Shown here: piece after piece, positions 1-64,000 of the stretch
Position numbering within the stretch: the first letter of the stretch is position 1
Layout: each line of letters begins with the position of its first letter
Program-made: the position numbers and the translations under genes
Notes under the pieces: generated by a model
What the model saw: only the letters and a program-made list of their open reading frames with translations
The model's database searches: none
Told to the model about the DNA's origin: nothing
NCBI RefSeq assembly: GCF_001696615.3
Contig: NZ_CP032279.1
Location: 2,914,001-2,978,000 of the forward strand
DNA from: Acinetobacter sp. WCHAc010034
Lineage (GTDB): Bacteria; Pseudomonadota; Gammaproteobacteria; Pseudomonadales; Moraxellaceae
DNA: 64,000 nucleotides
Reading direction: 5' to 3'

Positions 1-133
1 CGCCGACGATATTTTTCAGGCCGGCCATAAGGTCACGGCCGGCGTGCTTGCTGCGCACGGTGCTGCCGTAGACGACGTCCAGCTGCTGGGTAATGGTGTG
101 GCCGGGAACAGATTCAAGATTACTTAAAAGCAT
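1..133 (-). CDS. YbjQ/UPF0145 family protein, N-terminal part (runs off the window)
   Basis: The first 44 codons of a minus-strand gene are visible, beginning at the ATG at 133 and leaving the window at position 1. The start MLLSNLESVPGHTI and the following stretch with VVYGSTVRSKHAGRD and GLKNIVG are typical of the YbjQ/UPF0145 family (Pfam YbjQ_1), small proteins of about 105 residues that form pentamers and are sometimes called heavy-metal-binding; their role is not established. It lies downstream of adeK on the same strand, separated by a MITE that sits in the old adeIJK terminator, so some read-through from adeIJK is conceivable. Confidence 0.75.
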   Translation of the reverse strand, partial: MLLSNLESVPGHTITQQLDVVYGSTVRSKHAGRDLMAGLKNIVG

Positions 134-204
134 TGTTGAAATTTATTATGCAGAATGATGCCTAGAAGATAGGCAAACTGCATCAAAAAGGCAATAAAAA
201 AGCC

Positions 205-402
205 CACCGAAGTGATAATGCCAGTCAGTTAAGCATTTTTAATCCTCCCCAACCCTCCTTTTTCAAAGGAGGGAGCGTTTTGAAATTCAATACGGTATTG
301 AATTCAAAGGTGTTCCCCTCTTTTTAAAAGAGGGGTTAGGGGAGATTTATAAATTTGCAACAATGAAGTTGCGCTTAACTGATCAGCATTACACCGAAGT
401 GA
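205..402. repeat. MITE copy 1 (element 216-391) with 11-bp target duplications, in the adeIJK terminator
   Basis: The 176-bp element at 216-391 begins TAATGCCAGTCAGTTAAG and ends, on the other strand, TAATGCTGATCAGTTAAG (15 of 18 identical). It is flanked by perfect 11-bp direct repeats CACCGAAGTGA at 205-215 and 392-402. The interior holds two large palindromes (CCCTCC...GGAGGG and CCCCTC...GAGGGG) and no gene. Joining the flanks recreates a hairpin of the form AAAAGC-TCAC-TTCG-GTG-GCTTTTTT on the minus strand, which reads as the terminator of adeIJK. Relative to the copies at 18387 and 37246 this one is inverted. Confidence 0.8.
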
Positions 403-422
403 GCTTTTAAAAGATGCAGAAC

Positions 423-1874
423 TTATTTGGCTGCAGCTTTGCGTTCAGCGGATGAAGGCTGAGCTTGAACGGCATCTGAGCTGCTGGCTTTAATGCCGCC
501 GCCCAAAGACTTGTACAGTTCAACCTGATTGTTCAGGTTAGCCTGCTCCAGCAGCAGCAGGCCTTGCTCAGCAGCGTAGGAGGTACGCTGCGCATCCAGC
601 ACCGTCAAATAGTTGTCAATGCCTGCGCGGAAGCGGGCATTCGACAGCTTGTAAGTGGTATTGGTGGCATCGACCAGGCGGCGCTGCGCGGAAATGCGGT
701 CGCCGATGTTCTGGCGCACAGCCAGCGCATCGTTGACTTCGCTGAATGCGGTCTGCACGGATTTTTCATAGTCTGACAATGCAATCTGCTGGTCAGTTTC
801 TGAAATTTTCACATTGGCTTTGCGCGTGCCCCAGTCCCAGAGCGGAATGTCCAGGCTTGGGCCGACCGACCAGATAAAAGCGCCGGATTTAAACAGGTCG
901 CTCAGGTCAGTCGATGCATAGCCGGCGGAACCGGTCAGGCTGATGGTCGGGAATAATTTCGCTTTGGCAGCGCCAATATTCGCGCCGGCAGCGGACAGCT
1001 TATATTCGGCTGCCCGGACATCTGGACGGTTGTTCAGCAGGTCGCTTGGCAAGCCCGCGCCAATCGCGCTGTTGGCGGTAATGCGGCTGACGCGCTGATT
1101 CGGCAGCAGGTTTGCAGGAACCTGCTGGCCCACCAGGAGGTTCAGCGTGTTCTGCGCCTGAGCGACTTGGGTTTTGTAGTTCGCTACGTCATTGCGCGCA
1201 GTTTCAACAGAAATCTGCGCCTGGCGCACCGGAACTTCACTGTCGATGCCGACATCAAAGCGCTTCTTGTTCAGATTGTAAGATTCAAGCTGCGTTTTGA
1301 GGGTCTGATCGGCCAGCTTCAGGTTGGCATTGGCGAAAGAATAGCTGAGCCATGCCTGGGCAACTTGGCCAACCAGCGCGATCTGCGTTGCGTCACGCGC
1401 GCTTGCGGTGGCCAGGTAGCTGTCCAAGGCATTGTCTTTCAGGCTGCGGACACGGCCCCAGAAATCCAGCTCATACGCCGTCACGCCTAAGCCGACATTG
1501 TAGGAAGTCACCGGCTTCTGCGAATTGAGCGTGTCTTGGCGCAATACGCCGCCGCTGGCGCCAATGGTCGGAAGCTGATTATTGGAAGTGATCTGGTACT
1601 GCTGCTGCGCGCGCTGAATATTCAGGGCGGCAACACGCAAGTCACGGTTATTGGCCAGTGCCAGATCCAGCACCTGAGTCAGGCGCTGGTCAGCAAAGAA
1701 ATCTTTATAGCCTTGGGCCGCAGCGGATGAGCCAGAAGCATAGCTGCTGAAGCCTTCCGGAATATTCGCCTGAGCGGCTGGTTCTGGACCGCGCATGCTT
1801 TGGCAGGCAGCCAAAGCAAGCGCAAGTGAAGAAACCGCAATGCTACGACCTGCAATAGACCATACTTTTTGCAT
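423..1874 (-). CDS. adeK: Outer-membrane channel of the AdeIJK RND efflux pump
   Basis: TolC/OprM-type outer-membrane factor that forms the exit duct of the AdeIJK tripartite multidrug pump. The protein (483 aa) has a lipoprotein signal peptide with lipobox LAAC (about residues 21-24), then two repeats of the outer-membrane efflux protein domain, with the family signature GLPSDLLNNRPDVRAAE near the middle. Length and sequence fit AdeK of A. baumannii. The ATG at 1874 overlaps the adeJ stop codon by one base (TGATG), implying translational coupling; a GTG at 1877 could also be read but the coupled ATG is more likely. Last gene of the operon. Confidence 0.93.
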   Translation of the reverse strand: MQKVWSIAGRSIAVSSLALALAACQSMRGPEPAAQANIPEGFSSYASGSSAAAQGYKDFFADQRLTQVLDLALANNRDLRVAALNIQRAQQQYQITSNNQLPTIGASGGVLRQDTLNSQKPVTSYNVGLGVTAYELDFWGRVRSLKDNALDSYLATASARDATQIALVGQVAQAWLSYSFANANLKLADQTLKTQLESYNLNKKRFDVGIDSEVPVRQAQISVETARNDVANYKTQVAQAQNTLNLLVGQQVPANLLPNQRVSRITANSAIGAGLPSDLLNNRPDVRAAEYKLSAAGANIGAAKAKLFPTISLTGSAGYASTDLSDLFKSGAFIWSVGPSLDIPLWDWGTRKANVKISETDQQIALSDYEKSVQTAFSEVNDALAVRQNIGDRISAQRRLVDATNTTYKLSNARFRAGIDNYLTVLDAQRTSYAAEQGLLLLEQANLNNQVELYKSLGGGIKASSSDAVQAQPSSAERKAAAK

Positions 1875-4800
1875 CACGATGTTTGCTCCTGATTGTTTTG
1901 TTTCTTAGGTTTGTATTTAAAGATGGTGCGAATCCAAACAAAGAAGACTGGAATGAAGAAAATACCTAAAAGCGTCGAGCTGATTACGCCGCCAAGCACA
2001 CCATAACCGACAGAATGCTGGCTTCCCGCACCTGCGCCGCTTGCAAGAGCCAATGGCAGAACGCCGAAACCGAAAGCAAGGGTGGTCATGATGATTGGGC
2101 GCAAACGCATTTTCGCCGCATGCAGGGTGGCATCAAACAGGTCTTCGCCTTTTTCCTGCAGTTCTTTGGCAAATTCTACAATCAGAATCGCGTTCTTCGC
2201 AGAAAGGCCAATCACGGCAACAATTGCGACCTGGAAGTAGATGTTGAACGACAGGTTAGGATCGCCTTTAATCATCATGCCCAGCCAAGTCAAGGTAAAT
2301 GCGCCGACAATGCCGAGCGGCACAACCAGCAGTACAGAAACCGGAATCGCCCAGCTTTCATACAGCGCTGACAGGCAGAGGAATACAATCAGCATAGACA
2401 GGATCAATAACGGCAGGGTCTGGTTGCCGGAATCACGCTCTTCTAAAGACAAGCCTGTCCATTCATAGTCGAAACCTTGCAGGCCCATAGACGGCAGCTT
2501 GCCAATGATTTCTTCCATCGCCAGCATTGCGTCGCCCGAGCTTACGCCCGGTGCAGGCGTACCCTGAATGTTGACCGATGATACGCCGTTGTAGCGTTCC
2601 AGACGCGGTGAACCGTAGGTCCATTGACCTGTCGCAAATGCGGAGAACGGAACCATTTCGCCTTTGTTGTTGCGTACATACCACTTGTTCAGGTCTTCAG
2701 GCATCATGCGCGTATCGGATTCGCCCTGAACATAAACTTTCTTCACGCGGCCGCGGTCAACGAAGTCGTTGATATACGCGCCACCCCAAGCCATGCTCAT
2801 GGTGCTGTTGATATCGCTGACGCTCACGCCCATTGCGCCGGCTTGCGCCTGGTCAATGGTGATCTGGTACTGCGGTGTATCTTCCTGGCCGTTTGGACGC
2901 ACGCCTGCAAGACGCTTGTCCTGGGATGCCATGCCTAAAATCGCGTTGCGGGCAGCAATCAGTTTTTCATGCCCTTGGCCGCTGACATCTTTTAACTGAA
3001 TGTCAAAGCCGGAAGACACGCCTAGCTCAGGCATGGCCGGCAATTGCAGCGGCATGATGTAGGAAGCGTCCTTCACGATCATGTTCAATGCCATGCCGTG
3101 CTGGATGATCGCGCCAATCTGCGATTCAGGCGTAGTGCGCTCGCTCCAGTCTTTCAGCTTGATAAAGGCCAGGCCGGCATTTTGACCGACACCCGTGAAC
3201 GAGAAGCCGGAAACCGTAAAGATCGACTCCACATGCTCTTTTTCCTTATTCAGGAAGTAGTCAGTCATGGTGGTGATGACTTTATCGGTACGCTCAAGGC
3301 TTGCGCTTGGCGGCAGCTGCACCAGCGTCATGACGACGCCTTGGTCCTCTTCCGGCAGGAATGAAGACGGCAATACTTTGTACAGGCCGACTAAGGACGC
3401 AATTACGGCAATATAAATGACTCCAGAGAAGATCTTGTGGTGAGTCATGCGGTTGACGCCGCCTTGGTATTTTTCCGCCAGCTTGTCAAAGCCGCTGTTA
3501 AACCCGCGGAAGAAGCGCGCAAAAATACTGTTGCTTTCAGGCTTGTTCGGATCATGCTGTTTCAGCAGGGTCGCGCACAGGGCAGGGGTAAAGGTCAAGG
3601 CAACAATCAGCGACAGAATCATCGCTGTAACCAGCGTGATGGAGAACTGGCGGTAAATTACCCCGGTTGTGCCGCTGAAGAATGCCATCGGCACGAATAC
3701 CGCGGTGAGTACGCTGGTAATGCCGACTAGGGCGCCGGAAATCTGCTGCATGGATTTTTCTGTGGCTGCCACAGGGTCAAGATGCTCTTCCTGCATGACC
3801 CGTTCGACGTTTTCAACCACAACAATCGCATCATCGACCAGCAGGCCGATCGCCAGCACCATGGCGAACATGGTCAGCGTGTTGATTGAGAAGCCGAAAA
3901 TATTGATCACTGCGAAGGTGCCCAGTACAACTACAGGAACCGCAAGCGTAGGAATAACCGTCGCGCGCCAGTTCTGCAGGAACAGGAACATCACAATGAA
4001 GACCAGAATGACTGCTTCAATCAGAGTGTGCACCACACTTTCAATTGAGAGCTTAACAAACGGCGTGGTGTCATAAGCCAGCTTGTCTTTCAAGCCGTCC
4101 GGGTAGTTGTTGCGCAGCTCGCTGAGGCGCTCTTCTACAGCGGCGGCTGTATCCAGCGCATTCGCGCCTGTCGCCAGCTTAATCGCAACACCGCCCGCAG
4201 GCTTGCCGTTAAATTTAGAATCAAACTGATAGTTGTCTGAACCTAATTCCACCCGCGCAACGTCACCCAAGCGGACTTGAGCGCCGGAAGCGGTATTTTT
4301 CAGGAAGATATTTTTAAACTGTTCCGGCGTCTGCAGCATGCTTTGCGCATTCACGGTCGCGTTCAGCACTTGGCCTTGAACCGCGGGCGCGCCGCCCAGC
4401 TGGCCTACAGCCACCTGCGCGTTCTGGGTTTTAAGCGCAGCTGCAATATCGCTAGGCGTCACTTGCAGGCTGGTCATTTTCGCCGGGTCCAGCCAGATGC
4501 GCATGGCGTACGAGCCGCCAAAGACCTGGACTTCCCCCACGCCTGTAACACGGCTAAGCGATTCGGAAATGTTGGAGTTTACATAGTCTTTAATGTCGGC
4601 AGCGGACAGGCTTTCATCCGGAGAGTAGAACGCCACAACCTGCATAAAGCTTGCGCCGGACTTGGTGACTTTCACGCCTTGGCGCTGCACGTCTTCAGGC
4701 AAAAGCGCGGTGGCTGACTGCAGCTTGTTCTGCACCTGAACCTGCGCAATATCCGGGTCAATCCCTTGCTCAAAGTTCAGGTTGATGGATGCCTGGCCAT

Positions 4801-5053
4801 TGCCGGCGCTGTCTGAAGAAATATAGCGCAGGCCGTCGAGGCCATTCATCTGCTGTTCAATGATCTGCGTTACGGTGTTTTCAACCGTTTGCGCAGAGGC
4901 GCCAGGGTAGGTTGCCGAGATGGTCACCGTGGGCGGCGCAATCGTCGGATACTGTGCAACCGGCATCTTAGTCAGCGTGAGGATACCCGCCAGCATAATG
5001 ACCAGTGCAATCACCCATGCGAAGATGGGGCGGTGAATAAAAAATTGAGCCAT
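1874..5053 (-). CDS. adeJ: AdeJ, inner-membrane RND multidrug transporter
   Basis: Proton-driven HAE1-family RND pump subunit (1059 aa), the trimeric inner-membrane engine of AdeIJK, which exports beta-lactams, chloramphenicol, tetracyclines, fluoroquinolones and other compounds in A. baumannii. Twelve membrane helices and two large periplasmic loops are apparent. The TM4 proton-relay motif GLLVDDAIVVVENVERV, with the adjacent Asp pair, lies near residue 407, and the second-half signature FQVAIVAVIGLSAKNAILIVEFA is intact. Nothing suggests inactivation. It sits 12 bp after adeI and overlaps adeK, so the three are one transcript. Confidence 0.95.
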   Translation of the reverse strand: MAQFFIHRPIFAWVIALVIMLAGILTLTKMPVAQYPTIAPPTVTISATYPGASAQTVENTVTQIIEQQMNGLDGLRYISSDSAGNGQASINLNFEQGIDPDIAQVQVQNKLQSATALLPEDVQRQGVKVTKSGASFMQVVAFYSPDESLSAADIKDYVNSNISESLSRVTGVGEVQVFGGSYAMRIWLDPAKMTSLQVTPSDIAAALKTQNAQVAVGQLGGAPAVQGQVLNATVNAQSMLQTPEQFKNIFLKNTASGAQVRLGDVARVELGSDNYQFDSKFNGKPAGGVAIKLATGANALDTAAAVEERLSELRNNYPDGLKDKLAYDTTPFVKLSIESVVHTLIEAVILVFIVMFLFLQNWRATVIPTLAVPVVVLGTFAVINIFGFSINTLTMFAMVLAIGLLVDDAIVVVENVERVMQEEHLDPVAATEKSMQQISGALVGITSVLTAVFVPMAFFSGTTGVIYRQFSITLVTAMILSLIVALTFTPALCATLLKQHDPNKPESNSIFARFFRGFNSGFDKLAEKYQGGVNRMTHHKIFSGVIYIAVIASLVGLYKVLPSSFLPEEDQGVVMTLVQLPPSASLERTDKVITTMTDYFLNKEKEHVESIFTVSGFSFTGVGQNAGLAFIKLKDWSERTTPESQIGAIIQHGMALNMIVKDASYIMPLQLPAMPELGVSSGFDIQLKDVSGQGHEKLIAARNAILGMASQDKRLAGVRPNGQEDTPQYQITIDQAQAGAMGVSVSDINSTMSMAWGGAYINDFVDRGRVKKVYVQGESDTRMMPEDLNKWYVRNNKGEMVPFSAFATGQWTYGSPRLERYNGVSSVNIQGTPAPGVSSGDAMLAMEEIIGKLPSMGLQGFDYEWTGLSLEERDSGNQTLPLLILSMLIVFLCLSALYESWAIPVSVLLVVPLGIVGAFTLTWLGMMIKGDPNLSFNIYFQVAIVAVIGLSAKNAILIVEFAKELQEKGEDLFDATLHAAKMRLRPIIMTTLAFGFGVLPLALASGAGAGSQHSVGYGVLGGVISSTLLGIFFIPVFFVWIRTIFKYKPKKQNNQEQTS

Positions 5054-5065
5054 TCAGTCTACCCC

Positions 5066-6325
5066 TTATGCATTTGAAGCAGCTTTTGGTTCAGTTTTGG
5101 CTTCAGCTGCTGGGGCCGGCTTAGCTTGCCCTGCTGCTGGCTGCTGCGCGCCTTGAGGGGCTGCGGCTTGCGGCTGATAAGGCTTTGCAGTCACTTGCTG
5201 TTCTGGCTTAACTTTTGCAATGCCGTCTACAATCACTTTGTCACCTGTTTTCAGGCCGGCAGTGACAATCCAGTCTGCGCCCTGAACGCCTGCAGTAGTG
5301 ACAGGGCGCGGCTCTACGGCGCCTTTGTCATTGACAATCATCGCCATGGCCTGGCCTGTCGGCGTGCGGGTAATGGCCGCCTGCGGAATCAGCATGGCGT
5401 TCGGAATAATGGCCTGCACAATCTGCGCTGTGGCGAACATGCCCGGCAGCAGCAGGTGATTCGGGTTGGAGAACACTGCGCGCAGGGTGACTGTGCCGGT
5501 GTCCGGATTTACGCTGGCATCGGAGAATGCCAGGCGGCCTTCCAGCGGGTAGTAGCTGCCGTCTTCAAGCTTCAGCTTTACGGTGGTGTTGTTGCTGCTG
5601 TTCAGGTCGCCCTTGCTCAGCTGCTGGCGCAGGCGCAGCAGTTCGGCGCTGGACTGGTTGATGTCCACATAAATCGGGTCTAGGCGCTGAATGGTCACCA
5701 TCGGGCTGGCCTGGCCTGAAGTCACTAAAGCGCCGACAGTAACGGTAGAGCGGTTGGTTTGGCCGGAAATCGGCGCGCGCACAACCGAGTAGCCTAGGTC
5801 AATCTCCGCGCTTTTGATTTGCGCTTGCGCCGCTGCGACCTGCGCTTCAGTCACTTTAACGCTGCCTAGCAGGTCATCGTATTCCTGCTTAGACACGGCA
5901 TTGATTGCAACCAGCTGCTGATAGCGGTTGAGCTTGGTGCGCAGCGCGTTTAAATTCGCCTGCTGCTGCAGCATGGCGGCTTTGGTGCTTTCCAGGGCAG
6001 CGCGGTTGCTGCGCGAATCCAGCTCATACAGCGCCTGGCCTTCACGCACATAGCCGCCTTCAGCAAACAGGCGCTTCAGAATGACGCCGCTGGTTTGCGG
6101 GCGCACTTCAGAAATTTCATAGGCTGTCGTGCGGCCCGAAAGTTCTACCGACTGCTCTACGCTTTGCGGCTGAGCAACAATAACGCCGACCTCAGCAGGA
6201 GGCATTTTCTGGGCAGCCCCAGCTTGCTGCGCATCTTTCGGATCTTTGCTGCAGCCGACAAGTGCAATACTTACCGCTAATGCGCAAGCAGTCAGGGCGG
6301 GTGCCCAAAGCTTTGCAGACCTCAT
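5066..6325 (-). CDS. adeI: AdeI, periplasmic adaptor lipoprotein of AdeIJK
   Basis: Membrane-fusion protein (419 aa) that bridges the AdeJ transporter and the AdeK channel. Lipoprotein signal peptide with lipobox LVGC at residues 22-25. After it come the barrel-sandwich/lipoyl halves, an alpha-helical hairpin rich in Gln and Ala (about residues 100-175), the beta-barrel domain, and a membrane-proximal domain. The C-terminal tail of about 35 residues is a low-complexity Pro/Ala/Gln/Lys segment. First gene of adeIJK. The gap to the upstream PAP2 gene is only about 34 bp, so the operon promoter probably lies within the end of that gene. In A. baumannii the pump is repressed by the TetR-family AdeN, which is not encoded here. 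Confidence 0.94.
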   Translation of the reverse strand: MRSAKLWAPALTACALAVSIALVGCSKDPKDAQQAGAAQKMPPAEVGVIVAQPQSVEQSVELSGRTTAYEISEVRPQTSGVILKRLFAEGGYVREGQALYELDSRSNRAALESTKAAMLQQQANLNALRTKLNRYQQLVAINAVSKQEYDDLLGSVKVTEAQVAAAQAQIKSAEIDLGYSVVRAPISGQTNRSTVTVGALVTSGQASPMVTIQRLDPIYVDINQSSAELLRLRQQLSKGDLNSSNNTTVKLKLEDGSYYPLEGRLAFSDASVNPDTGTVTLRAVFSNPNHLLLPGMFATAQIVQAIIPNAMLIPQAAITRTPTGQAMAMIVNDKGAVEPRPVTTAGVQGADWIVTAGLKTGDKVIVDGIAKVKPEQQVTAKPYQPQAAAPQGAQQPAAGQAKPAPAAEAKTEPKAASNA

Positions 6326-6359
6326 TCTTTCACCTCAATAGATTCTTATCTGAAATTCT

Positions 6360-6962
6360 TTATTTATTTGCGCTTGGGTATCTGGCCATAAGCCAGTACA
6401 GAAGCGTGATCCAAATAAAACTTATGCTCCAGCCAGAAAGGACATCGGAAGGATAATGCGCGCCGGCATAAACTCTGGATACGCCCATCAGCAGTATCCA
6501 TGCGCTTGCCAGCAGGCAGATCAGCGCATGCTTTGAATGCCGCCGGTAAACGTACATCGCTAAGCAGCCCAGTGCAGCTGCATAAAGGCTGTGCCCGCTT
6601 GGAAATGAATCTCCATATGTTTTTACCAGAAAATACATTTCAGGCGGGCGCGGTCTTGAGATGAGGCATTTAAGCAGCCAGGCGAGGCCGATGCTTCCGA
6701 TAATTCCTGTACTGATAAAAACAATATCTGAGTATTTTTTATACCATGCCAGGCGCAAACACCAAAGCACGGCTAAAAATAATACAAAAGGCATGCCGCC
6801 CGCTGCTGAAAGTCCGGCTGCTAAGTTATTTAAACTATTCAGGTGGTGCTGATGCATCCACTGCACCGCAGTCCAGTCAAACTGGGCAAGCTGCGGCACA
6901 TTTAAGATCAACACACTGATAGCTAATAAAAAACAACCGAGGAAAAGCAACAGCTTCGGCAT
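6360..6962 (-). CDS. PAP2-family membrane phosphatase
   Basis: Integral-membrane phosphatase of the PAP2 superfamily (200 aa), likely acting on lipid phosphates such as undecaprenyl pyrophosphate, phosphatidylglycerol phosphate or phosphatidic acid at the periplasmic face. The three catalytic signatures are all present: K-x6-RP (Lys98 to Arg105-Pro106), PSGH (121-124) and SR-x5-H-x3-D (Ser162, Arg163, His169, Asp173). Five or six hydrophobic segments are visible. The ATG at 6962 is chosen because AAGGA lies just upstream; an in-frame ATG at 7040 would add 26 polar residues with no clear ribosome site. It precedes adeIJK on the same strand; a functional link to the pump is unknown. Confidence 0.85.
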   Translation of the reverse strand: MPKLLLFLGCFLLAISVLILNVPQLAQFDWTAVQWMHQHHLNSLNNLAAGLSAAGGMPFVLFLAVLWCLRLAWYKKYSDIVFISTGIIGSIGLAWLLKCLISRPRPPEMYFLVKTYGDSFPSGHSLYAAALGCLAMYVYRRHSKHALICLLASAWILLMGVSRVYAGAHYPSDVLSGWSISFIWITLLYWLMARYPSANK

Positions 6963-7115
6963 GCTTATATCCTTGTCATTTAGCCGCTCAATATTCACGG
7001 CTAATTTGTGGGGTAAAGTGTACTCGCCAGTACACTTCATTTCAAGTGTGCGTAAATTATGCTAATTTCTTTTTTGTGTTTTTTTAACACTCAGTAATAT
7101 AAATTAACAAATCCC

Positions 7116-9167
7116 TTAATGAATATTCTTTTGCGAAGGCGCCGCATCTTCAATTTCCAGCGGCTGTTTCGGCGGCCAGAAAAAATCGCTTGGACGGGTG
7201 AGGAAATGCGTCAGCACCAGTTTAGCCAGCGGCTTCCACTGCTCAAAGCGCACGCGGCGCGCGCGCAGCGCCACAATAATGGTCAAGGTGAAACTGACAA
7301 ACAGGTTGGTCAGGCCGATGCAGATGACGCCCAGAAAGGACACAATGATCAGGCCGATTTCAGGGCTGCCGTTAATGCACATCAGGCCCTGCATGAAATT
7401 GGCGGAAGCGAAGGCAATGTGGCGGATATCCAGCGGCAGGCCCAGAATGAAGCCCAGCGTGCCCATGCTTCCCAGCATGATCCCGAAGAGGAAGTTCCCG
7501 GCCAGCGCGCCGAGGTTGCGCTCTATATAGGCTGCGAATTTATCCAGGCGCTTCTGGCCCAGCATGCGCTTCAGCGATGAATGCGCCTGCAGGCGCGGGC
7601 CGACCTTGCGGTAAATGGCCATATTGTCAAAATAGCCGGCCAGCAGCCCGGATAAAAACAGGCACACTCCGGCAATGGCGGCGTGCGGCACGGCCAGCGA
7701 GGTAAAGGGGTCTAAGCTGTGCAGCAGGCTGGAGGCTTTGGCATGGTTCAGCAGCGGCTCATCCATACCGGCCTGCCAGAAATAGGTGATCAGCGCCGCT
7801 GTGGGAATCGCAATCGAAATATTGCCTAAAATCGCAATAAACTGGGTGCGGATAATATTGATAATCAGCGCCGCCAGTTCGGCAATCTGGGCATTTTTAG
7901 AGCCTTTGCGCTGCTGCACCGTGGCCGCCAGCGCCGCTGCGGTCATCGCCGGCTGCTTGGTGGCCACGGTAAAATGCAGCACATGAATCAGCATAAAGCC
8001 CAGCGCATAATTCATGCTGAACATAAAGGCCTGCATCAATGGCGCCAGAATCAGCCGTGCGGACAAAACCTTCAGCGAAGCCATGGCGGCGATAATCACC
8101 CCGGCGCCGGCAGCGGCTTTATACATGCCGATAAAGCCTTTCTTGTCGGTGCTGACGTAATGCTCGCCGGTTTTGCTGGCGTTTTCCGTCACCTGAAGCG
8201 CAATCAGCTCGCTGTTGGCGGCCAGCAGCGAGCGCACGCTGCGTTCGCTGTACAGCGCATCGGTAATGTCGACCAGCAGCGCGCCAAGCGAGCCGTAGCG
8301 GAGCTCATCATCCTCAGCAATTAAATTCAGCAGGATTTCAATGCGGTCCAGGCACTGCTCCAGCAGGGACAGCAGATAGGTCAGGCTGATGCTGACGCCG
8401 CTGCGCTTGGTGGCGCGCCGGATTTTCAGCACCACTTCACGGCACTGATCCAGCATGACCAGCGCCTGAGAGGCGTCCGGCGGCGGCACGGCGCTGACTT
8501 GATCGGCATTTTGATGCAGCCGCTTGCACTGCTGGATGAAATCGATGATTTCGCGGTTCTGCACTAAAAACGGCGATTCGTATTCGGTCAGCTCCGGGTG
8601 CGCATTGATGAATTCCGGATACAGCCCGATGCCGCTGACGCGGTAGGACAGCACGGTAATGGCCTTGATCAGCTCGAAGCGGATGCGCTTTTTTTCATCC
8701 TGATTGCCGTGCCCCTGATTCAGCAGCCGGAACAGCTTCTGCCAGCTGCGCTCCTCAATGCTGTCCAGCCAGTATTTGTCGCTGCGCTGATGAAATGCCC
8801 GGCGCACCAAGTCCTGCAGCTGGCTTTCATCGTTGATTAAGGGCAGGAAATGCGCGCCCAGGCGCTGAAACAGCTGATTCCAGAAGCCATCCAGAGACAG
8901 AATGCCGGTATCCGCATACAGGCCGGTTTGCTTGTACTGGCTGATGAGGCCGAGCGTAAAGCTCTGCAGGGTAGAGGCCGCCGCCGGAGTCAGCAGCAGG
9001 GCCGTGTAGAATGCTTCAAATTTATGCTGTATTTCATCGCTGTTTTTGGTATCGGCCGGGCGGATGCGGCCAATCAGCTCAATCAGTAAGTTTTCGTCCA
9101 GCACAGCTTGACGGGCATCAAGCTGCTGCTGCATTTTTAGAAATAAATCATTAAATTTTATATGCAT
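7116..9167 (-). CDS. SpecificRecomb (Gcr-like) family polytopic membrane protein
   Basis: A 683-aa protein of the family named 'site-specific recombinase' in databases (Pfam SpecificRecomb, after gonococcal Gcr). The N-terminal half is soluble and helical. The C-terminal half, from about residue 345, holds repeated long hydrophobic segments (for example AAAGAGVIIAAMASLKVL, AAIAGVCLFLSGLLAGYF, FLGVICIGLTNLFVSFTLTIIVAL), so it looks like an inner-membrane protein. I see no tyrosine- or serine-recombinase catalytic motif, so the database name should be treated with caution. The ATG at 9167 is preferred; a TTG at 9173 is possible. It is just downstream of ispB (27 bp gap) and likely cotranscribed. 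Confidence 0.7.
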   Translation of the reverse strand: MHIKFNDLFLKMQQQLDARQAVLDENLLIELIGRIRPADTKNSDEIQHKFEAFYTALLLTPAAASTLQSFTLGLISQYKQTGLYADTGILSLDGFWNQLFQRLGAHFLPLINDESQLQDLVRRAFHQRSDKYWLDSIEERSWQKLFRLLNQGHGNQDEKKRIRFELIKAITVLSYRVSGIGLYPEFINAHPELTEYESPFLVQNREIIDFIQQCKRLHQNADQVSAVPPPDASQALVMLDQCREVVLKIRRATKRSGVSISLTYLLSLLEQCLDRIEILLNLIAEDDELRYGSLGALLVDITDALYSERSVRSLLAANSELIALQVTENASKTGEHYVSTDKKGFIGMYKAAAGAGVIIAAMASLKVLSARLILAPLMQAFMFSMNYALGFMLIHVLHFTVATKQPAMTAAALAATVQQRKGSKNAQIAELAALIINIIRTQFIAILGNISIAIPTAALITYFWQAGMDEPLLNHAKASSLLHSLDPFTSLAVPHAAIAGVCLFLSGLLAGYFDNMAIYRKVGPRLQAHSSLKRMLGQKRLDKFAAYIERNLGALAGNFLFGIMLGSMGTLGFILGLPLDIRHIAFASANFMQGLMCINGSPEIGLIIVSFLGVICIGLTNLFVSFTLTIIVALRARRVRFEQWKPLAKLVLTHFLTRPSDFFWPPKQPLEIEDAAPSQKNIH

Positions 9168-9194
9168 AAGCAATGAGTAACAGGCTCTTCAGTT

Positions 9195-10172
9195 TTATTG
9201 AATTCGGTGCAGCGCCAGCTTGGCCAAATTACTCAAAGCTTGGCGGTACTCACTGTCCGGCAGCGCCTGCAGGGCTGCAAGCGCGGCGTCGGTTTCTTCG
9301 GTAGCGCGCTGGCTGCAGTAGTCTAAAGCGCCGGAAGTCTGAACAATGGAAATCACGCGCTCCAGATCGGCGGTGCCGCCCGTCGCAATGCTGCGGCGGA
9401 TCACCGCATGGTCTTCGCCGGCGGTGTTTTTCAATGCAGAGATTAAAGGCAAAGTCGGCTTGCCTTCCATTAAATCATCGCCGATATTTTTACCTAATGT
9501 TTCAGCGTCGGAGGTGTAGTCCAGAATGTCATCAATAATCTGAAAGGCGTTGCCGAAATGGCCGGCAAATTTGCGCAGCGGTTCGCGGTACTCCGGCTTG
9601 CCGGATAAAATCGCCGCGCCTTCAGTCGCCAGCTCAAACAGGCGCGAGGTTTTGCCGTGAATAATGTCTAAATAGGTTTGCTCTGTGGTTTCAGGCTGAT
9701 GCTGCGACTGCAGCTGCAGCACTTCGCCTTCGGCGATTTCGCAGGTGCCGGTTGAAAAGTCCTTCAGCAGGGCCATGCTGTCCAGATCGACCAGCAGGTC
9801 AAAAGAGCGCGAGATCAGGAAGTCGCCGACCAGCACCGCAGTCTGGTTGTTCCAGGTTGCATTGGCGGTCGGGCGGCCGCGGCGCAGGCCGGATTCATCG
9901 ACCACGTCGTCATGCACCAGCGTTGCGGTATGCAGCATTTCAATGATGGCTGCCAGCTTGCGGTGCTTGTCCAAATCTTCCGCGCCGCAGGCCTTGGCTG
10001 CCAGCAGGCACATGATTGGGCGCATGCGCTTGCCGCCGGCCTCCACCACATGCTTGCTGACCGCCATAACCAGCGCGACTTTTGAGGTGATTCCTTCGTT
10101 GATAAATGTGTCCATCGCGGCAAAGTCAGTAGCAACAGGAGCGAGAACGTCTTGCTTAAAATCGATGGTCAT
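9195..10172 (-). CDS. ispB: Octaprenyl/polyprenyl diphosphate synthase
   Basis: Trans-polyprenyl diphosphate synthase (325 aa) that elongates farnesyl diphosphate with isopentenyl diphosphate to make the ubiquinone side chain. The two Asp-rich motifs are complete: DDVVD at residues 88-92 and DDILD at 214-218, together with the GGKRMRP substrate motif at residues 47-52. Length equals that of E. coli IspB (323 aa). It is divergent from rplU-rpmA, the conserved proteobacterial ispB/rplU/rpmA arrangement. Confidence 0.95.
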   Translation of the reverse strand: MTIDFKQDVLAPVATDFAAMDTFINEGITSKVALVMAVSKHVVEAGGKRMRPIMCLLAAKACGAEDLDKHRKLAAIIEMLHTATLVHDDVVDESGLRRGRPTANATWNNQTAVLVGDFLISRSFDLLVDLDSMALLKDFSTGTCEIAEGEVLQLQSQHQPETTEQTYLDIIHGKTSRLFELATEGAAILSGKPEYREPLRKFAGHFGNAFQIIDDILDYTSDAETLGKNIGDDLMEGKPTLPLISALKNTAGEDHAVIRRSIATGGTADLERVISIVQTSGALDYCSQRATEETDAALAALQALPDSEYRQALSNLAKLALHRIQ

Positions 10173-10501
10173 GTGAAGAAAAACCTCAGTAATCTTGAAT
10201 TGCTGCCGTAGTTTAGCAATTTGACATAATAATTGCAGAAAAGAAGCCAGGCGGCTGATTTAAAATTAACTGCTCATTTCAAATCGGCGCGCAGGCCCTG
10301 ATCTTCCCGTGCGGAAACGAACTGCATGGCAGTTCAAGCCGGCATTTTGCCATTAACATAAAGCCTATAGTAGCGAATTGATTTTAAAAATCTATTTGAA
10401 TTTTTGAAAGCCGTATAATCGGCAGGCATCCGCCGGCTCAGGCCGGGGAGCGCCGCCTGTTAAGCAATGGCTGCTTCTCGATAATATTTTGTGCAAATGG
10501 C

Positions 10502-10530
10502 TTGTTGTTTGGCGGTTTATCGCTTAAAAT
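10502..10530 (+). promoter_or_regulatory. Candidate sigma-70 promoter for rplU-rpmA
   Basis: TTGTTG (10502-10507), a 17-bp spacer and TAAAAT (10525-10530), about 90 bp before the rplU start. A separate TATAAT at 10414-10419 has no good -35 box. The 448-bp ispB-rplU gap otherwise holds a small GC-rich hairpin near 10430-10460 and no gene. Confidence 0.45.
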
Positions 10531-10620
10531 CCTTGCCCTTGTATAACCCCAGTGGCGGTCGTATTAAGATCGGTATATTCCTTTACCGGCACGGCGACAC
10601 GGGCATGTTTGGAGTACGTT

Positions 10621-10932
10621 ATGTACGCAGTTATCCAAAGCGGTGGTAAACAGCACCGTGTAGTTGAGGGTGAAACCCTTAAAGTAGAATTATTGAAAGC
10701 TGAAACTGGCTCAACAATTACGTTTGATGACGTGTTGATGCTGGTTAACGGTGAAAGCATTCAAATCGGTGCTCCAGTTGTTGCTGGCGCTACTGTAACT
10801 GCTGAAGTAGTTAGCCATGGTCGTCACGACAAAATCCGCATCATCAAAATGCGCCGTCGTAAGCACTATCGTAAACAACAAGGTCACCGTCAATGGTTCA
10901 CTGAGTTGAAAATTACAGCTATTTCAGGCTAA
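10621..10932 (+). CDS. rplU: 50S ribosomal protein L21
   Basis: Ribosomal protein L21 (103 aa), a 23S rRNA-binding component of the large subunit. It starts [14 protein letters not shown], the family's invariant N terminus, and has the basic [13 protein letters not shown] stretch near residues 78-90. The ATG at 10621 is preceded by GGAG seven bases upstream. An in-frame GTG at 10552 would add 23 non-conserved residues and is rejected. Codon use is visibly that of a highly expressed gene (GTT, GGT, CGT, AAA) compared with the GC-rich third positions of most neighbours. Cotranscribed with rpmA. Confidence 0.97.
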
Positions 10933-10951
10933 TTACGAGGAGTAAATAGAC

Positions 10952-11206
10952 ATGGCAACTAAAAAAGCCGGTGGTTCGACTAAGAACGGTCGTGACTCAA
11001 ATCCTAAGATGTTAGGTGTTAAAATGTACGGTGGTCAAGCTGTGACTGCTGGCAACATTATCGTTCGTCAACGTGGTACAGAATTCCACGCTGGTGCAAA
11101 CGTAGGTATGGGCCGTGACCATACTTTGTTCGCTACCGCTGACGGCGTGATCAAATTCGAAGTGAAAGGCCAGTTCGGTCGCCGCTACGTATCTGTTGAA
11201 GTTTAA
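10952..11206 (+). CDS. rpmA: 50S ribosomal protein L27
   Basis: Ribosomal protein L27 (84 aa), whose N terminus reaches the peptidyl-transferase centre. Begins [16 protein letters not shown] and contains [26 protein letters not shown], all diagnostic. There is no Firmicutes-type N-terminal extension needing cleavage. It follows rplU by 19 bp with AGGAG upstream and is closed by a strong terminator at 11217-11247. Confidence 0.98.
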
Positions 11207-11216
11207 GCTTCAGTAG

Positions 11217-11247
11217 AAAAAAGCCCGCAAATTTTGCGGGTTTTTTT
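11217..11247 (+). terminator. Intrinsic terminator of rplU-rpmA
   Basis: AAGCCCGCAA paired with TTTGCGGGTT, followed by a run of seven T. Confidence 0.85.
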
Positions 11248-11361
11248 ATGCCTGCTGAATAGTCAGGCCTGCATTTGCCTTGCAATTTTGCCGGAAAATT
11301 GATTGAAAAATAGCGTATTTTATTGAAACATTGCCTAATAATTAATCACATCTTCATATTT

Positions 11362-11383
11362 AAATGTGATTTACATCACGTTT
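11362..11383. promoter_or_regulatory. CRP/Vfr-like operator upstream of the autotransporter gene
   Basis: AAATGTGA-N6-TCACGTTT agrees with the E. coli CRP consensus (AAATGTGA-N6-TCACATTT) at all but one outer position. Its left half is also shared by a second inverted repeat, AATCACAT (11344-11351) with ATGTGATT (11364-11371). It lies about 50 bp before the start codon and near or just downstream of a possible -10, which would fit repression or fine tuning. Confidence 0.55.
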
Positions 11384-11430
11384 TTATCGGAGTGTAATGA
11401 AGGAGAAGTAGAAGAAGAAAGGGCACGGAC

Positions 11431-12486
11431 ATGAATAAAATATTAAAAAATATTTTGAGTAATACCTGCTGCAATCTGGCCAGCCTTTCCGGCAATCAGC
11501 AAAAATTTATACTCAGCCATGGATTGCCTGCAGCCAATGCTGCAGATCAAGCGCTCTGCGCTTCTCCGCAAGCAGTTCGCAAAAAAATGCTGGTGGAACT
11601 GCTGCTGCTCAGCGCGTTGCTGGTCGTCAGCGGCGGCGCCTGGGCCGGCAGCGCCAGCCATGCATCAGCTTCAGGCCAGCATGGCCATAGCAATGGCGGG
11701 AACGGGGGCGGCCATTCCGGCCAGCAAGGCGCTAAGGGCAATAATCCCTATATTGACATTGAATCCAGCCGGCAGGGCGCAGCGCCCAGGCCGGATGCAG
11801 ACGGGCAGGATGCGGCGGTTATAGGCGCCGGCACAGAGGTGTCTGGAGATCAGTCTATCGGCGCCGGCGTGAACAATAAGGTTTCAGGCCATAACTCTGG
11901 CGCAGTCGGCAGCAATAACCAAGTCAGCGGCGGCAATACTTATGTGCTGGGCGGCAGTGTCATCACAGCCGCCGGCAATGCTGTGGTGCTGGGCAATGGC
12001 TCCAGCTCAGACCGTGACGGCACGGTTTCGGTCGGTTCTGCCAATGCGGAGCGGCAGATTGTCTATGTGGCGGCGGGTGTGCAGGATACCGACGCAGTCA
12101 ATCTGGCGCAGCTGCGCCAGGCGGATCTGAATCTGCTGAATGACGCCAGAGCCTATACCAATCAGCATGGAACACAGATTTTGAGCCAGGCCAACAGCTA
12201 TACCAATAGCCGGGTGGAAGATCTGAACCGCGATCTGGATCATCTGGAGGACAGCGCCTATGCTGCGGTGGCATCCAGCATCGCCATTGCCTCCCTGCCG
12301 CAGCCGACCGATGCCGGCTACAGCATGTTCAGCTTTGGCGTGGGCGCATGGGAAAACCAGCAAGGCTTTGCGGCGGGCTTCAGCGGCGTCACCGGCAGCA
12401 ATAAATTTGTATATAAAGTTGCAGCCACAGCCAATACCGAAGGGGACTTTGGCGGAGGCGCGTCTGTCGGCTGGCAGTGGAAATAA
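11431..12486 (+). CDS. Short trimeric autotransporter adhesin (YadA-like)
   Basis: Surface-exposed trimeric autotransporter of only 351 aa; family members are usually much longer. It has an extended N-terminal signal region (about 72 residues, MNKI start, hydrophobic core at about 54-69, cleavage after AWA). A Gly/Asn/His-rich linker follows, then YadA-type head repeats (GAGTEVSGDQSIGAG, NSGAVGSNNQVSGGN, GNAVVLGNGSS). Next are a neck with the DAVNLAQLRQ signature, a short coiled-coil stalk, and a YadA anchor domain of about 75 residues starting at AAVASSIAIASLPQP. Adhesive function is inferred from the family. The rare stretch of two N-terminal Cys (13-14) is odd. Possible CRP/Vfr control is suggested by the site at 11362. 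Confidence 0.82.
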   Translation: MNKILKNILSNTCCNLASLSGNQQKFILSHGLPAANAADQALCASPQAVRKKMLVELLLLSALLVVSGGAWAGSASHASASGQHGHSNGGNGGGHSGQQGAKGNNPYIDIESSRQGAAPRPDADGQDAAVIGAGTEVSGDQSIGAGVNNKVSGHNSGAVGSNNQVSGGNTYVLGGSVITAAGNAVVLGNGSSSDRDGTVSVGSANAERQIVYVAAGVQDTDAVNLAQLRQADLNLLNDARAYTNQHGTQILSQANSYTNSRVEDLNRDLDHLEDSAYAAVASSIAIASLPQPTDAGYSMFSFGVGAWENQQGFAAGFSGVTGSNKFVYKVAATANTEGDFGGGASVGWQWK

Positions 12487-12507
12487 TCCAGCCCTGCGCT
12501 TTTAAAC

Positions 12508-12538
12508 GGAAAGCGCCTGCGCTGGTCAGGCGCTTTCC
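12508..12538 (+). terminator. Hairpin after the autotransporter gene
   Basis: GGAAAGCGCCTG (12508-12519) pairs perfectly with CAGGCGCTTTCC (12527-12538). There is no long T run, so termination is likely but not certain. Confidence 0.55.
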
Positions 12539-12697
12539 TGCATCATGCGGGCCTCTCCATCATGATGAATGAAAATCTGCATTCTGCATTAATAACAATA
12601 CAAAACTTATTGTTTTCATTCATGTTGGCCTTAAAAATTGGTTTAAGATGGGCTATCTGACAAATTGCGATGATGCAAATAAAAAAGGTGAATTTAT

Positions 12698-13393
12698 ATG
12701 AATAAGCTTCGTCAAGCCATGTGCGCCGTGGCATTGGGTGCGGCGGCGCTGGCGCCTGTGATGAGCTCAGCTGTTTATGCGGCCCCGGCGCCAGCATCGG
12801 AGCAGCAGGCGACTTCAAGCCTGGTTCGGCAGCTCAGCGGCGTAAAAAGCTTTACGGCGAATTTTGAGCAGACGACGAAAGTCAGCAGCGGCAAGGCGGT
12901 TCAGAAAAAAGGCTTGTCGGCTCAGCATATGAATCAGACATTTAAAGGGGTTATGAAGGTTGAGCGTCCGGGAAAATTCTTCTGGGAAACCGCCAGCCTG
13001 TCCAAGCAGACCATTGTAACTTCGGGGAAAACGGTCTGGATTTATGATCCGGACCTGCAGCAGGCGGTGCGCCAAAGCCTGGATGATCAGGTCGCAAATA
13101 CTCCGGCGCTGCTGCTTTCAGGCAATACCAGCCAGATCATGAAATCTTACCGCGTGACTCAGCCGGACAAGACCAAGACCTACTATACGCTTTACCCTAA
13201 AGCGGGCGACGGCGCATTCCAGAGCTTGACCATCAGCTTTGGCGCCAATAAAGCGCCGGCGCTGATGATTCTTGCAGACTCATTGGGCCAAACCACCTAT
13301 GTGCGCTTCAATAATGTGAAAGTCAATGCGTCAATTCCGGCCTCCACGTTTAATTTTGCGCCGCCTAAAGGCACAGATATTATTGATCAGTAA
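12698..13393 (+). CDS. lolA: Outer-membrane lipoprotein chaperone LolA
   Basis: Periplasmic carrier (231 aa) that takes mature lipoproteins from LolCDE and hands them to LolB, which is encoded at 41337. A signal peptide with cleavage around AVYA-A at residues 28-29 is followed by the LolA domain: SGVKSFTANFEQTT, then ERPGKFFWET, and VWIYDPDLQQAV in the lipid-binding half-barrel. The Lys/Ser-rich loop near residues 65-80 is a little longer than in E. coli. ATG at 12698 follows AAAGGTGAA. Confidence 0.93.
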   Translation: MNKLRQAMCAVALGAAALAPVMSSAVYAAPAPASEQQATSSLVRQLSGVKSFTANFEQTTKVSSGKAVQKKGLSAQHMNQTFKGVMKVERPGKFFWETASLSKQTIVTSGKTVWIYDPDLQQAVRQSLDDQVANTPALLLSGNTSQIMKSYRVTQPDKTKTYYTLYPKAGDGAFQSLTISFGANKAPALMILADSLGQTTYVRFNNVKVNASIPASTFNFAPPKGTDIIDQ

Positions 13394-13441
13394 AAAAAAC
13401 CTCACTGAAAAAATCAGCAGCTGCAAATGCGGCTGCTGGGC

Positions 13442-13464
13442 GCAGGCTTAGGCCTGCTTTTTTG
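13442..13464 (+). terminator. Intrinsic terminator after lolA
   Basis: GCAGGC-TTAG-GCCTGC followed by six T. A weaker GCAGC/GCTGC hairpin lies just before it. Confidence 0.7.
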
Positions 13465-13580
13465 CGCCCAGACAGCCTGCGCCGAAGCCCGCGGGATACA
13501 TTCGGTAATGTTATCAGCCCTATGGAGTGCGTATAGTGTGAGGGTTAAAATGTTTGCGGTACGGCGCTAGGGGTTCTGGG

Positions 13581-14375
13581 ATGAAAAAAAATTACGTTAA
13601 TGCATGGGCATCGGCCGCAGCGGCGGTAATTTCATTAAGCGCACTGACGGCATGCCAGCCAAGAAATGAGCCGGTTCAGGACAGGCAGAACAGCGCGCAG
13701 GCGCAAACGGCCAAAGCGGAAAGCATCCCGCTGATTCAGTCAAAATCTGTGCCGATGAAGCTGGCCAAGCCGGAAGCCTGCGATGCCCAAGGCTGCACGC
13801 AGTATTCCATTCAAACCGTGGAAACCAATGTCGGCTGGATTAATCAGTACTTTGCCGAGCGCATTGAAAAAGCCGATCCAGTCGCGTTTTCCAGCGCGCC
13901 CAATCAGAAAGTGGATTTGTCTGAAGGCTCGGCAGCCGGCCTCAGCCAAAGCACAACAGCGGTGCGCTATATCAGCCAATGGGGGCATATGGCGGCGTTT
14001 GCCCTGGAAAGCTACAGCTATTCTGCGGGCGCGGCGCACGGCATGCAGCACGTGGAATATGTCAACTTTGACCTGAAAGCCAAAAAGCGCCTGGCCTTGC
14101 AGGATGTGCTGCTGAAAGGCGCCGAAGCCAAAGTGCTGGACAGCCTGTTTGACGCCAACGCGATGTGGCTGGCCAGCCATGACATTGACCGCGCGAAGCT
14201 GCAGCTCAGCGACAACTTCTACTATGGCGCCAGCGGCATCGTCTTTGTTTATCCGCTGTATGAATTGGCCAGCTATGCCGAAGGCATGCCGGAACTCAAG
14301 CTGCCGTACCAGATGGCGAAAGGCCTGTTCAAGCCGGAATATTTGCCGAATTTGCCGAACTATGAAAATAAGTAA
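13581..14375 (+). CDS. RsiV/DUF3298-type periplasmic lipoprotein
   Basis: A 264-aa lipoprotein with signal peptide and lipobox LTAC. The mature part carries a DUF4163-like region followed by a DUF3298 domain (AAGLSQSTTAVRYISQWGHMAAFALESYSYSAGAAHG and the later LSDNFYYGASGIVFVYPLYELASYAEG), as in RsiV and PdaC relatives. The cellular role is unknown; no sigma factor is nearby, so an anti-sigma role as in Bacillus RsiV is not supported. Start at ATG 13581, which directly gives a good signal peptide; an upstream in-frame start at 13554 adds nine residues that spoil it. Confidence 0.75.
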   Translation: MKKNYVNAWASAAAAVISLSALTACQPRNEPVQDRQNSAQAQTAKAESIPLIQSKSVPMKLAKPEACDAQGCTQYSIQTVETNVGWINQYFAERIEKADPVAFSSAPNQKVDLSEGSAAGLSQSTTAVRYISQWGHMAAFALESYSYSAGAAHGMQHVEYVNFDLKAKKRLALQDVLLKGAEAKVLDSLFDANAMWLASHDIDRAKLQLSDNFYYGASGIVFVYPLYELASYAEGMPELKLPYQMAKGLFKPEYLPNLPNYENK

Positions 14376-14410
14376 TTTTGCGTAAATCTTCAGCTTTATT
14401 GCTTTAATAA

Positions 14411-14438
14411 GGCGCAGCTGCAAGCGCGGCTGCTGTAT
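14411..14438 (+). terminator. Possible terminator after the DUF3298 lipoprotein
   Basis: CAGCTGC and the following GCGGCTGCTG form a hairpin with a T run after it. Confidence 0.5.
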
Positions 14439-14489
14439 TTTTTACGGTTAAGAGCTTACACTATAGCCAGTTTTTTTCTTTGCAAATGA

Positions 14490-15767
<1,278 letters not shown>

Positions 15768-15843
15768 TTAAAACCGATATACAGCGCAATTTTGTGCACG
15801 ATAATTGCTTAAGACAGTCAGAACAAACTCATTGAGGTAGCCC

Positions 15844-17220
15844 GTGGATATCTTTCCAATCTCTTTAAAGCTGCAGCAGCAGCCGTGTCTGATTGTCGGC
15901 GGCGGCCATATTGCCCGCCGCAAAGCCGCCTTGCTGGCCAAAGCCGGCGCAGTCATTGATGTGATTGCGCCTGAAATTGACAGCGGCCTGCTGGAGATTG
16001 TGCAGCAAAGCCGGGGGCAGTACCTGCAGGCGCCGTTCAGCGCGGAAATTCAGTTCCGCCCTTACCGGCTGGTGATCGCCGCCACAGACGACAAAGCGGT
16101 CAATCAGGCGGTTTTCGCTGCCTGTGAAGCTGAAAATGTCCTGGTCAACAGCGTGGATGATCCGCCACACTGCCGCTTTATGGTTCCTGCGATTATTGAC
16201 CGCTCTCCGCTGGTGGTGTCTATTGCCACCAACGGCGCTTCGCCGGTTCTGTCGCGTCAAATCCGCACCCAGCTTGAAGCCAGCATTCCGCACGGCATGG
16301 GCAAGCTGGCCGATTTTTCAGGAAAATGGCGCGCAGCGGTGAAAGCGAAAATCGCCAATCCGGATGAGCGCCGCATCTTCTGGGAAGAGCTGTACGCCAG
16401 TCCGCTGAAAGAGCAGGTCTTTCATGGCAATACTGCAGAAGCGGACCGCCTGATAGAGCAGGCGCTGCTTGACTGGCAGCCGCCTAAAGGCGAGGTCTAT
16501 CTGGTCGGCGCCGGGCCGGGCGATCCGGAGTTGCTGACACTGAAAGCCTTGCGCCTGATGCAGCAGGCCGATGTAGTGATTTATGACCGCCTGGTGTCGC
16601 AGCCGATTTTGGAGCTTTGCCGCCGCGATGCGGAAAAAATCTATGTCGGCAAGGCGCGCTCCAACCACGCTGTGCCGCAAGAAGGCATTAATGCGCTGCT
16701 GGTGAAATGCGCGCAGGAAGGCAAGCGGGTCTGCCGCTTAAAAGGCGGCGATCCGTTTATCTTTGGGCGCGGCGGCGAAGAAATTCAGGAGCTGTTTGCT
16801 GCCGGCGTGGCCTTTCAGGTGGTGCCGGGCATTACCGCAGCTTCAGGCTGTTCGGCCTATGCCGGCATCCCTTTAACCCACCGCGATTATGCGCAAAGCG
16901 TGCGCTTCCTGACCGGGCATTTAAAGGAAGGCTCGCCTGAGCTGCCGTGGAGCGAACTGGTCTATCAAAATCAGACCCTTGTTCTATACATGGGGCTGGT
17001 TGGGCTGGAAAAAATCTGCGCGCAGCTGATTGCGCATGGCCAGCGCCCGGATATGCCGGTTGCGCTGATTTCCAAAGGCACCACGCCGGAACAGAAAGTT
17101 GTCGTCGGCACTTTGGCGGATATAGCCTCCAAAGTGTCAGCGCATCAAATACAGGCGCCGACATTGACCATTATTGGCGATGTGGTCAGCTTGCGTGAAC
17201 AATTGCAGTGGCAAGACTGA
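15844..17220 (+). CDS. cysG: Siroheme synthase CysG (trifunctional)
   Basis: Fusion enzyme (458 aa) making siroheme from uroporphyrinogen III for sulfite and nitrite reductases. The N-terminal half is the NAD-dependent precorrin-2 dehydrogenase/ferrochelatase, with a Rossmann motif LIVGGGHIARRKAAL near residue 17. The C-terminal half is the SAM-dependent uroporphyrinogen methyltransferase, with LVGAGPGDPELLTLKAL, GGDPFIFGRGGEE and VPGITAASGCSAYAGIPLTHR. GTG start at 15844, supported by GAGGTAG six bases upstream. Length matches E. coli CysG (457 aa). Confidence 0.96.
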   Translation: MDIFPISLKLQQQPCLIVGGGHIARRKAALLAKAGAVIDVIAPEIDSGLLEIVQQSRGQYLQAPFSAEIQFRPYRLVIAATDDKAVNQAVFAACEAENVLVNSVDDPPHCRFMVPAIIDRSPLVVSIATNGASPVLSRQIRTQLEASIPHGMGKLADFSGKWRAAVKAKIANPDERRIFWEELYASPLKEQVFHGNTAEADRLIEQALLDWQPPKGEVYLVGAGPGDPELLTLKALRLMQQADVVIYDRLVSQPILELCRRDAEKIYVGKARSNHAVPQEGINALLVKCAQEGKRVCRLKGGDPFIFGRGGEEIQELFAAGVAFQVVPGITAASGCSAYAGIPLTHRDYAQSVRFLTGHLKEGSPELPWSELVYQNQTLVLYMGLVGLEKICAQLIAHGQRPDMPVALISKGTTPEQKVVVGTLADIASKVSAHQIQAPTLTIIGDVVSLREQLQWQD

Positions 17221-17255
17221 AGCAGTCGGCCGCGTTGAAAGAGTAGAGAAAAGCT

Positions 17256-17735
17256 GTGATCCATGTTGTTTTATACGAGCCGGAAATTCCTGCAAATACA
17301 GGGAATATCATTCGGCTATGCGCAAATACAGGCGCACAGCTGCATCTGGTCAAGCCGCTGGGCTTTGAGCTGGACGATAAAAAGCTGCGCCGCGCCGGCC
17401 TGGATTACCATGAGTGGGCGCGCATGCAGATCTGGGAAACACTGGAAGAATGCCTTGCAGATTTGGTGTCTAAAGGCGTTGATGTGAATGCGGTATATCC
17501 TTTAACCACCAAAGGCGAAGCCACTCCGCACACTTCAGATTTGAACCGTCCGGTGGCTCTGCTGATGGGGCCGGAAACCCGCGGCCTGCCGGAAAGTGTG
17601 CGCATGCTGTTTCCCGCGGCGCACTGGATCCGCTTGCCGATGGCGCCGAATTCGCGCAGCCTGAACCTGTCGAATGCGACAGCGGTAATTTTGTATGAAG
17701 CATGGCGCCAGCAGGGCTTTAAGGAACTGGCATAG
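17256..17735 (+). CDS. trmL: tRNA (cytidine/uridine-34 2'-O)-methyltransferase
   Basis: SPOUT-class methyltransferase (159 aa) that methylates the wobble ribose of tRNA-Leu isoacceptors using SAM. It carries the trefoil-knot motifs: PANTGNIIRLCANTGA near the N terminus, LLMGPETRGLP (about 105-115), and NLSNATAVILYEAWRQ near the end. GTG start, 35 bp after cysG on the same strand, so cotranscription is possible. A weak GC hairpin with a T run lies at about 17760-17782. Confidence 0.92.
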   Translation: MIHVVLYEPEIPANTGNIIRLCANTGAQLHLVKPLGFELDDKKLRRAGLDYHEWARMQIWETLEECLADLVSKGVDVNAVYPLTTKGEATPHTSDLNRPVALLMGPETRGLPESVRMLFPAAHWIRLPMAPNSRSLNLSNATAVILYEAWRQQGFKELA

Positions 17736-17901
17736 GCGCGCAGAGGCCGCATGCAGCAGCCGCTCAGCAGGGCGGTTTTTTTCTGCCCGAAGCGCTGGTT
17801 CATGGCAATTTTTTGTAAATTCGCGGGCTAAGTGCTTCTGAATGCAGGATAAACTGTGTATAACCGAATCAGCAAAGCTAGAAAAAAGAGGCAGCTGACG
17901 T

Positions 17902-18348
17902 TTGAACCGTTTAAAGACTTATCTGCTATGGCTCCCGCTTTTGGCAGTATTAATTTCTGCGCCGTGCTGGGCTGATGAGGGCGCCGCGATGCCGGCAGCT
18001 GTTGTGGAGCCTGTGCAGCCGCTGAGCAAGGCGGAAATTCAGCAGGGGATGGCTGAACTGCAGCAGCGCCAGAATCAGCGCATAGAAGAGTGGGGCAAGA
18101 CCCTGAAGCCTGATGATTTTGAATGGGGCTGGTTTGGCCGGCAGCTGAAAAAGCCGAAACGCCAGGAAGTCTGCGGGCTGTATCAGGGCTTGATTGATGA
18201 AACCTACAGTCTGGCGCAGCAGAATAAAAGCCGTTTGCCGGCAGCCGATCAGCAGCAGCTGGAAAACCGGAGCTTATTCATTCAAAGTCTGGGCTATAAG
18301 GATAATATTGTGGATACCCGGATGGGCTTTAACTGCCGCATACGCTAA
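17902..18348 (+). CDS. Small secreted protein of unknown function
   Basis: I do not recognise a named family. The 148-aa product has a clear Sec signal peptide (residues 1 to about 24, cleavage after CWA), then a Gln/Glu-rich helical segment with KAEIQQGMAELQQRQNQRIEEW, and a compact C-terminal part with two Cys (QEVCGLYQG and MGFNCRIR) that could form a disulphide in the periplasm. Start codon TTG at 17902, supported by AGAGGCAG upstream. It ends just before a terminator that has been split by MITE copy 3. Confidence 0.65.
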   Translation: MNRLKTYLLWLPLLAVLISAPCWADEGAAMPAAVVEPVQPLSKAEIQQGMAELQQRQNQRIEEWGKTLKPDDFEWGWFGRQLKKPKRQEVCGLYQGLIDETYSLAQQNKSRLPAADQQQLENRSLFIQSLGYKDNIVDTRMGFNCRIR

Positions 18349-18376
18349 GCGTGGCCGCCGGCGTTCATTAAAAGGC

Positions 18377-18696
18377 GCAGCTGGCGTAATGCTGATCAGT
18401 TAAGGAGTTTCGCAGTAAACTTCTTAACTTTTTTGGGCTATTCACGACGGAGTCTTACCGTTTTAAATTGATTTTTTGGAGCTCGTTTTGTTCTTTTGTT
18501 TCGCCAAAAGAACCAAAAGCATTTGTCATCCGCGAAACCTGTTCACTTTCTGCACTTAAATAACTTTGTTGCAAAAACAGTCCATTTCAAAGACCATATA
18601 GGTTGCGGATGACACTTCCGCGTATCAAACAATCTCGCAAGTTTCAAAAAGAAAAAGCCAGTCAGTTTCTTAACTGACTGGCATTAGAAACTGGCG
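18377..18696. repeat. MITE copy 3 (element 18387-18686) inside a bidirectional terminator
   Basis: The 300-bp element starts TAATGCTGATCAGTTAAG and its other end, read inward, is TAATGCCAGTCAGTTAAG. Flanks are imperfect 10-bp direct repeats, GCAGCTGGCG (18377-18386) and GAAACTGGCG (18687-18696), 8 of 10 identical. Joining the flanks gives AAAAGGCGC-AGCTG-GCGCCTTTT, a terminator between two converging genes. The right end holds a hairpin GCCAGTCAGTT/AACTGACTGGC. The interior contains an inverted pair GTCATCCGC (18525-18533) and GCGGATGAC (18605-18613) and no gene, and differs from copies 1 and 2. Confidence 0.72.
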
Positions 18697-18737
18697 CCTT
18701 TTTGCATTTGCATTATTTAAGCACTGCGCAGGCCATT

Positions 18738-19112
18738 TTATGTGTTTTGCAGTACATCATACTGATGCTGCGCATCCAGAACCCGGCTCATATTGCCTTC
18801 AGCCCAGAGCTTGAACTGAAAAGCTGTTTCGGCCAGTTCTTCACCCAGCGCGGTTAATGCATATTCTACTTTGATCGGGCGGGTGTCCAGCGCTGTGCGG
18901 CTGATAAAGCCGTCACGCTCCAGCATTTTCAGCTTCTGCGACAGCACTTTCGGTGAAATATTGATAATGAGCTTTTTCAGTGAATTGAAATGCTGCGGCT
19001 GGTTTTTTAAGGTGTCTAAAATATACAGCACCCACTTATCGGCCATATTTTCAAAGAAAAGCCGCGATGGGCAGCGGGGGTGGTAAATATTATAAGCGGC
19101 GGTTGTCTGCAT
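18738..19112 (-). CDS. HxlR-family transcriptional regulator
   Basis: A 124-aa winged-helix regulator of the HxlR/MarR-like type, usually a small dimer that controls a divergent oxidoreductase gene in response to electrophiles or quinones. The N-terminal CPSRLFFENMADKWVLYILDTLKN and the wing region SPKVLSQKLKMLERDGFISR...EYALTALGEEL are characteristic; the Cys at residue 14 aligns with the redox-sensing Cys of several HxlR proteins. Divergent from the flavodoxin-like gene at 19248, with a palindrome between them at 19166-19181 that is a likely binding site. Confidence 0.85.
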   Translation of the reverse strand: MQTTAAYNIYHPRCPSRLFFENMADKWVLYILDTLKNQPQHFNSLKKLIINISPKVLSQKLKMLERDGFISRTALDTRPIKVEYALTALGEELAETAFQFKLWAEGNMSRVLDAQHQYDVLQNT

Positions 19113-19165
19113 GGCGGCTTCCGGTGTAGGTGTTTTGAAGCATAGCAGAAATGGCTGCCTGAATA

Positions 19166-19181
19166 GTTACTTATTGGTAAC
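19166..19181. promoter_or_regulatory. Candidate HxlR operator
   Basis: Inverted repeat GTTAC-N6-GTAAC, immediately upstream of the -35 box of the divergent flavodoxin-like gene. Spacing and position fit HxlR-family operators; binding is inferred. Confidence 0.5.
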
Positions 19182-19184
19182 TAA

Positions 19185-19212
19185 TTGACACTTAGTATCT
19201 AAAATATATTAT
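19185..19212 (+). promoter_or_regulatory. Sigma-70 promoter of the flavodoxin-like gene
   Basis: Perfect -35 TTGACA (19185-19190), 16-bp spacer, -10 TATTAT (19207-19212), about 35 bp before the start codon. The adjoining operator at 19166-19181 would let the HxlR protein block it. Confidence 0.65.
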
Positions 19213-19247
19213 ATAGCCTTCGATGATTATTTTAGGGCTGAACAGCC

Positions 19248-19802
19248 ATGACTAAAACTGCTGTGGTGTATTTTTCCGGCTATGGCCATACCAAAGCCAT
19301 TGCTGAAACTTTTGCCGGCGCAATTGCTGCGGATTTAATTCAGATTGACCAGGACGGCAATATTCAGGATCAGGACTGGGATACGCTGGACGCTGCGGAT
19401 GCGATTGTCTTTGGCGCGCCAACCTATATGGGCGCAGCGCCTTGGCAGTTTAAGAAATTCGCAGACGCTTCATCCAAAAAATGGTTTGCAAGAACATGGC
19501 AGGATAAAATTTTCGGCGGCTTTACCAACAGCGCCAGCCTGAATGGCGACAAGCAGGTAACGCTGATTGCCCTGCAGACGCTTGCCTCCCAGCACGGCGG
19601 CATTTGGGTCAGCCTGGGCCTGCTGCCGGCCAACAGCAAAGCGGCGCAGCGCACTGATGTGAATAACCTGGGCGGTTCGGTCGGCTTGCTGGTGCAGTCG
19701 CCGTCAGATGCCGGCGCGGATGAAATTCCAGCGGGCGATCTGGATACCGCCAAAGCATATGCCAAACGCATTCAGGCGATTGCTGAAAGATTTTCCGCTT
19801 AA
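19248..19802 (+). CDS. Flavodoxin-like (WrbA-type) NAD(P)H oxidoreductase
   Basis: A 184-aa flavodoxin-fold protein, probably an FMN-dependent NAD(P)H:quinone oxidoreductase. The phosphate-binding loop YFSGYGHTKAIAE sits at residues 8-20, followed by AIVFGAPTYMGAAPWQFKKF and a WrbA-like GGFTNSASLNGDKQVTLIALQTLASQHGG segment. A divergent paralogue is encoded at 50151-50702. Control by the adjacent HxlR regulator is inferred from the palindrome and strong promoter between them. The exact substrate is unknown. Confidence 0.82.
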   Translation: MTKTAVVYFSGYGHTKAIAETFAGAIAADLIQIDQDGNIQDQDWDTLDAADAIVFGAPTYMGAAPWQFKKFADASSKKWFARTWQDKIFGGFTNSASLNGDKQVTLIALQTLASQHGGIWVSLGLLPANSKAAQRTDVNNLGGSVGLLVQSPSDAGADEIPAGDLDTAKAYAKRIQAIAERFSA

Positions 19803-19837
19803 AAAATGCCCGCCGGATGATGCAGCGGGCGGGAAAG

Positions 19838-19862
19838 AAAAAGGCGCAATATGCGCCTTTTT
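19838..19862. terminator. Bidirectional terminator between converging genes
   Basis: AAAAAGGCGC-AATAT-GCGCCTTTTT, a perfect stem with A and T tracts serving both the flavodoxin-like gene and the permease gene. It shows what an intact version of the MITE-split terminators looks like. Confidence 0.85.
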
Positions 19863-19883
19863 GCTTTTATCGGCTGCAGCGGG

Positions 19884-21281
19884 TTAATGATGGGTATCAT
19901 CAAACTCGTTATGCTGCGGCGCAGGGTGCTTGAAGCCTTTGGTTTTATAGCCAAGGTACAGGATGCCGAACATCGCCCACCATAAGCCGTACTTCAATGC
20001 GGTTTCTTCAATTTCCAGCCACATGGCGAAGATGCTGAGGAAGCCGAGCATTGGAATCACCACGAAGCTGAAAATATCTTTCATGTTCTTGGTGCGGCCG
20101 TCACGCAGCGCATAGCGTGAAATGACCGACAGGTTCACAAAGGTGAACGCGGTCAATGCACCGAAGCTGATCATGGAAATGACAATGTCCAGATCCATAA
20201 AGCCGGCAGTCAATGCAACCGCGCCGACAATCATGATGTTGTAGGACGGCGTGAAGCTCTTATGGCTGATATGGCCGAAGATCTTCTTGTTGATCACGCC
20301 GTCACGGCCCATCACATACATTAGGCGCGATACGCCTGCATGCGCGGAAATGCCGGAAGCCATAACGGTCACAATCGCGAAATACAGCACCACGGTTTTA
20401 AATGCTGCGCCGCCAACCGCCATCAGAATGTCGGGCTGGGTAGCCGCCACATCGTCAAAATAGGTTTTCGGATCATTCGGGAAATAGACCTGCATGAAGT
20501 AGGTGCTGATAATGAAAATCACGCCGGCAATTAATGCAGTCAGGAAAATCGCTTTCGGCAGGGTTTTCTCGGTATCCTTGGTTTCTTCCGCCAGCGAGCT
20601 GAGCGAGTCAAAGCCGGTAAAGGAGAAGCACAGCAGGGTCGCGCCGGTAATCAGTGCGCCGACCTGAGTCATTTCATTCCAGAAAGGCTCCAGGCTCCAC
20701 AGCTGGTACTTGGCGTTGACCAGCGTGCCGTCAGCATTGACGCCGCCAGCCAGCAGGCTGTAGACCATCCAGGTGAAGTAGCCGATGACCGCCAGCTGCA
20801 CAAAGACAATCAGGCCGTTGAAGTTTGCGACAAATCTCGCGCCGCGCAAGTTCACAGCGGTCATGAATGCCGTCAGGCCAATAACCCAGACCCAGTGATT
20901 GATGTCAGGGAACAGCGCTTCAAGGTAAATCACCGCCAGAATGATGTTGACCATTGGCGACAGCAGGTAATCTAGCCACGATGACCAGCCCACCATAAAG
21001 CCGATGTTCGGATGGAGCGATTTCTGCGCATAGGTGTACGCAGACCCGGAAGACGGGTAGCGGCGGATCATATGCCCGTAGCTAATGGAGGTAAACAGAA
21101 TTGCAATCAGCGCAATAATGTAAGAGGTCGGCACGTGGTAATGACTTTCTTCCGATACTAAGCCGAAAGTGTCAAACAGTGTCATTGGCTGAATATAGGC
21201 TAAACCAATAATAATAATGTGCCAGAGGCCCAGCGTTTTTTGCAGTTTAGCTGCCGATTGAGTCCCAGAGATATTTGTCAA
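19884..21281 (-). CDS. APC-family amine/amino-acid permease, PuuP-like
   Basis: A 465-aa, twelve-helix permease of the APC superfamily. Its sequence follows E. coli PuuP (putrescine importer) closely through the whole length: the N-terminal LWHIIIIGLAYIQPMTLFDTFG, SGSAYTYAQKSLHPNIGFMVGWSSWLDYL, ITGATLLCFSFTGFDSLSSLAEET, and SGISAHAGVSRLMYVMGRDGV. Import of putrescine or a related amine is therefore likely, though not proven. The start is TTG at 21281 with AGAGGA eight bases upstream. A palindrome at 21329-21351 may be its operator. Confidence 0.8.
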   Translation of the reverse strand: MTNISGTQSAAKLQKTLGLWHIIIIGLAYIQPMTLFDTFGLVSEESHYHVPTSYIIALIAILFTSISYGHMIRRYPSSGSAYTYAQKSLHPNIGFMVGWSSWLDYLLSPMVNIILAVIYLEALFPDINHWVWVIGLTAFMTAVNLRGARFVANFNGLIVFVQLAVIGYFTWMVYSLLAGGVNADGTLVNAKYQLWSLEPFWNEMTQVGALITGATLLCFSFTGFDSLSSLAEETKDTEKTLPKAIFLTALIAGVIFIISTYFMQVYFPNDPKTYFDDVAATQPDILMAVGGAAFKTVVLYFAIVTVMASGISAHAGVSRLMYVMGRDGVINKKIFGHISHKSFTPSYNIMIVGAVALTAGFMDLDIVISMISFGALTAFTFVNLSVISRYALRDGRTKNMKDIFSFVVIPMLGFLSIFAMWLEIEETALKYGLWWAMFGILYLGYKTKGFKHPAPQHNEFDDTHH

Positions 21282-21328
21282 CGGCGTTATCCTCTTAATC
21301 GTTGATCAAGGATCAGTCATGTTCATAA

Positions 21329-21351
21329 GGATCGTTTGAGACGAACGATCC
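21329..21351. promoter_or_regulatory. Palindrome upstream of the PuuP-like gene
   Basis: GGATCGTT-N7-AACGATCC, perfect 8-bp arms about 48 bp before the start codon. It is too short of a T run for termination and looks like an operator. No regulator gene is adjacent. Confidence 0.45.
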
Positions 21352-21481
21352 CCCCTGTGTTTAATGCAAAAGTGCGCCAATCTACTCCGGAATGATGCCT
21401 TTTGTCAGTAACCTTTTGAGTTTTTTTAGCAGAAATTATGCCAATTGCAGAAAATCCGGCGGTTTTTCTGACTGCAAGATA

Positions 21482-21513
21482 AAAGCCCGATGCTTAAAAA
21501 AGCATCAGGCTTG
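21482..21513 (-). terminator. Terminator of the SCP2-like/Fe-ADH operon
   Basis: AAGCCcGATGCTT and AAGCATCaGGCTT form a long stem; on the minus strand it is followed by TTTT. Confidence 0.75.
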
Positions 21514-21546
21514 AATTTTCGGCTATATTCGCTTATTTTTCAGCAA

Positions 21547-22731
21547 TTACCAAGCTTTTTCTAAGATAGTTTTCAAATCCTGCAGGGTGGCTTCTTTCGG
21601 GTTGTAAATGATTGAGCCGTCATTCAGCGCCTTTTCCGCCACTTCATCCAGCTGCGCTTCGGAAACCTTGCCGGTTTCGCGCAGCGTGCGCGGCAGCTTG
21701 GTCAAAGCATAGATGCGGTCGCGCATGGTCAAAATCGTTGAAATGGCTTTGTCTGCGCGTGCATGCGCCGGGGTCTGCGAATAGATATCCGGGCCAGCCA
21801 GCGGCAGCAGCAGGTCAGCCAGCTTATCGCTGTTGACTTCTTTGTTGTATTCCAGCACATAAGGCAGGAACAGGTTCATGCACAGGCCATGCGGCAGGTG
21901 GGCAACCGCGCCCAGCGAGTGGCCCAGAGAATGCACAAGGCCAACCATGGAATTGGAGAAGGCAATGCCGGCCATCGTCGAAGCCTGCGCCAGCTCTAAG
22001 CGGCCGTTTGCATCATTGGGATTGTCCAGCACATTGAACAGGCTGGCGCTGATTTTTTTGACCGCTGCAGTGGCATAGGCGTCAGAAATCGGGTTGGCCG
22101 CCAGGCAGGTATAGGCTTCAACTGCATGCGTCATCGCGTCCATGGCGGTCATTGCGGTGAGGTGCGGCGGCAGGGTCTGGGTCATGCGCGGATCAAGAAT
22201 GGCGGCGTGCGGCATCAGGTAATACGATGCAAAAGGCATTTTCACATTTTTCTGATTATCCGAGACCACAGCCACCATGGTAACTTCTGAGCCGGTGCCG
22301 GAGGTTGTTGGAATCACAAAAAACGGCTTCAGCGGTTTCGGCAGGTTGTGCGCGCCTGAATATTTCAGCAGGTCATCGCCGCCTTCAGAAACTAAAATAT
22401 TGGTGGCCTTGGAGGTGTCAATCACCGAGCCGCCGCCGACGGCAATAATCGCGTCACAGTTGTTGTCGCGGTACAGCTGGGCTGCCTTGCGCACAGTTTC
22501 AAGGCTTGAATCCGGCGGCACATCATCAAAAATGCAGCCGATCACCGCATCGGTCGATTCAAAAGCTGCTTCAATCGGCGCCAGCAGGTTATTGCTGCGC
22601 ACGCCTTTGTCGGTAATGATCAGCGGGCGGGTTGCGCCAAGCGTTGAAAGCTCAAACGGAATATGTTCTAAAGCGGCATGGCCTGCAATCACTTTAACCG
22701 GGCAGAAAAATTCGTAATAAGGCTTAGCCAT
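21547..22731 (-). CDS. Iron-containing alcohol dehydrogenase
   Basis: Group III NAD(P)-dependent alcohol dehydrogenase (394 aa). The nucleotide-binding GGGSVIDTSKA lies near residue 98, and the metal-binding region DAMTHAVEAYTCLAANPISD, AGIAFSNSMVGLVHSLGHSLGAVAHLPHGLCMNLFLPYV contains the conserved Asp and three His. The substrate cannot be told from sequence: family members act on ethanol, butanol, 1,3-propanediol or lactaldehyde. It starts three bases after the upstream SCP2-like gene, so the two are one operon, probably under the palindrome at 23300. Confidence 0.9.
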   Translation of the reverse strand: MAKPYYEFFCPVKVIAGHAALEHIPFELSTLGATRPLIITDKGVRSNNLLAPIEAAFESTDAVIGCIFDDVPPDSSLETVRKAAQLYRDNNCDAIIAVGGGSVIDTSKATNILVSEGGDDLLKYSGAHNLPKPLKPFFVIPTTSGTGSEVTMVAVVSDNQKNVKMPFASYYLMPHAAILDPRMTQTLPPHLTAMTAMDAMTHAVEAYTCLAANPISDAYATAAVKKISASLFNVLDNPNDANGRLELAQASTMAGIAFSNSMVGLVHSLGHSLGAVAHLPHGLCMNLFLPYVLEYNKEVNSDKLADLLLPLAGPDIYSQTPAHARADKAISTILTMRDRIYALTKLPRTLRETGKVSEAQLDEVAEKALNDGSIIYNPKEATLQDLKTILEKAW

Positions 22732-22734
22732 GTG

Positions 22735-23268
22735 TTATGCGCTCCGTTTGAAATAGGATTGAGCCACTTTCAGGTAAATTTGGGCAGCTCCGGTGAGTTT
22801 TTCTTTTAGGCTTAAATCGGCTGGATATTCCTTGACGGCAAGTTCCGCCAGCAGTTTCGGCAGAATCAGCGCTTCCATTTTATTCAGGCAGCGGACCAGG
22901 CGGATGGCGTAGGCGATATCGCCGTCGGCAATCATGCGGTCATTGGCAAAGGCCTGCGCGGTGCTTTCCTGAAAAGAAAACACCAGAAAGGCGTGGCTTA
23001 AATGCTTGAAGGTAATGGTCAGGTCCGGCTTGGCGGCTAAATCCGGCACCAGTTCCAGCTCCCTGCCTGCAGTTACGCGGGCAATAAAGGCCGGGCCGTG
23101 CGGAAATACTTTCATTGACAGGGTGAAGTTTTCCGGAAATTTGGCGACTTCCTGTTTCACTTCTTCATCGACTTGGCTCGCCATGACCAGGCCTCTGCCA
23201 ATCACATCCATCATGAGTTTGACATAGGCTAGCTGCAGGGCGGGCTTTACGGATTTTGCTGCAATCAC
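22735..23268 (-). CDS. SCP2-like sterol/lipid-binding domain protein
   Basis: A 177-aa soluble protein resembling SCP-2 sterol-transfer domains: a core with VFPHGPAFIARVTAGRELELVPDLAAKPDLTITFKHLSHAFLVFSF followed by the helical part QESTAQAFANDRMIADGDIAYAIRLVRCLNKME. Such domains bind hydrophobic ligands; the ligand here is unknown. The tight operon with Fe-ADH suggests a role in handling a hydrophobic alcohol or aldehyde. The start is GTG with AGGGA seven bases upstream. Confidence 0.6.
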   Translation of the reverse strand: MIAAKSVKPALQLAYVKLMMDVIGRGLVMASQVDEEVKQEVAKFPENFTLSMKVFPHGPAFIARVTAGRELELVPDLAAKPDLTITFKHLSHAFLVFSFQESTAQAFANDRMIADGDIAYAIRLVRCLNKMEALILPKLLAELAVKEYPADLSLKEKLTGAAQIYLKVAQSYFKRSA

Positions 23269-23290
23269 GCGGTTATCCCTTTTTTTGAGT

Positions 23291-23317
23291 ATTATAAGTT
23301 TAGAGTAAATACTCTAA
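23291..23317 (-). promoter_or_regulatory. Promoter with an 18-bp palindrome before the SCP2-like/Fe-ADH operon
   Basis: The minus-strand -10 TATAAT is at 23291-23296. Overlapping the expected -35 is the perfect palindrome TTAGAGTA-AA-TACTCTAA (23300-23317). The -35 itself is weak, so the palindrome may bind an activator or a repressor. Confidence 0.5.
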
Positions 23318-23345
23318 TTTTATTTCTGCGCCGAAAGCAAAAGCT

Positions 23346-24005
23346 TTATCGCTGTTCGACTTTAACGTCTTTAAAGTAACCGCTGTGCTGCAATGTTTCA
23401 ATGATATCGACGCATAAGTTCTCAAATTTAGGGTAATTTTCTGCCAGATCCTGAATCCGCACCATTTCCAGCCCCGCATAGCCGCAGGGGTTGATGGTGT
23501 GAAAGCCGGACAGGTCGCAGTCAATATTCAGCGCCAAGCCGTGATAGGAGCGCCCCTTGCGGATTTTAAAGCCCAGTGAGCCGATTTTGCGCGCATTGAC
23601 ATACACTCCCGGCGCATCCGGCTTGGCATAGGCCTCAATGCCGTACTTTTTCAGCAGCTGAATCATCAGGTTTTCAGCATAAGAAACTAATGTTCTGACG
23701 TTCCATCCCAGCCGGTTCAGGTCAAACATGAAATAGGCCACCAGCTGGCCGGGGCCATGCCATGTCACTTGGCCGCCGCGGTCGGTCTGCACCACGGGAA
23801 TGCCGCTGTGCTGCAGGATATGCTCCGGCTTGCCGGCCTGGCCCTGGGTCAGCACATCATGGTGCTGCAGAATCCACAGCTCGTCCGGCGTGTTTTCGCC
23901 GCGCTGCTCGGTCAGCGCCTTCATTTCCTGAAAGCGCTCTGCATAAGGCGTCAGCTGGCTGTGCTGGCGGATTATTAAAGACGGTTTTTGAGCTGCATCA
24001 TTCAC
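23346..24005 (-). CDS. lipB: Octanoyl-[acyl-carrier-protein]:protein octanoyltransferase
   Basis: LipB (219 aa) moves the octanoyl group from ACP to lipoyl domains, the first step of lipoate synthesis. Catalytic residues are visible: the acyl-binding Cys in the INPCGYAG motif (near residue 175) and the general-base Lys in RKIGSLGFKIRKGRSYHG (near 140). RGGQVTWHGPGQLVAYFMFDL is the family's N-terminal signature. GTG start. It lies downstream of ybeD as in many gammaproteobacteria, but a terminator separates them here; lipA is not in the window. Confidence 0.95.
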   Translation of the reverse strand: MNDAAQKPSLIIRQHSQLTPYAERFQEMKALTEQRGENTPDELWILQHHDVLTQGQAGKPEHILQHSGIPVVQTDRGGQVTWHGPGQLVAYFMFDLNRLGWNVRTLVSYAENLMIQLLKKYGIEAYAKPDAPGVYVNARKIGSLGFKIRKGRSYHGLALNIDCDLSGFHTINPCGYAGLEMVRIQDLAENYPKFENLCVDIIETLQHSGYFKDVKVEQR

Positions 24006-24109
24006 GCCGGCTGCATCCTTGGCTAAAAATAAGATTCATGCGGCTCATTATAAAGAATTGCCTGCAGGATGGGGTGGAATGCGCCTGAATTTCACTGGCG
24101 GGCGCGCAT

Positions 24110-24135
24110 AAAAAAGCACGCCCGGAAGCGTGCAT
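24110..24135 (-). terminator. Terminator after ybeD
   Basis: GCACGC-CCGGAA-GCGTGC with a minus-strand run of six T. Confidence 0.75.
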
Positions 24136-24157
24136 TTCAGCGGAGCCGGCTGCCCAA

Positions 24158-24445
24158 TTACAGGGCAGTCTTAATCAGCGGGCAGGCGGCCAGGTCTGCA
24201 TACAGCAGATGCACCTGCTCAAGCTCTTCAAAACGGAGCTGTGCGGTAATTGAGTGGTATTTTCCAGTGCGCGACGGCTGCACAGCCAGGCTGGCGGCGT
24301 CAAACTCAGGGAAATGCTTCACTAAAATCTCTACGACAGCGCCGTGCAGCTCTGCGCCTGCATTGCCAATCAGCTTGATTGGATAATCCATCGGGAAAAC
24401 CCAAAGCTCTTCACGGAGCTCGCGAGATGGAGTGCGGTCTATCAT
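24158..24445 (-). CDS. ybeD: YbeD/UPF0250 (DUF493) family protein
   Basis: A 95-aa protein with the DUF493 fold, related to the regulatory ACT-like domain. The segment LWVFPMDYPIKLIGNAGAEL and RPSRTGKYHSITAQLRFEELEQVHLLYADLAACPLIKTAL (here with VQ before PSRTGKYHSIT) match YbeD of E. coli, where the gene also neighbours lipB. Function is not established. Separate from rpoD, whose terminator lies just upstream. Confidence 0.82.
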   Translation of the reverse strand: MIDRTPSRELREELWVFPMDYPIKLIGNAGAELHGAVVEILVKHFPEFDAASLAVQPSRTGKYHSITAQLRFEELEQVHLLYADLAACPLIKTAL

Positions 24446-24464
24446 CGTTCACCTCAAAATTAAG

Positions 24465-24490
24465 CAGCGCCTGCAAAAGTGCAGGCGCTG
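24465..24490 (-). terminator. Hairpin after rpoD
   Basis: CAGCGCCTGCA-AAAG-TGCAGGCGCTG, a perfect 11-bp stem. There is only a short T-rich tail on the minus strand. Confidence 0.65.
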
Positions 24491-24556
24491 TATTTGCCTT
24501 AAGTACTAAATGGAGGCTGGCGCCTGTTTTTCAAGCCTGCTCCATATTCCTGAAAA

Positions 24557-26446
24557 TCAGTCGTTTTCAAGGAATGAGCGCAAGTGCTCAGAGCGTGAAG
24601 GATGGCGCAGCTTGCGCAGCGCTTTGGCTTCAATCTGGCGGATACGCTCACGGGTTACGTCAAACTGCTTGCCGACTTCTTCCAGCGTGTGGTCGGTCGG
24701 CATGTCGATGCCGAAACGCATTTTCAGGACTTTCGCTTCGCGTTCAGTCAGGTTTTCCAGCACTTCGCGCGTCGCTTCCTTCAGGCCTTCTGAAGTGGCA
24801 GCATCAACTGGAGAGGTGATGTTGCTGTCTTCAATGAAGTCACCCAAATGCGAATCTTCATCATCGCCAATTGGCGTTTCCATGGAAATCGGCTCTTTGG
24901 CGATTTTCAGCACCTTGCGCACTTTAACTTCGTCCATTTCCAGACGCTCGCCCAGCTCTTCAGGCGTCGGCTCGCGGCCCATTTCCTGAAGCAGCTGACG
25001 CGACACACGGTTGATCTTGTTGATGGTTTCAATCATGTGCACTGGAATGCGGATGGTGCGCGCCTGATCGGCAATCGAGCGGGTAATCGCCTGGCGGATC
25101 CACCAGGTCGCATAGGTCGAGAACTTGTAGCCGCGTCGGTATTCAAACTTGTCTACCGCTTTCATCAGGCCGATGTTGCCTTCCTGAATCAAGTCCAGGA
25201 ACTGCAGGCCGCGGTTGGTGTATTTTTTCGCAATCGAAATTACCAGACGCAAGTTGGCTTCAACCATTTCCTTTTTCGCGCGGCGGGCTTTGGCTTCGCC
25301 TACAGCCATGCGCTTGGAAATGTCTTTGATTTCTTTGACGTTCAGGCGCAAATCTTTTTCAATGTCCGCGATTTTCTGCTGGAAGGCCAGAATGTCCGGA
25401 CGGACTTTTTCCAGATAGGCTTTCTGGTCTGCAGGCGCTTTGGCAATCTGCTCATCCAGCCAAGCCGGATTGGATTCCTGGCCTGGGAAAGAGGTGCGGA
25501 ACTGCGTGCGGTCCATGCGGCCGCGGCGGATGGCGTAGCGCATCACTTCACGTTCTGAAGTGCGGATCTGCTCATGCGTGCCGCGGATCAGTTCAGAAAT
25601 AATATCAAACAGGCGCGGCGTGAACTTGAACATCATGAATACAGAGGCCAGCGCTTCAAGGGCTGCTTCGCCTTCTTTGCTGCTGCGGCCGTGCTTTTCA
25701 ATGACAGCCTTGGTGTTTTTCCAGGCATTATCCAGTTCAGTGAAGCGCGCTTTAGCGATTTCAGGGTCCGGGCCTGACTCGCCTTCAGAGTCGTCATCGC
25801 TTTCAGACTCTTCTTCTTCGTCATCATCATCCAGCTTTACGTCTTTAGCGGATGACTTGCTTGAAGCGCCTTCATCTTCATCAAGCTCTGATTCTTCTTC
25901 CAGAACTTCCGGAATTTCTTCATCGGTTTCAGGGTCTAAATAGCCTGAAAGAATGTCCGCCAGGCGGCGTTCGCCGGCTTCATAATCTTTGTATTCTTGT
26001 AATACGACTTCAACAGCGTTCGGCCAGTAAGCAATGGAATGAAGAACGTCACGAATGCCTTCTTCAATGCGTTTTGCAATGCTGATTTCGCCTTCACGCG
26101 TTAACAGTTCTACTGTCCCCATTTCGCGCATGTACATGCGCACAGGGTCAGTGGTACGACCAGGTTCGTTTTCAACAGATGCAAGTACGGCTGCGGCTTC
26201 TTCTTCGGCAACCTCGTCAGCAGCTTCATTGCCACCTTCAAACATCGCATCGTCAGTTTCAGGCGCGCGATCATGTACAGGGATACCAACATCATTCAGC
26301 ATTTGAATGATGTCTTCAATCTGTTCGCTTTCCGTGATCGAGTCCGGGAGATGATCGTTAACCTCAGCAAAAGTCAGGTAACCTTGCTCTTTGCCTCGGC
26401 TAATCAGAGCCGCTACTTGGGAAGTAGGGGAAGTCATATCGCTCAT
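24557..26446 (-). CDS. rpoD: RNA polymerase sigma-70 factor RpoD
   Basis: Primary sigma factor (629 aa). Region 1.1 occupies the N terminus, followed by a very acidic non-conserved insert with Asp/Glu/Ser tracts (about residues 185-230). Region 2 is seen as [58 protein letters not shown], then region 3 ([14 protein letters not shown]) and region 4 ([29 protein letters not shown]). All promoter-contacting motifs are intact. dnaG, its partner in the E. coli macromolecular-synthesis operon, lies about 20 kb away, so that operon is not conserved here. Confidence 0.98.
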
Positions 26447-26751
26447 CTTTGCTTACTCTTCGTTGAATCTGTGGCAGTGAAAAACCGTGCATGATAGCAC
26501 AATTCGCTATAAATAGTTTTTGAATTGATCAGTCCAACATGATTCTATGAATGATGTTGAGTTAACTGAGTAGGTATATTGGGCTTAAAGCGCTTTTTTC
26601 AAGTCAGGCGGCCAAGGCTTGCTGAATATTTCTTATTTCATGGCGGATTGCCTGCATTGGCGCAGTCAAAAGCCGTCTGCCTATAATTGCACAAATTCAG
26701 CTGAAAAGCGCGCGCCATTTCGGCCTGAAGATGCAAAAAAATAAAAAAATC

Positions 26752-26780
26752 TTGACAAGATTCTGGAACCCATATAAATA
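26752..26780 (+). promoter_or_regulatory. Sigma-70 promoter of the PA3496-like gene
   Basis: -35 TTGACA (26752-26757) and -10 TATAAA (26773-26778) or the overlapping TAAATA (26775-26780, 17-bp spacing). The rest of the rpoD-26826 gap shows no gene. Confidence 0.6.
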
Positions 26781-26825
26781 GCGGCTAGTACCTTTCACAT
26801 TTTTCATTATTATGAGGTAGTTTCA

Positions 26826-27032
26826 GTGTCTTCTACAGATTTTGAACTAGATGATAACTACGGTGATGATGACGTTAATTTCGATGAAGCCGGCAGCAAG
26901 ATAAGCGCAAAGGAATCATTGGAAAAGCGCCGCCTTATCGATGACCTGCTCGCGCAGCGCCGGCTGGAGCGCGAATTGAAGGAATTTGATTACGATTTTG
27001 ACGATGATGACCTTGACGGCGATGATGAGTAA
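26826..27032 (+). CDS. Small acidic protein, PA3496-like putative envelope-integrity family
   Basis: A 68-aa, strongly acidic protein. Two Asp-rich blocks (FELDDNYGDDDVNFDE at the N terminus and YDFDDDDLDGDDE at the end) flank a basic helix with SLEKRRLIDDLLAQRRLERELKEF. The layout, including the RR..D/EDLLxQRRLxxEL core, matches the short family called PA3496 in Pseudomonas, annotated as putative envelope integrity proteins. The molecular role is unknown. GTG start preceded by GAGGTAG. It has a strong promoter at 26752 and is followed 67 bp later by the UPF0149 gene. Confidence 0.65.
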   Translation: MSSTDFELDDNYGDDDVNFDEAGSKISAKESLEKRRLIDDLLAQRRLERELKEFDYDFDDDDLDGDDE

Positions 27033-27099
27033 AATCTGATTCTGCATGGGCGCCGAAAATGCTATGCTAGCGCTTTAAGTTTCTAAGTTTGGATGTGAA

Positions 27100-27624
27100 A
27101 TGAGTGCTTTGGATTTAGACCTGTTGAGTGAATACCTGGACGGCGATCAAAATGAGTACGGTCTAGATTTTGCTGCGACTCACGGTTTCTTGTGCGCAAT
27201 TGCAGTTGGCCCGGCGTTTGCAAAATGGCTGGATGAGCTTTTTGACAACAATCAGAAGAAAGTGCCAGGCGAAATCATTGCGCAGGTAAAAGCATGGCTG
27301 GAGTCAATCCGCCAGAGCCTGGCGAATGAAGAAGGAATTGAGTTTCCTTTTGAAATTGAAGAAGCGGATGTAGAGTCAAGCTTGGGCGACTGGAGCGTGG
27401 GCTTTGTTGACGCCATGTTCCTGAACGAAGATGCTTGGTTTACTGAAGAATTCGAAGAGCAGCTGATTGACCTGACCTTGCCGATTATGGTGTTCAGCGG
27501 GATTGATGAAGAAGACCCGCAAATGGAAACTTTCCGCCGCAACGGCCAGCTGATGGACGAGCTTGCAGAAGAAATTCCTGAAAATTTAAATGAATTGTAT
27601 TTGATGTATCACACGCCAAATTGA
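27100..27624 (+). CDS. YecA/YgfB-type UPF0149 family protein
   Basis: A 174-aa acidic helical protein of the UPF0149 family. The signature YGLDFAATHGFLCAIAVGP near residues 20-40 and the later SLGDWSVGFVDAM..., EELAEEIPENLNELYLMYH segments are diagnostic. The C-terminal zinc-binding tail that some YecA proteins have is missing, as in YgfB. In Pseudomonas YgfB represses amidase and antibiotic-tolerance genes, but transfer of that role to this protein is speculative. It is closed by a terminator at 27641. Confidence 0.8.
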   Translation: MSALDLDLLSEYLDGDQNEYGLDFAATHGFLCAIAVGPAFAKWLDELFDNNQKKVPGEIIAQVKAWLESIRQSLANEEGIEFPFEIEEADVESSLGDWSVGFVDAMFLNEDAWFTEEFEEQLIDLTLPIMVFSGIDEEDPQMETFRRNGQLMDELAEEIPENLNELYLMYHTPN

Positions 27625-27640
27625 TTTATGCATGATTGGA

Positions 27641-27665
27641 AAAGCGCCTGAACGGGCGCTTTTTT
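27641..27665 (+). terminator. Terminator after the UPF0149 gene
   Basis: AAGCGCC-TGAACG-GGCGCTT with a T run. Confidence 0.8.
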
Positions 27666-27683
27666 ATGGGCTAAATTTGGCGG

Positions 27684-27785
27684 AATATAGCTAAATTCTA
27701 AAGTCTGTATTACAAATAATTTCCTATAAAATATGTTTTTATTGAGTTTTTTGCGTATTAACTATTTAGGCAGTTTATTATGGTG
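27684..27785. repeat. Diverged direct repeat, left copy
   Basis: About 100 bp starting ATATAGCTAAATTCTAAA and containing ATAATTTCCTATAAAATATG. It matches, with many differences, 29223-29325 on the far side of the IS110-family element. The right copy has ATAATTTCCCATAAAATATG in the same place. No coding potential. Confidence 0.5.
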
Positions 27786-27885
27786 CTTGCACTGCCTCAT
27801 TTTTCCTTTAGATGTTTAAATGCCTTTGCGCAGGCAGATCCTACTTTGGAAAGACCCAAAGATACCGTCTCAGAGGTCAAGAGGA

Positions 27886-28875
27886 TTATTGAGAATTGGC
27901 GCAATAATTCTCCTGATAAGGCCGCTGGTGCTTGAGTACGCCATAACAAAGATGAATCAGCTTCCTCATTGCAGCGCCAACCGCCATCATCTTGGTTTTG
28001 CCATTGGCCAGCAGCCTGTCATTCATCCCCTTTATGTGGGGATTATGCCGGGTTGCGACAATCGCCGCCATATATAAGCCGGCCCGTATTTTCGACGGGC
28101 CGGCTTTGGATAGGCGGCTCCTGCCGTGAATGGAGCTGCCCGACTGCCTTTGAATGGGCACCAGGCCGGCAAAGGCCGCCGCCTGGCTCGCCCTTTCAAA
28201 AGCATGGCTGCGCAAGAAGCTGAGCATTAATAAACTGGTCCGGTCTGCAATGGCCGGAATGCTGCTGAGCAGCGCCTTGTCATTTTTTAAATCAGGATGC
28301 TGATCAATGTGGTCATCAATCTGCCGGTCGAGATCCTGAATATGCCTGCTTAACTGCTTAATATTCTTATGGATCGACTGAAGTACCGGTTCTATCGTGA
28401 AGGTAGACTCCGCTTTTTCCAAACGGTTTTCTTCACGCTGCAGATCTTCACCAAGCACAGCCCTTCGATCCAGCAAAGCATTCAGCAGTTGAATATGTCC
28501 AGGCAGAGGCTGCCAAAAATGCAGATCCGCAGTCATCGCAAACCGGGCCAGAACTTCACTGTCAGCCTTGTCTGTCTTATTCAGCCTGGACATGCTCTGA
28601 GCAAAATACCGGGCTCTGGCGGGATTCGCCACACAGACTTGAAAGCCTGCATCAAATAAATATCCAGCTAGGCGTTCATGATAGACAGAAGTGGCTTCCA
28701 TTAAGGCAATGGCCTGCGCAGGGCCTGCAGCATGATGATTCAGCCAGGCCTGAAGCTGTTCAAAGCCTTTGGGCGTATTCGGAAAGGTTTTGGTTTTCTT
28801 TTTGCCTGCAGAATCTTCTAAAATCAGACAGCAGTCAATTTTAGCTTTTGCAATATCAATACCGAGATAAAACAT
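27886..28875 (-). CDS. IS110-family transposase (DEDD/serine recombinase)
   Basis: Full-length 329-aa IS110-type recombinase. The N-terminal RuvC-like DEDD domain has Asp in YLGIDIAKAKIDC, Glu in ALMEATSVYHE and paired Asp in NKTDKADSEVLARF. The C-terminal Tnp_20 domain (LLSSIPAIADRTSLLMLSFL...FAGLVPIQRQSGSSIHGRSRLSKAGPSKIRAGLYMAA) carries the nucleophilic Ser region. No frameshift is seen, so the element may be active. Members of this family are guided to target DNA by a bridge RNA encoded in the element's non-coding end. Confidence 0.92.
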   Translation of the reverse strand: MFYLGIDIAKAKIDCCLILEDSAGKKKTKTFPNTPKGFEQLQAWLNHHAAGPAQAIALMEATSVYHERLAGYLFDAGFQVCVANPARARYFAQSMSRLNKTDKADSEVLARFAMTADLHFWQPLPGHIQLLNALLDRRAVLGEDLQREENRLEKAESTFTIEPVLQSIHKNIKQLSRHIQDLDRQIDDHIDQHPDLKNDKALLSSIPAIADRTSLLMLSFLRSHAFERASQAAAFAGLVPIQRQSGSSIHGRSRLSKAGPSKIRAGLYMAAIVATRHNPHIKGMNDRLLANGKTKMMAVGAAMRKLIHLCYGVLKHQRPYQENYCANSQ

Positions 28876-29005
28876 AATCTTACCTGCCTTATTTATTCAA
28901 TTATTTTTTTTCAGCATAACCGCCGTCTTTTCTTGCGAATCCAGCATCGAGGTGCTTAGTTACCGTCCAGAGTTGTGCAGGCAGTCAGGGCAAACAGCAG
29001 GTTTT
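28876..29005 (-). ncRNA. Candidate bridge-RNA region of the IS110-family element
   Basis: A non-coding leader between the transposase start and the subterminal repeat. Read on the minus strand it contains several short self-complementary stretches (for example GCACC/GATGC and the CTGCCTGC/GCAGGCAG area) and no ORF. In IS110-group elements this position encodes the target-choosing bridge RNA. The assignment rests on position and family knowledge; RNA loops matching the donor and target were not derived. Confidence 0.35.
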
Positions 29006-29212
29006 ATCTTTGGGCCAAACTTTAAGTTTTAGTAAACAACCAAACTCTGCTGTTTGCGTATAGTGAGAGCTAATCACTATGTGAATTAAGATACAAGTAA
29101 AAGTCTTTTGTTGCCCATACACGGCATCCATGCCGCACTCGCGTATCCGAAGTTTTACTCAAGGGCCTAGGAAGCTGAAAGCTAAAGGGGATTTTTGAGG
29201 AATCGTTTAAGC

Positions 29213-29236
29213 AAACTCAGTTATATAGCTGAGTTT
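29213..29236. terminator. Hairpin with T-rich tail right of the IS110 element
   Basis: AAACTCAG-N8-CTGAGTTT followed by one further T. It overlaps the start of the right copy of the diverged direct repeat. No gene ends beside it, so its role is unclear. Confidence 0.35.
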
Positions 29237-29325
29237 TGAAATCTACACTGCACATAATTTCCCATAAAATATGATTTCATTAGGTTTTGGGTGCGGCAGC
29301 TATTTAAGTGATTAACTATAGTCTT
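29223..29325. repeat. Diverged direct repeat, right copy
   Basis: Partner of 27684-27785. The two share ATATAGCT near the start, ATAATTTCC(T/C)ATAAAATATG in the middle and CTATTTA near the end. Confidence 0.5.
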
Positions 29326-29391
29326 TACGCCGAACAGGCGTAATGTGCTTCAGTAGCTTGGTGAGCGCGGTGGTCGGGAAACTGCAGGCGC

Positions 29392-30006
29392 TTAGGCCGA
29401 GTTCTTGCGCTGCCGGCGTCTATACCACAGCCATGCCAGAACTGCGCCGGCAATGGCCAAAATACTGTAGCCGGCGCGGCTGAAAATCTCATGCATCAGC
29501 GCCTGATTTTCGCCAAAATAAAAGCCCACGCAGGCCAGAAAAGTCGTCCAGATGACGGTGCCAAGGCTGCTGTAAAGCATAAATTTCCAGAAGGGCATGC
29601 GGCTCATGCCGGCGGGAATGCTGATCAGCGAGCGCACGGCGGGAATCATGCGCCCGAAAAATACAATGCGGTGGCCGTATTGCTGAAACCAGAGCAAAGA
29701 TTTTCTGACATCTTCAGATTTGATAAACAGGTATTTGCCGTAGCAGTCGGTAAAGCGGAAAATCGTCTCATGATTGAATTTATAGCCCACCCAGTACAGC
29801 ACGGCGGCGGCCGCCAGTGAGCCGATGCAGCCGGAGATAATCACGCCAATCAGCGCCAGCTGCCCTTGCGAGGCGGCATAGCCGGCGGAAGGCATAATGA
29901 TTTCAGACGGAATCGGCGGGAAGACGTTATCCAAAAACATCAGCAGGGCAATGCCGAGATAGCCCAGCTGCTCCATAACCGAAATGATCCAGTCCTGTAT
30001 GCCCAT
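29392..30006 (-). CDS. DedA/SNARE-associated family membrane protein
   Basis: A 204-aa DedA-family inner-membrane protein; some members recycle undecaprenyl phosphate or phosphatidylethanolamine and help maintain proton-motive force. Family hallmarks are present: the re-entrant DNVFPPIPSEIIMPSAGYAA near residues 25-45 with the conserved Glu and Pro, and GRMIPAVRSLISIPAGMSRMP with the paired Arg near residues 120-135. At least four hydrophobic segments are seen. A basic tail RRRQRKNSA ends the protein. It appears to be a single-gene unit. Confidence 0.9.
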   Translation of the reverse strand: MGIQDWIISVMEQLGYLGIALLMFLDNVFPPIPSEIIMPSAGYAASQGQLALIGVIISGCIGSLAAAAVLYWVGYKFNHETIFRFTDCYGKYLFIKSEDVRKSLLWFQQYGHRIVFFGRMIPAVRSLISIPAGMSRMPFWKFMLYSSLGTVIWTTFLACVGFYFGENQALMHEIFSRAGYSILAIAGAVLAWLWYRRRQRKNSA

Positions 30007-30192
30007 AGCGCTTTAACCTGTTTAAATAATTCAATAATAAAGGGTTTCAGCGCAGAATTATGTAGCTTTATTTAAGCTTGCGCGGAGTTTCATCGCATGG
30101 CTTGCGCGGGCGGGCTGAATGAAAAGCAGGGCAGCCACATAAAAAAGGCCGCAAAATTGCTTTTGCGGCCTTTTCAGTTCAGCGTGCGCAGA

Positions 30193-31125
30193 TTACAGGC
30201 GCTTGCGCTTCGCCGCCGCAATTTGCGACTGGCGCATGCGGAAGCCTTCTTTCTGCTTTTCAGAGGTTTTGTCGATGCAGTATTTGCATGACACGCCGTG
30301 CTCATAGCTGGCCAGCGCAGCTTCATCAGGAAGCAAAGGCCAGCCGCAGGCGTGGCATTTAATATTCGCGCCTTCTTCCATGCCGTGAGTTACCGCGGTG
30401 CGGCCGTCAAAGACAAAGCATTCGCCTTCCCACATGCTTTCTTCAGCCGGGGTTTCTTCAAGGTATTTCAAAATGCCGCCTTTCAGGTGGTATACTTCCT
30501 GAAAGCCTTCCTGCAGCAGCAGTGAAGTTGATTTTTCACAGCGGATGCCGCCGGTGCAGAACATGGCGATTTTCTTATCTTTATGCTCTGCGAGATTCTG
30601 CTTTACGTATTCCGGAAATTCGCGGAAAGTTTCAGTTTTCGGGTCAATTGCGCCTTTGAACGTGCCGGCTTTATATTCGTAGTCATTGCGCGTATCTACC
30701 AGAATAACGTCATCGCGGGCAATCAGCTCATTCCATTCTTTCGGGTCCAGGTAGTGGCCGACTAAGTCGCGCGGCTTCACTTCTACGCCTAAAGTGACAA
30801 TTTCTGTTTTATGCTTGATTTTCATTTTGCGGAACGGCTTTTCAGAGCTGTGAGACTCTTTATATTCCATTGACGCAAAGCCTTCATTCAAAAGAAATTG
30901 ATGAATGACATCTACAGACTGGCGGTCACCGGCAACGGTGCCGTTAATGCCTTCGTCTGCCACAATCAGAGTACCGCACAGGTTGATGGTTTTTACCAAA
31001 TCGAGCAGGCGCTGCTGCAAGCCTGCAGAGTCCTGAACTTCTTTGAATTGATAAAGCGCTGCAACAACCCAGCCTGCGGCCGCATGCTGTTCTACAGGTG
31101 CAAGCTGTTCTACAGTAGCGTTCAT
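30193..31125 (-). CDS. trhO: tRNA uridine-34 5-hydroxylase TrhO (YceA-type rhodanese)
   Basis: Rhodanese-fold enzyme (310 aa) that makes 5-hydroxyuridine at tRNA position 34 with oxygen. It has an N-terminal acylphosphatase-like domain (ALYQFKEVQD...GTLIVADEGINGTVAG), a central rhodanese domain with the active-site Cys in MFCTGGIRCEKSTSLLLQEGF, and a C-terminal Cys-rich zinc-like segment (CHACGWPL..., VSCKYCIDKTSEKQK). The start at ATG 31125 is chosen because GGAG lies just upstream; the open frame continues back to 31359 but that extra part is Arg/Cys-rich and unlike any TrhO. Confidence 0.92.
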   Translation of the reverse strand: MNATVEQLAPVEQHAAAGWVVAALYQFKEVQDSAGLQQRLLDLVKTINLCGTLIVADEGINGTVAGDRQSVDVIHQFLLNEGFASMEYKESHSSEKPFRKMKIKHKTEIVTLGVEVKPRDLVGHYLDPKEWNELIARDDVILVDTRNDYEYKAGTFKGAIDPKTETFREFPEYVKQNLAEHKDKKIAMFCTGGIRCEKSTSLLLQEGFQEVYHLKGGILKYLEETPAEESMWEGECFVFDGRTAVTHGMEEGANIKCHACGWPLLPDEAALASYEHGVSCKYCIDKTSEKQKEGFRMRQSQIAAAKRKRL

Positions 31126-31304
31126 GGATACTCCAATTAAGACAGTGAATTTTTTAAAGGCGCATATTTTAGCGCGAATTGCGCGAATATGCGAGCAATA
31201 TGCCCGGCATTCACAGCTTCTCATCCAGCGGGAGAGGGTGTATATTCTTGGCCTGCCGGTTTGACGCCGGTTCAGCGGATTTGATGATTTTTTAGGAGCA
31301 TGCT

Positions 31305-31793
31305 TTGAGTACGGATCGCCGGATTGCCTCACTGACCCCGTGCGCGGGGCGCTGTTCAACCGTGTTTGGCGACTCAGTTTGCCGCGGCTGCCGGCGCTTT
31401 AACCATGAAGTGATCAAGTGGAACAGCTATACGCCGGAACAGCACAGCGCTGTATGGAAAAGGCTGGATGCGCAGCTGGATCAGATCCTTGTTCCGATGC
31501 TTCCTTTTGCCGACTTGTGCCATGTTGAAGGCTTTGTGCTGTCTAAGCGCGCGCGCTTGCGCCCGGATGCCAGCCCAGGCCGCAAGCTGTACCATGCCCT
31601 GAAAATCTGCGAGAAAAATAAAAATTTTGCTGATGAAAGCGGCCTGGGAATTCAAGGCAGCCGCGTTAAGCCCTTGTGGCAGGAATTTGAACGGCGCGTG
31701 CTGGCGCTGGCCGAGGCCAGCTATGATTTGGCCTTTTTGCGGGCAGACGGCATCAGCCATAATTTGATCCACAGGGCGGAAGACGATGAGTGA
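31305..31793 (+). CDS. DUF1289 family protein
   Basis: A 162-aa protein whose N terminus is a DUF1289 domain: TPCAGRCSTVFGDSVCRGCRRFNHEVIKWNSYTPEQHSAVWKRLD, with four Cys spaced as in a small metal-binding site. The C-terminal part is not part of the named domain and is conserved mainly within Acinetobacter relatives as far as I can tell. The start is TTG, supported by AGGAG eight bases upstream; an ATG slightly earlier is out of frame and stops at once. Function unknown. Divergent from trhO. Confidence 0.75.
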   Translation: MSTDRRIASLTPCAGRCSTVFGDSVCRGCRRFNHEVIKWNSYTPEQHSAVWKRLDAQLDQILVPMLPFADLCHVEGFVLSKRARLRPDASPGRKLYHALKICEKNKNFADESGLGIQGSRVKPLWQEFERRVLALAEASYDLAFLRADGISHNLIHRAEDDE

Positions 31794-31843
31794 AAGCTTT
31801 TTTATACCATCCGGGAAAATAAATAGATGAAGCGGGCGCAGCC

Positions 31844-32461
31844 ATGAATGTTGTTGAGTTTATTTTGTATTGTGCGGCCGTGATTGTGATGATCGCGACG
31901 CCGGGGCCAGTGATGCTGCTGGTGGCCAGCGCCGGTCTGCAGGGTGGCTATAAAAAGGCGCTGCAGACCATCTTTGGCACGAACTTGGCCTCACTGATTT
32001 TAATCGCGCTATCGGTGCTGATTCTGAAAGGCTTTTTAACGGTTGATGCGCAATGGTTTAATGCCATTAAAATTCTAGGCTGCCTGTATATTGCCTATAT
32101 CGGCCTGCAGATTTTAAGGGAAGCGCTGCAGGCGCCGCCGTCCGACGCATCCGGCAGCATGCAGCTGCAGGCTGTGCGGGGCGGCTTTAAGCAGGGTTTT
32201 CTGGTGGGCATTTCCAATCCTAAGGATATTATCTTTTTTGCGTCATTTTTCCCGCAGTTTACCGGCATCACCTCAGAGCTGAATGTCAGCTTGGCCGTGC
32301 TGACGGTGACCTGGATTATTCTGGATTTCAGCACGCTGTCCCTGGTGTATCTGGGGTTCAACCGGCTGGCGCAATCCAGGCTGTATGCAAAGCTTTTGGC
32401 CGGCTGCGGCCTGATGCTGGTCGCTGTGGCGCTGTACGGCATTTATTCGGCGCTGTTTTGA
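31844..32461 (+). CDS. LysE/RhtB-family amino-acid exporter
   Basis: Six-helix inner-membrane exporter of the LysE/RhtB family (205 aa). It has the signature MIATPGPVMLLVASAGLQGGYKKALQTIFG near the N terminus and GFLVGISNPKDIIFFASFFPQF in the middle. The exported amino acid or metabolite cannot be deduced. Its last 19 bp overlap the end of the convergent TetR gene, so no terminator separates the two and transcripts must overlap. Confidence 0.88.
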   Translation: MNVVEFILYCAAVIVMIATPGPVMLLVASAGLQGGYKKALQTIFGTNLASLILIALSVLILKGFLTVDAQWFNAIKILGCLYIAYIGLQILREALQAPPSDASGSMQLQAVRGGFKQGFLVGISNPKDIIFFASFFPQFTGITSELNVSLAVLTVTWIILDFSTLSLVYLGFNRLAQSRLYAKLLAGCGLMLVAVALYGIYSALF

Positions 32462-33003
32462 AAGCAGGCAGTCATTTTAAACAGCAGCTTTTTTGAATGG
32501 GCTGCTGTTTCAGCATCATAGCCTTCCACTAAAAAGCGGCTGATCAGGCCTTCAAGCTGATGGTAGAACATCGCGCTGAGTTCCTGAGCGCCGTTTAGTT
32601 CGGCCGTGCATTGCGCAATCAGCCCGCGCAGCCAGAGCTTATGCGCCTTGGCGATCTGATGGATTTCCGCTTCCTGCGAGGAAGACTCACTCACGGCGCG
32701 GACAAATAAGCAGCCTTTGAAATGGTCCGCCTGAAACCACTGCATGTGCCAGTCATAAATCCGCTCCAGCGCATCCAAGCCCTGCGCATCCGCCGCATAG
32801 TCCATCAGGCTTTGCCTGAAGCGCAGATCGCGCTCTTTAAGCACCTCCTGCACCAGCTGCTGCTTATTTTTAAAATGCGTGTACAGCGTGGTTTTGGAGC
32901 AGCCGGATTCATCGCGGATTAAATCCACCCCAACGCCGGTAAAGCTGTGCTGATTGAACAGCTGCTCAGCTGTGCTGAGAATTTTCTGCGCCGATTTAGA
33001 CAT
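32443..33003 (-). CDS. TetR-family transcriptional regulator
   Basis: A 186-aa TetR-family repressor. The N-terminal helix-turn-helix is clear (KILSTAEQLFNQHSFTGVGVDLIRDESGCSKTTLYTHFKNKQQLVQEVLKER, residues 5-58), and the C-terminal ligand domain is longer and less conserved. Start at ATG 33003, with GGAAGGAAA upstream; an ORF start at 33084 would run through the operator. It is divergent from the HPP gene with a perfect 16-bp palindrome between them, so it probably represses itself and that gene, and perhaps also LysE, which it faces. Confidence 0.9.
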   Translation of the reverse strand: MSKSAQKILSTAEQLFNQHSFTGVGVDLIRDESGCSKTTLYTHFKNKQQLVQEVLKERDLRFRQSLMDYAADAQGLDALERIYDWHMQWFQADHFKGCLFVRAVSESSSQEAEIHQIAKAHKLWLRGLIAQCTAELNGAQELSAMFYHQLEGLISRFLVEGYDAETAAHSKKLLFKMTACFQNSAE

Positions 33004-33033
33004 TTCGCCGTTTCCTTCCGCATATTTGCAATA

Positions 33034-33049
33034 AGTACAGATCTGTACT
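33034..33049. promoter_or_regulatory. TetR-type operator in the tetR/HPP intergenic region
   Basis: Perfect palindrome AGTACAGATCTGTACT, centred about 40 bp from the TetR start and about 60 bp from the HPP start. The core TACAGATCTGTA is typical of TetR-family operators. Confidence 0.7.
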
Positions 33050-33102
33050 ATTTTAATTTTAGCGCGCTGACTGTCTAAAATCAATTGTAAGGGGAATGCG
33101 GG

Positions 33103-33636
33103 ATGCTTTTATTTCAGGGCCGGGGAAAACCGGCGCAGCGGCCGGCGGCTGCCGATCTGCTGCGCGGCTTAATCGGAGGCGGCCTCAGTGTGTACATGCT
33201 GCTGGCGCTCACGGAATATTCCGGGCATATGTGGATTATGGCGCCGTTTGGCGCGAGCTGCGTGCTGCTGTATGCCGCCCCGCAGTCGCCGCTGGCGCAG
33301 CCGCGGAACATTATTCTGGGGCATCTGATTTCGGCATTTGTGGGCCTGTGCTTTGCGCACTGGCTGCCAGTCAATATGTTCAGCATCTCGCTGGCTACTG
33401 GGCTGGCCATTGCCTGCATGCAGTTTTTAGGCTGCGTGCATCCGCCGGCCGGCGCAAATCCGCTGCTGATTCTGCTGACGGCGCAAACCGCGCAGTATGG
33501 CTGGAGCTTTCTGCTGTTTCCGGTCTTGGCGGGCGCAGTGAGCCTGGTTGCGGCGGCTTATGCGGTCAATCATCTGGCGCTTTTGGCGCAGCGTCTGGCA
33601 CTTTTCTTGGTTCGGCTGAAGGCGGAAAAAGGCTGA
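33103..33636 (+). CDS. HPP-family membrane protein
   Basis: A 177-aa membrane protein of the HPP family, four or five hydrophobic helices, with the name-giving motif CVHPPAGANPLLILLTAQ around residues 110-127 and FGASCVLLYAAPQSPLAQPRNIILGHL near the middle. Related proteins transport nitrite in chloroplasts and cyanobacteria, but in bacteria the substrate is generally not known. Probably regulated by the divergent TetR protein through the palindrome at 33034. Confidence 0.8.
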   Translation: MLLFQGRGKPAQRPAAADLLRGLIGGGLSVYMLLALTEYSGHMWIMAPFGASCVLLYAAPQSPLAQPRNIILGHLISAFVGLCFAHWLPVNMFSISLATGLAIACMQFLGCVHPPAGANPLLILLTAQTAQYGWSFLLFPVLAGAVSLVAAAYAVNHLALLAQRLALFLVRLKAEKG

Positions 33637-33748
33637 GGGCCTCGCAGGCGGGGCTAATCTGATGCTATTGCTGTTCTGCAGGCTGATCAAAAAATCCCAG
33701 CTAGGCTGCGCTGCTGGGATTGCGGATCTTAAAGGCTGTGTGCCGCTG

Positions 33749-34408
33749 TTAAAGCTTGTGCGCTAAGCGGTACTGCACAATTTCGTCGATGCTGATCAGC
33801 GTTAAATGATGGGTTTGGGCATAGGCTAACACTTGAATGCCGGATGCCATGGTGCCGTCGGAATTGGTGAGCTCGCACAGCACGCCGGCAGGCTTCAGTC
33901 CGGCCAGCCGTGCTAAGTCGGTGCTGCCTTCGGTATGGCCGCGCCGGGTCAGCACGCCGCCGCTGCGTGCGCGCAGAGGGAAGACGTGGCCGGGGCGGTT
34001 TAAATCGCCGGGCATTGCGCCGTCTTTAATGGCGGCGTGAATGGTGGTGGTGCGGTCTTTTGCGGAAACCCCGGTGGTGACGCCCTCAGCAGCCTCAATG
34101 GTCACGGTAAAGGCGGTTTTGAACTGGCTGGAGTTGTCATCCACCATAGGCGGCAGCTGCAGATGGTTCGACAGCTCATCGGTCAGGCACAGGCAGACAA
34201 TGCCTGAACCGTCGCGGATCATGCGGGCCATGGTTTCTACAGTCAGAGTTTCAGCAGCTACAATCAGGTCGGCTTCATTTTCTCGGTCAAAATCATCCAT
34301 GACCAGAACAGGCTTGCCTTGGCGCAGGTCTTCCAGCGCCTGCTGAATGCGCTGCTCAAAAGGGGGAAGTGCAGAAAAGAAAATTTCGGGTTGAATTAAA
34401 CTGGACAT
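33749..34408 (-). CDS. ribB: 3,4-dihydroxy-2-butanone-4-phosphate synthase
   Basis: RibB (219 aa) makes the four-carbon precursor of riboflavin from ribulose 5-phosphate with Mg2+. The active-site stretch [18 protein letters not shown] is at residues 36-53, and [31 protein letters not shown] provides the second catalytic part with the metal-binding His. It lacks the GTP cyclohydrolase II half found in fused RibBA proteins. Preceded on the same strand by an FMN riboswitch, so it is turned down when FMN is plentiful. Confidence 0.95.
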
Positions 34409-34456
34409 TGAAACGCTCGCGTAAATTTAAAGTACGGTTGAACATTTCAGGACATT

Positions 34457-34488
34457 GAAAAATAGGCGCAGCAAATCAACTGCAGCGC
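34457..34488 (-). terminator. Candidate expression-platform terminator between the FMN riboswitch and ribB
   Basis: On the minus strand GCGCTGCA and TGCTGCGC pair (one T-T mismatch), followed by a T-rich stretch CTATTTTT, about 50 bp before ribB. Confidence 0.5.
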
Positions 34489-34510
34489 AGGCTGCAATTG
34501 AGCTTGATTA

Positions 34511-34665
34511 CGTCGTCTTCTTTCATCCGGACTATACCGTCGGCTTTGGATTTGCACCAAATCTGCGAAGCGCTGCTGGCAGCGCAAGGCTCGTGGGCTG
34601 ATTCAGTCAGGAATGAATTCATGCTGAACTTACCACCGGTGGGGAATTGCGCCCCGCCCTGAAGC
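34511..34665 (-). ncRNA. FMN riboswitch (RFN element) of ribB
   Basis: The minus strand reads with the conserved RFN blocks: CTTCAGGGCGGGGCG at the 5' end, ATTCCCCACCGG with GGTAA, a variable arm, GCCCACGAGC, CAGATTTGGTGCAAATCC, AAAGCCGACGG and finally TAGTCCGGATGAAAGAAG. All the FMN-binding core segments are present. It is about 155 nt long and ends about 100 nt before ribB. Confidence 0.95.
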
Positions 34666-34836
34666 GATGTGCAGCCATTATAGACCTGTTTGGCGCGCAA
34701 AAGGGGGATTTTGACCGGTGAGTAAACGCAGAATTTAATATAAGCAAAAGAGTTATTTTGATTTGTAAGCATTTTTTTGAAATGCGGAAAAGCGTGCTAT
34801 GTTTGCTTAAGCATCAGGCGCTGTTAAAACATAAAA

Positions 34837-36633
34837 ATGAACCCATTTGAAATGAAGCCGAAAAACCAGTTTTCTCCTGTTTTATTTACTTATCCCTCAG
34901 TCATTCAGCATTTGCATGTGATTGGGCTGGCGCTCATTGCAGTCAGCGTACTGTATCTGATTGCCGCCAATTGGCTGATGCTGCCGAAAATCATTCAGCT
35001 GCTGATTCCGCAAATTTTCCTGCTTATTTCCGCATCGGCCAGCGTGTGGCTGCTGGCATCGAATGATGCTGTCCGCCAGGCATTGGATGGCATTTCAGGA
35101 CTAATGCTCGGCTTAAGCATGGCGGTGATCGGGCAGGTCTATCAAACCGGCGCAGACAGCTATCTGCTGTTTCTGGTCTGGGCGCTGCTGCTGCTGCCTT
35201 GGCTGTACCGCCCGAATATCGGCGTTTTTGCGCTGTTCTGTGTCGTGAGCCAGTTCGCACTCTTAATGTTTTTCAAGCAAAGCTTCTGGATGAACCAGGA
35301 GCTGAGCGTTTATCTGCTCTGCCTCAGCATCTGGACAGGGCTGTGCTTTATTGCCTGCATTAAGCGGTATTTCAGCTTGCGCTATCTGTTTAGCGCTTTT
35401 GCGGCGGGAATGTCTCTGCTGAGCATGTTCAAATATTGTGAAGATTATGCATGGGCTTACCTTGCGCTGTCGATGCTGCTGCCGATGGCTTTCAGCCTTT
35501 ATTTCTACCTGCAGCGCATGGCTTTGGAAACCAGCCTGCAGGTGGCGGGGCTGGCGGCCAGTTTCAGCATCCTGATTTTTCAGCTCACGGAAGATGCCTT
35601 GCCGGATTCCGCTGCCGGCTTGCTGGTGCTGGCGGCGCTGATTTTTGCATGGTTTGCCGGAATCAGCGCGGTGCTGATGAAAATGCTGCCGAAAACCAAG
35701 TTCGCCGCCATTCCTTTGGCCTTGGGCGCATGGTTCGCCGGGATTATCCTGTCTTCTTTGCTGCTGACTTACTGGAAGGTTTTTTCCATTGCTGCGGGGC
35801 TGGCCTTTATTGCGGCGGCTTGGCTGGTGATCCGCCGCACATCCAGCGTGTTTTTGCGCCAGCTGGCATACTGCCTTTGGATTTGCGGCCAGGCTGCGGT
35901 GCTGGCGCATACTGAACTGCTGACCGGCAATACAGCCTTGATCTGCCTGATTCAGTTTTTCTTTGCGGCGCTGTGCATATTCAGCCGCATGCACTGGCTG
36001 ATTGTGCTACTGCAGCTGGCGGTGCTGTACGGCTTAGGCCTTGCGGCCCTGCTGGATGCAGTAGGCTACGGCAATCAAGCATCTCTGCGTTTTTATATCA
36101 TTTCACTGAATTACGCGCTTCTGACCCTGCTGCTGTGCAGCGCGCCGCTGTGGCTGAAATCGGCTTACCGCGCAAGTTTCAGCTTATGGATTCTGCTGAT
36201 TCTGGCTGCAGCTGCCGTGCTGCAGCTGGCGCTTCATTCAGGTTCTCCGGCGGATGCGCCGCCAAGCCTGTGGGCGAATTATCTGCTGCCGGGCATATGG
36301 CTGCTGAGTTTCTGCCTTATTCACCGTACAGCCTTGCTGCAGCCTCAGCTGTGGGCCATCCCTGCGCTCGCCGCGGCTTTGATGCTGTTCGGTTATTTTG
36401 AGATCTTCATTCTGCTGGCGCTTCTGGCCTGGTCGGTGGCCTATCAGCAGCGCCTGGTTCAGGCGCTGTCGGTGCTGCTGCTGGTCTTTTGGCTGTGGCT
36501 GCTGTATTACAGCCTGGGCGTCAGCTTCCTGATGAAAAGCCTGAGCATTTTTCTGTCGGGGCTTGCTGTTCTGCTGCTTGCGCATCTGCTCGCTCAGAAC
36601 AGCAGGACAGCAGTTCAGGGAGGCGCAGCATGA
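34837..36633 (+). CDS. DUF2157-type polytopic membrane protein
   Basis: A 598-aa inner-membrane protein with about fourteen hydrophobic segments. The N-terminal 150 residues (LHVIGLALIAVSVLYLIAANW... and DGISGLMLGLSMAVIGQVYQTGADSYLLFLVWALLLLPW) match the DUF2157 domain. The remainder is a long run of helices. Function is unknown. It overlaps the following GDYXXLXY gene by four bases (ATGA), a pairing that recurs in many bacteria, so the two products probably work together in the membrane. No clear Shine-Dalgarno; an in-frame ATG at 34852 is an alternative start. Confidence 0.78.
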   Translation: MNPFEMKPKNQFSPVLFTYPSVIQHLHVIGLALIAVSVLYLIAANWLMLPKIIQLLIPQIFLLISASASVWLLASNDAVRQALDGISGLMLGLSMAVIGQVYQTGADSYLLFLVWALLLLPWLYRPNIGVFALFCVVSQFALLMFFKQSFWMNQELSVYLLCLSIWTGLCFIACIKRYFSLRYLFSAFAAGMSLLSMFKYCEDYAWAYLALSMLLPMAFSLYFYLQRMALETSLQVAGLAASFSILIFQLTEDALPDSAAGLLVLAALIFAWFAGISAVLMKMLPKTKFAAIPLALGAWFAGIILSSLLLTYWKVFSIAAGLAFIAAAWLVIRRTSSVFLRQLAYCLWICGQAAVLAHTELLTGNTALICLIQFFFAALCIFSRMHWLIVLLQLAVLYGLGLAALLDAVGYGNQASLRFYIISLNYALLTLLLCSAPLWLKSAYRASFSLWILLILAAAAVLQLALHSGSPADAPPSLWANYLLPGIWLLSFCLIHRTALLQPQLWAIPALAAALMLFGYFEIFILLALLAWSVAYQQRLVQALSVLLLVFWLWLLYYSLGVSFLMKSLSIFLSGLAVLLLAHLLAQNSRTAVQGGAA

Positions 36634-37205
36634 AAAAGATGATTCCGCTTTATCTTGCGCTGTTCAGTATTGCATTGTTCCTGGGAATGATTGCGCGCCA
36701 TGAGTGGCGCCTTGCGCACAGTGACAGTATTTTTGTCAGGCTGATGCCGGCCGATCCGCGCTCGCTGCTGCAGGGCGACTATATGGCGCTGAATTATCAG
36801 CTGTATTTTAGCGGCTTAGCGCCGCAGGATGATTCATCTCCGGCCCGCAGTTCTGCAGAGGTGGCGGCTGAAGATTTCAAGAATAAGCCGCAGGTGCTTG
36901 CTTATGTGCAGCTTGATGGGCAGCGCCGCGTAATAAAAACCGGCTTTGATGAAAAAATTCTGGCAGCCTATCCGGCTTCTTCTGCAAAATTGATCTTAAA
37001 AAATCCAAACAACAGCTTTGAAAGCCTGTATCCGGCAGCTGACAGCTTCTTGTTTGCGGAAGGGCTTGAGCCGTGCTACCGCAATGCGCGTTTTGCTAAG
37101 TTGAAGGTGCAGGCAAATGGCCAGCCGCTTTTGGCTGGACTGGCGGACGAAAATTTAAAAGCGCTAAACTGCGAACAGCGCGGTGAATGGTGGCAGGGCA
37201 GCTGA
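36630..37205 (+). CDS. GDYXXLXY-domain membrane-anchored protein
   Basis: A 191-aa protein with an N-terminal membrane anchor (LYLALFSIALFLGMIA), then a periplasmic or cytoplasmic domain with the family signature LLQGDYMALNYQL (GDY-xx-L-x-Y) near residues 50-62. A Cys-bearing C-terminal part follows (GLEPCYRNARFAKLKVQANGQPLLAGL). Coupled to the DUF2157 gene through an ATGA overlap with an AGGGAGG ribosome site inside that gene. Function unknown. The operon's terminator downstream has been split by MITE copy 2. Confidence 0.78.
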   Translation: MKKMIPLYLALFSIALFLGMIARHEWRLAHSDSIFVRLMPADPRSLLQGDYMALNYQLYFSGLAPQDDSSPARSSAEVAAEDFKNKPQVLAYVQLDGQRRVIKTGFDEKILAAYPASSAKLILKNPNNSFESLYPAADSFLFAEGLEPCYRNARFAKLKVQANGQPLLAGLADENLKALNCEQRGEWWQGS

Positions 37206-37234
37206 AGGGCCTGATTTCGAGCCATAAAAAAGCC

Positions 37235-37524
37235 CGCAATATTGCTAATGCTGACAAAAATACAAGCTATGCAATTGTTTTTTTAAGCAGCATTTAATTC
37301 ACAATGGAAATTCCCTCTCCTTTTTAAGGAGAGGGCTAGGGTGAGGATTTTATTAAAAAAATTCCCTCAGCCTAACCTTCTCCCAAAGGGAGAAGGAACT
37401 TTTCAATATTAATTTTTTTGCCAATAAATGATCATTTATTGATTTATGAAATAGATCTATTTGAATGACTCTAGAATTTAAAAAGCCAGTCAGTTTTTAA
37501 CTGACTGGCTTTACGCAATATTGC
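37235..37524. repeat. MITE copy 2 (element 37246-37513) splitting a terminator
   Basis: A 268-bp element beginning TAATGCTGAC and ending, read inward, TAAAGCCAGTCAGTTAAA. It is flanked by perfect 11-bp direct repeats CGCAATATTGC at 37235-37245 and 37514-37524. Joining the flanks recreates AAAAGCCCGCAA-TATTGCGGGCTTTT, a perfect terminator. The right end carries the hairpin AAAAAGCCAGTCAGTT/AACTGACTGGCTTT, able to act as a substitute terminator. The interior has palindromic CCCTCTCC/GGAGAGGG and CTTCTCCC/GGGAGAAG units like those of copy 1. Confidence 0.85.
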
Positions 37525-37545
37525 GGGCTTTTGAATCTTTGCTGT

Positions 37546-37926
37546 TTATGCCACTTGAACCGGAATGCAGTTCGCCGTGTGGTTGACAGTATTGTTCGGG
37601 TTGGCATACACCAGGCGGGGCTTGTGCGCATTGGCTTCGGCTTGAGTGAAATCGCCAAAGGTTGCAATAATCACTAAGTCGCCGACATCCGCTTGATGGG
37701 CTGCGCCGCCATTGACTGAAATGATGCCTGAGTTGTCTTCGCCGCGAATTGCGTAGGTAGCGAAACGCTTACCGTTGGTCACGTTCCAAACGTGAATTTC
37801 TTCGTATTCACGAATGCCAGCCAAATCCATGAGCACGCCATCAATGGCACATGAACCTTCATAATGAAGTTCTGCATGTGTTACAACAGCACGGTGGATT
37901 TTGCATTTTAATAAACGAGATAGCAT
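37546..37926 (-). CDS. panD: Aspartate 1-decarboxylase (pyruvoyl-dependent)
   Basis: PanD (126 aa) converts L-aspartate to beta-alanine for pantothenate. The self-cleavage site is intact: HYEGSCAID, where the Gly24-Ser25 bond is cut and Ser25 becomes the pyruvoyl group. The remaining conserved stretches ([41 protein letters not shown]) are complete. It stands apart from panB/panC, which are not in the window. PanD usually needs a separate maturation factor (PanM/PanZ) in enterics; none is visible here. Confidence 0.96.
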
Positions 37927-38069
37927 GGCTAGCGTCTCCTTGGTGGACCGAAGATTGTTATCTTATGGTTGGAACAATCAGCCGAAACGGGTAGGCATCA
38001 GGCTGCATGCGCATTTTGCGCTGAAAAAGGCATCATGGCAAGCAGCATTGTCAATAATCTGTAGAATTA

Positions 38070-38648
38070 TCAGTTTGGCTTGTAAGCATTGATTTGATTC
38101 ATGGCTTGCTGTATGTCGCCGTTTGCCAGCAGCTTAATGCGTGACAAAGCATGCGCAATCGCGTCATCCATCAGGTTCTGTTCGCTGCTTGGCGCTTTGC
38201 TTAAGACATGGCCGGATACGCGCTCTTTGGCGCCGGGGTGGCCAATGCCAATCCGCAAGCGGTGAAAATTCGGGCCGATATGGGGAACAATGTCTTTTAA
38301 ACCGTTATGGCCGCCGTGGCCGCCGGTTTTCAGGCGGATCACGCCCGGATTCATATCCAGTTCGTCATGCGCAATGAGCATTGCTTCGGGAGCAATATTG
38401 TAGAATTTTGCGAAGGGGACAACACTTTTGCCGGAAAGGTTCATAAACGTTGAAGGCAGCAGCAGGCGGATGTCTTGGCCTTCTATTTTTCCGCGGCCGC
38501 TGATTCCATTGAATTTCGGATCAGCTTTGAGGGAAATGCCATACTGTTCTGCAAGGCGTTCTACAAACCAGAAGCCTGCATTATGGCGGGTTTGGGCATA
38601 CTCTTTTCCAGGGTTGCCCAAACCGACAATCAGTGAAATATTTGACAC
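38070..38648 (-). CDS. pth: Peptidyl-tRNA hydrolase
   Basis: Pth (192 aa) releases tRNA from prematurely dropped peptidyl-tRNAs. Conserved residues are present: Asn and His in LVGLGNPGKEYAQTRHNAGFWFV (residues 8-30), PSTFMNLSGKSV and HDELDMNPGVIRLKTGGHGGHNGLKDI. GTG start. It is 19 bp downstream of the L25 gene and belongs to the conserved prs-rplY-pth cluster. Confidence 0.96.
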   Translation of the reverse strand: MSNISLIVGLGNPGKEYAQTRHNAGFWFVERLAEQYGISLKADPKFNGISGRGKIEGQDIRLLLPSTFMNLSGKSVVPFAKFYNIAPEAMLIAHDELDMNPGVIRLKTGGHGGHNGLKDIVPHIGPNFHRLRIGIGHPGAKERVSGHVLSKAPSSEQNLMDDAIAHALSRIKLLANGDIQQAMNQINAYKPN

Positions 38649-38667
38649 TAATTTACACCGTTAACAC

Positions 38668-38964
38668 TTATGCGCGTTTGAAGTCAGCGTGCATTGGCGT
38701 GTTTTTAGCAGGGTGGCGCTGCAAAGCCTGGATTTTTACGCTTTCAACTTTGTCGCCAATTTTGATTTCAACAACTTCTTCAAAGAAAGCATTGTTTTCT
38801 AAAGCTTTAACCAGCTCGCGAAGTTCCAGGGTAACAGCTACAGGTTCAGCTGCGCCACCGTAGATGATCGCTGGAACTTTAGCTTGAAGACGAAGGCGGC
38901 GGCTCGAACCTTTCCCTTGTACTGCTTCTTCACGCGCTGCTGCATTTAATACGAAGTTTGCCAT
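38668..38964 (-). CDS. rplY: 50S ribosomal protein L25
   Basis: Short-form L25 (98 aa) that binds 5S rRNA. It begins MANFVLNAAAREEAVQGKGSSRRLRLQAKVPAIIYGG and ends in the basic QRHPAKNTPMHADFKRA. It lacks the CTC-type C-terminal domain. The ATG at 38964 is chosen since AAAGGA stands eight bases upstream; an earlier in-frame start adds three residues and has poorer context. Located between prs and pth. Confidence 0.93.
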   Translation of the reverse strand: MANFVLNAAAREEAVQGKGSSRRLRLQAKVPAIIYGGAAEPVAVTLELRELVKALENNAFFEEVVEIKIGDKVESVKIQALQRHPAKNTPMHADFKRA

Positions 38965-39022
38965 GACAGACATCCTTTACTTGAGTTTAATTAAACTGAA
39001 CCTTCGACCAGTTCAGTGATAG

Positions 39023-39048
39023 AAAGCCCCGCTAAAGGGCGGGGCTTT
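39023..39048 (-). terminator. Terminator of prs
   Basis: AAAGCCCCGC-N6-GCGGGGCTTT, a perfect 10-bp stem. Confidence 0.8.
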
Positions 39049-39064
39049 GAAATTCAGCGCTATA

Positions 39065-40018
39065 TTATAGATAAGAATCAAACATTGCGCTAATAGATTC
39101 TTCGTTGTTAATACGACGAATTGTTTCAGCTACCATGCTGGCGACTGAAACCTGGCGAATCTTGCCAAGAGCTTTTGCCTCATCTGAAAGAGGAATTGTG
39201 TCGGTAACAACTAATTCATCAATCACAGAGTTTTTCAAATTCTCGATAGCTTTACCGGAAAGCACAGGGTGAGTCGCGTATGCAACCACACGGCGCGCGC
39301 CGAAAGTTTTCAGCGCGTCAGCAGCTTTGCACAGTGTACCGGCTGTATCCACCATGTCATCTACGATAACGCAGTCACGGCCTTTCACGTCGCCAATCAA
39401 GTGCATGACTTGCGATTCATTGGCTTTTTGACGGCGCTTGTCGATGATTGCAAGGTCGATATCGCCCATCTGCTTGGCAACAGCGCGGGCACGGACTACA
39501 CCGCCGACGTCAGGAGAAACAACCATTAGGTTGTCATGCGACTGCTGGCGGAGGTCAGCCAGCAGCGCCGGCGTGCCGTAGATGTTGTCTACAGGGATAT
39601 CGAAGAAACCTTGGATCTGGTCTGCATGCAGGTCGATCATGACGACGCGGTCAATCCCGACAGTTGTCAGCATGTCAGCAACAACTTTTGCGGTAATCGG
39701 CACACGGCTTGAACGCGGGCGGCGGTCTTGGCGGGCATAACCGAAGTAAGGAATAACAGCGGTAATGCGGCCGGCGCTTGCACGGCGCAAAGCATCTGCC
39801 ATAACTAAGATTTCCATCAGGTTATCGTTAGTTGGGGCACAAGTTGGCTGTACAACAAATACGTCTTTGCCACGCACGTTTTCAGTGATTTCTACAGCAA
39901 TTTCACCATCAGAAAAGGTGGAAACGGCAGCAGCACCTAAAGGAATGTGCAAATGGCTTACGACTTTTTGAGCGAATTGTGGATGCGCGGTTCCACTAAA
40001 AACGACAAGATTGGGCAT
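39065..40018 (-). CDS. prs: Ribose-phosphate pyrophosphokinase
   Basis: PRPP synthetase (317 aa) turning ribose 5-phosphate and ATP into PRPP for nucleotides, His, Trp and NAD. The signature [14 protein letters not shown] (ATP loop) and the PRPP-binding [21 protein letters not shown] are complete. [19 protein letters not shown] is a normal N terminus. It lies between the tRNA-Gln cluster and the L25 gene, all on the minus strand; a terminator follows. Confidence 0.97.
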
Positions 40019-40055
40019 GAAGCACCCTTGGCGGTTGATATGTATGGAAAATAGA

Positions 40056-40130
40056 TGGCAGGGGCGGCTGGATTCGAACCAACGGATGCCGAGATCAAAA
40101 CCCGGTGCCTTACCACTTGGCGACGCCCCT
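40056..40130 (-). tRNA. tRNA-Gln (TTG), copy nearest prs
   Basis: 75-nt tRNA including encoded CCA. Acceptor AGGGGCG pairs with CGCCCCT; the anticodon loop contains TTTTGAT with anticodon TTG. The T loop has GGTTCGAATC. Same sequence as the three upstream copies. Confidence 0.97.
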
Positions 40131-40221
40131 AATGCGGCAGAACTTTAATATTTTTGAGCCGTTTTGTCAAGGTAATTTAACAGGCGGACTGCAAAAGAAT
40201 ATTCTGTCTTTTTTGAGAAAA

Positions 40222-40296
40222 TGGCAGGGGCGGCTGGATTCGAACCAACGGATGCCGAGATCAAAACCCGGTGCCTTACCACTTGGCGACGCCCCT
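40222..40296 (-). tRNA. tRNA-Gln (TTG), second copy
   Basis: Identical 75-nt sequence with encoded CCA and anticodon TTG. Separated from the neighbouring copies by A+T-rich spacers of 91 and 20 bp. Confidence 0.97.
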
Positions 40297-40316
40297 AAAT
40301 TTGATGCTGTATTAAA

Positions 40317-40391
40317 TGGCAGGGGCGGCTGGATTCGAACCAACGGATGCCGAGATCAAAACCCGGTGCCTTACCACTTGGCGACGCCCCT
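40317..40391 (-). tRNA. tRNA-Gln (TTG), third copy
   Basis: Identical 75-nt sequence with encoded CCA and anticodon TTG. Confidence 0.97.
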
Positions 40392-40420
40392 TTAATACAA
40401 ACATCTACAGGTGAATTTAA

Positions 40421-40495
40421 TGGCAGGGGCGGCTGGATTCGAACCAACGGATGCCGAGATCAAAACCCGGTGCCTTACCACTTGGCGACGCCCCT
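40421..40495 (-). tRNA. tRNA-Gln (TTG), copy abutting ispE
   Basis: Identical 75-nt sequence with encoded CCA and anticodon TTG. Its 5' end is one base from the ispE stop codon, so it is very likely cut out of an ispE read-through transcript. Confidence 0.97.
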
Positions 40496-40496
40496 A

Positions 40497-41324
40497 TCAG
40501 ACTTTGAACTGAAGCAATGGAGATTCCTGCAAACTGTTCACCAGGTAAGATTTACATGGCGCGTTATTCAGAATGTCATTTACATTCATTTCTTCAGTCA
40601 CTTCAGTAAAAACACAGGCACCTGTACCTGTAAGCTTTGCTGTACTGAACTGATCTAAGTACCGCATCGCTTCATCCACTTCAGGATATAAGCTTCTTGC
40701 CAGAGGCTCAAAGTTATTTCTGAAATCAGACGGCGTTTGCTGATAGGCGCAGAATTTAGAGCTCTTCTCGTTTCTTGTCAACGTTTTTTGTGAAAAAAGC
40801 AGTTGAGTGCTGATAAAACAGTCAGGTTTCAGCACAATGTACTGTTTTTGATCTAAGTCTATGAATGTTAACTGTTCACCGATGCCTTCCGCCCATGCAT
40901 TGCGGCCATGCACAAAAATCGGCACATCTGCGCCTAGCTTCAGGCCCAGGCCAGCCAGCTGCTCAATGCTTAAGCTGCACTGCCAAAGCTGATTCAGCAC
41001 AATCAGGGCCGTGGCGGCATTCGATGAGCCGCCGCCGAGGCCTGCGCCCATTGGAATGTTTTTTTCAATGCGGATATTCAGGCCAGTGGGCTTTTGCGCA
41101 AAAGGCCGCAGCAGCTGCGCCGCACGGTAGATTAAATTCTGCTCCAGATCCACACTGCTTAAGCCGTTGATGCGGATTGCAGCGGAATCTGCCGGGCTGA
41201 ATTCAAGCCAGTCGTACAGATCAATCAGCTGAAAGATGCTTTGCAGCTCATGGTAGCCGTCCTGGCGGCGGCCGGTGATATGCAGGAACAGGTTAAGCTT
41301 GGCTGGGGAGGGGACTCGGATCAT
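40497..41324 (-). CDS. ispE: 4-diphosphocytidyl-2-C-methyl-D-erythritol kinase
   Basis: IspE (275 aa), GHMP-family kinase of the MEP isoprenoid pathway. PAKLNLFLHITGRRQDGYHELQSIFQLIDLYD is the N-terminal signature and the GHMP ATP loop is PMGAGLGGGSSNAATAL (about residues 91-107). The C-terminal KLTGTGACVFTEVT is the third GHMP motif. It follows lolB closely (12 bp), giving the conserved lolB-ispE-tRNA-Gln-prs order. Confidence 0.95.
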   Translation of the reverse strand: MIRVPSPAKLNLFLHITGRRQDGYHELQSIFQLIDLYDWLEFSPADSAAIRINGLSSVDLEQNLIYRAAQLLRPFAQKPTGLNIRIEKNIPMGAGLGGGSSNAATALIVLNQLWQCSLSIEQLAGLGLKLGADVPIFVHGRNAWAEGIGEQLTFIDLDQKQYIVLKPDCFISTQLLFSQKTLTRNEKSSKFCAYQQTPSDFRNNFEPLARSLYPEVDEAMRYLDQFSTAKLTGTGACVFTEVTEEMNVNDILNNAPCKSYLVNSLQESPLLQFKV

Positions 41325-41336
41325 GGCAATACGGAA

Positions 41337-41918
41337 CTAGCGGTTTTGAATGAGCATTGTAATACGGTTTTCTTTTCCTGTTTCAAGCGCCTGCTTCAGG
41401 ATCAGCTTATTCGGCAGCGCGGTTTCGCCGTCATAGCTGAAATCGACCGTCCAGCCGTCTTCAAGAATCTGCGCTGGGCGCCCGCTGCCGTCTTTATTGA
41501 CCTGCGCCTGCAGGGTGGCAGGCTTGGCCTGAACCCATTTGGTCAGGTGGGTAATCGGCGCTTGCCAGCCTGTCGCGCGCTCCAGCAGCTCTTCAGGCGT
41601 GGCTGCGGTGATTAAGCCGGTTTTGGCGCTGTTCAGCGTGACTTCGCCGGGCTTGCCGCTGATCTGGGTTTTGCCTGCGCCTAAAATGCCGCTGAGTTCA
41701 ATGTCAAATTCATCCTGCTGCTGCGCCCAGGTAAAAAAAGCGCTGCCGGACTGCTGCGGGGTGCGCACGCCGATTTTGCCCTGCAGGCTGAACTGGTCCG
41801 GCGCTTCAAGAATTGAGGCGCTGGCCGCCGGCTGCGGCTTGACATAGGGCTGGCAGCCCGCTAAAGCCAGAATGCTGACGGCCATAAGCGGCAGGCTGCG
41901 TTTTGAAATCATGCGCAT
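41337..41918 (-). CDS. lolB: Outer-membrane lipoprotein receptor LolB
   Basis: LolB (193 aa) receives lipoproteins from LolA and inserts them in the outer membrane. Lipoprotein signal with lipobox LAGC at about residues 19-22. The mature part starts near FSLQGKIGVRTPQQSGSAFFTWAQQQDEFDIELSG and ends with the DGWTVDFSYDGETALPNKLIL strand pattern typical of the family. It partners with the LolA encoded at 12698. Nine bases downstream of the TPR protein. Confidence 0.92.
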   Translation of the reverse strand: MRMISKRSLPLMAVSILALAGCQPYVKPQPAASASILEAPDQFSLQGKIGVRTPQQSGSAFFTWAQQQDEFDIELSGILGAGKTQISGKPGEVTLNSAKTGLITAATPEELLERATGWQAPITHLTKWVQAKPATLQAQVNKDGSGRPAQILEDGWTVDFSYDGETALPNKLILKQALETGKENRITMLIQNR

Positions 41919-41927
41919 AGGGTAGAT

Positions 41928-43640
41928 TTAACTCTTTTTGAATTGCTGGGGTAACAATAGCGTACTCAATTGCTCTAATTGAGGATCATTCGGATGTTTT
42001 TGTTTGAGTTGTTGTAACACGCGGCTGAATTCTGCAAGATTGCCCTGCATGTAGATGGAGCGCGCATAGCGCACGCCGATTTTCAGGCTGCCGCTGAGTT
42101 CATAGGCTTTTTTCAGCACCCGCGCAGCGGTGGAAAAGTCATTCTGCAGAAAGCAGATATAGCCCAGCGTATCCAGAATCGAAGCCTGTTCGGGCGCGTA
42201 TTCCAGCGCGTGCTCCACATATTTGCGCGCTTCATCCAGCCTGCGGTTCTGCAGCGCCAGCGTATAGGCGTAGGCGTTCAGGTAGGTGGGGCTGTTCGGC
42301 TCAATCGCCAGAAGGCTTTTCAGCAGCCTGTCGAGCTTGTCGCGCTCCTGATAGGGGTCAAGCAGCAGCACTTCGGCATAAATCAGTTCCGGGTCATCCG
42401 GCAGGTTCTTCACCGCTTCATCCAGCAGGCGCACGGCGGCTTTTTTATTGTCCATGCGCTTTAAAATATCGGCCTGCGCCAGATACAGGAAACTGGCGTG
42501 CTGCGGATAATTCACCCGTTCCTGAGTTAAAAAGCGCAGGGCGTCATTGAGCTTGTCCTGCTGGGCAAAAATGCTGACCATATTGCGCCGCGAAACCGTA
42601 TACAGGCTGCCGTCCACCAGGCGGTAATAGGCCTTGGCGGTTTCAAAATGCTGCTTGCGCTCGGCATTCACCGCCAGATAGTAATAGGCCTCATTCTGAT
42701 ATTGCGCAGAGTAGCGCAGCTCAACTAAATATTTTTCCGCCTTTTCATACTGCTCCAAGTCAATGCTGGTCAGCCCGGCAATAAACAGCGCTTCTTCGGC
42801 TTTCGGCCATTTTTTTAAAATGTCTTCCAGTTTTTGCAGCGCTAGCTCAGACTCATTGATTTTAATCAAATATTTAACTTCGGCTAAGCGCACTTCCTGA
42901 CTGCTGCGGTGCTTTTTGCTGGATTTTTCATACCATTTTCGGGTTTCTTCATCATTGCCTAAAGCCGTCAGCAGGTTGGCTTTCATGAGGATATAGCCGG
43001 TTGATTTCGGGCGTTTTTTCAAGGCCTGATTGATGGTGTCCAGCGCTTCATGCAGCTGCCCGTTCTGCGCTTCAAGGCCGGCAATCAGCACGAGAATGGA
43101 CGGATTGCGGCCTTCTTTGCTGGCGCGCAGCGCACGGATCAGGAAATCGCGGTCATCTGCGGATTCCGGCGCAATTCCGGCCAGAATCTGCTCCAAATCT
43201 GCATTCGGGTCAATATTTAAAATTTTATCCAGCGTTTCAGCCGCCGAATCATATTCATGCGCTTTCAGCGCGATATGCGAAAGGTAAAACAGCGCCGGGA
43301 CATCTTCCGGCTCCTGCGCCACCCAGTGTGTGGCAATGTCCAAAGCGGCCTGCAGATCGTTCTGTTCAATGGCGACATTCAGCGCGCGCTGCTTCACTGC
43401 GGTGGAATTGCTTTTAATGGCGAGCACGGTATAGTTGTGCAGGGCTGTTGGAATGTCTTGGTAAGCCAGCGCAAACTCTGCGATCATGCTCTGTTTTATG
43501 GCATCATAATTTGAATTTGCATGGTAAACTTCTCCAAATGCCCGAACTGGGGCACTGGAAGCCATGCTACCGACCAGCAAGAATGTGGTAGAATACTGCT
43601 TGATTGTCGCGCCGCTGAGCCGGCTATTTGTTTGACGCAA
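41928..43640 (-). CDS. Secreted TPR-repeat protein
   Basis: A protein of about 570 aa with a cleavable signal (YSTTFLLVGSMASSAPVRA) followed by many degenerate tetratricopeptide repeats from end to end, for example DLQAALDIATHWVAQEPEDVPALFYLSHIALKA and RRLDEARKYVEHALEYAPEQASILDTLGYICFLQ. Such a protein usually scaffolds envelope complexes. It lies directly upstream of lolB as in other gammaproteobacteria. The start is uncertain: a TTG at 43640 gives a good signal peptide, while the frame stays open to a start at 43685. Divergent from hemA. Confidence 0.75.
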   Translation of the reverse strand: MRQTNSRLSGATIKQYSTTFLLVGSMASSAPVRAFGEVYHANSNYDAIKQSMIAEFALAYQDIPTALHNYTVLAIKSNSTAVKQRALNVAIEQNDLQAALDIATHWVAQEPEDVPALFYLSHIALKAHEYDSAAETLDKILNIDPNADLEQILAGIAPESADDRDFLIRALRASKEGRNPSILVLIAGLEAQNGQLHEALDTINQALKKRPKSTGYILMKANLLTALGNDEETRKWYEKSSKKHRSSQEVRLAEVKYLIKINESELALQKLEDILKKWPKAEEALFIAGLTSIDLEQYEKAEKYLVELRYSAQYQNEAYYYLAVNAERKQHFETAKAYYRLVDGSLYTVSRRNMVSIFAQQDKLNDALRFLTQERVNYPQHASFLYLAQADILKRMDNKKAAVRLLDEAVKNLPDDPELIYAEVLLLDPYQERDKLDRLLKSLLAIEPNSPTYLNAYAYTLALQNRRLDEARKYVEHALEYAPEQASILDTLGYICFLQNDFSTAARVLKKAYELSGSLKIGVRYARSIYMQGNLAEFSRVLQQLKQKHPNDPQLEQLSTLLLPQQFKKS

Positions 43641-43718
43641 TTTTTCTTGATCCAAGTAATGCTTTTTATGACACCGATGTTGCACAATAGCATAAATTTA
43701 GCGAAATGATGATCTGAT

Positions 43719-45002
43719 ATGTCTTTCTTTGCATTGGGTGTCAACCATCAAACCGCCTCTGTAGAATTGCGCGAGCAAATTGCATTTAACCCTGAAAAGT
43801 TAAGCGCCCTGCTTGCGCAGCAAAGCCGTGCTGCCTGTCTGAATGACATGGTGGTGGTGTCTACCTGCAACCGGACTGAAGTCTATGCCATGTCTGACAA
43901 TGCAGATATGGTATTGAATTGGCTCGCTCAGGCCAATCATCTTGATGTTAAGCAATTGTCAAATCATGTCTACCGCTATGAAAATGCGCAGGCAGTGACG
44001 CACCTGATGCGCGTTGCCAGCGGCCTGGATTCTTTGATGCTGGGCGAACCGCAGATTTTAGGGCAGGTGAAAACCGCGCTGTCCTTAGCCAAAGATGCTG
44101 CAACCGTTTCGCCGGATTTAAACCGGATTTTTGAATATGCCTTCTACGCTGCCAAGCGGGTGCGCTCAGAAACTGCCGTGGGCAGCCATGCTGTGTCTAT
44201 GGGCTATGCCGTCGCGCAGCTGGCGCTGCAGGTATTCAGCAAGCCGGAGCAGCTGACCGTGCTGATTGCCGCGGCCGGCGAAATGAACAGCCTGGTGGCG
44301 AAGCATTTGGCGGAAATGGGCGTGGGAAAAATCATCATCTGCAACCGCACCCGCAGCCGCGCGGAAGCGCTGGCGCAGGAAATTGCCCACCGCGTGGATG
44401 TGGAAATTATTGAATTCGATGATCTGGCGGACAATCTGCACCGCGCCGATGTGATTTCCAGCTGCACCGGCAGCCTGCATCAGGTGATTTATTTCAAAGA
44501 TGTCAAAGCAGCCTTAAAAAAACGTAAATATAAGCAGATGCTGCTGGTGGATTTGGCCGTGCCGCGCGATATTGAAGCCAGGGTGGAAACGCTGGACGGT
44601 GTGTATTTATACGGCGTGGATGACCTGCAGAGCGTGATTGATGAAAACTTGGCGCAGCGCCGCCAGGCTGCGGTTGAAGCGGAAGTGATGGTGAATCAGC
44701 TGGCTACCGAGCTGGTGACCCAGCAGAAAGTCAATTCGGCCGGTTCAACCATTCATGCTTACCGTGAGCACGGCGAAAGCTTAAGGCAGGAAGAGCTGGC
44801 ACTGGCTCTGCAGCGCCTGCAGAAAGGCGCATCTGCAGAGCAGGTGCTGCGGGAATTTTCCTACCGGCTAGCCAATAAGCTGCTGCATCCAGCCTCAATT
44901 GCGCTGCGCCACGCAGCTACTGCGGAAGATCCGTCCTATTTTGAGATGATGGGGCAGGATTTAGCCGAAACGGCAGCCAAGCGCCGCCGGCCGAAAAAAT
45001 AA
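43719..45002 (+). CDS. hemA: Glutamyl-tRNA reductase
   Basis: HemA (427 aa) reduces glutamyl-tRNA to glutamate-1-semialdehyde, the first committed step of heme synthesis by the C5 route. The nucleophilic Cys is in [12 protein letters not shown] (about residue 50). The Rossmann NADPH domain includes [34 protein letters not shown], and the dimerisation helix is at the C terminus. Divergent from the TPR protein. A GC-rich hairpin at 45042-45077 ends the transcript. Confidence 0.96.
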
Positions 45003-45041
45003 GCTTGAAAGAAGGCTATTCCAGCCGTCCTGAACAGGATT

Positions 45042-45077
45042 AGGGCGCCTGGCCTGTGAAGGCGGGGCGCTCTTTTT
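45042..45077. terminator. Terminator between hemA and dnaG
   Basis: AGGGCGCC pairs with GGGCGCTCT (one G-T pair), followed by five T; it also covers the dnaG end. Confidence 0.55.
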
Positions 45078-47001
45078 AGTCTTCCAGCAGGGTCAGCGAC
45101 CTTTTTTTGCCAATTTCATAAATTTTCTGCTTCAGGTTGCGCATTTCGGCAAGGCTGGAAAATTTCTTGGATTTAAGCTTCTGCTGCAGGCATTCATACT
45201 GCAGCTTGGTCGAAAGGTCGGCTGCCAGCTTGTCCGCCTGTTCCGGCGACGAGGTATAGTCGCTGATATTGGCGTGCTCTAAAATATTCTGCAGTTCATG
45301 ATGATAGGCTGCACATGCGCCCAGCGCATAATAGGATGACAGCTCTGGATCATCCGGCAGGTCATCAAAAATAATATTGAAGATATTCAGAATATGGAAC
45401 AGCAGCAGGTCCTGCGGGATCAGCGCGCGCAGCGGCTCAAAATGAATGTATAAATACGGATGATTGATCAGAATCGCAATCACATATTCTTCGGCGTCAA
45501 TTTTTGTGCTGAAGCTTAAGGAGGCGTCATTGTTGACCTGCGGCTGCCATTTGCGGCTGAAGCCGAGCTTTTCGCGGAAATACTGCTGCAGCAGGTAGCG
45601 GTAAGAGCCTGTTTTAGGCAGCAGCTCGGTCAGCTGGCGCAGTTCGCCCATGACCTGGCTTTTGCCTTCCGGCGAGGCGGGGTCATAGCTCTGGGTTAAA
45701 TGCGCAAAGACAAATTCGGACAGCAGCGGCGCAGTGTCCAGCAGGCGCCGGAAGTTTTCAATGCCTTCGCGCCGGATCAGCGAATCCGGATCGTGCTCAT
45801 TCGGCAGCACAAAGAATTTCAGCTCACGGCCGTCATTCAGCAGCGGCAGGGCAATTTCCAGCGTGCGCCGGGCGGCTTTCTGGCCGGCGGCGTCGCCGTC
45901 AAAGGCAATGGTAATGCGGCTGTTCTGCTTGAACAGAATATTCAGATGCTCGGTATTGCTGGCCGTGCCTAAAGTCGCCACCGCGCCGGCAATGCCGTAC
46001 TGCTGCAGCGCAATCACGTCCATATAGCCTTCCACCATCAGCCAGTCCTGGGCTTTCTGCTTGCGGCCTTCGTACAGGCCGTACAGAAGCTGGTTTTTAT
46101 GGAAGACTTCAGAATCCGGCGAGTTGATGTATTTCGGCTTGATTTCATCGTTTAGCGCGCGGCCGCCGAAGCCGACTACGCGGCCTTTGGCGTCGCGGAT
46201 CGGGAAAATCACCCGGTCGCGCAGCAGGTCAAAGTCGCGTCCGCTGTCGCTGGTGCGGATCAGGCCCAGCAGCTTCAGGCCTTCAATATCCTGCGGAAAG
46301 GCTTTTTCCAGATGCTGCCAGTCTTCCGGCGCATAGCCTAAGCGCCAATAGGCAATGGTTTCGCGGGACAGGCCGCGCTGCCGGAAATATTTCTGCGCGT
46401 TCTGGCTGTGCGGCAGCTGGCGCTCATAGAACTGGGCGATATTTTCCAGCAGGTCATACAGGTTGCCGTCCGGCGCGGCTTCTTCAAATGCCGGCGGCTG
46501 GCTGAATGCGGCGAAAGGATCATGGCCGTAAAAGGCGTCATCCTGCGCCTGAAACTCTGCAAAAGGGTCATGCTCAAATGCCGGGGCAGGGCTGTGGCCG
46601 GCAGCATCCGCAGCTTTCTGTGCAGGCTGCGCCGGCGGCTGTGCCTGAGCAGGCGCTTTGGGCTTTGGCGCTTCGCGCTTGTATTTCAGCTTATTCGAAT
46701 CATGATTGTCTTTCGGCAGTTCAATGCCGGTCTGGCTGGACAGGTCTTTCATCACTTCAATGAAATTGCGGCTGCCGATATCCATTAAAAAGCGGATGGC
46801 GTTGCCGTTGGCCTGACAGCCGAAGCAGTGGAAATACTGCTTATCGCGGTAGACGTGAAAAGATGGCGATTTTTCCTGATGGAACGGGCAGCAGCCTGAA
46901 TAGGTGCGCCCGGTCTTTTTTAATTTCACAAATTGACCAATCACATCGACAATGTCGGTGCGGTCCAGAATCTGGTCAATGGTGTGCTGAGGAATCGCCA
47001 T
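45076..47001 (-). CDS. dnaG: DNA primase
   Basis: DnaG (641 aa) lays RNA primers at the replication fork. The CHC2 zinc finger has Cys38, His41, Cys59 and Cys62. The TOPRIM core includes VEGYMDVIALQQYGIAGAVATLGTA and IAFDGDAAGQKAARRTLE. The C-terminal DnaB-interaction domain ends the protein. It is some 60 residues longer than E. coli DnaG, because of a Pro/Ala/Gln-rich insert at about residues 100-180 between the zinc and polymerase domains that has two HDPFA units. It is not next to rpoD or rpsU. Confidence 0.96.
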   Translation of the reverse strand: MAIPQHTIDQILDRTDIVDVIGQFVKLKKTGRTYSGCCPFHQEKSPSFHVYRDKQYFHCFGCQANGNAIRFLMDIGSRNFIEVMKDLSSQTGIELPKDNHDSNKLKYKREAPKPKAPAQAQPPAQPAQKAADAAGHSPAPAFEHDPFAEFQAQDDAFYGHDPFAAFSQPPAFEEAAPDGNLYDLLENIAQFYERQLPHSQNAQKYFRQRGLSRETIAYWRLGYAPEDWQHLEKAFPQDIEGLKLLGLIRTSDSGRDFDLLRDRVIFPIRDAKGRVVGFGGRALNDEIKPKYINSPDSEVFHKNQLLYGLYEGRKQKAQDWLMVEGYMDVIALQQYGIAGAVATLGTASNTEHLNILFKQNSRITIAFDGDAAGQKAARRTLEIALPLLNDGRELKFFVLPNEHDPDSLIRREGIENFRRLLDTAPLLSEFVFAHLTQSYDPASPEGKSQVMGELRQLTELLPKTGSYRYLLQQYFREKLGFSRKWQPQVNNDASLSFSTKIDAEEYVIAILINHPYLYIHFEPLRALIPQDLLLFHILNIFNIIFDDLPDDPELSSYYALGACAAYHHELQNILEHANISDYTSSPEQADKLAADLSTKLQYECLQQKLKSKKFSSLAEMRNLKQKIYEIGKKRSLTLLED

Positions 47002-47146
47002 GCTGTTTTGTCGGGGTAATCCAGTCGTCTAAAAGAGGATGCAGCAGCGTGAAAGCTGAACGCCTGCATCTATGCTGAGCATTAATTTGTATACCTTTTA
47101 GCCGGGCAGATCAAGCCGGATCAAAATCCGCAGCGCTGCGATGCTA

Positions 47147-47172
47147 AAAGGGCAAGTATGATAACTTGCCCT
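47147..47172 (-). terminator. Terminator of bamD
   Basis: AAAAGGGCAAGT-ATGATA-ACTTGCCCTT, with a minus-strand TTTT tail. Confidence 0.8.
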
Positions 47173-47203
47173 TCAGTAAAAATCGACCTGTATAGCAGAT
47201 GAT

Positions 47204-48196
47204 TTATTGCGCCGGTTTTTCAATCTCTGCTGATTCAGCTTTTGGGCGATCCAGCAAGCCGAAAGACAGGCGGTTGGTTAAGCTGCGGCTTTCGCCGTCA
47301 TTGCCGGCGCTTTTGGCTTCATCCTGCTCAGAATGCGTGCGGCCTTCTTTGCCGAAAATGCCTAAAGTCGCGCGGTTCAGGAAGCTGCCTTCGCTGCGCG
47401 CAGCCCGCATGTTGACGGTGCCGTCAGATTTCACCAGCTCAGGATAGTTGATTTTCAGCACGTCAATATACTGCTGGGCAGTGGCCTGATCGCCTAATTT
47501 GCCATAGCCGTAGGCAATGGTCGCCAGCGCTTCAGGAATTTGCGGGGTTTGCGGATAGTGTTCCACGACCCAAAGCGAGCGCTCTACCGCGGCCAAATAG
47601 GCTTTGCGCTTAATGTTGAAGCGGGCGGCGTTCATTTCGCTTTCAGCCAGTTCCTGGCCGATGAACTTCATGCGCTGCGCAGCGTCTACCGCATAGGTGC
47701 TGGAAGGGTAGCGGCGGATAAAGTCAACAAAGTTCTGATAGGCCACTTTCAGATAGCTGACATCGCGGTGCGACTGCTTTAATGACGTGTAGCGCAGCAG
47801 GCCGTTGTAGTTCTGCTCCATATTGGATACGCCGCGCACATAGTAGGCGTAGTCTGCATTCGGGTGCTGCGGATTCAGGCGGATAAAGCGGTCAGCCAGG
47901 GCAATGGCGGCTTCATAGTCTTTCTGCTGGAATTTGACATACAGCAATTCCAGCTGCGCCTGAGCGGCATAGCTGCCAGTCGGGTAATAGGTTTCCAACG
48001 CTTCCAAATGCTTGGCCGCGTCGGTATATTGATGACGGTCCAGCGCTTTTTTTGCTTTTTCAATATAAACCTGTTCGCTGGATTGCGGACCAGTATCAAC
48101 CACATCTTTTTTTGGATTGCTGCTGCAGCCGGCCATTGCAGCGGCAATGCCCACGGTTAGAGCGAGCATTGTCATTTTATAATGCGGTAGCGACAT
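47204..48196 (-). CDS. bamD: BamD, outer-membrane protein assembly factor
   Basis: Essential lipoprotein of the BAM complex (330 aa), with a signal peptide ending in lipobox MAGC. Five TPR-like repeats follow: ALDRHQYTDAAKHLEALETYYPTGSYAAQAQLELLYVKFQQKDYEAAIALADRFIRLNPQHPNADYAYYVRGVS and so on. It is about 85 residues longer than E. coli BamD, the extra length being a charged C-terminal tail (EGRTHSEQDEAKSAGNDGESRS...). Divergent from rluD, the arrangement seen across gammaproteobacteria. Confidence 0.93.
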   Translation of the reverse strand: MSLPHYKMTMLALTVGIAAAMAGCSSNPKKDVVDTGPQSSEQVYIEKAKKALDRHQYTDAAKHLEALETYYPTGSYAAQAQLELLYVKFQQKDYEAAIALADRFIRLNPQHPNADYAYYVRGVSNMEQNYNGLLRYTSLKQSHRDVSYLKVAYQNFVDFIRRYPSSTYAVDAAQRMKFIGQELAESEMNAARFNIKRKAYLAAVERSLWVVEHYPQTPQIPEALATIAYGYGKLGDQATAQQYIDVLKINYPELVKSDGTVNMRAARSEGSFLNRATLGIFGKEGRTHSEQDEAKSAGNDGESRSLTNRLSFGLLDRPKAESAEIEKPAQ

Positions 48197-48267
48197 AAAA
48201 ATTCCTCTGTTAATACTGGCAATGAGCTACAATTGCACTATTAAACCACTTTTGCCTGAATGATCAA

Positions 48268-49320
48268 ATGACTCAAGCACAATCTTCCGATACATCTTTC
48301 CCTGAAACTGATTTCAATTTACTTGAAGATTCTGAGGATGCAGATAACCATACTTCAGACGCAACTGCAACACGTTTATCGTTGCAATTTCAACTGGATG
48401 AAAGCTTTTTAGGGCAGCGCATCGACCAGGTCGCAGCCATCGTCTGGCCTGATTTTTCGCGCGAAAAACTCAAGCAGTGGCTAAAGGAAGGCCATTTGTT
48501 GGTCAATGGTAACAGCGTAAAGCCGAAGTATAAATCTGAGGGAAATGAGCTGCTGACGTTGGACGTCGAGCTGGAAGCGCAAACCCGAAGCCTGCCTGAA
48601 GATATTCCTTTAGACATCGTGTATGAAGATGACGACATTATGGTCATCAATAAGCCGGTCGGCATGGTGGTGCATCCGGGCGCCGGCAATGTGACCGGAA
48701 CTTTAGTGAACGCCATCCTGCATCATTATCCTAGGTCTGCGGAACTGTCCCGCGCGGGCCTGGTGCACCGCATTGACAAAGACACTTCCGGACTGCTGGT
48801 TGTGGCTAAAAATCTTGAAGCGCAGTTCTCGCTCAGCAAGCAGCTGGCGAAAAAAACGGTTTACCGGGTGTATGACCTGATTGCCTACGGCGCGATTATT
48901 GCCGGCGGCATGATTGACCAGCCGATTAAGCGCCATCCTGTAGACCGCATTAAAATGGCGATTCTGCCGGGCGGCAAAGAGGCTGTGACGCACTACAATG
49001 TGAAAGAGCGCTTTCAGCATTTCACCCGCATTCAGGCGCGCCTGGAAACCGGCCGTACCCATCAGATCCGCGTGCATTTCAGCTATATCGGCCACGGCTT
49101 AGTCGGCGACCCAGTATATATGAACCGCGTGCGCGTGCCGGCAGGGGCGTCGCAGCTGCTTGCGGATACGCTGCGCGGCTTCAAGCGCCAGGCGCTGCAT
49201 GCGGCCAAGCTGGGCCTTGTGCATCCGCGCTCAGGCGAAGAGATGATGTTTGAAGCGCCGTGGCCTGAAGACCTGACTCATCTGGTTGAAGTGCTGCGCA
49301 CCGAAAATAAAGCCTATTGA
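48268..49320 (+). CDS. rluD: 23S rRNA pseudouridine synthase RluD
   Basis: Pseudouridine synthase (350 aa) modifying positions 1911, 1915 and 1917 of helix 69 in 23S rRNA. An acidic N-terminal stretch of about 35 residues precedes an S4 RNA-binding domain (LGQRIDQVAAIVWPDFSREKLKQWLKEGHLLVNG). The catalytic domain follows with Asp in GLVHRIDKDTSGLLVVAKN. ETGRTHQIRVHFSYIGHGLVGDPVY completes the family signature. Upstream of and probably cotranscribed with pgeF. Confidence 0.95.
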   Translation: MTQAQSSDTSFPETDFNLLEDSEDADNHTSDATATRLSLQFQLDESFLGQRIDQVAAIVWPDFSREKLKQWLKEGHLLVNGNSVKPKYKSEGNELLTLDVELEAQTRSLPEDIPLDIVYEDDDIMVINKPVGMVVHPGAGNVTGTLVNAILHHYPRSAELSRAGLVHRIDKDTSGLLVVAKNLEAQFSLSKQLAKKTVYRVYDLIAYGAIIAGGMIDQPIKRHPVDRIKMAILPGGKEAVTHYNVKERFQHFTRIQARLETGRTHQIRVHFSYIGHGLVGDPVYMNRVRVPAGASQLLADTLRGFKRQALHAAKLGLVHPRSGEEMMFEAPWPEDLTHLVEVLRTENKAY

Positions 49321-49369
49321 TTTCCGCGCGGATGAATTTAAGCCCATCAAGCATATAAAGGAAGGTGAC

Positions 49370-50110
49370 ATGCAGTTTGTTCAAGGCCTGCCGAAAGGCG
49401 TATTTGCGGGCCAGACCCGGGTGCATCATGAGAAAGCCCTGCCGTCTCAGGTCCCTGATCTGGCCGGCTTCAATCTGGCTTTGCATGTCAATGACGACCC
49501 GCAGCGCGTGCAGCGCCACCGCATGGCGCTGCTGGAAGAATTTTCCGCCTATGGGGTGAATAAGGTGACGTGGATGACCCAGACCCACAGCACCATTTGC
49601 CGCACCATTAATGCAGAAATGCCTTTTGATGCGCTTGAGGGCGACGGCTTGGTGACGCAAACCGCAGGCCATGCCTTGATGATGATGACGGCGGACTGCC
49701 TGCCTGTGGTCTTGGGCAATGCGGAAGGCACCGAAGTCGCCAACCTGCATGCCGGCTGGCGCGGTCTGGCGCACGGCATTATTGAAACTACAGTTGCCTC
49801 CATGCAGCATCCGCCGGCCTGGGCATGGCTGGGCGCCGCCATCTGTCAGGACAGCTTTGAAATAGGCGCGGAAGTGAAGCAGGAATTCTGTTGCAAATAC
49901 CCTGAGCTGGACAGCGCATTTAAGGCCGGCGTCAAGGAAGGCAAGTTTTATGCAGACCTGTATGCGATTGCCCGCTATATTCTGCAGCGCCAGGGCGTGC
50001 AAATGGTGCTGGGCGGCGATCAGTGCTCTTACCGGCAGCCGGAGGAGTATTTCTCCTACCGGCGCGCTGCAAAAACCGGCCGCATGGCGGCATTCGTGTT
50101 TATGGCCTGA
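49370..50110 (+). CDS. pgeF: Polyphenol oxidase/laccase-domain protein (YfiH/PgeF)
   Basis: A 246-aa protein of the DUF152/multicopper-like laccase domain family; E. coli PgeF/YfiH corrects peptidoglycan by removing wrongly added amino acids, while relatives act on purine nucleosides. Metal-binding residues are in the conserved places: His in TWMTQTHSTI, Cys in MTADCLPVVLG and His in ANLHAGWRGL. The ATG at 49370 with GGAAGGTGAC upstream is the start; the frame is open earlier but that part overlaps rluD. Order bamD/rluD/pgeF is conserved. Confidence 0.9.
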   Translation: MQFVQGLPKGVFAGQTRVHHEKALPSQVPDLAGFNLALHVNDDPQRVQRHRMALLEEFSAYGVNKVTWMTQTHSTICRTINAEMPFDALEGDGLVTQTAGHALMMMTADCLPVVLGNAEGTEVANLHAGWRGLAHGIIETTVASMQHPPAWAWLGAAICQDSFEIGAEVKQEFCCKYPELDSAFKAGVKEGKFYADLYAIARYILQRQGVQMVLGGDQCSYRQPEEYFSYRRAAKTGRMAAFVFMA

Positions 50111-50150
50111 AAATGCTAAACTTGACTGAATCTATAGACTTTTAACTGTT

Positions 50151-50702
50151 ATGTCTTTATCCGAAAAATCTATCGCAATTGTTTATCACAGCCCGTACGG
50201 ACATACGGCAAAGGTCGCCTCTTTTATTGCTCAGGGCGCGCAGCAGGCCGGTGTTCAAGTGCACAGCATGAATATTGAACAGATAGATTGGGATATTCTG
50301 GACCGGTCCGATGCCATTGTATTCGGCTGCCCGACCTATATGGGCAACCTGACCTCTGGCCTGAAGCTGTTTATGGAGCAGTCTTCCAAGCGCTGGCTGG
50401 CGCGGGCATGGCAGGGCAAAGTGGCTGCCGGCTTCACCAACGGCGGCGGCTTAAGCGGCGATAAGCTGGCGGTGCTGCAGCAGATCAATTTATTCGCCAT
50501 GCAGCACGGCATGCTGTGGGCGGGCTTGCCGATGATGCCGACAGGGCGCAGCGGGCAAGACCTGAACCGCATGTCAAGCTTTCTGGGCCTGATGACCCAG
50601 TCGGACAATGCGCCGGTAGAAATTACCCCGCCGCAAGGCGACTTGAATACAGCGCTGTGGTTTGGCGAATACTTGGGTTTATTGCTGAATAAGTTTAAAT
50701 AA
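50151..50702 (+). CDS. Flavodoxin-like (WrbA-type) NAD(P)H oxidoreductase
   Basis: A 183-aa flavodoxin-fold protein and paralogue of the one at 19248-19802. It has the phosphate loop YHSPYGHTAKVASFIAQG, then AIVFGCPTYMGNLTSGLKLFMEQSSKRWLARAWQGK and GFTNGGGLSGDKLAVLQQINLFAMQHGMLW. Unlike the other copy it has no adjacent regulator gene and sits alone after pgeF. Quinone or disulphide reduction using FMN and NAD(P)H is likely from the family. The ATG at 50151 has no obvious ribosome-binding site. Confidence 0.82.
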   Translation: MSLSEKSIAIVYHSPYGHTAKVASFIAQGAQQAGVQVHSMNIEQIDWDILDRSDAIVFGCPTYMGNLTSGLKLFMEQSSKRWLARAWQGKVAAGFTNGGGLSGDKLAVLQQINLFAMQHGMLWAGLPMMPTGRSGQDLNRMSSFLGLMTQSDNAPVEITPPQGDLNTALWFGEYLGLLLNKFK

Positions 50703-50745
50703 TTTGCAGATGCCGTCAGGCTGATAAATATTTGCTGTCAGGCGC

Positions 50746-50780
50746 AAAGCTGGAAGGATTTTTTATTCTTCCGGCTTTTT
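50746..50780 (+). terminator. Terminator after the flavodoxin-like gene
   Basis: AAGCtGGAAG pairs with CTTCCGGCTT, then a run of T. The rest of the gap up to 50986 holds only a palindrome at 50869-50898. Confidence 0.75.
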
Positions 50781-50868
50781 TATTGGGGCTTATGAAAATA
50801 GAAAACCTGCGAATGGGCGATGCAGATCGCTTAAGCGTAATCGTATTGCTGCTGATTGATAATCCCCC

Positions 50869-50898
50869 TGACCTTGAGCCATATATGGCGCAAGGTCA
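50869..50898. repeat. 30-bp intergenic palindrome of unknown role
   Basis: TGACCTTG, then A-GCCATATATGGC-G, then CAAGGTCA. The arms pair perfectly apart from the single A/G position. No T run follows. It might be an operator without an adjacent gene or a remnant of one. Confidence 0.5.
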
Positions 50899-50986
50899 AA
50901 GAGCGGGGAGATGAACAGCACTGCTGCGCAAGAGGAGGATTAAAAAGGCTTAACTGGCCGGCATCACTCCGCATGCAGGCTTTCTC

Positions 50987-51463
50987 TTACTTATGAAAAA
51001 TCCGCGCTTTGTCGCGCTGCCAGTCGCGGTCTTTCTCAGTCGCGCGCTTGTCATGCAATTGCTTGCCTTTCACCAGAGCAATCTCCAGCTTCGCTAAACG
51101 GCCTTTCCAGTAGCAGGCTAAAGGCACGCAGGCGTAGCCCTTTTGATTGACTGCGCCCAGCAGCTTGTCAATTTCGCGCTTGCTGAGCAAAAGCTTACGG
51201 GTGCGGCGGGCTTCCGGCACAATATGGGTAGATGCGCTGAGCAGCGGCTGCACCTGCGCGCCGAATAAAAAGGCTTCGCCATTTTTGAAGGTGATATAGC
51301 TTTCCGTTAAGGTCATGCGGCCGGCGCGCAGCGACTTTACTTCCCAGCCTTGCAAAGAAAGTCCAGCTTCAAATTTCTCTTCAATAAAATAATCGTGGCG
51401 GGCACGCTTGTTCTGCGCAATGGTTCCGCCGTTATTTTTTTTAACAACAGTTACTTTCGACAT
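50987..51463 (-). CDS. smpB: SsrA-binding protein SmpB
   Basis: SmpB (158 aa) escorts tmRNA to stalled ribosomes in trans-translation. Core motifs are present: [40 protein letters not shown] near the N terminus and [51 protein letters not shown], followed by the [12 protein letters not shown] tail that folds in the mRNA channel. Divergent from coaD. The tmRNA gene ssrA itself is not in the window. Confidence 0.96.
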
Positions 51464-51585
51464 AATCAGAAACTTCCAAAGTTGCAGCTATTGTACCCGA
51501 ACTTGAACGCAGGTGAAGTTTTTAAATTGATGGAGTTTCTTCACCAGAAAACAAGATTTTGCTAACATAAGGCTCTACAAAATAA

Positions 51586-52092
<507 letters not shown>

Positions 52093-52093
52093 A

Positions 52094-52360
52094 GTGTCTT
52101 TATATATCACCGATGAATGCATCAATTGTGATGTCTGTGAACCCGTATGCCCGAATGAGGCGATTTTTATGGGTGAAATCATTTATGAGATTAACCCTGA
52201 TTTATGCACGGAATGCGTCGGGCATTACGACAAGCCGCAGTGCCAGCTGTTCTGTCCGGTGGACTGCATTCCGCTCGATCCGAACCATGCGGAAAGCCAA
52301 GAACAGCTGATGCAGAAATATGAAAAACTGATTGCTCAAAAAACATCAAGCAATGAGTGA
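52094..52360 (+). CDS. YfhL-type 2[4Fe-4S] ferredoxin
   Basis: Small ferredoxin (88 aa) with two [4Fe-4S] motifs: ECINCDVCEPVCPNEA and a second, longer-spaced set in CTECVGHYDKPQCQLFCPVDCI. The extra residues inside the second motif are typical of the YfhL/Alvin family, whose clusters have very low potentials. GTG start at 52094 directly after the coaD stop. The electron partner is unknown. The neighbouring coaD gene is the usual association in gammaproteobacteria. Confidence 0.92.
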   Translation: MSLYITDECINCDVCEPVCPNEAIFMGEIIYEINPDLCTECVGHYDKPQCQLFCPVDCIPLDPNHAESQEQLMQKYEKLIAQKTSSNE

Positions 52361-52370
52361 ATTTTTTTGC

Positions 52371-52376
52371 TAAGAT
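52371..52376 (+). promoter_or_regulatory. Extended -10 promoter of rnpB
   Basis: TG-C-TAAGAT (the TAAGAT at 52371-52376), 9 bp before the first base of RNase P RNA; no strong -35. Confidence 0.5.
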
Positions 52377-52384
52377 GCGCGCTC

Positions 52385-52758
<374 letters not shown>

Positions 52759-52791
52759 ATCAAATTTTGATCAATTAAGCGCATTAGGTAC

Positions 52792-52820
52792 TTGACGTAC
52801 TTGCAATAAAACAACATAAT
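52792..52820 (+). promoter_or_regulatory. Promoter of tRNA-Met
   Basis: TTGACG (52792-52797), 17-bp spacer, CATAAT (52815-52820), 15 bp before the tRNA. Confidence 0.75.
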
Positions 52821-52835
52821 GCGCGCACAGTTTAT

Positions 52836-52912
52836 GGCTATGTAGCTCAGTTGGTTAGAGCACCGCACTCATAATGCGGGGGTCACAGGTTCAAGTCCCG
52901 TCATAGCCACCA
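52836..52912 (+). tRNA. tRNA-Met (CAT), elongator type
   Basis: 77 nt with encoded CCA. Acceptor GGCTATG pairs with CATAGCC. Anticodon CAT lies in CACTCATAATG. The sequence agrees closely with E. coli elongator tRNA-Met rather than initiator tRNA or tRNA-Ile2. It has its own promoter and terminator. Confidence 0.95.
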
Positions 52913-52919
52913 TTTTTAT

Positions 52920-52949
52920 ATACCGCGTTCCAAAACGCGGTATTTTTTT
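52920..52949 (+). terminator. Terminator of tRNA-Met
   Basis: TACCGCGTT-CCAA-AACGCGGTA and seven T. Confidence 0.85.
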
Positions 52950-53670
52950 GCCTGCAGGTTTTGCAGTTTCATAAGTTGATTAAAATTTTCTGTTCAGATA
53001 GCTTATGTTTAATTTATTAATAATGAATTAAAAATGTCTGAAAATAATCCACTTAATTGGTCTAAAGATAATTTTGAAGAAGATTTTAATGCGTGGGAAG
53101 GCGATCTTTGGGATAGGCAGCGTTTAGGCATTCAGCTCACAAATTATGTTGACCGTTTGCAGTGCGGTGCTGTATTGGCTTTAGATGCACGCTGGGGTGA
53201 GGGTAAAACGTGGTTTGTAAGGCATTGGCAAAAGCATTTAGAGACTACAGAGCCTCATAAACACAATGTGATCTATTTGGATGCATTTGCAAATGATTAT
53301 TTGGAAGATCCTTTTTTAGTCATTTCTTCTGAAATTACAAGTTGTCTTTCAAAAGATGATGATGTTGATAAAAGTCATATCAATACTTTTAAGGAAAAAG
53401 CCGCTGCGGCATATCAGGCTTTATTGCCAAGCTTACCTAAAGTGTTGCTGACTTTAGGTTTGAATTTAATCAGTGGTGGCGTCTTAGGGACAGTCGTTCA
53501 GGAGATTCATAAAGCAGGTGAGAAAGCTATTGAGTCTGCGACTGATGAAATTGGTGATAAAATAAAAGAAAGCATAGAGGCAAAAATTGAATCTCATGAA
53601 GCGGATAAAAATACTTTATTGGCATTTAAGCAAGAATTAGCTCAATTAGCTGAAAAATTAGGGCGTGTCC

Positions 53671-54177
53671 TCATTTGGCTTTGCACCAAATAAACATGCA
53701 AGCAATGTAAATCATAGACTGATAATTTCGTGCAAGCTTATCAAATCGGGTTGCAATCGCTCGAAAATGTTTTAACCTCGCAAACGCATTCTCAACTAAA
53801 TGCCTTAATCGATATAGATATTTATCAAATTCTTTATTTAATCTTTTACTATTTGATCTCATTGGAATAATTGGGATCATATTTTTATTTTTAATAAATA
53901 TTCTGATGGTCTCAGCATCATATCCCTTATCTGCAATTAAATAATCTGCTTCTTCTACAACCTCTATCAATTGCTCTGCAACTTGGCTATCGTGGACTTG
54001 ACCCCCAGTGATTTTAAAATCAATCGGTAATCCATTCGCGTCGGTTGCAAGATGTATTTTTGTTGTTCGCCCACCACGTGATTGTCCAATTGCTCTTTCG
54101 AAACCATTCCGAGCTCCACTTGCATGCTGATGCACGCGTATGTAGCTTCCGTCAATGAATACCCATTCTTGATCCAA
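53671..54177 (-). CDS. IS5-family transposase, second frame (catalytic)
   Basis: The DDE catalytic part (168 aa as an open frame): VFIDGSYIRVHQHASGARN with the first Asp, then LATDANGLPIDFKITGGQVHDSQVAEQLIEVVEEADYLIADKGYDAETIR with the second Asp, and RHLVENAFARLKHFRAIATRFDKLA with the Glu. It is joined to the first frame by a -1 shift at a run of eight T in the mRNA sense (TTTTTTTT, just after AAA), upstream of which frame 1 reads NKFFLDYEA. As a separate ORF it starts at a TTG that is probably not used. Confidence 0.85.
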   Translation of the reverse strand: MDQEWVFIDGSYIRVHQHASGARNGFERAIGQSRGGRTTKIHLATDANGLPIDFKITGGQVHDSQVAEQLIEVVEEADYLIADKGYDAETIRIFIKNKNMIPIIPMRSNSKRLNKEFDKYLYRLRHLVENAFARLKHFRAIATRFDKLARNYQSMIYIACMFIWCKAK

Positions 54178-54422
54178 GACGCCTCGTAATCTAAAAAAAA
54201 TTTATTCCACAATCCCTTACTTGCCCAACGATTAAAACGATTATAAGCAGTTTGCCAAGGACAAAATTCTTGAGGAATATCACGCCATGTCGCGCCTGTA
54301 CGCAGTTTCCATAAGATAGCTTCCATGATATTTCTACTATTCTTTGAACAGTAGCAACCGTGCAATCGCATTGTATCCTGGATTTGCTGCCAAATATTAT
54401 CTGTTAAAAGAGTACGTGCCAT
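53967..54422 (-). CDS. IS5-family transposase, first frame (DNA-binding)
   Basis: N-terminal transposase part (151 aa if read without shift): MARTLLTDNIWQQIQDTMRL... CCYCSKNSRN-like region (GCYCSKNSRNIMEAILWKLRTGATWRDIPQEFCPWQTAYNRFNRWASKGLWNKFF), the DUF4096/insertion-element helix-turn-helix domain. Residues after NKFF are the out-of-frame reading of the catalytic part, so the native protein needs the -1 shift at the T8 run near 54195. Confidence 0.85.
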   Translation of the reverse strand: MARTLLTDNIWQQIQDTMRLHGCYCSKNSRNIMEAILWKLRTGATWRDIPQEFCPWQTAYNRFNRWASKGLWNKFFLDYEASWIKNGYSLTEATYACISMQVELGMVSKEQLDNHVVGEQQKYILQPTRMDYRLILKSLGVKSTIAKLQSN

Positions 54423-55254
54423 TGAATAATATTGAAATACAAGTAATTTGGAATATTATTTTAAGTCTTTAAAATCCATTCTTCAAATGAGAACACGCCC
54501 TAGAAAAGCCTTTAGTTTTTATTATTGATGAGTTGGATCGTTGCCGGCCTGATTTTGCTATTCGTTTGATTGAGCGTATTAAACACTTTTTTGATATTAA
54601 AAATATCGTTTTTGTTTTAGTGATGGATAAAACACAGTTTTCAAAAGTGGTTTGTCATAATTATGGCTATGATGAAAAATTAGGTGAAGAATATTTAGAT
54701 AAGTTTATTGATTTTAAGGTTTCATTATTACCAATTAATAAGTCATTACATAATGAACTAGTAACCATACCTGTGTTAAAAAAATTGTTTGAAGATGTAG
54801 GTGAGTTTTCAGATGACATAGTGTTTATATTTTATAAAGTTTTAGATAAATATATTTCACCACGTGATATGAGAAGAAAAATAAATCTATATGCTTTATT
54901 AAAAACAGGAAATGTCAAAAAAGATATGTTTTTAATAATATCAATTATAAGTGGTCCAAATGATGTAATTAAAAAATTTAGATTGCTTACTTCTGAAATT
55001 GATCAATTTATTCAAGTGCATAAATTATCAAGTCAAGAGATTGAAACTTACTTTAAAGACTATTTATCGCTTAGAGTAATAGAATTTTTAGATATATTTA
55101 ATAAACTAAAAAACATTGAGTCGACAACTTATGCCTATGATGGTGGTATAGATCATAAGCAAAATTTGATTTTAGATATCTATTCTAAATGTTCTATCAA
55201 TAAAATCAGTAGACTTGAAGATTTCCCTAAACAACATCAAGACTATTTAAATGC

Positions 55255-55911
55255 TTATTTAGTAGAAGATTTAGAATCCCAAGATGATGAGTGGTGATTA
55301 AGACATAGATTTAGTTGAATAACATCATCCGTCTGTAACTGTTCACGCATTTTTAAAAATTGCTTTTCATCTAAGTCATAGAGCTTCAGTGCAAGCAGTT
55401 TTTTGATGTCAGCTTCGGGGAAACGGTACTTAATAATTTTGGCCGGCACACCGCCTACCACAGCATAAGGCGGAACGTCCTTGGTCACGACTGCGCCTGT
55501 AGCTACCACCGCGCCTTCACCCAGTGTCACACCTTGCATAATCATGGCGCGGGAGCCAATCCAGCAGCCGTCGCCAATCACGGTATCGCCTGCAGGCACA
55601 AAGCTGCGTGTATCGAACGGAAAGGCCGAAATCCAGTCGGTGCGGTGCAATTGGTTGCCGCCCATCATAATCACGCATTCTGCGCCAAAACAGACGAAAT
55701 TGCCGATATAGAGCTGGTCAATTGGTTTCTCAGCCGTCGCGGGCTTGTCGTGCAGATAGCGCACCGCGCAGCGCTCAAAACCCTGATCCCAATAGGCGCT
55801 GTAATAGCTGTAATTCCCTTTAATGTGAATATTCGGATTCTTCACGGTTTTTGAGATGAATTCGAATTCGCACCAGTGCTTTACAGGGGAATTAATCAAT
55901 TGTTCAGGCAT
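55255..55911 (-). CDS. CatB/Vat-type hexapeptide acetyltransferase
   Basis: Xenobiotic acetyltransferase-like protein (218 aa) with left-handed beta-helix repeats: [31 protein letters not shown], including the catalytic-type His, and [52 protein letters not shown]. Relatives acetylate chloramphenicol or streptogramins, but many chromosomal copies act on other small acceptors, so resistance is not inferred. The last 43 bp overlap the end of the convergent KAP gene, and the tail [14 protein letters not shown] looks unrelated to the family, so the original end has probably been replaced by incoming DNA. Confidence 0.82.
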
Positions 55912-56070
55912 GGCAGTACAGCGCGGAAAAGGTTGGCAGATTATAGCGTATTTCAGCTGCGCTTGAGAAAGCGCGCCCTTCGATAAAAACTGCAGCGCTG
56001 CTAAGCAGGAGGAATATAGGGGATTCCCTAAAAAGAAGAGGAAATGCCTGCTAAAAACCAGCCGAGGCTT

Positions 56071-56283
56071 TCAGCTAAAGAAATTCCACAAAGCCCTAAA
56101 CCAATGCGGAATCTGCTTCGGAAACAGAAAGCCGAGCAATCCGCAGATAAGCGCTGTGATAAAAATGATCTGCACCGGGCTGGCATGGCTGTCAACAGCA
56201 TAAGACCATGCAATGGCAATCAGAATGCCGAGGAAAATGCCCCCAGCCGCATAGTAAAAAGCCTGTATTAAACGCTCATCCAT
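56071..56283 (-). CDS. Small two-helix membrane protein
   Basis: No named family recognised. The 70-aa product (from ATG 56283; an earlier in-frame ATG at 56331 would add 16 residues) has two hydrophobic helices (AAGGIFLGILIAIAWSYAV and IIFITALICGLLGFLF) joined by a short loop, then PKQIPHWFRALWNFFS. It lies between greA's terminator and the acetyltransferase gene, on the minus strand. Confidence 0.55.
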   Translation of the reverse strand: MDERLIQAFYYAAGGIFLGILIAIAWSYAVDSHASPVQIIFITALICGLLGFLFPKQIPHWFRALWNFFS

Positions 56284-56339
56284 AATTTTATTTTCATGCC
56301 TTATTGGCTGAATTATAAGCATATAATGCATAAAAACAA

Positions 56340-56363
56340 AAAGCCCCTCAAAAAGAGGGGCTT
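56340..56363 (-). terminator. Terminator of greA
   Basis: AAGCCCCTC-AAAAA-GAGGGGCTT with flanking A/T runs. Confidence 0.8.
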
Positions 56364-56386
56364 GAAAGCCATTTGATCTTTAATGC

Positions 56387-56863
56387 TTAAAGATATTCGA
56401 CTTTGGCAATTTCATATTCCACTTCGCCGTTTGGCGTTTGGATTTTTGCTTCATCGCCTTCGTTTTTGCCTAAAAGGCCGCGGGCGATCGGAGAGTTCAC
56501 AGAGATTTTGTTGATTTTGAAGTCAGCTTCATCATCGCCTACAATCTTGTAGGTCTTCTGCTCTTCAGTGTCCAGGTTTTCAATAGTCACGGTAACGCCA
56601 AAAACTACCCGGCCGTTCTGTTCAAGCGTTTTGACATCAATTTCCTGAATTGCGCCAAGCTTGCCTTCAATATCCTGAATGCGGCCTTCACAGAAGCCCT
56701 GCTGCTCGCGGGCAGCATGGTATTCCGCGTTTTCCTTTAAATCCCCATGTTCGCGCGCTTCCGCAATGGCAGCAATAATGCGCGGACGGTCAATACTTTT
56801 TAATTGGTGTAATTCTTTCTCTAAGGCGATTTTGCCTTCAGGAGTCATAGGATAACGTTGCAT
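56387..56863 (-). CDS. greA: Transcription elongation factor GreA
   Basis: GreA (158 aa) rescues backtracked RNA polymerase by stimulating transcript cleavage. The N-terminal coiled coil starts [57 protein letters not shown], whose acidic tip ([11 protein letters not shown]) reaches the polymerase active site. The C-terminal FKBP-like domain ends [18 protein letters not shown]. It follows carAB, as is common in Pseudomonadales. Confidence 0.96.
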
Positions 56864-56911
56864 TGTTGTCCCTCATAAATGGGTATTTAAAAAAATACAG
56901 GGTTATAAAAT

Positions 56912-56945
56912 GAAAAAAGCCCGCCACCGAGAGGTGACGGGACTT
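56912..56945 (-). terminator. Hairpin between carB and greA
   Basis: AAAGCCCGCCACC and GGTGACGGGACTT form an imperfect GC-rich stem with a minus-strand T run. It may end carAB or leave partial read-through to greA. Confidence 0.55.
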
Positions 56946-56958
56946 CTCGGCCGCTTAA

Positions 56959-59900
56959 TTAAGCTTTGATAAGGTCTTGCAGGCGGTATACATCCATCGG
57001 CAATTGAATGCCGAATGCTTGGCAAACCGCTTCAGCACCGTTAATGGTGGTTGTGTAATAAACCTTGCCTTGTAATGCAGCGCGACGGATCATTGCTGAG
57101 TCATATTGAGCACGCTTGCCTTCAGTGGTATTGACAATAAGGTGTATTTCACCATTTTTCAAGCGGTCTACAATATGCGGACGGCCTTCGGTTACTTTAT
57201 TTACACGTTCACACGCCAAACCTGCTTGGCTGAGTACGTCATGCGTACCGCCAGTTGCAACAAGCTTGAAGCCGAAAGAAACAAGTTTCTTCGCAATATC
57301 AACGATGTATTTCTTGTCAGATTCACGCACAGACAGGAATGCATGCTTCACTTCGCCTTCGGTCGGCAAGCCCGGCAAGCGTTCATTTGAACCCAGCACT
57401 GCTTTGTAGAATGCTTCGCCAAATGTTTTGCCCACGCCCATCACTTCGCCTGTAGATTTCATCTCAGGTCCAAGCATTGGGTCAACGCCAGGGAATTTAG
57501 CAAACGGGAAGACTGCTTCTTTCACCGCAAAGTGAGTCGGAATAATCTCTTTGGTGAAACCTTGAGATTCTAAAGACTGACCCGCCATACAGCGCGCAGC
57601 AACTTTCGCTAAAGATTCGCCAATGCATTTCGACACGAAAGGAACGGTACGCGATGCGCGCGGGTTCACTTCAAGCACATAAATGTCATTGCCTTTAACC
57701 GCAAACTGAACGTTCATCAGGCCGACAACGCCAAGCTCTTTGGCCATGGCTACAGTTTGACGGCGCATTTCATCCTGAACTTCTTGTGAAAGCGAGTATG
57801 GAGGAATCGAGCATGCTGAGTCGCCAGAGTGAATGCCGGCTTGTTCAATATGCTGCATGATCCCGCCAATCACAACGTCTTTACCGTCAGACACGCAGTC
57901 TACGTCAACTTCAGTAGCGTCATCCAGGAAACGGTCAAGCAGGACAGGAGCTTCGTTCGAAGCTTGGACCGCTTCACGGAGGTAGCGTTTCAGCTCTTCT
58001 TCGTTATACACGATTTCCATTGCGCGGCCGCCCAATACATACGATGGGCGAACAACCAGCGGATAGCCGACTTTAGCTGCTTCAGAAATGCCTTCTTCAG
58101 CAGATTTTACGATGCTGTTGTTTGGCTGGCGCAGCTGCAGGCGCTGAATCATTTGCTGGAAGCGTTCACGGTCTTCTGCGCGGTCAATCGCATCTGGCGA
58201 TGTGCCGATAATCGGCGCGCCGGCTTCTTCCAAAGCGCGGGCCAATTTCAGCGGCGTTTGGCCGCCGTACTGCACGATAATGCCTTTAGGCTTTTCGGTG
58301 CGCACGATCTCAAGCACATCTTCCAATGTGATCGGTTCGAAGTACAGGCGGTCTGAAGTGTCGTAATCGGTTGAAACGGTTTCAGGGTTGCAGTTGACCA
58401 TGATGGTTTCGTAGCCGTCTTCACGCATTGCAAGCGCCGCGTGCACACAGCAGTAATCGAACTCGATGCCTTGGCCGATACGGTTAGGACCGCCGCCGAT
58501 GACCATGATCTTGTCTTTGTCTGACGGCTTAGCTTCACATTCTTCATCGTAAGTTGAATACATGTAAGCAGTATCAGATTCAAATTCCGCTGCGCAGGTA
58601 TCGACACGCTTGTAAACCGGGGTTACGCCCAGATTCCAGCGGTGCTTGCGGAACTGCTTCTGTGAAATGCCCATCAAGTCCGCAATGCGAAGGTCAGATA
58701 GGCCTTTGCGCTTGAACGAACGGATGTTTTCTGCATTTAAATCGCCAAAACCTAAAGTTTTGATTTCATTTTCAGTTTTGATGATGTCTTCGATTTGGAT
58801 CAGGAACCATTTATCGATTTTCGTCGCTTGGAACACTTCTTCTAAAGTGAAGCCGTGGCGGAAAGCATCAGCAACATACCAAATGCGCTCAGGGCCTGGA
58901 ACTTTCAGTTCAACCAGGATCTTTTCGCGCGCGCCTTCGGTGCCGACAGCGATTTTTTCATCAAAACCGCATGCGCCGACTTCAAGGCCGCGCAGCGCTT
59001 TGTTTACAGACTCTTGGAAGTTGCGGCCAATCGCCATTACTTCACCGACAGATTTCATCTGCGTGGTGAGCACAGGCTCAGCTTGCGGGAACTTTTCGAA
59101 GTTGAAACGCGGAATTTTTGTTACCACGTAGTCAATTGCAGGTTCGAAAGATGCAGGTGTGGTGCCGCCGGTGATGTCATTTTTCAGTTCATCAAGGGTG
59201 TAGCCGACTGCCAGTTTCGCAGCGATTTTCGCAATTGGGAAGCCTGTCGCTTTAGACGCCAGCGCAGATGAGCGCGATACGCGCGGGTTCATCTCGATTA
59301 CGACCATGCGGCCAGTATTCGGGCAGATACCGAACTGAACGTTAGAACCGCCTGTTTCTACGCCAATTTCACGCAGAACCGCTAAAGATGCGTTACGCAT
59401 CAATTGGTATTCTTTGTCCGTCAGTGTTTGCGCCGGAGCAACGGTGATTGAGTCACCGGTGTGCACGCCCATCGGGTCAAAGTTTTCAATCGCGCAGACG
59501 ATAATGCAGTTGTCGTTTTTGTCACGGACAACTTCCATTTCGTATTCTTTCCAGCCAATTAAAGATTCATCAATCAATAACTGCTTGGTTGGGGAAAGAT
59601 CGAAACCGCGTTCACAGATTTCAAGGAATTCTTCGCGGTTGTAGGCGATGCCACCGCCTGAACCGCCCATGGTGAATGACGGGCGGATAATTACCGGGAA
59701 GCCGAAGCGCGCTTGAATTTCTAAAGCCTGTTCCATTGACTCGGCAATGTCAGCTTTAGGGCATTCAAGGCCGATTTTGCGCATCGCGATGTCGAAGAGC
59801 TTGCGGTCTTCGGCTTTTTCAATCGCTTCTTTGGTTGCGCCAATCAGTTCAACATTGAATTTTTCCAGAATGCCGTGCTCATCCAGCGCCAGCGCGCAGT

Positions 59901-60189
59901 TCAGCGCGGTTTGGCCGCCCATGGTCGGAAGGACTGCATCCGGGCGCTCTTTTTCAATGATCTGCGCAACAGTCTGCCAAGTGATTGGCTCGATGTAAGT
60001 TGCGTCCGCCATTGCAGGGTCGGTCATAATGGTCGCTGGGTTAGAGTTGACCAGAATAACGCGGTAGCCTTCTTCACGGAGGGCTTTACACGCTTGCGCG
60101 CCTGAATAGTCAAACTCGCATGCCTGACCGATCACAATCGGGCCTGCACCAATAATTAAGATGCTTTTAATGTCTGTACGTTTAGCCAT
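56959..60189 (-). CDS. carB: Carbamoyl-phosphate synthase large subunit
   Basis: CarB (1076 aa) builds carbamoyl phosphate from bicarbonate, ammonia and ATP for arginine and pyrimidines. The two homologous ATP-grasp halves are seen, with [29 protein letters not shown] at the start and [26 protein letters not shown] at the middle. The metal-binding repeats ([38 protein letters not shown]) are intact. An MGS-like allosteric domain with the UMP/ornithine site closes the protein (about residues 935-1076). It starts 13 bases after carA stops. Confidence 0.97.
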
Positions 60190-60202
60190 GATGCTTCCTT
60201 AA

Positions 60203-61345
60203 TTACTTCTTAGATGCTTCGATAAGTTCGATGAAATGATCGAACAATGGTGCGCAGTCATGCGGGCCAGGGCTTGCTTCAGGATGGCCTTGGAAGCTGA
60301 ACGCCGGCTTGTCTGTGCGATGGATGCCCTGCAGGGTTTGATCGAACAAAGACTTGTGCGTCGCTTTCAGGTTTGCAGGCAGTGTTTCTGCATCCACTGC
60401 GAAGCCGTGGTTTTGCGAAGTAATCATCACGGTGCCGTTTTCAAGGTTCTGCACAGGATGGTTTGCACCGTGGTGGCCGTGAGGCATTTTCACAGTTTTA
60501 GCGCCGGAAGCCAGCGCAAGGATCTGATGGCCCAGGCAAATGCCGAATACAGGCAGGTTGCGGGCATCTTCTACAAGAGTTTTTACAGCTTCAATTGCAT
60601 AGCCGCATGCAGCCGGATCGCCAGGGCCGTTCGAAAGGAACACGCCGTCTGGATTCAGCGCAAGCACGTCAGCAGCAGGAGTTTGCGCAGGCACCACAGT
60701 CAATTTGCAGCCGCGGTCTGCAAGCATACGCAGGATGTTGGTTTTGACACCGTAATCGTATGCAACGACATGGAATTTAAGTTCAGGCTGGGAGAAGCCT
60801 TTGCCTAGCGTCCAGGAGCCTTCAGTCCACTCGAAACCTTCCGGGTCGCAGCACTCTTTCGCAAGGTCTAAGCCGTTTAAGCCGCCGAATGCGCGCGCTT
60901 TTTCTAATGCCTGTTCTTCAGTGATGTTTTCGCCAGCAAGGATGCAGCCATTCTGCGCGCCTTTGTCGCGCAAAATGCGCGTCAATTTGCGCGTATCAAT
61001 GTCGGCAATCGCCACAACATTGTGTTCTTTTAAGTATTCGCCTAAAGACTGTGTAGACCGGAAGTTGCTGTGCAGTAAAGGCAGGTCGCGGATGATCAAT
61101 CCGTTGGCCCATACTTTATGAATCCGGCCGGATTCAGCGTCTTCATCATTGCAGCCGGTGTTGCCGATATGCGGGTAGGTTAGGGTAACAAGCTGCTGCG
61201 CATAGCTTGGATCAGTCAAAATTTCTTGATAGCCAGTCATGGCAGTGTTGAAAACGACTTCACCAGTCGTACTACCCGATGCACCGATAGACGTTCCTTT
61301 AAAGATCGTACCGTCGGCAAGGGCTAAAATTGCTGGGGTGCTCAA
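60203..61345 (-). CDS. carA: Carbamoyl-phosphate synthase small subunit (glutaminase)
   Basis: CarA (380 aa) delivers ammonia from glutamine to CarB. The class I glutamine-amidotransferase triad is present: nucleophile Cys in [16 protein letters not shown], His in [11 protein letters not shown], with the following Glu. The N-terminal small-chain domain includes [34 protein letters not shown]. It is the first gene of carAB and is preceded by a structured leader with a promoter at 61454-61482. Confidence 0.96.
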
Positions 61346-61446
61346 ACCAAAGCTCCTGAAATTTAGGCTGTAAAAAAGCGAGTAGACGAAAAAAAAGGAA
61401 GGCTAATTTAAAACCTACCCTCCTTGCATCTGCTCGCTTGAACTTA
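61346..61446 (-). promoter_or_regulatory. Structured leader of carAB with nested hairpins and U runs
   Basis: On the minus strand GCGAG at the 5' side and CTCGC at the 3' side pair around an inner stem AAGGAGGG/CCTTCCTT. The inner stem is followed by eight T, and the outer CTCGC by six T, so each looks like an intrinsic terminator. An attenuation or antitermination role in arginine/pyrimidine control is inferred; no leader peptide was recognised. Confidence 0.5.
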
Positions 61447-61453
61447 ACACGGC

Positions 61454-61482
61454 ATTATACGTGGCAAGCGCCGGGAAGTCCA
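61454..61482 (-). promoter_or_regulatory. Promoter of carAB
   Basis: Minus-strand TATAAT (61454-61459) with -35 TGGACT (61477-61482) and 17-bp spacing, about 105 bp upstream of carA. Confidence 0.7.
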
Positions 61483-61654
61483 TTCTATTTATTGCGAATA
61501 TGCCAGATAAAAGGCTTGCATTTTGGCTGAAAGTTTGTTTTTTGAATATTGTTAAAAAATGTAAGCAAATAATTATTGTCTGACAAATCATAAATTAAAA
61601 TTTATCAAATCAGTTTAAGCTGTGCTTCACATGTATAACTATAGGTATAAGATC

Positions 61655-62149
61655 ATGGCGGCACCGCAAAAACAGGCAGAAGCAGCGAAATCCCTGAAAA
61701 CGATCGCAGCAGACGGCGCAGAGCAGCTTGAACAGGCAGCGAAAGAAGCAACACAGCATGCCGCGGAAGCGGTTACTGAAGGCAAGGAAAAAATTCAGGC
61801 AGAAGCGAAACAGCTGAACGCCGGCGTGCAGGACCAGCTGCGCCAGCTGAAGCAGGACGTGCTGCAGAAAATTGAACAGCTGAAAGTGCAGCTTGGCTCA
61901 TCGCAAAAAGATTTAACTGAACTGAAAGCGTTTGTGAAAACTGAATTAAACTCAGTGATTGAGGATATTTCCAAGCTGGGCAAAGAGCTGAAAGCGGATG
62001 TCAGCCAGATTTCTTCAAAGCATAAGGATCATTTGGCGAAAACCTACAAGCGTTCAAAAGAGAACACTTTGGAAGCGTGGAAAAAAGTTGCGCCTGCAAA
62101 GCCTCAGCCTCAACCGCAGGCGGAAGAATCAGAGCCTTTGAAAAGCTAA
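61655..62149 (+). CDS. Coiled-coil, Ala/Lys/Glu-rich protein (phasin/apolipoprotein-like)
   Basis: A 164-aa, almost entirely helical protein: MAAPQKQAEAAKSLKTIAADGAEQLEQAAKEATQHAAEAVTEGKEKIQAEAKQLNAGVQDQLRQLKQDVLQKIEQLKV, with a Pro/Gln/Glu tail (APAKPQPQPQAEESEPLKS). The heptad-like Ala/Lys/Glu pattern resembles phasins, LEA-like and apolipoprotein-like coats, but I cannot assign a family. ATG 61655 gives a hydrophilic start; ATGs at 61622 and 61631 are in frame but add an unlikely Tyr-rich stretch. Closed by a strong terminator. Divergent from carA. Confidence 0.6.
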   Translation: MAAPQKQAEAAKSLKTIAADGAEQLEQAAKEATQHAAEAVTEGKEKIQAEAKQLNAGVQDQLRQLKQDVLQKIEQLKVQLGSSQKDLTELKAFVKTELNSVIEDISKLGKELKADVSQISSKHKDHLAKTYKRSKENTLEAWKKVAPAKPQPQPQAEESEPLKS

Positions 62150-62166
62150 GGCATTCTGATGCAGAG

Positions 62167-62196
62167 AAAGGGCAATGCGCAAAGGCATTGCCCTTT
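62167..62196 (+). terminator. Terminator of the coiled-coil gene
   Basis: AAAGGGCAATGC-N6-GCATTGCCCTTT, a 12-bp stem and T run. Confidence 0.85.
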
Positions 62197-62270
62197 TTGC
62201 TGTGCGCTGATTATTTTGCGCCGGCAGCATTGAGCGCTGTCCTGCAGGAAGACAATCTGAAGCGGAAACA

Positions 62271-62300
62271 AAAAAGCAAAAGGATCTCCTTTTGCTTTTT
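62271..62300. terminator. Palindromic terminator of the DOMON-like gene
   Basis: AAAAAGCAAAAGGA pairs with TCCTTTTGCTTTTT across two bases; A and T tracts at both ends allow either direction. Confidence 0.65.
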
Positions 62301-62304
62301 GCTA

Positions 62305-62844
62305 TTAGAACTGATGCAGCCAGTCCCGCTTATTGTGGAAGTCAGCATTGGGGCTGCTGTGCTGCATGGCGTAAAGCTGATCGCCTTGGGAAGTTTTAAG
62401 CACCGCGCTTAGGCCGACATACAGATCCTGCCAGTTGAGCTTGTGCTGCAGCATGAATTCCGCCAGATCAATGCTGACATTCATGCCGTAGTGGGTGCGC
62501 TTGAGCTGATTCAGCTCAATATCATAAGCCGCTTGAGGCGGCATATCCTCAGGATAGCGGTACTCTTCAAACTGATAGGCCTGCCATGCCTGAGAAGGGG
62601 AGAGGTTAATCTCACGGTAGAAATCCTCGCCGCGCACGCCGATGAAAATTTCAAAGCAGGTCTGTTCCCACAGGAAATCCTGACGCGGATGGCCGGACAC
62701 TAAGGCGGGCCACTGCATATACTGATTCGGGTCGCGCAGCCAGTAGCCTACATTCAGCGTATAGGGGCTTTGCTGCTCAATTGCGCCGACAAGGGAGATG
62801 GCTTCAAAACGGCGGTCAAACGCATTCAGTTCGTAACTTGCCAT
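62305..62844 (-). CDS. DOMON-like domain protein
   Basis: A 179-aa protein of the DOMON-like family, a beta-sandwich domain sometimes binding heme or sugars. The central part WPALVSGHPRQDFLWEQTCFEIFIGVRGEDFYREINLSPSQAWQAYQFEEYRYPEDMPPQ is the recognisable core. No signal peptide, so it is likely cytoplasmic. Function unknown. On the minus strand just downstream of yhbY (8 bp gap), so probably cotranscribed. Confidence 0.7.
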   Translation of the reverse strand: MASYELNAFDRRFEAISLVGAIEQQSPYTLNVGYWLRDPNQYMQWPALVSGHPRQDFLWEQTCFEIFIGVRGEDFYREINLSPSQAWQAYQFEEYRYPEDMPPQAAYDIELNQLKRTHYGMNVSIDLAEFMLQHKLNWQDLYVGLSAVLKTSQGDQLYAMQHSSPNADFHNKRDWLHQF

Positions 62845-62852
62845 GATCTAAA

Positions 62853-63176
62853 TCAGTTAGATAAATGCGCGTGACGGACAAGGTTGGACAATTTTTGATT
62901 CTGCTTGGCTGCCTTTTTGTAAAGCAGGGCAATTTTGCCAATAGTCTGCACAACTTCAGCGCCGGAAGCCTGCGCAATTTCAGCAATCAGCGCTGCGCGC
63001 GCTTCACGGTCTTCGCCGCCAACTTTCACTTTGATCAGCTCGTGGTCATTCAGCGCACGGCCCAATTCTTCAATTACATTTTCAGTTAAGCCCTTGTCGC
63101 CAATCATGACAACTGGGTTTAAAGCATGTCCGATTTGACGTAAACGCTTACGTTCCTGAATAGATAAAGCCGCCAT
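62853..63176 (-). CDS. yhbY: CRS1/YhbY-domain ribosome-assembly protein
   Basis: YhbY (107 aa), an RNA-binding CRM-domain protein bound to pre-50S particles. The GxxG-type RNA loop is VMIGDKGLTENVIEELGRALNDHELIKVKVGGEDREARAALIAEIAQASGAEVVQTIGKIALLYKKA. It is divergent from rlmE, as in E. coli and most gammaproteobacteria, and shares a 195-bp promoter region with it. Confidence 0.93.
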   Translation of the reverse strand: MAALSIQERKRLRQIGHALNPVVMIGDKGLTENVIEELGRALNDHELIKVKVGGEDREARAALIAEIAQASGAEVVQTIGKIALLYKKAAKQNQKLSNLVRHAHLSN

Positions 63177-63371
63177 AAATGTAACCTGATTTTAAAAACG
63201 GCTTAGTATAGCAAAAGCGGAGATCAAACGCTTTAAATTCTGCGTAAAATATCGATGCGGATTATTGGAAAAAACTGGCGCGAATCGCCGATTTGGATAC
63301 ACATGTATACTGCAAATACGGCGTTTTTCACGTACAATCAAGAATTAGAAGTTATTTTTATTTAGAGAGTT

Positions 63372-64000
63372 ATGGCGACGCGCATTACCAACCAGAAATT
63401 ATCCAAAAGCAGCCGTGACTGGATGCGGGAGCACTTAGATGATCCTTTTGTAAAAAAAGCGCAAAAGGAAGGGTACCGCGCGCGCGCCGCTTACAAGCTG
63501 CTTGAAATTCAAGAAAAATACAAAATGATTAAGCCCGGCATGACGGTGGTTGACCTGGGCGCGGCGCCGGGCAGCTGGTCGCAGATTGCCGGCAAGCTGG
63601 TTGGCGATAAAGGCCTGGTGATTGCATCGGATATTCTGGAAATGGATGCGCTTCCGGATGTCACCTTTTTGCAGGGCGACTTCCGCGAACAGGAAGTATT
63701 CGATAAATTGTTAAATATTTTAAACGGACGCACGGTAGACGTTGTAATTTCAGATATGGCCCCCAATACATCAGGTAATAAGGCTGTAGATCAACCGCGC
63801 CAGATTTATCTGTGCGAACTTGCGCTGGACTTCGCCAACAAGGTGCTTGGGCCGAAAGGCCAGTTTCTGGTCAAGGTGTTCCAAGGCACGGGTTTTGACG
63901 AATTCCGCAAGCAGGTTGTTGATAACTTTGATGTATTGAAGACGGCAAAACCGGCTGCTTCTCGCGCGCGCTCAAAAGAGGTATTTCTTTTAGGGCAGGG
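63372..64000 (+). CDS. rlmE: 23S rRNA U2552 2'-O-methyltransferase (truncated by window end)
   Basis: RlmE/FtsJ, 209 complete codons seen with the end just outside the window; the family is about 207-216 residues long, so only a few are missing. The SAM motif [30 protein letters not shown] is at residues 53-82. The K-D-K-E tetrad can be traced in [12 protein letters not shown] (Lys), [12 protein letters not shown] (Asp) and [16 protein letters not shown] (Lys). ATG 63372 follows AGAGAGTT. In this family ftsH normally comes next. Confidence 0.96.

Follow-up and report, generated by a model that had tools for sequence, protein, structure and literature searches.

MITEs of probable IS4 origin in an Acinetobacter genome lie mostly in terminator hairpins, a target that their autonomous relatives appear to share

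The window analysed here is a 64,000-nucleotide stretch of a 3.63-Mb contig from the 3.84-Mb genome of Acinetobacter sp. WCHAc010034. Three MITEs lie in it at exactly the coordinates given by an earlier sequence-only reading (Table 1), together with a decayed fourth copy that this reading, which counted three, had overlooked. Two end types can be told apart, as had been claimed, and we refer to them as the TGA and CAG ends; those of copy 3 have decayed to TAATGCTGACAAAAATAC and TAAAGCCAGTCAGTTAAA. The flanks carry the two perfect 11-bp repeats and the imperfect 10-bp repeat described earlier, at copies 1, 3 and 2, respectively, the imperfect pair being GCAGCTGGCG and GAAACTGGCG. Joining the flanks was said to yield a terminator hairpin at every copy, and a T-tailed hairpin indeed forms at all three. 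At copy 1, positions 392-402 joined with 196-204 and 403-408 restore AAAAAAGCCCACCGAAGTGAGCTTTT. The rejoined flanks of copy 2 form a hairpin followed by T5 at 18699-18703, and those of copy 3 read AAAAAAGCCCGCAATATTGCGGGCTTTT. By eye, the flanks of the fourth copy, AAAACCTGC and GCAGGCTTTC, are the two halves of one hairpin.

Table 1. MITE copies in the window, their target duplications and the hairpins at their ends (element strand, TGA to CAG end)
Feature	Positions	Strand	Remarks
MITE copy 1	216..391	-	176 bp; CAG end left, TGA end right
Copy 1 target duplication, left	205..215	.	CACCGAAGTGA, same letters as 392-402
Copy 1 target duplication, right	392..402	.	CACCGAAGTGA, 11 bp, perfect
MITE copy 2	18387..18686	+	300 bp; TGA end left, CAG end right
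Copy 2 target duplication, left	18377..18386	.	imperfect: 10 bp, 2 mismatches
Copy 2 target duplication, right	18687..18696	.	imperfect
Terminator-like hairpin of copy 2 CAG end, reading inward	18654..18685	-	14-nt arms
T-tailed hairpin of copy 2 TGA end, reading inward	18399..18434	+	from the terminator scan of ends
MITE copy 3	37246..37513	+	268 bp; ends decayed
Copy 3 target duplication, left	37235..37245	.	CGCAATATTGC, 11 bp
Copy 3 target duplication, right	37514..37524	.	CGCAATATTGC, 11 bp, perfect
Copy 3 CAG-end hairpin, reading inward	37482..37512	-	T5 follows; fails strict tail rule
Fourth MITE copy, decayed	50818..50966	.	149 bp

Empty sites, which the sequence-only reading had expected in relatives, are present for copies 1 and 3. 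Among 24 loci of relatives corresponding to copy 1, the exact predicted empty string GCCCACCGAAGTGAGCTTTT occurs in 10 and a near-exact empty terminator in 17, and an element end was found in none of the 24. At the copy 3 locus, a loose regular expression recovered a related empty hairpin in 20 of 23 relatives; none of the 23 contains an element end.

This genome contains 63 exact matches to the 18-bp end and none to a reversed control pattern, so the ends cannot be put down to chance; when up to three mismatches are allowed, the counts are 268 and 100. Both ends were located for 54 elements (52 paired automatically and 2 added by hand), and about 18 further single ends in the genome were left unpaired, outside this set. 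The elements are 154-467 bp long, plus one 2101-bp composite, with duplications mostly of 10-13 bp; they are thus short elements with the terminal repeats and duplication length of an IS4 parent. By sequence they group into clusters of 22, 20, 5 and 3 with 4 singletons, the mean identity of linked pairs being 75-86%; in two subfamilies, identity reaches about 98% between the most similar pairs. Copies 1 to 3 of the window each fall into a different cluster: copy 1 to the cluster of 20 (mostly 176-190 bp), copy 2 to that of 22 (about 300-390 bp) and copy 3 to that of 5 (268-329 bp). Interiors are therefore conserved within subfamilies, so selection on the ends alone, as suggested earlier, cannot be concluded. 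Copy 1 folds end to end (z = -10.2), and a search of Rfam at the gathering threshold gave no match at the MITEs. Exact ends are found in 61 of 175 genomes of the genus, with the present genome the highest at 63.

The ends point to IS4. The IS4 ends given in the earlier reading were correct, those of E. coli K-12 IS4 being TAATGCCGATCAGTTAAG and TAATGCCAGTCAGTTAAG, and the proposed relation to the MITE ends holds up as an exact match to E. coli IS4. A transposase query found no IS4 transposase in the present genome; the same query was positive in 16 of 175 genus genomes. From at least 71 matches listed, 30 loci were taken, and 28 of them form our autonomous Acinetobacter set (L117, at a contig end, and L139, partial, were left out). 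These copies are about 1390 bp long (1389-1393 bp), except L127 and L138 of genome G105 at 1423 bp. TAATGC-type ends are present in 26 of the 28, and the G105 pair has CAATGCTGTTCACTTAAG, of the CAATGC type. In one genome, two copies (L112 and L128) combine one CAG and one TGA end, as the MITEs do. An autonomous IS of the kind that the sequence-only reading had proposed to look for, with matching ends, exists in a congener, although none was found in the genome that carries the MITEs.

The IS4 family model NF033592 scores 252, 273 and 284 bits against the transposases of L112, L127 and L187, well above its cut-off of 115, which places them in the family. The autonomous relatives have the DDE spacing D(60-110)D(100-150)E together with Y(2)R(3)E(6)K, as PMC2266710 defines them, and D133, D209, E314, Y307, R310 and K321 (E. 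coli numbering) are invariant across 7 transposases. The main text of De Palmenaer 2008 (PMC2266710) characterizes the IS4 subgroup by -AATR ends, the YREK motif and repeats of 10-13 bp. Our elements have -AATR ends and duplications mostly of 10-13 bp. Set against the subgroup's length of 1400-1650 bp, the Acinetobacter copies measure 1389-1393 bp (two of them 1423 bp), and the 56 copies from other genera described below measure 1409-1438 bp, with one of 1587 bp. E. coli IS4 itself resembles the MITEs in several respects: its tnp-distal end is of the CAG type and has the same inward terminator hairpin, its CGA end is close to their TGA end, and its duplications are 11-14 bp long. Unlike them it is autonomous, at 1426 bp, with a transposase that shares 36-39% identity with those of the full-length relatives from Acinetobacter. 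With the IS of L112 as query, a near-match plasmid search gave no match. A class-wide search at E <= 1e-40 was positive in 2 of 369 genomes (L147-L149), too few to draw a phylogenetic boundary; these copies have GAATGGCACTTACTTAAG ends beside GGGTCAG inverted repeats and lack an A/T-flanked terminator.

The extent of likeness between MITEs and autonomous copies differs by end and by subfamily. At the TGA end, 18 bp equal those of the autonomous relatives. In long MITEs, the CAG end agrees with an autonomous end over its outer 35-38 bp, hairpin included, at 84-100% identity (mostly 92-100%), and for the terminal 38 bp of copy 2 the identity with the autonomous IS L126, at its right end, is 97%; the 176-bp MITEs share just 18-22 bp or so. 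These matches bear on the idea that a different family, such as that of other resident ISs, moves the MITEs, whose likeness to IS4 would then be confined to their ends. Other DDE transposases are indeed present in a genome in which an IS4 transposase was not found, yet we give this idea hardly any weight, given end sequences that agree with autonomous IS4 relatives over 18 bp and up to 38 bp, and a duplication length and target that are the same as theirs. The resident DDE elements that we considered as movers (15 of 20 matches, with L037, L038, L042, L049 and L050 excluded) have different ends and different sites. A 319-aa DDE transposase in C13:193587-195687, considered as an autonomous partner, belongs to a separate IS that has GGCTTTGTTGCACAAA ends and sits inside a MITE. 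MITEAba12 is likewise an Acinetobacter MITE for which mobilization in trans has been offered as the explanation; it differs in its ISAba12-type ends, 9-bp duplications, AT-rich targets and length of 111-114 bp, according to the portions of PMC6382973 available.

We scored the target sites with a folding rule (minimum free energy no higher than -7 kcal/mol, plus a run of at least 4 As or 4 Ts). In the present genome, 43 of 54 MITE sites pass, compared with 255 of 1687 random positions in the same DNA; a second hairpin rule again accepts 43 of 54 sites and 380 of 3928 random positions. The expectation that other copies would lie mostly in terminator hairpins is thereby borne out. At 35 of the 54, dyad and duplication centre are no more than 1.5 bp apart. 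The remaining 11 sites fail the terminator test, and A and T runs on both sides occur in just 43% of all sites; three sites (450177, 454965 and 2265356) fail the second rule yet look terminator-like by eye. Of neighbouring gene pairs, 24 are convergent, 21 codirectional and 3 divergent, while 4 MITEs lie inside an open frame and 2 were not assigned. Sixteen stretches from other congeners gave 15 paired MITEs, 13 of which are in terminators by eye (L313 and L315 are not).

The autonomous Acinetobacter copies follow the pattern more strictly: each of the 28 occupies a hairpin that is flanked on both sides by A and T runs of at least 4. Among random positions, 113 of 951 have a hairpin with either run, and 3% have runs on both sides. 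Beyond the genus, we drew on the best 80 of 401 relatives in other Gammaproteobacteria, in named genomes of Enterobacterales, Pseudomonas, Vibrio, Alteromonas, Colwellia and others. Fifty-seven were inspected and 56 scored (no ends were found for L222); 52 of these pass the terminator test, 44 with both runs, and 4 fail, among them L209, which has no T run. The other 23 of the best 80 lie near a locus end and were excluded by hand; on re-checking, just L182 had both ends and flanks, and its site is a hairpin by eye. A GC-rich hairpin beside a T or A run was thus found at 43/54, 28/28 and 52/56 sites in the three sets. The 56 copies lie between convergent (28), codirectional (19) or divergent (2) genes or inside an open frame (7). 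For E. coli, 18 IS4 copies were read out of 5360 places and represent 11 distinct sites, 8 of which are terminators by eye: crr/pdxK, adhE twice, fumB, metK, bamD, glgP and ymcF/cold-shock gene. The other three (5 of the 18 copies) are yicI, an oxidoreductase gene and the K-12 site. Terminator targeting, put forward earlier as a trait of this MITE, is therefore seen at most copies but looks like a property of IS4-subgroup elements generally.

Such a distribution might also arise with no targeting at all, if IS4 inserted widely and the copies that survive were the least harmful ones, between gene 3' ends. In keeping with this, the 28 autonomous Acinetobacter copies are 19-55 bp from the gene 3' end closest to them, 16 lying between codirectional genes, 12 between convergent genes and none between divergent ones. 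Survivors of this kind should be scattered through intergenic DNA. Instead, dyad and duplication centre differ by at most 0.5 bp in 28/28 copies, an exact centring for which selection against harm does not account. Moreover, the 15 copies of other ISs in the present genome lack the pattern (2 pass the terminator test and none has runs on both sides), and the three E. coli sites outside terminators, copies inside genes included, retain A-rich and T-rich arms. We consider an explanation by survival alone very improbable, but selection against harmful insertions could contribute by sharpening the pattern.

What the transposase recognizes can be approached through the tracts that flank the hairpin. 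Runs on both sides, which mark a site as bidirectional, are found in 22 of 23 detected targets and 11 of 22 nearby terminators (Fisher p = 0.0006), and in a second comparison in 31 of 37 detected targets and 5 of 38 background terminators (p = 4e-10), the background terminators being set by a simple hairpin rule that itself detects just 24/28 and 39/56 targets. Cut positions were analysed at the 61 of 97 sites where the duplication is exact and both runs are present. There the cut falls 2-3 bp inside the A tract on the left in 49 of the 61 and inside the T tract on the right in 49, and its depth is equal on the two sides in 43. A correlation between duplication length and tract spacing (r = 0.47) is partly built in and was dropped as an explanation of duplication length. 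Nor did we find a clear orientation bias toward an incoming transcript: the counts are 9 vs 4 for long MITEs, 4 vs 4 for short MITEs, 10 vs 6 for autonomous copies and 10 vs 9 for others.

Matched flanks fold more stably than swapped ones (-14.0 vs -10.4 and -16.9 vs -12.4 kcal/mol). Because the arms are stereotyped, nearly a consensus, swapped flanks also pass the folding rule often (355/525 for the present genome's MITEs and 260/274 for autonomous copies; 801/1063 under the second hairpin rule), and a need for pairing itself is therefore not shown by these data. These results bear on whether structure or process attracts the transposase, be it a cruciform extruded from the DNA, an RNA polymerase in the act of terminating or an RNA hairpin. 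Hairpins do form at most sites, and matched flanks out-fold swapped ones, as such a mode of targeting would have it. Yet an A tract besides the T tract is commoner in targets than in background terminators, sites without a hairpin occur and still have an A-rich arm (at L143, the K-12 site, L169 and L171 the left arm is A-rich and the right arm contains T), and both codirectional and convergent neighbours are used. On balance this mode of targeting seems unlikely. The two-sided runs and symmetric cuts favour a symmetric double-stranded site over choice coupled to RNA or polymerase, and we infer that the transposase reads such a site, in which a cruciform may still have a part.

Many of these elements bring terminators of their own. 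Of 29 autonomous elements (the 28 and E. coli IS4), all except L127 and L138, 27 in total, have an inward T-tailed hairpin in the 110 nt next to each end; the same rule is passed by 90 of 723 and 182 of 2000 random 110-mers. In long MITEs, an inward terminator within 80 nt is found at 32 of 33 CAG ends and 11 of 33 TGA ends, and in short MITEs at 2 of 21 and 1 of 21, respectively (random 80-mers, 140 of 2000). Terminators at the 5' and 3' ends of ISs are already known, as portions of PMC2965389 relate. For long elements it is plausible that insertion may swap a terminator instead of destroying it; short MITEs are mostly without such terminators and long MITEs have one at the TGA end in a minority of cases, so replacement is not general.

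Our preferred reading, to which we assign a probability of roughly 0.85, is that the MITEs are IS4-derived and moved in trans by a transposase that prefers bidirectional terminators and cuts symmetrically about the dyad. Those in the window would descend from IS4-subgroup insertion sequences of the IS4 family, and the IS4-type transposase that moved them would now be missing from their own genome. The anatomy of many sites shows the preference for bidirectional intrinsic terminators, themselves predicted from sequence, and cuts that lie symmetrically around the dyad, in most cases 2-3 bp within the A and T tracts beside the hairpin; a duplication of about 10-13 bp thereby takes in the loop and inner stem. 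The site is probably read through both half-sites, approximately A5-GC-N~11-GC-T5, and not through RNA or a terminating polymerase. The split terminator would then probably be replaced by inward terminators, at both ends in most autonomous copies and at the CAG end in long MITEs. The earlier proposal of a safe-site strategy for MITEs may apply here.

IS4 is a long-known element, and an old report is said to place a copy in the pheST attenuator. Group IIC introns are described as inserting at intrinsic terminators; they are retroelements with RNA-based insertion, unlike IS4. Other ISs share with the elements studied here a preference for extragenic palindromes: in the parts of PMC1525189 available, ISRm22 of the IS4 family and other ISs target REP palindromes, all listed copies of ISRm22 lie in REPs, and a table places 3 of 11 IS4 copies of a Shigella genome at REPs. 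These targets are REP sequences and not intrinsic terminators. De Palmenaer 2008 noted conserved, 'spectacular' target arms in some IS4-subgroup members in its main text (PMC2266710), where the word 'terminator' is absent. Our literature search, which covered few subscription papers, returned no statement that IS4 elements target terminators, and none occurs in the available portions of PMC2266710, PMC9208149, PMC2265553, PMC6382973, PMC10969869, PMC1525189 and PMC2965389.

We lean slightly toward a broader proposal, that most of the IS4 subgroup, IS4 included, seeks terminators and carries them. A transposase dimer would read the A-tract+GC and GC+T-tract mirror halves of a bidirectional terminator and cut across the dyad. 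The element's inward terminators would then take over on both sides, leaving insertion near neutral for transcription, and MITEs would inherit the targeting, some of them keeping one terminator. If true, this would give a simple insertion-site rule for a whole IS subgroup and a possible explanation of the target arms noted in 2008. It would also point to transposition directed at a genomic landmark that is abundant and relatively safe, and would make the reading of palindromic targets by a DDE transposase a directly testable question.

Palindromic repeats of the CCCTCTCC..GGAGAGGG type lie within two of the miniature elements (MITEs) of the window, namely copy 1 (window 236-352) and copy 3 (window 37313-37400), and a similar repeat adjoins another MITE copy of the same genome, at C13:390494 (C13 being a contig of this genome). 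A further member of the MITE family and the other features of the window are listed in the table.

Further MITE copy and other features of the window
Feature	Window position	Strand	Remark
Decayed fourth element of the same MITE family	50818-50966		Sits between two hairpin halves
FMN riboswitch	34511-34669	-	
Four tRNA genes	40059-40495	-	Scores equal
RNase P RNA	52385-52762	+	
DDE transposase gene	53695-54162	-	Family of six copies

Ends of the TAGGGCGTGTTCTCATTTGA type occur in the window copy of the six-copy DDE family and in most copies overall. At another locus, L053 (C13:193587-195687), a MITE carries a nested insertion sequence with GGCTTTGTTGCACAAA ends, the type given for ISAba12 in PMC6382973.

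Outside Acinetobacter, Klebsiella pneumoniae and Enterobacter bugandensis plasmids (H65, H70) carry sequence that matches the outermost 35-42 bp of the CAG end, one of the two distinguishable MITE termini, at 93-97%. At the E. coli IS4 copy at the adhE site (L299), the terminator core on the two sides of the element is inverted, not direct. More remote IS4-family elements (L147, L148 and L149) have GAATGGCACTTACTTAAG ends with GGGTCAG inverted repeats on either side, which perhaps represent a palindromic target of a different kind or an extension of the terminal repeat.

In the autonomous IS4 relatives L112, L114 and others, the left end contains a terminator directly upstream of the transposase gene. 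This terminator is itself an A-tract/hairpin/T-tract site, and it is possible that it serves as a self-target.
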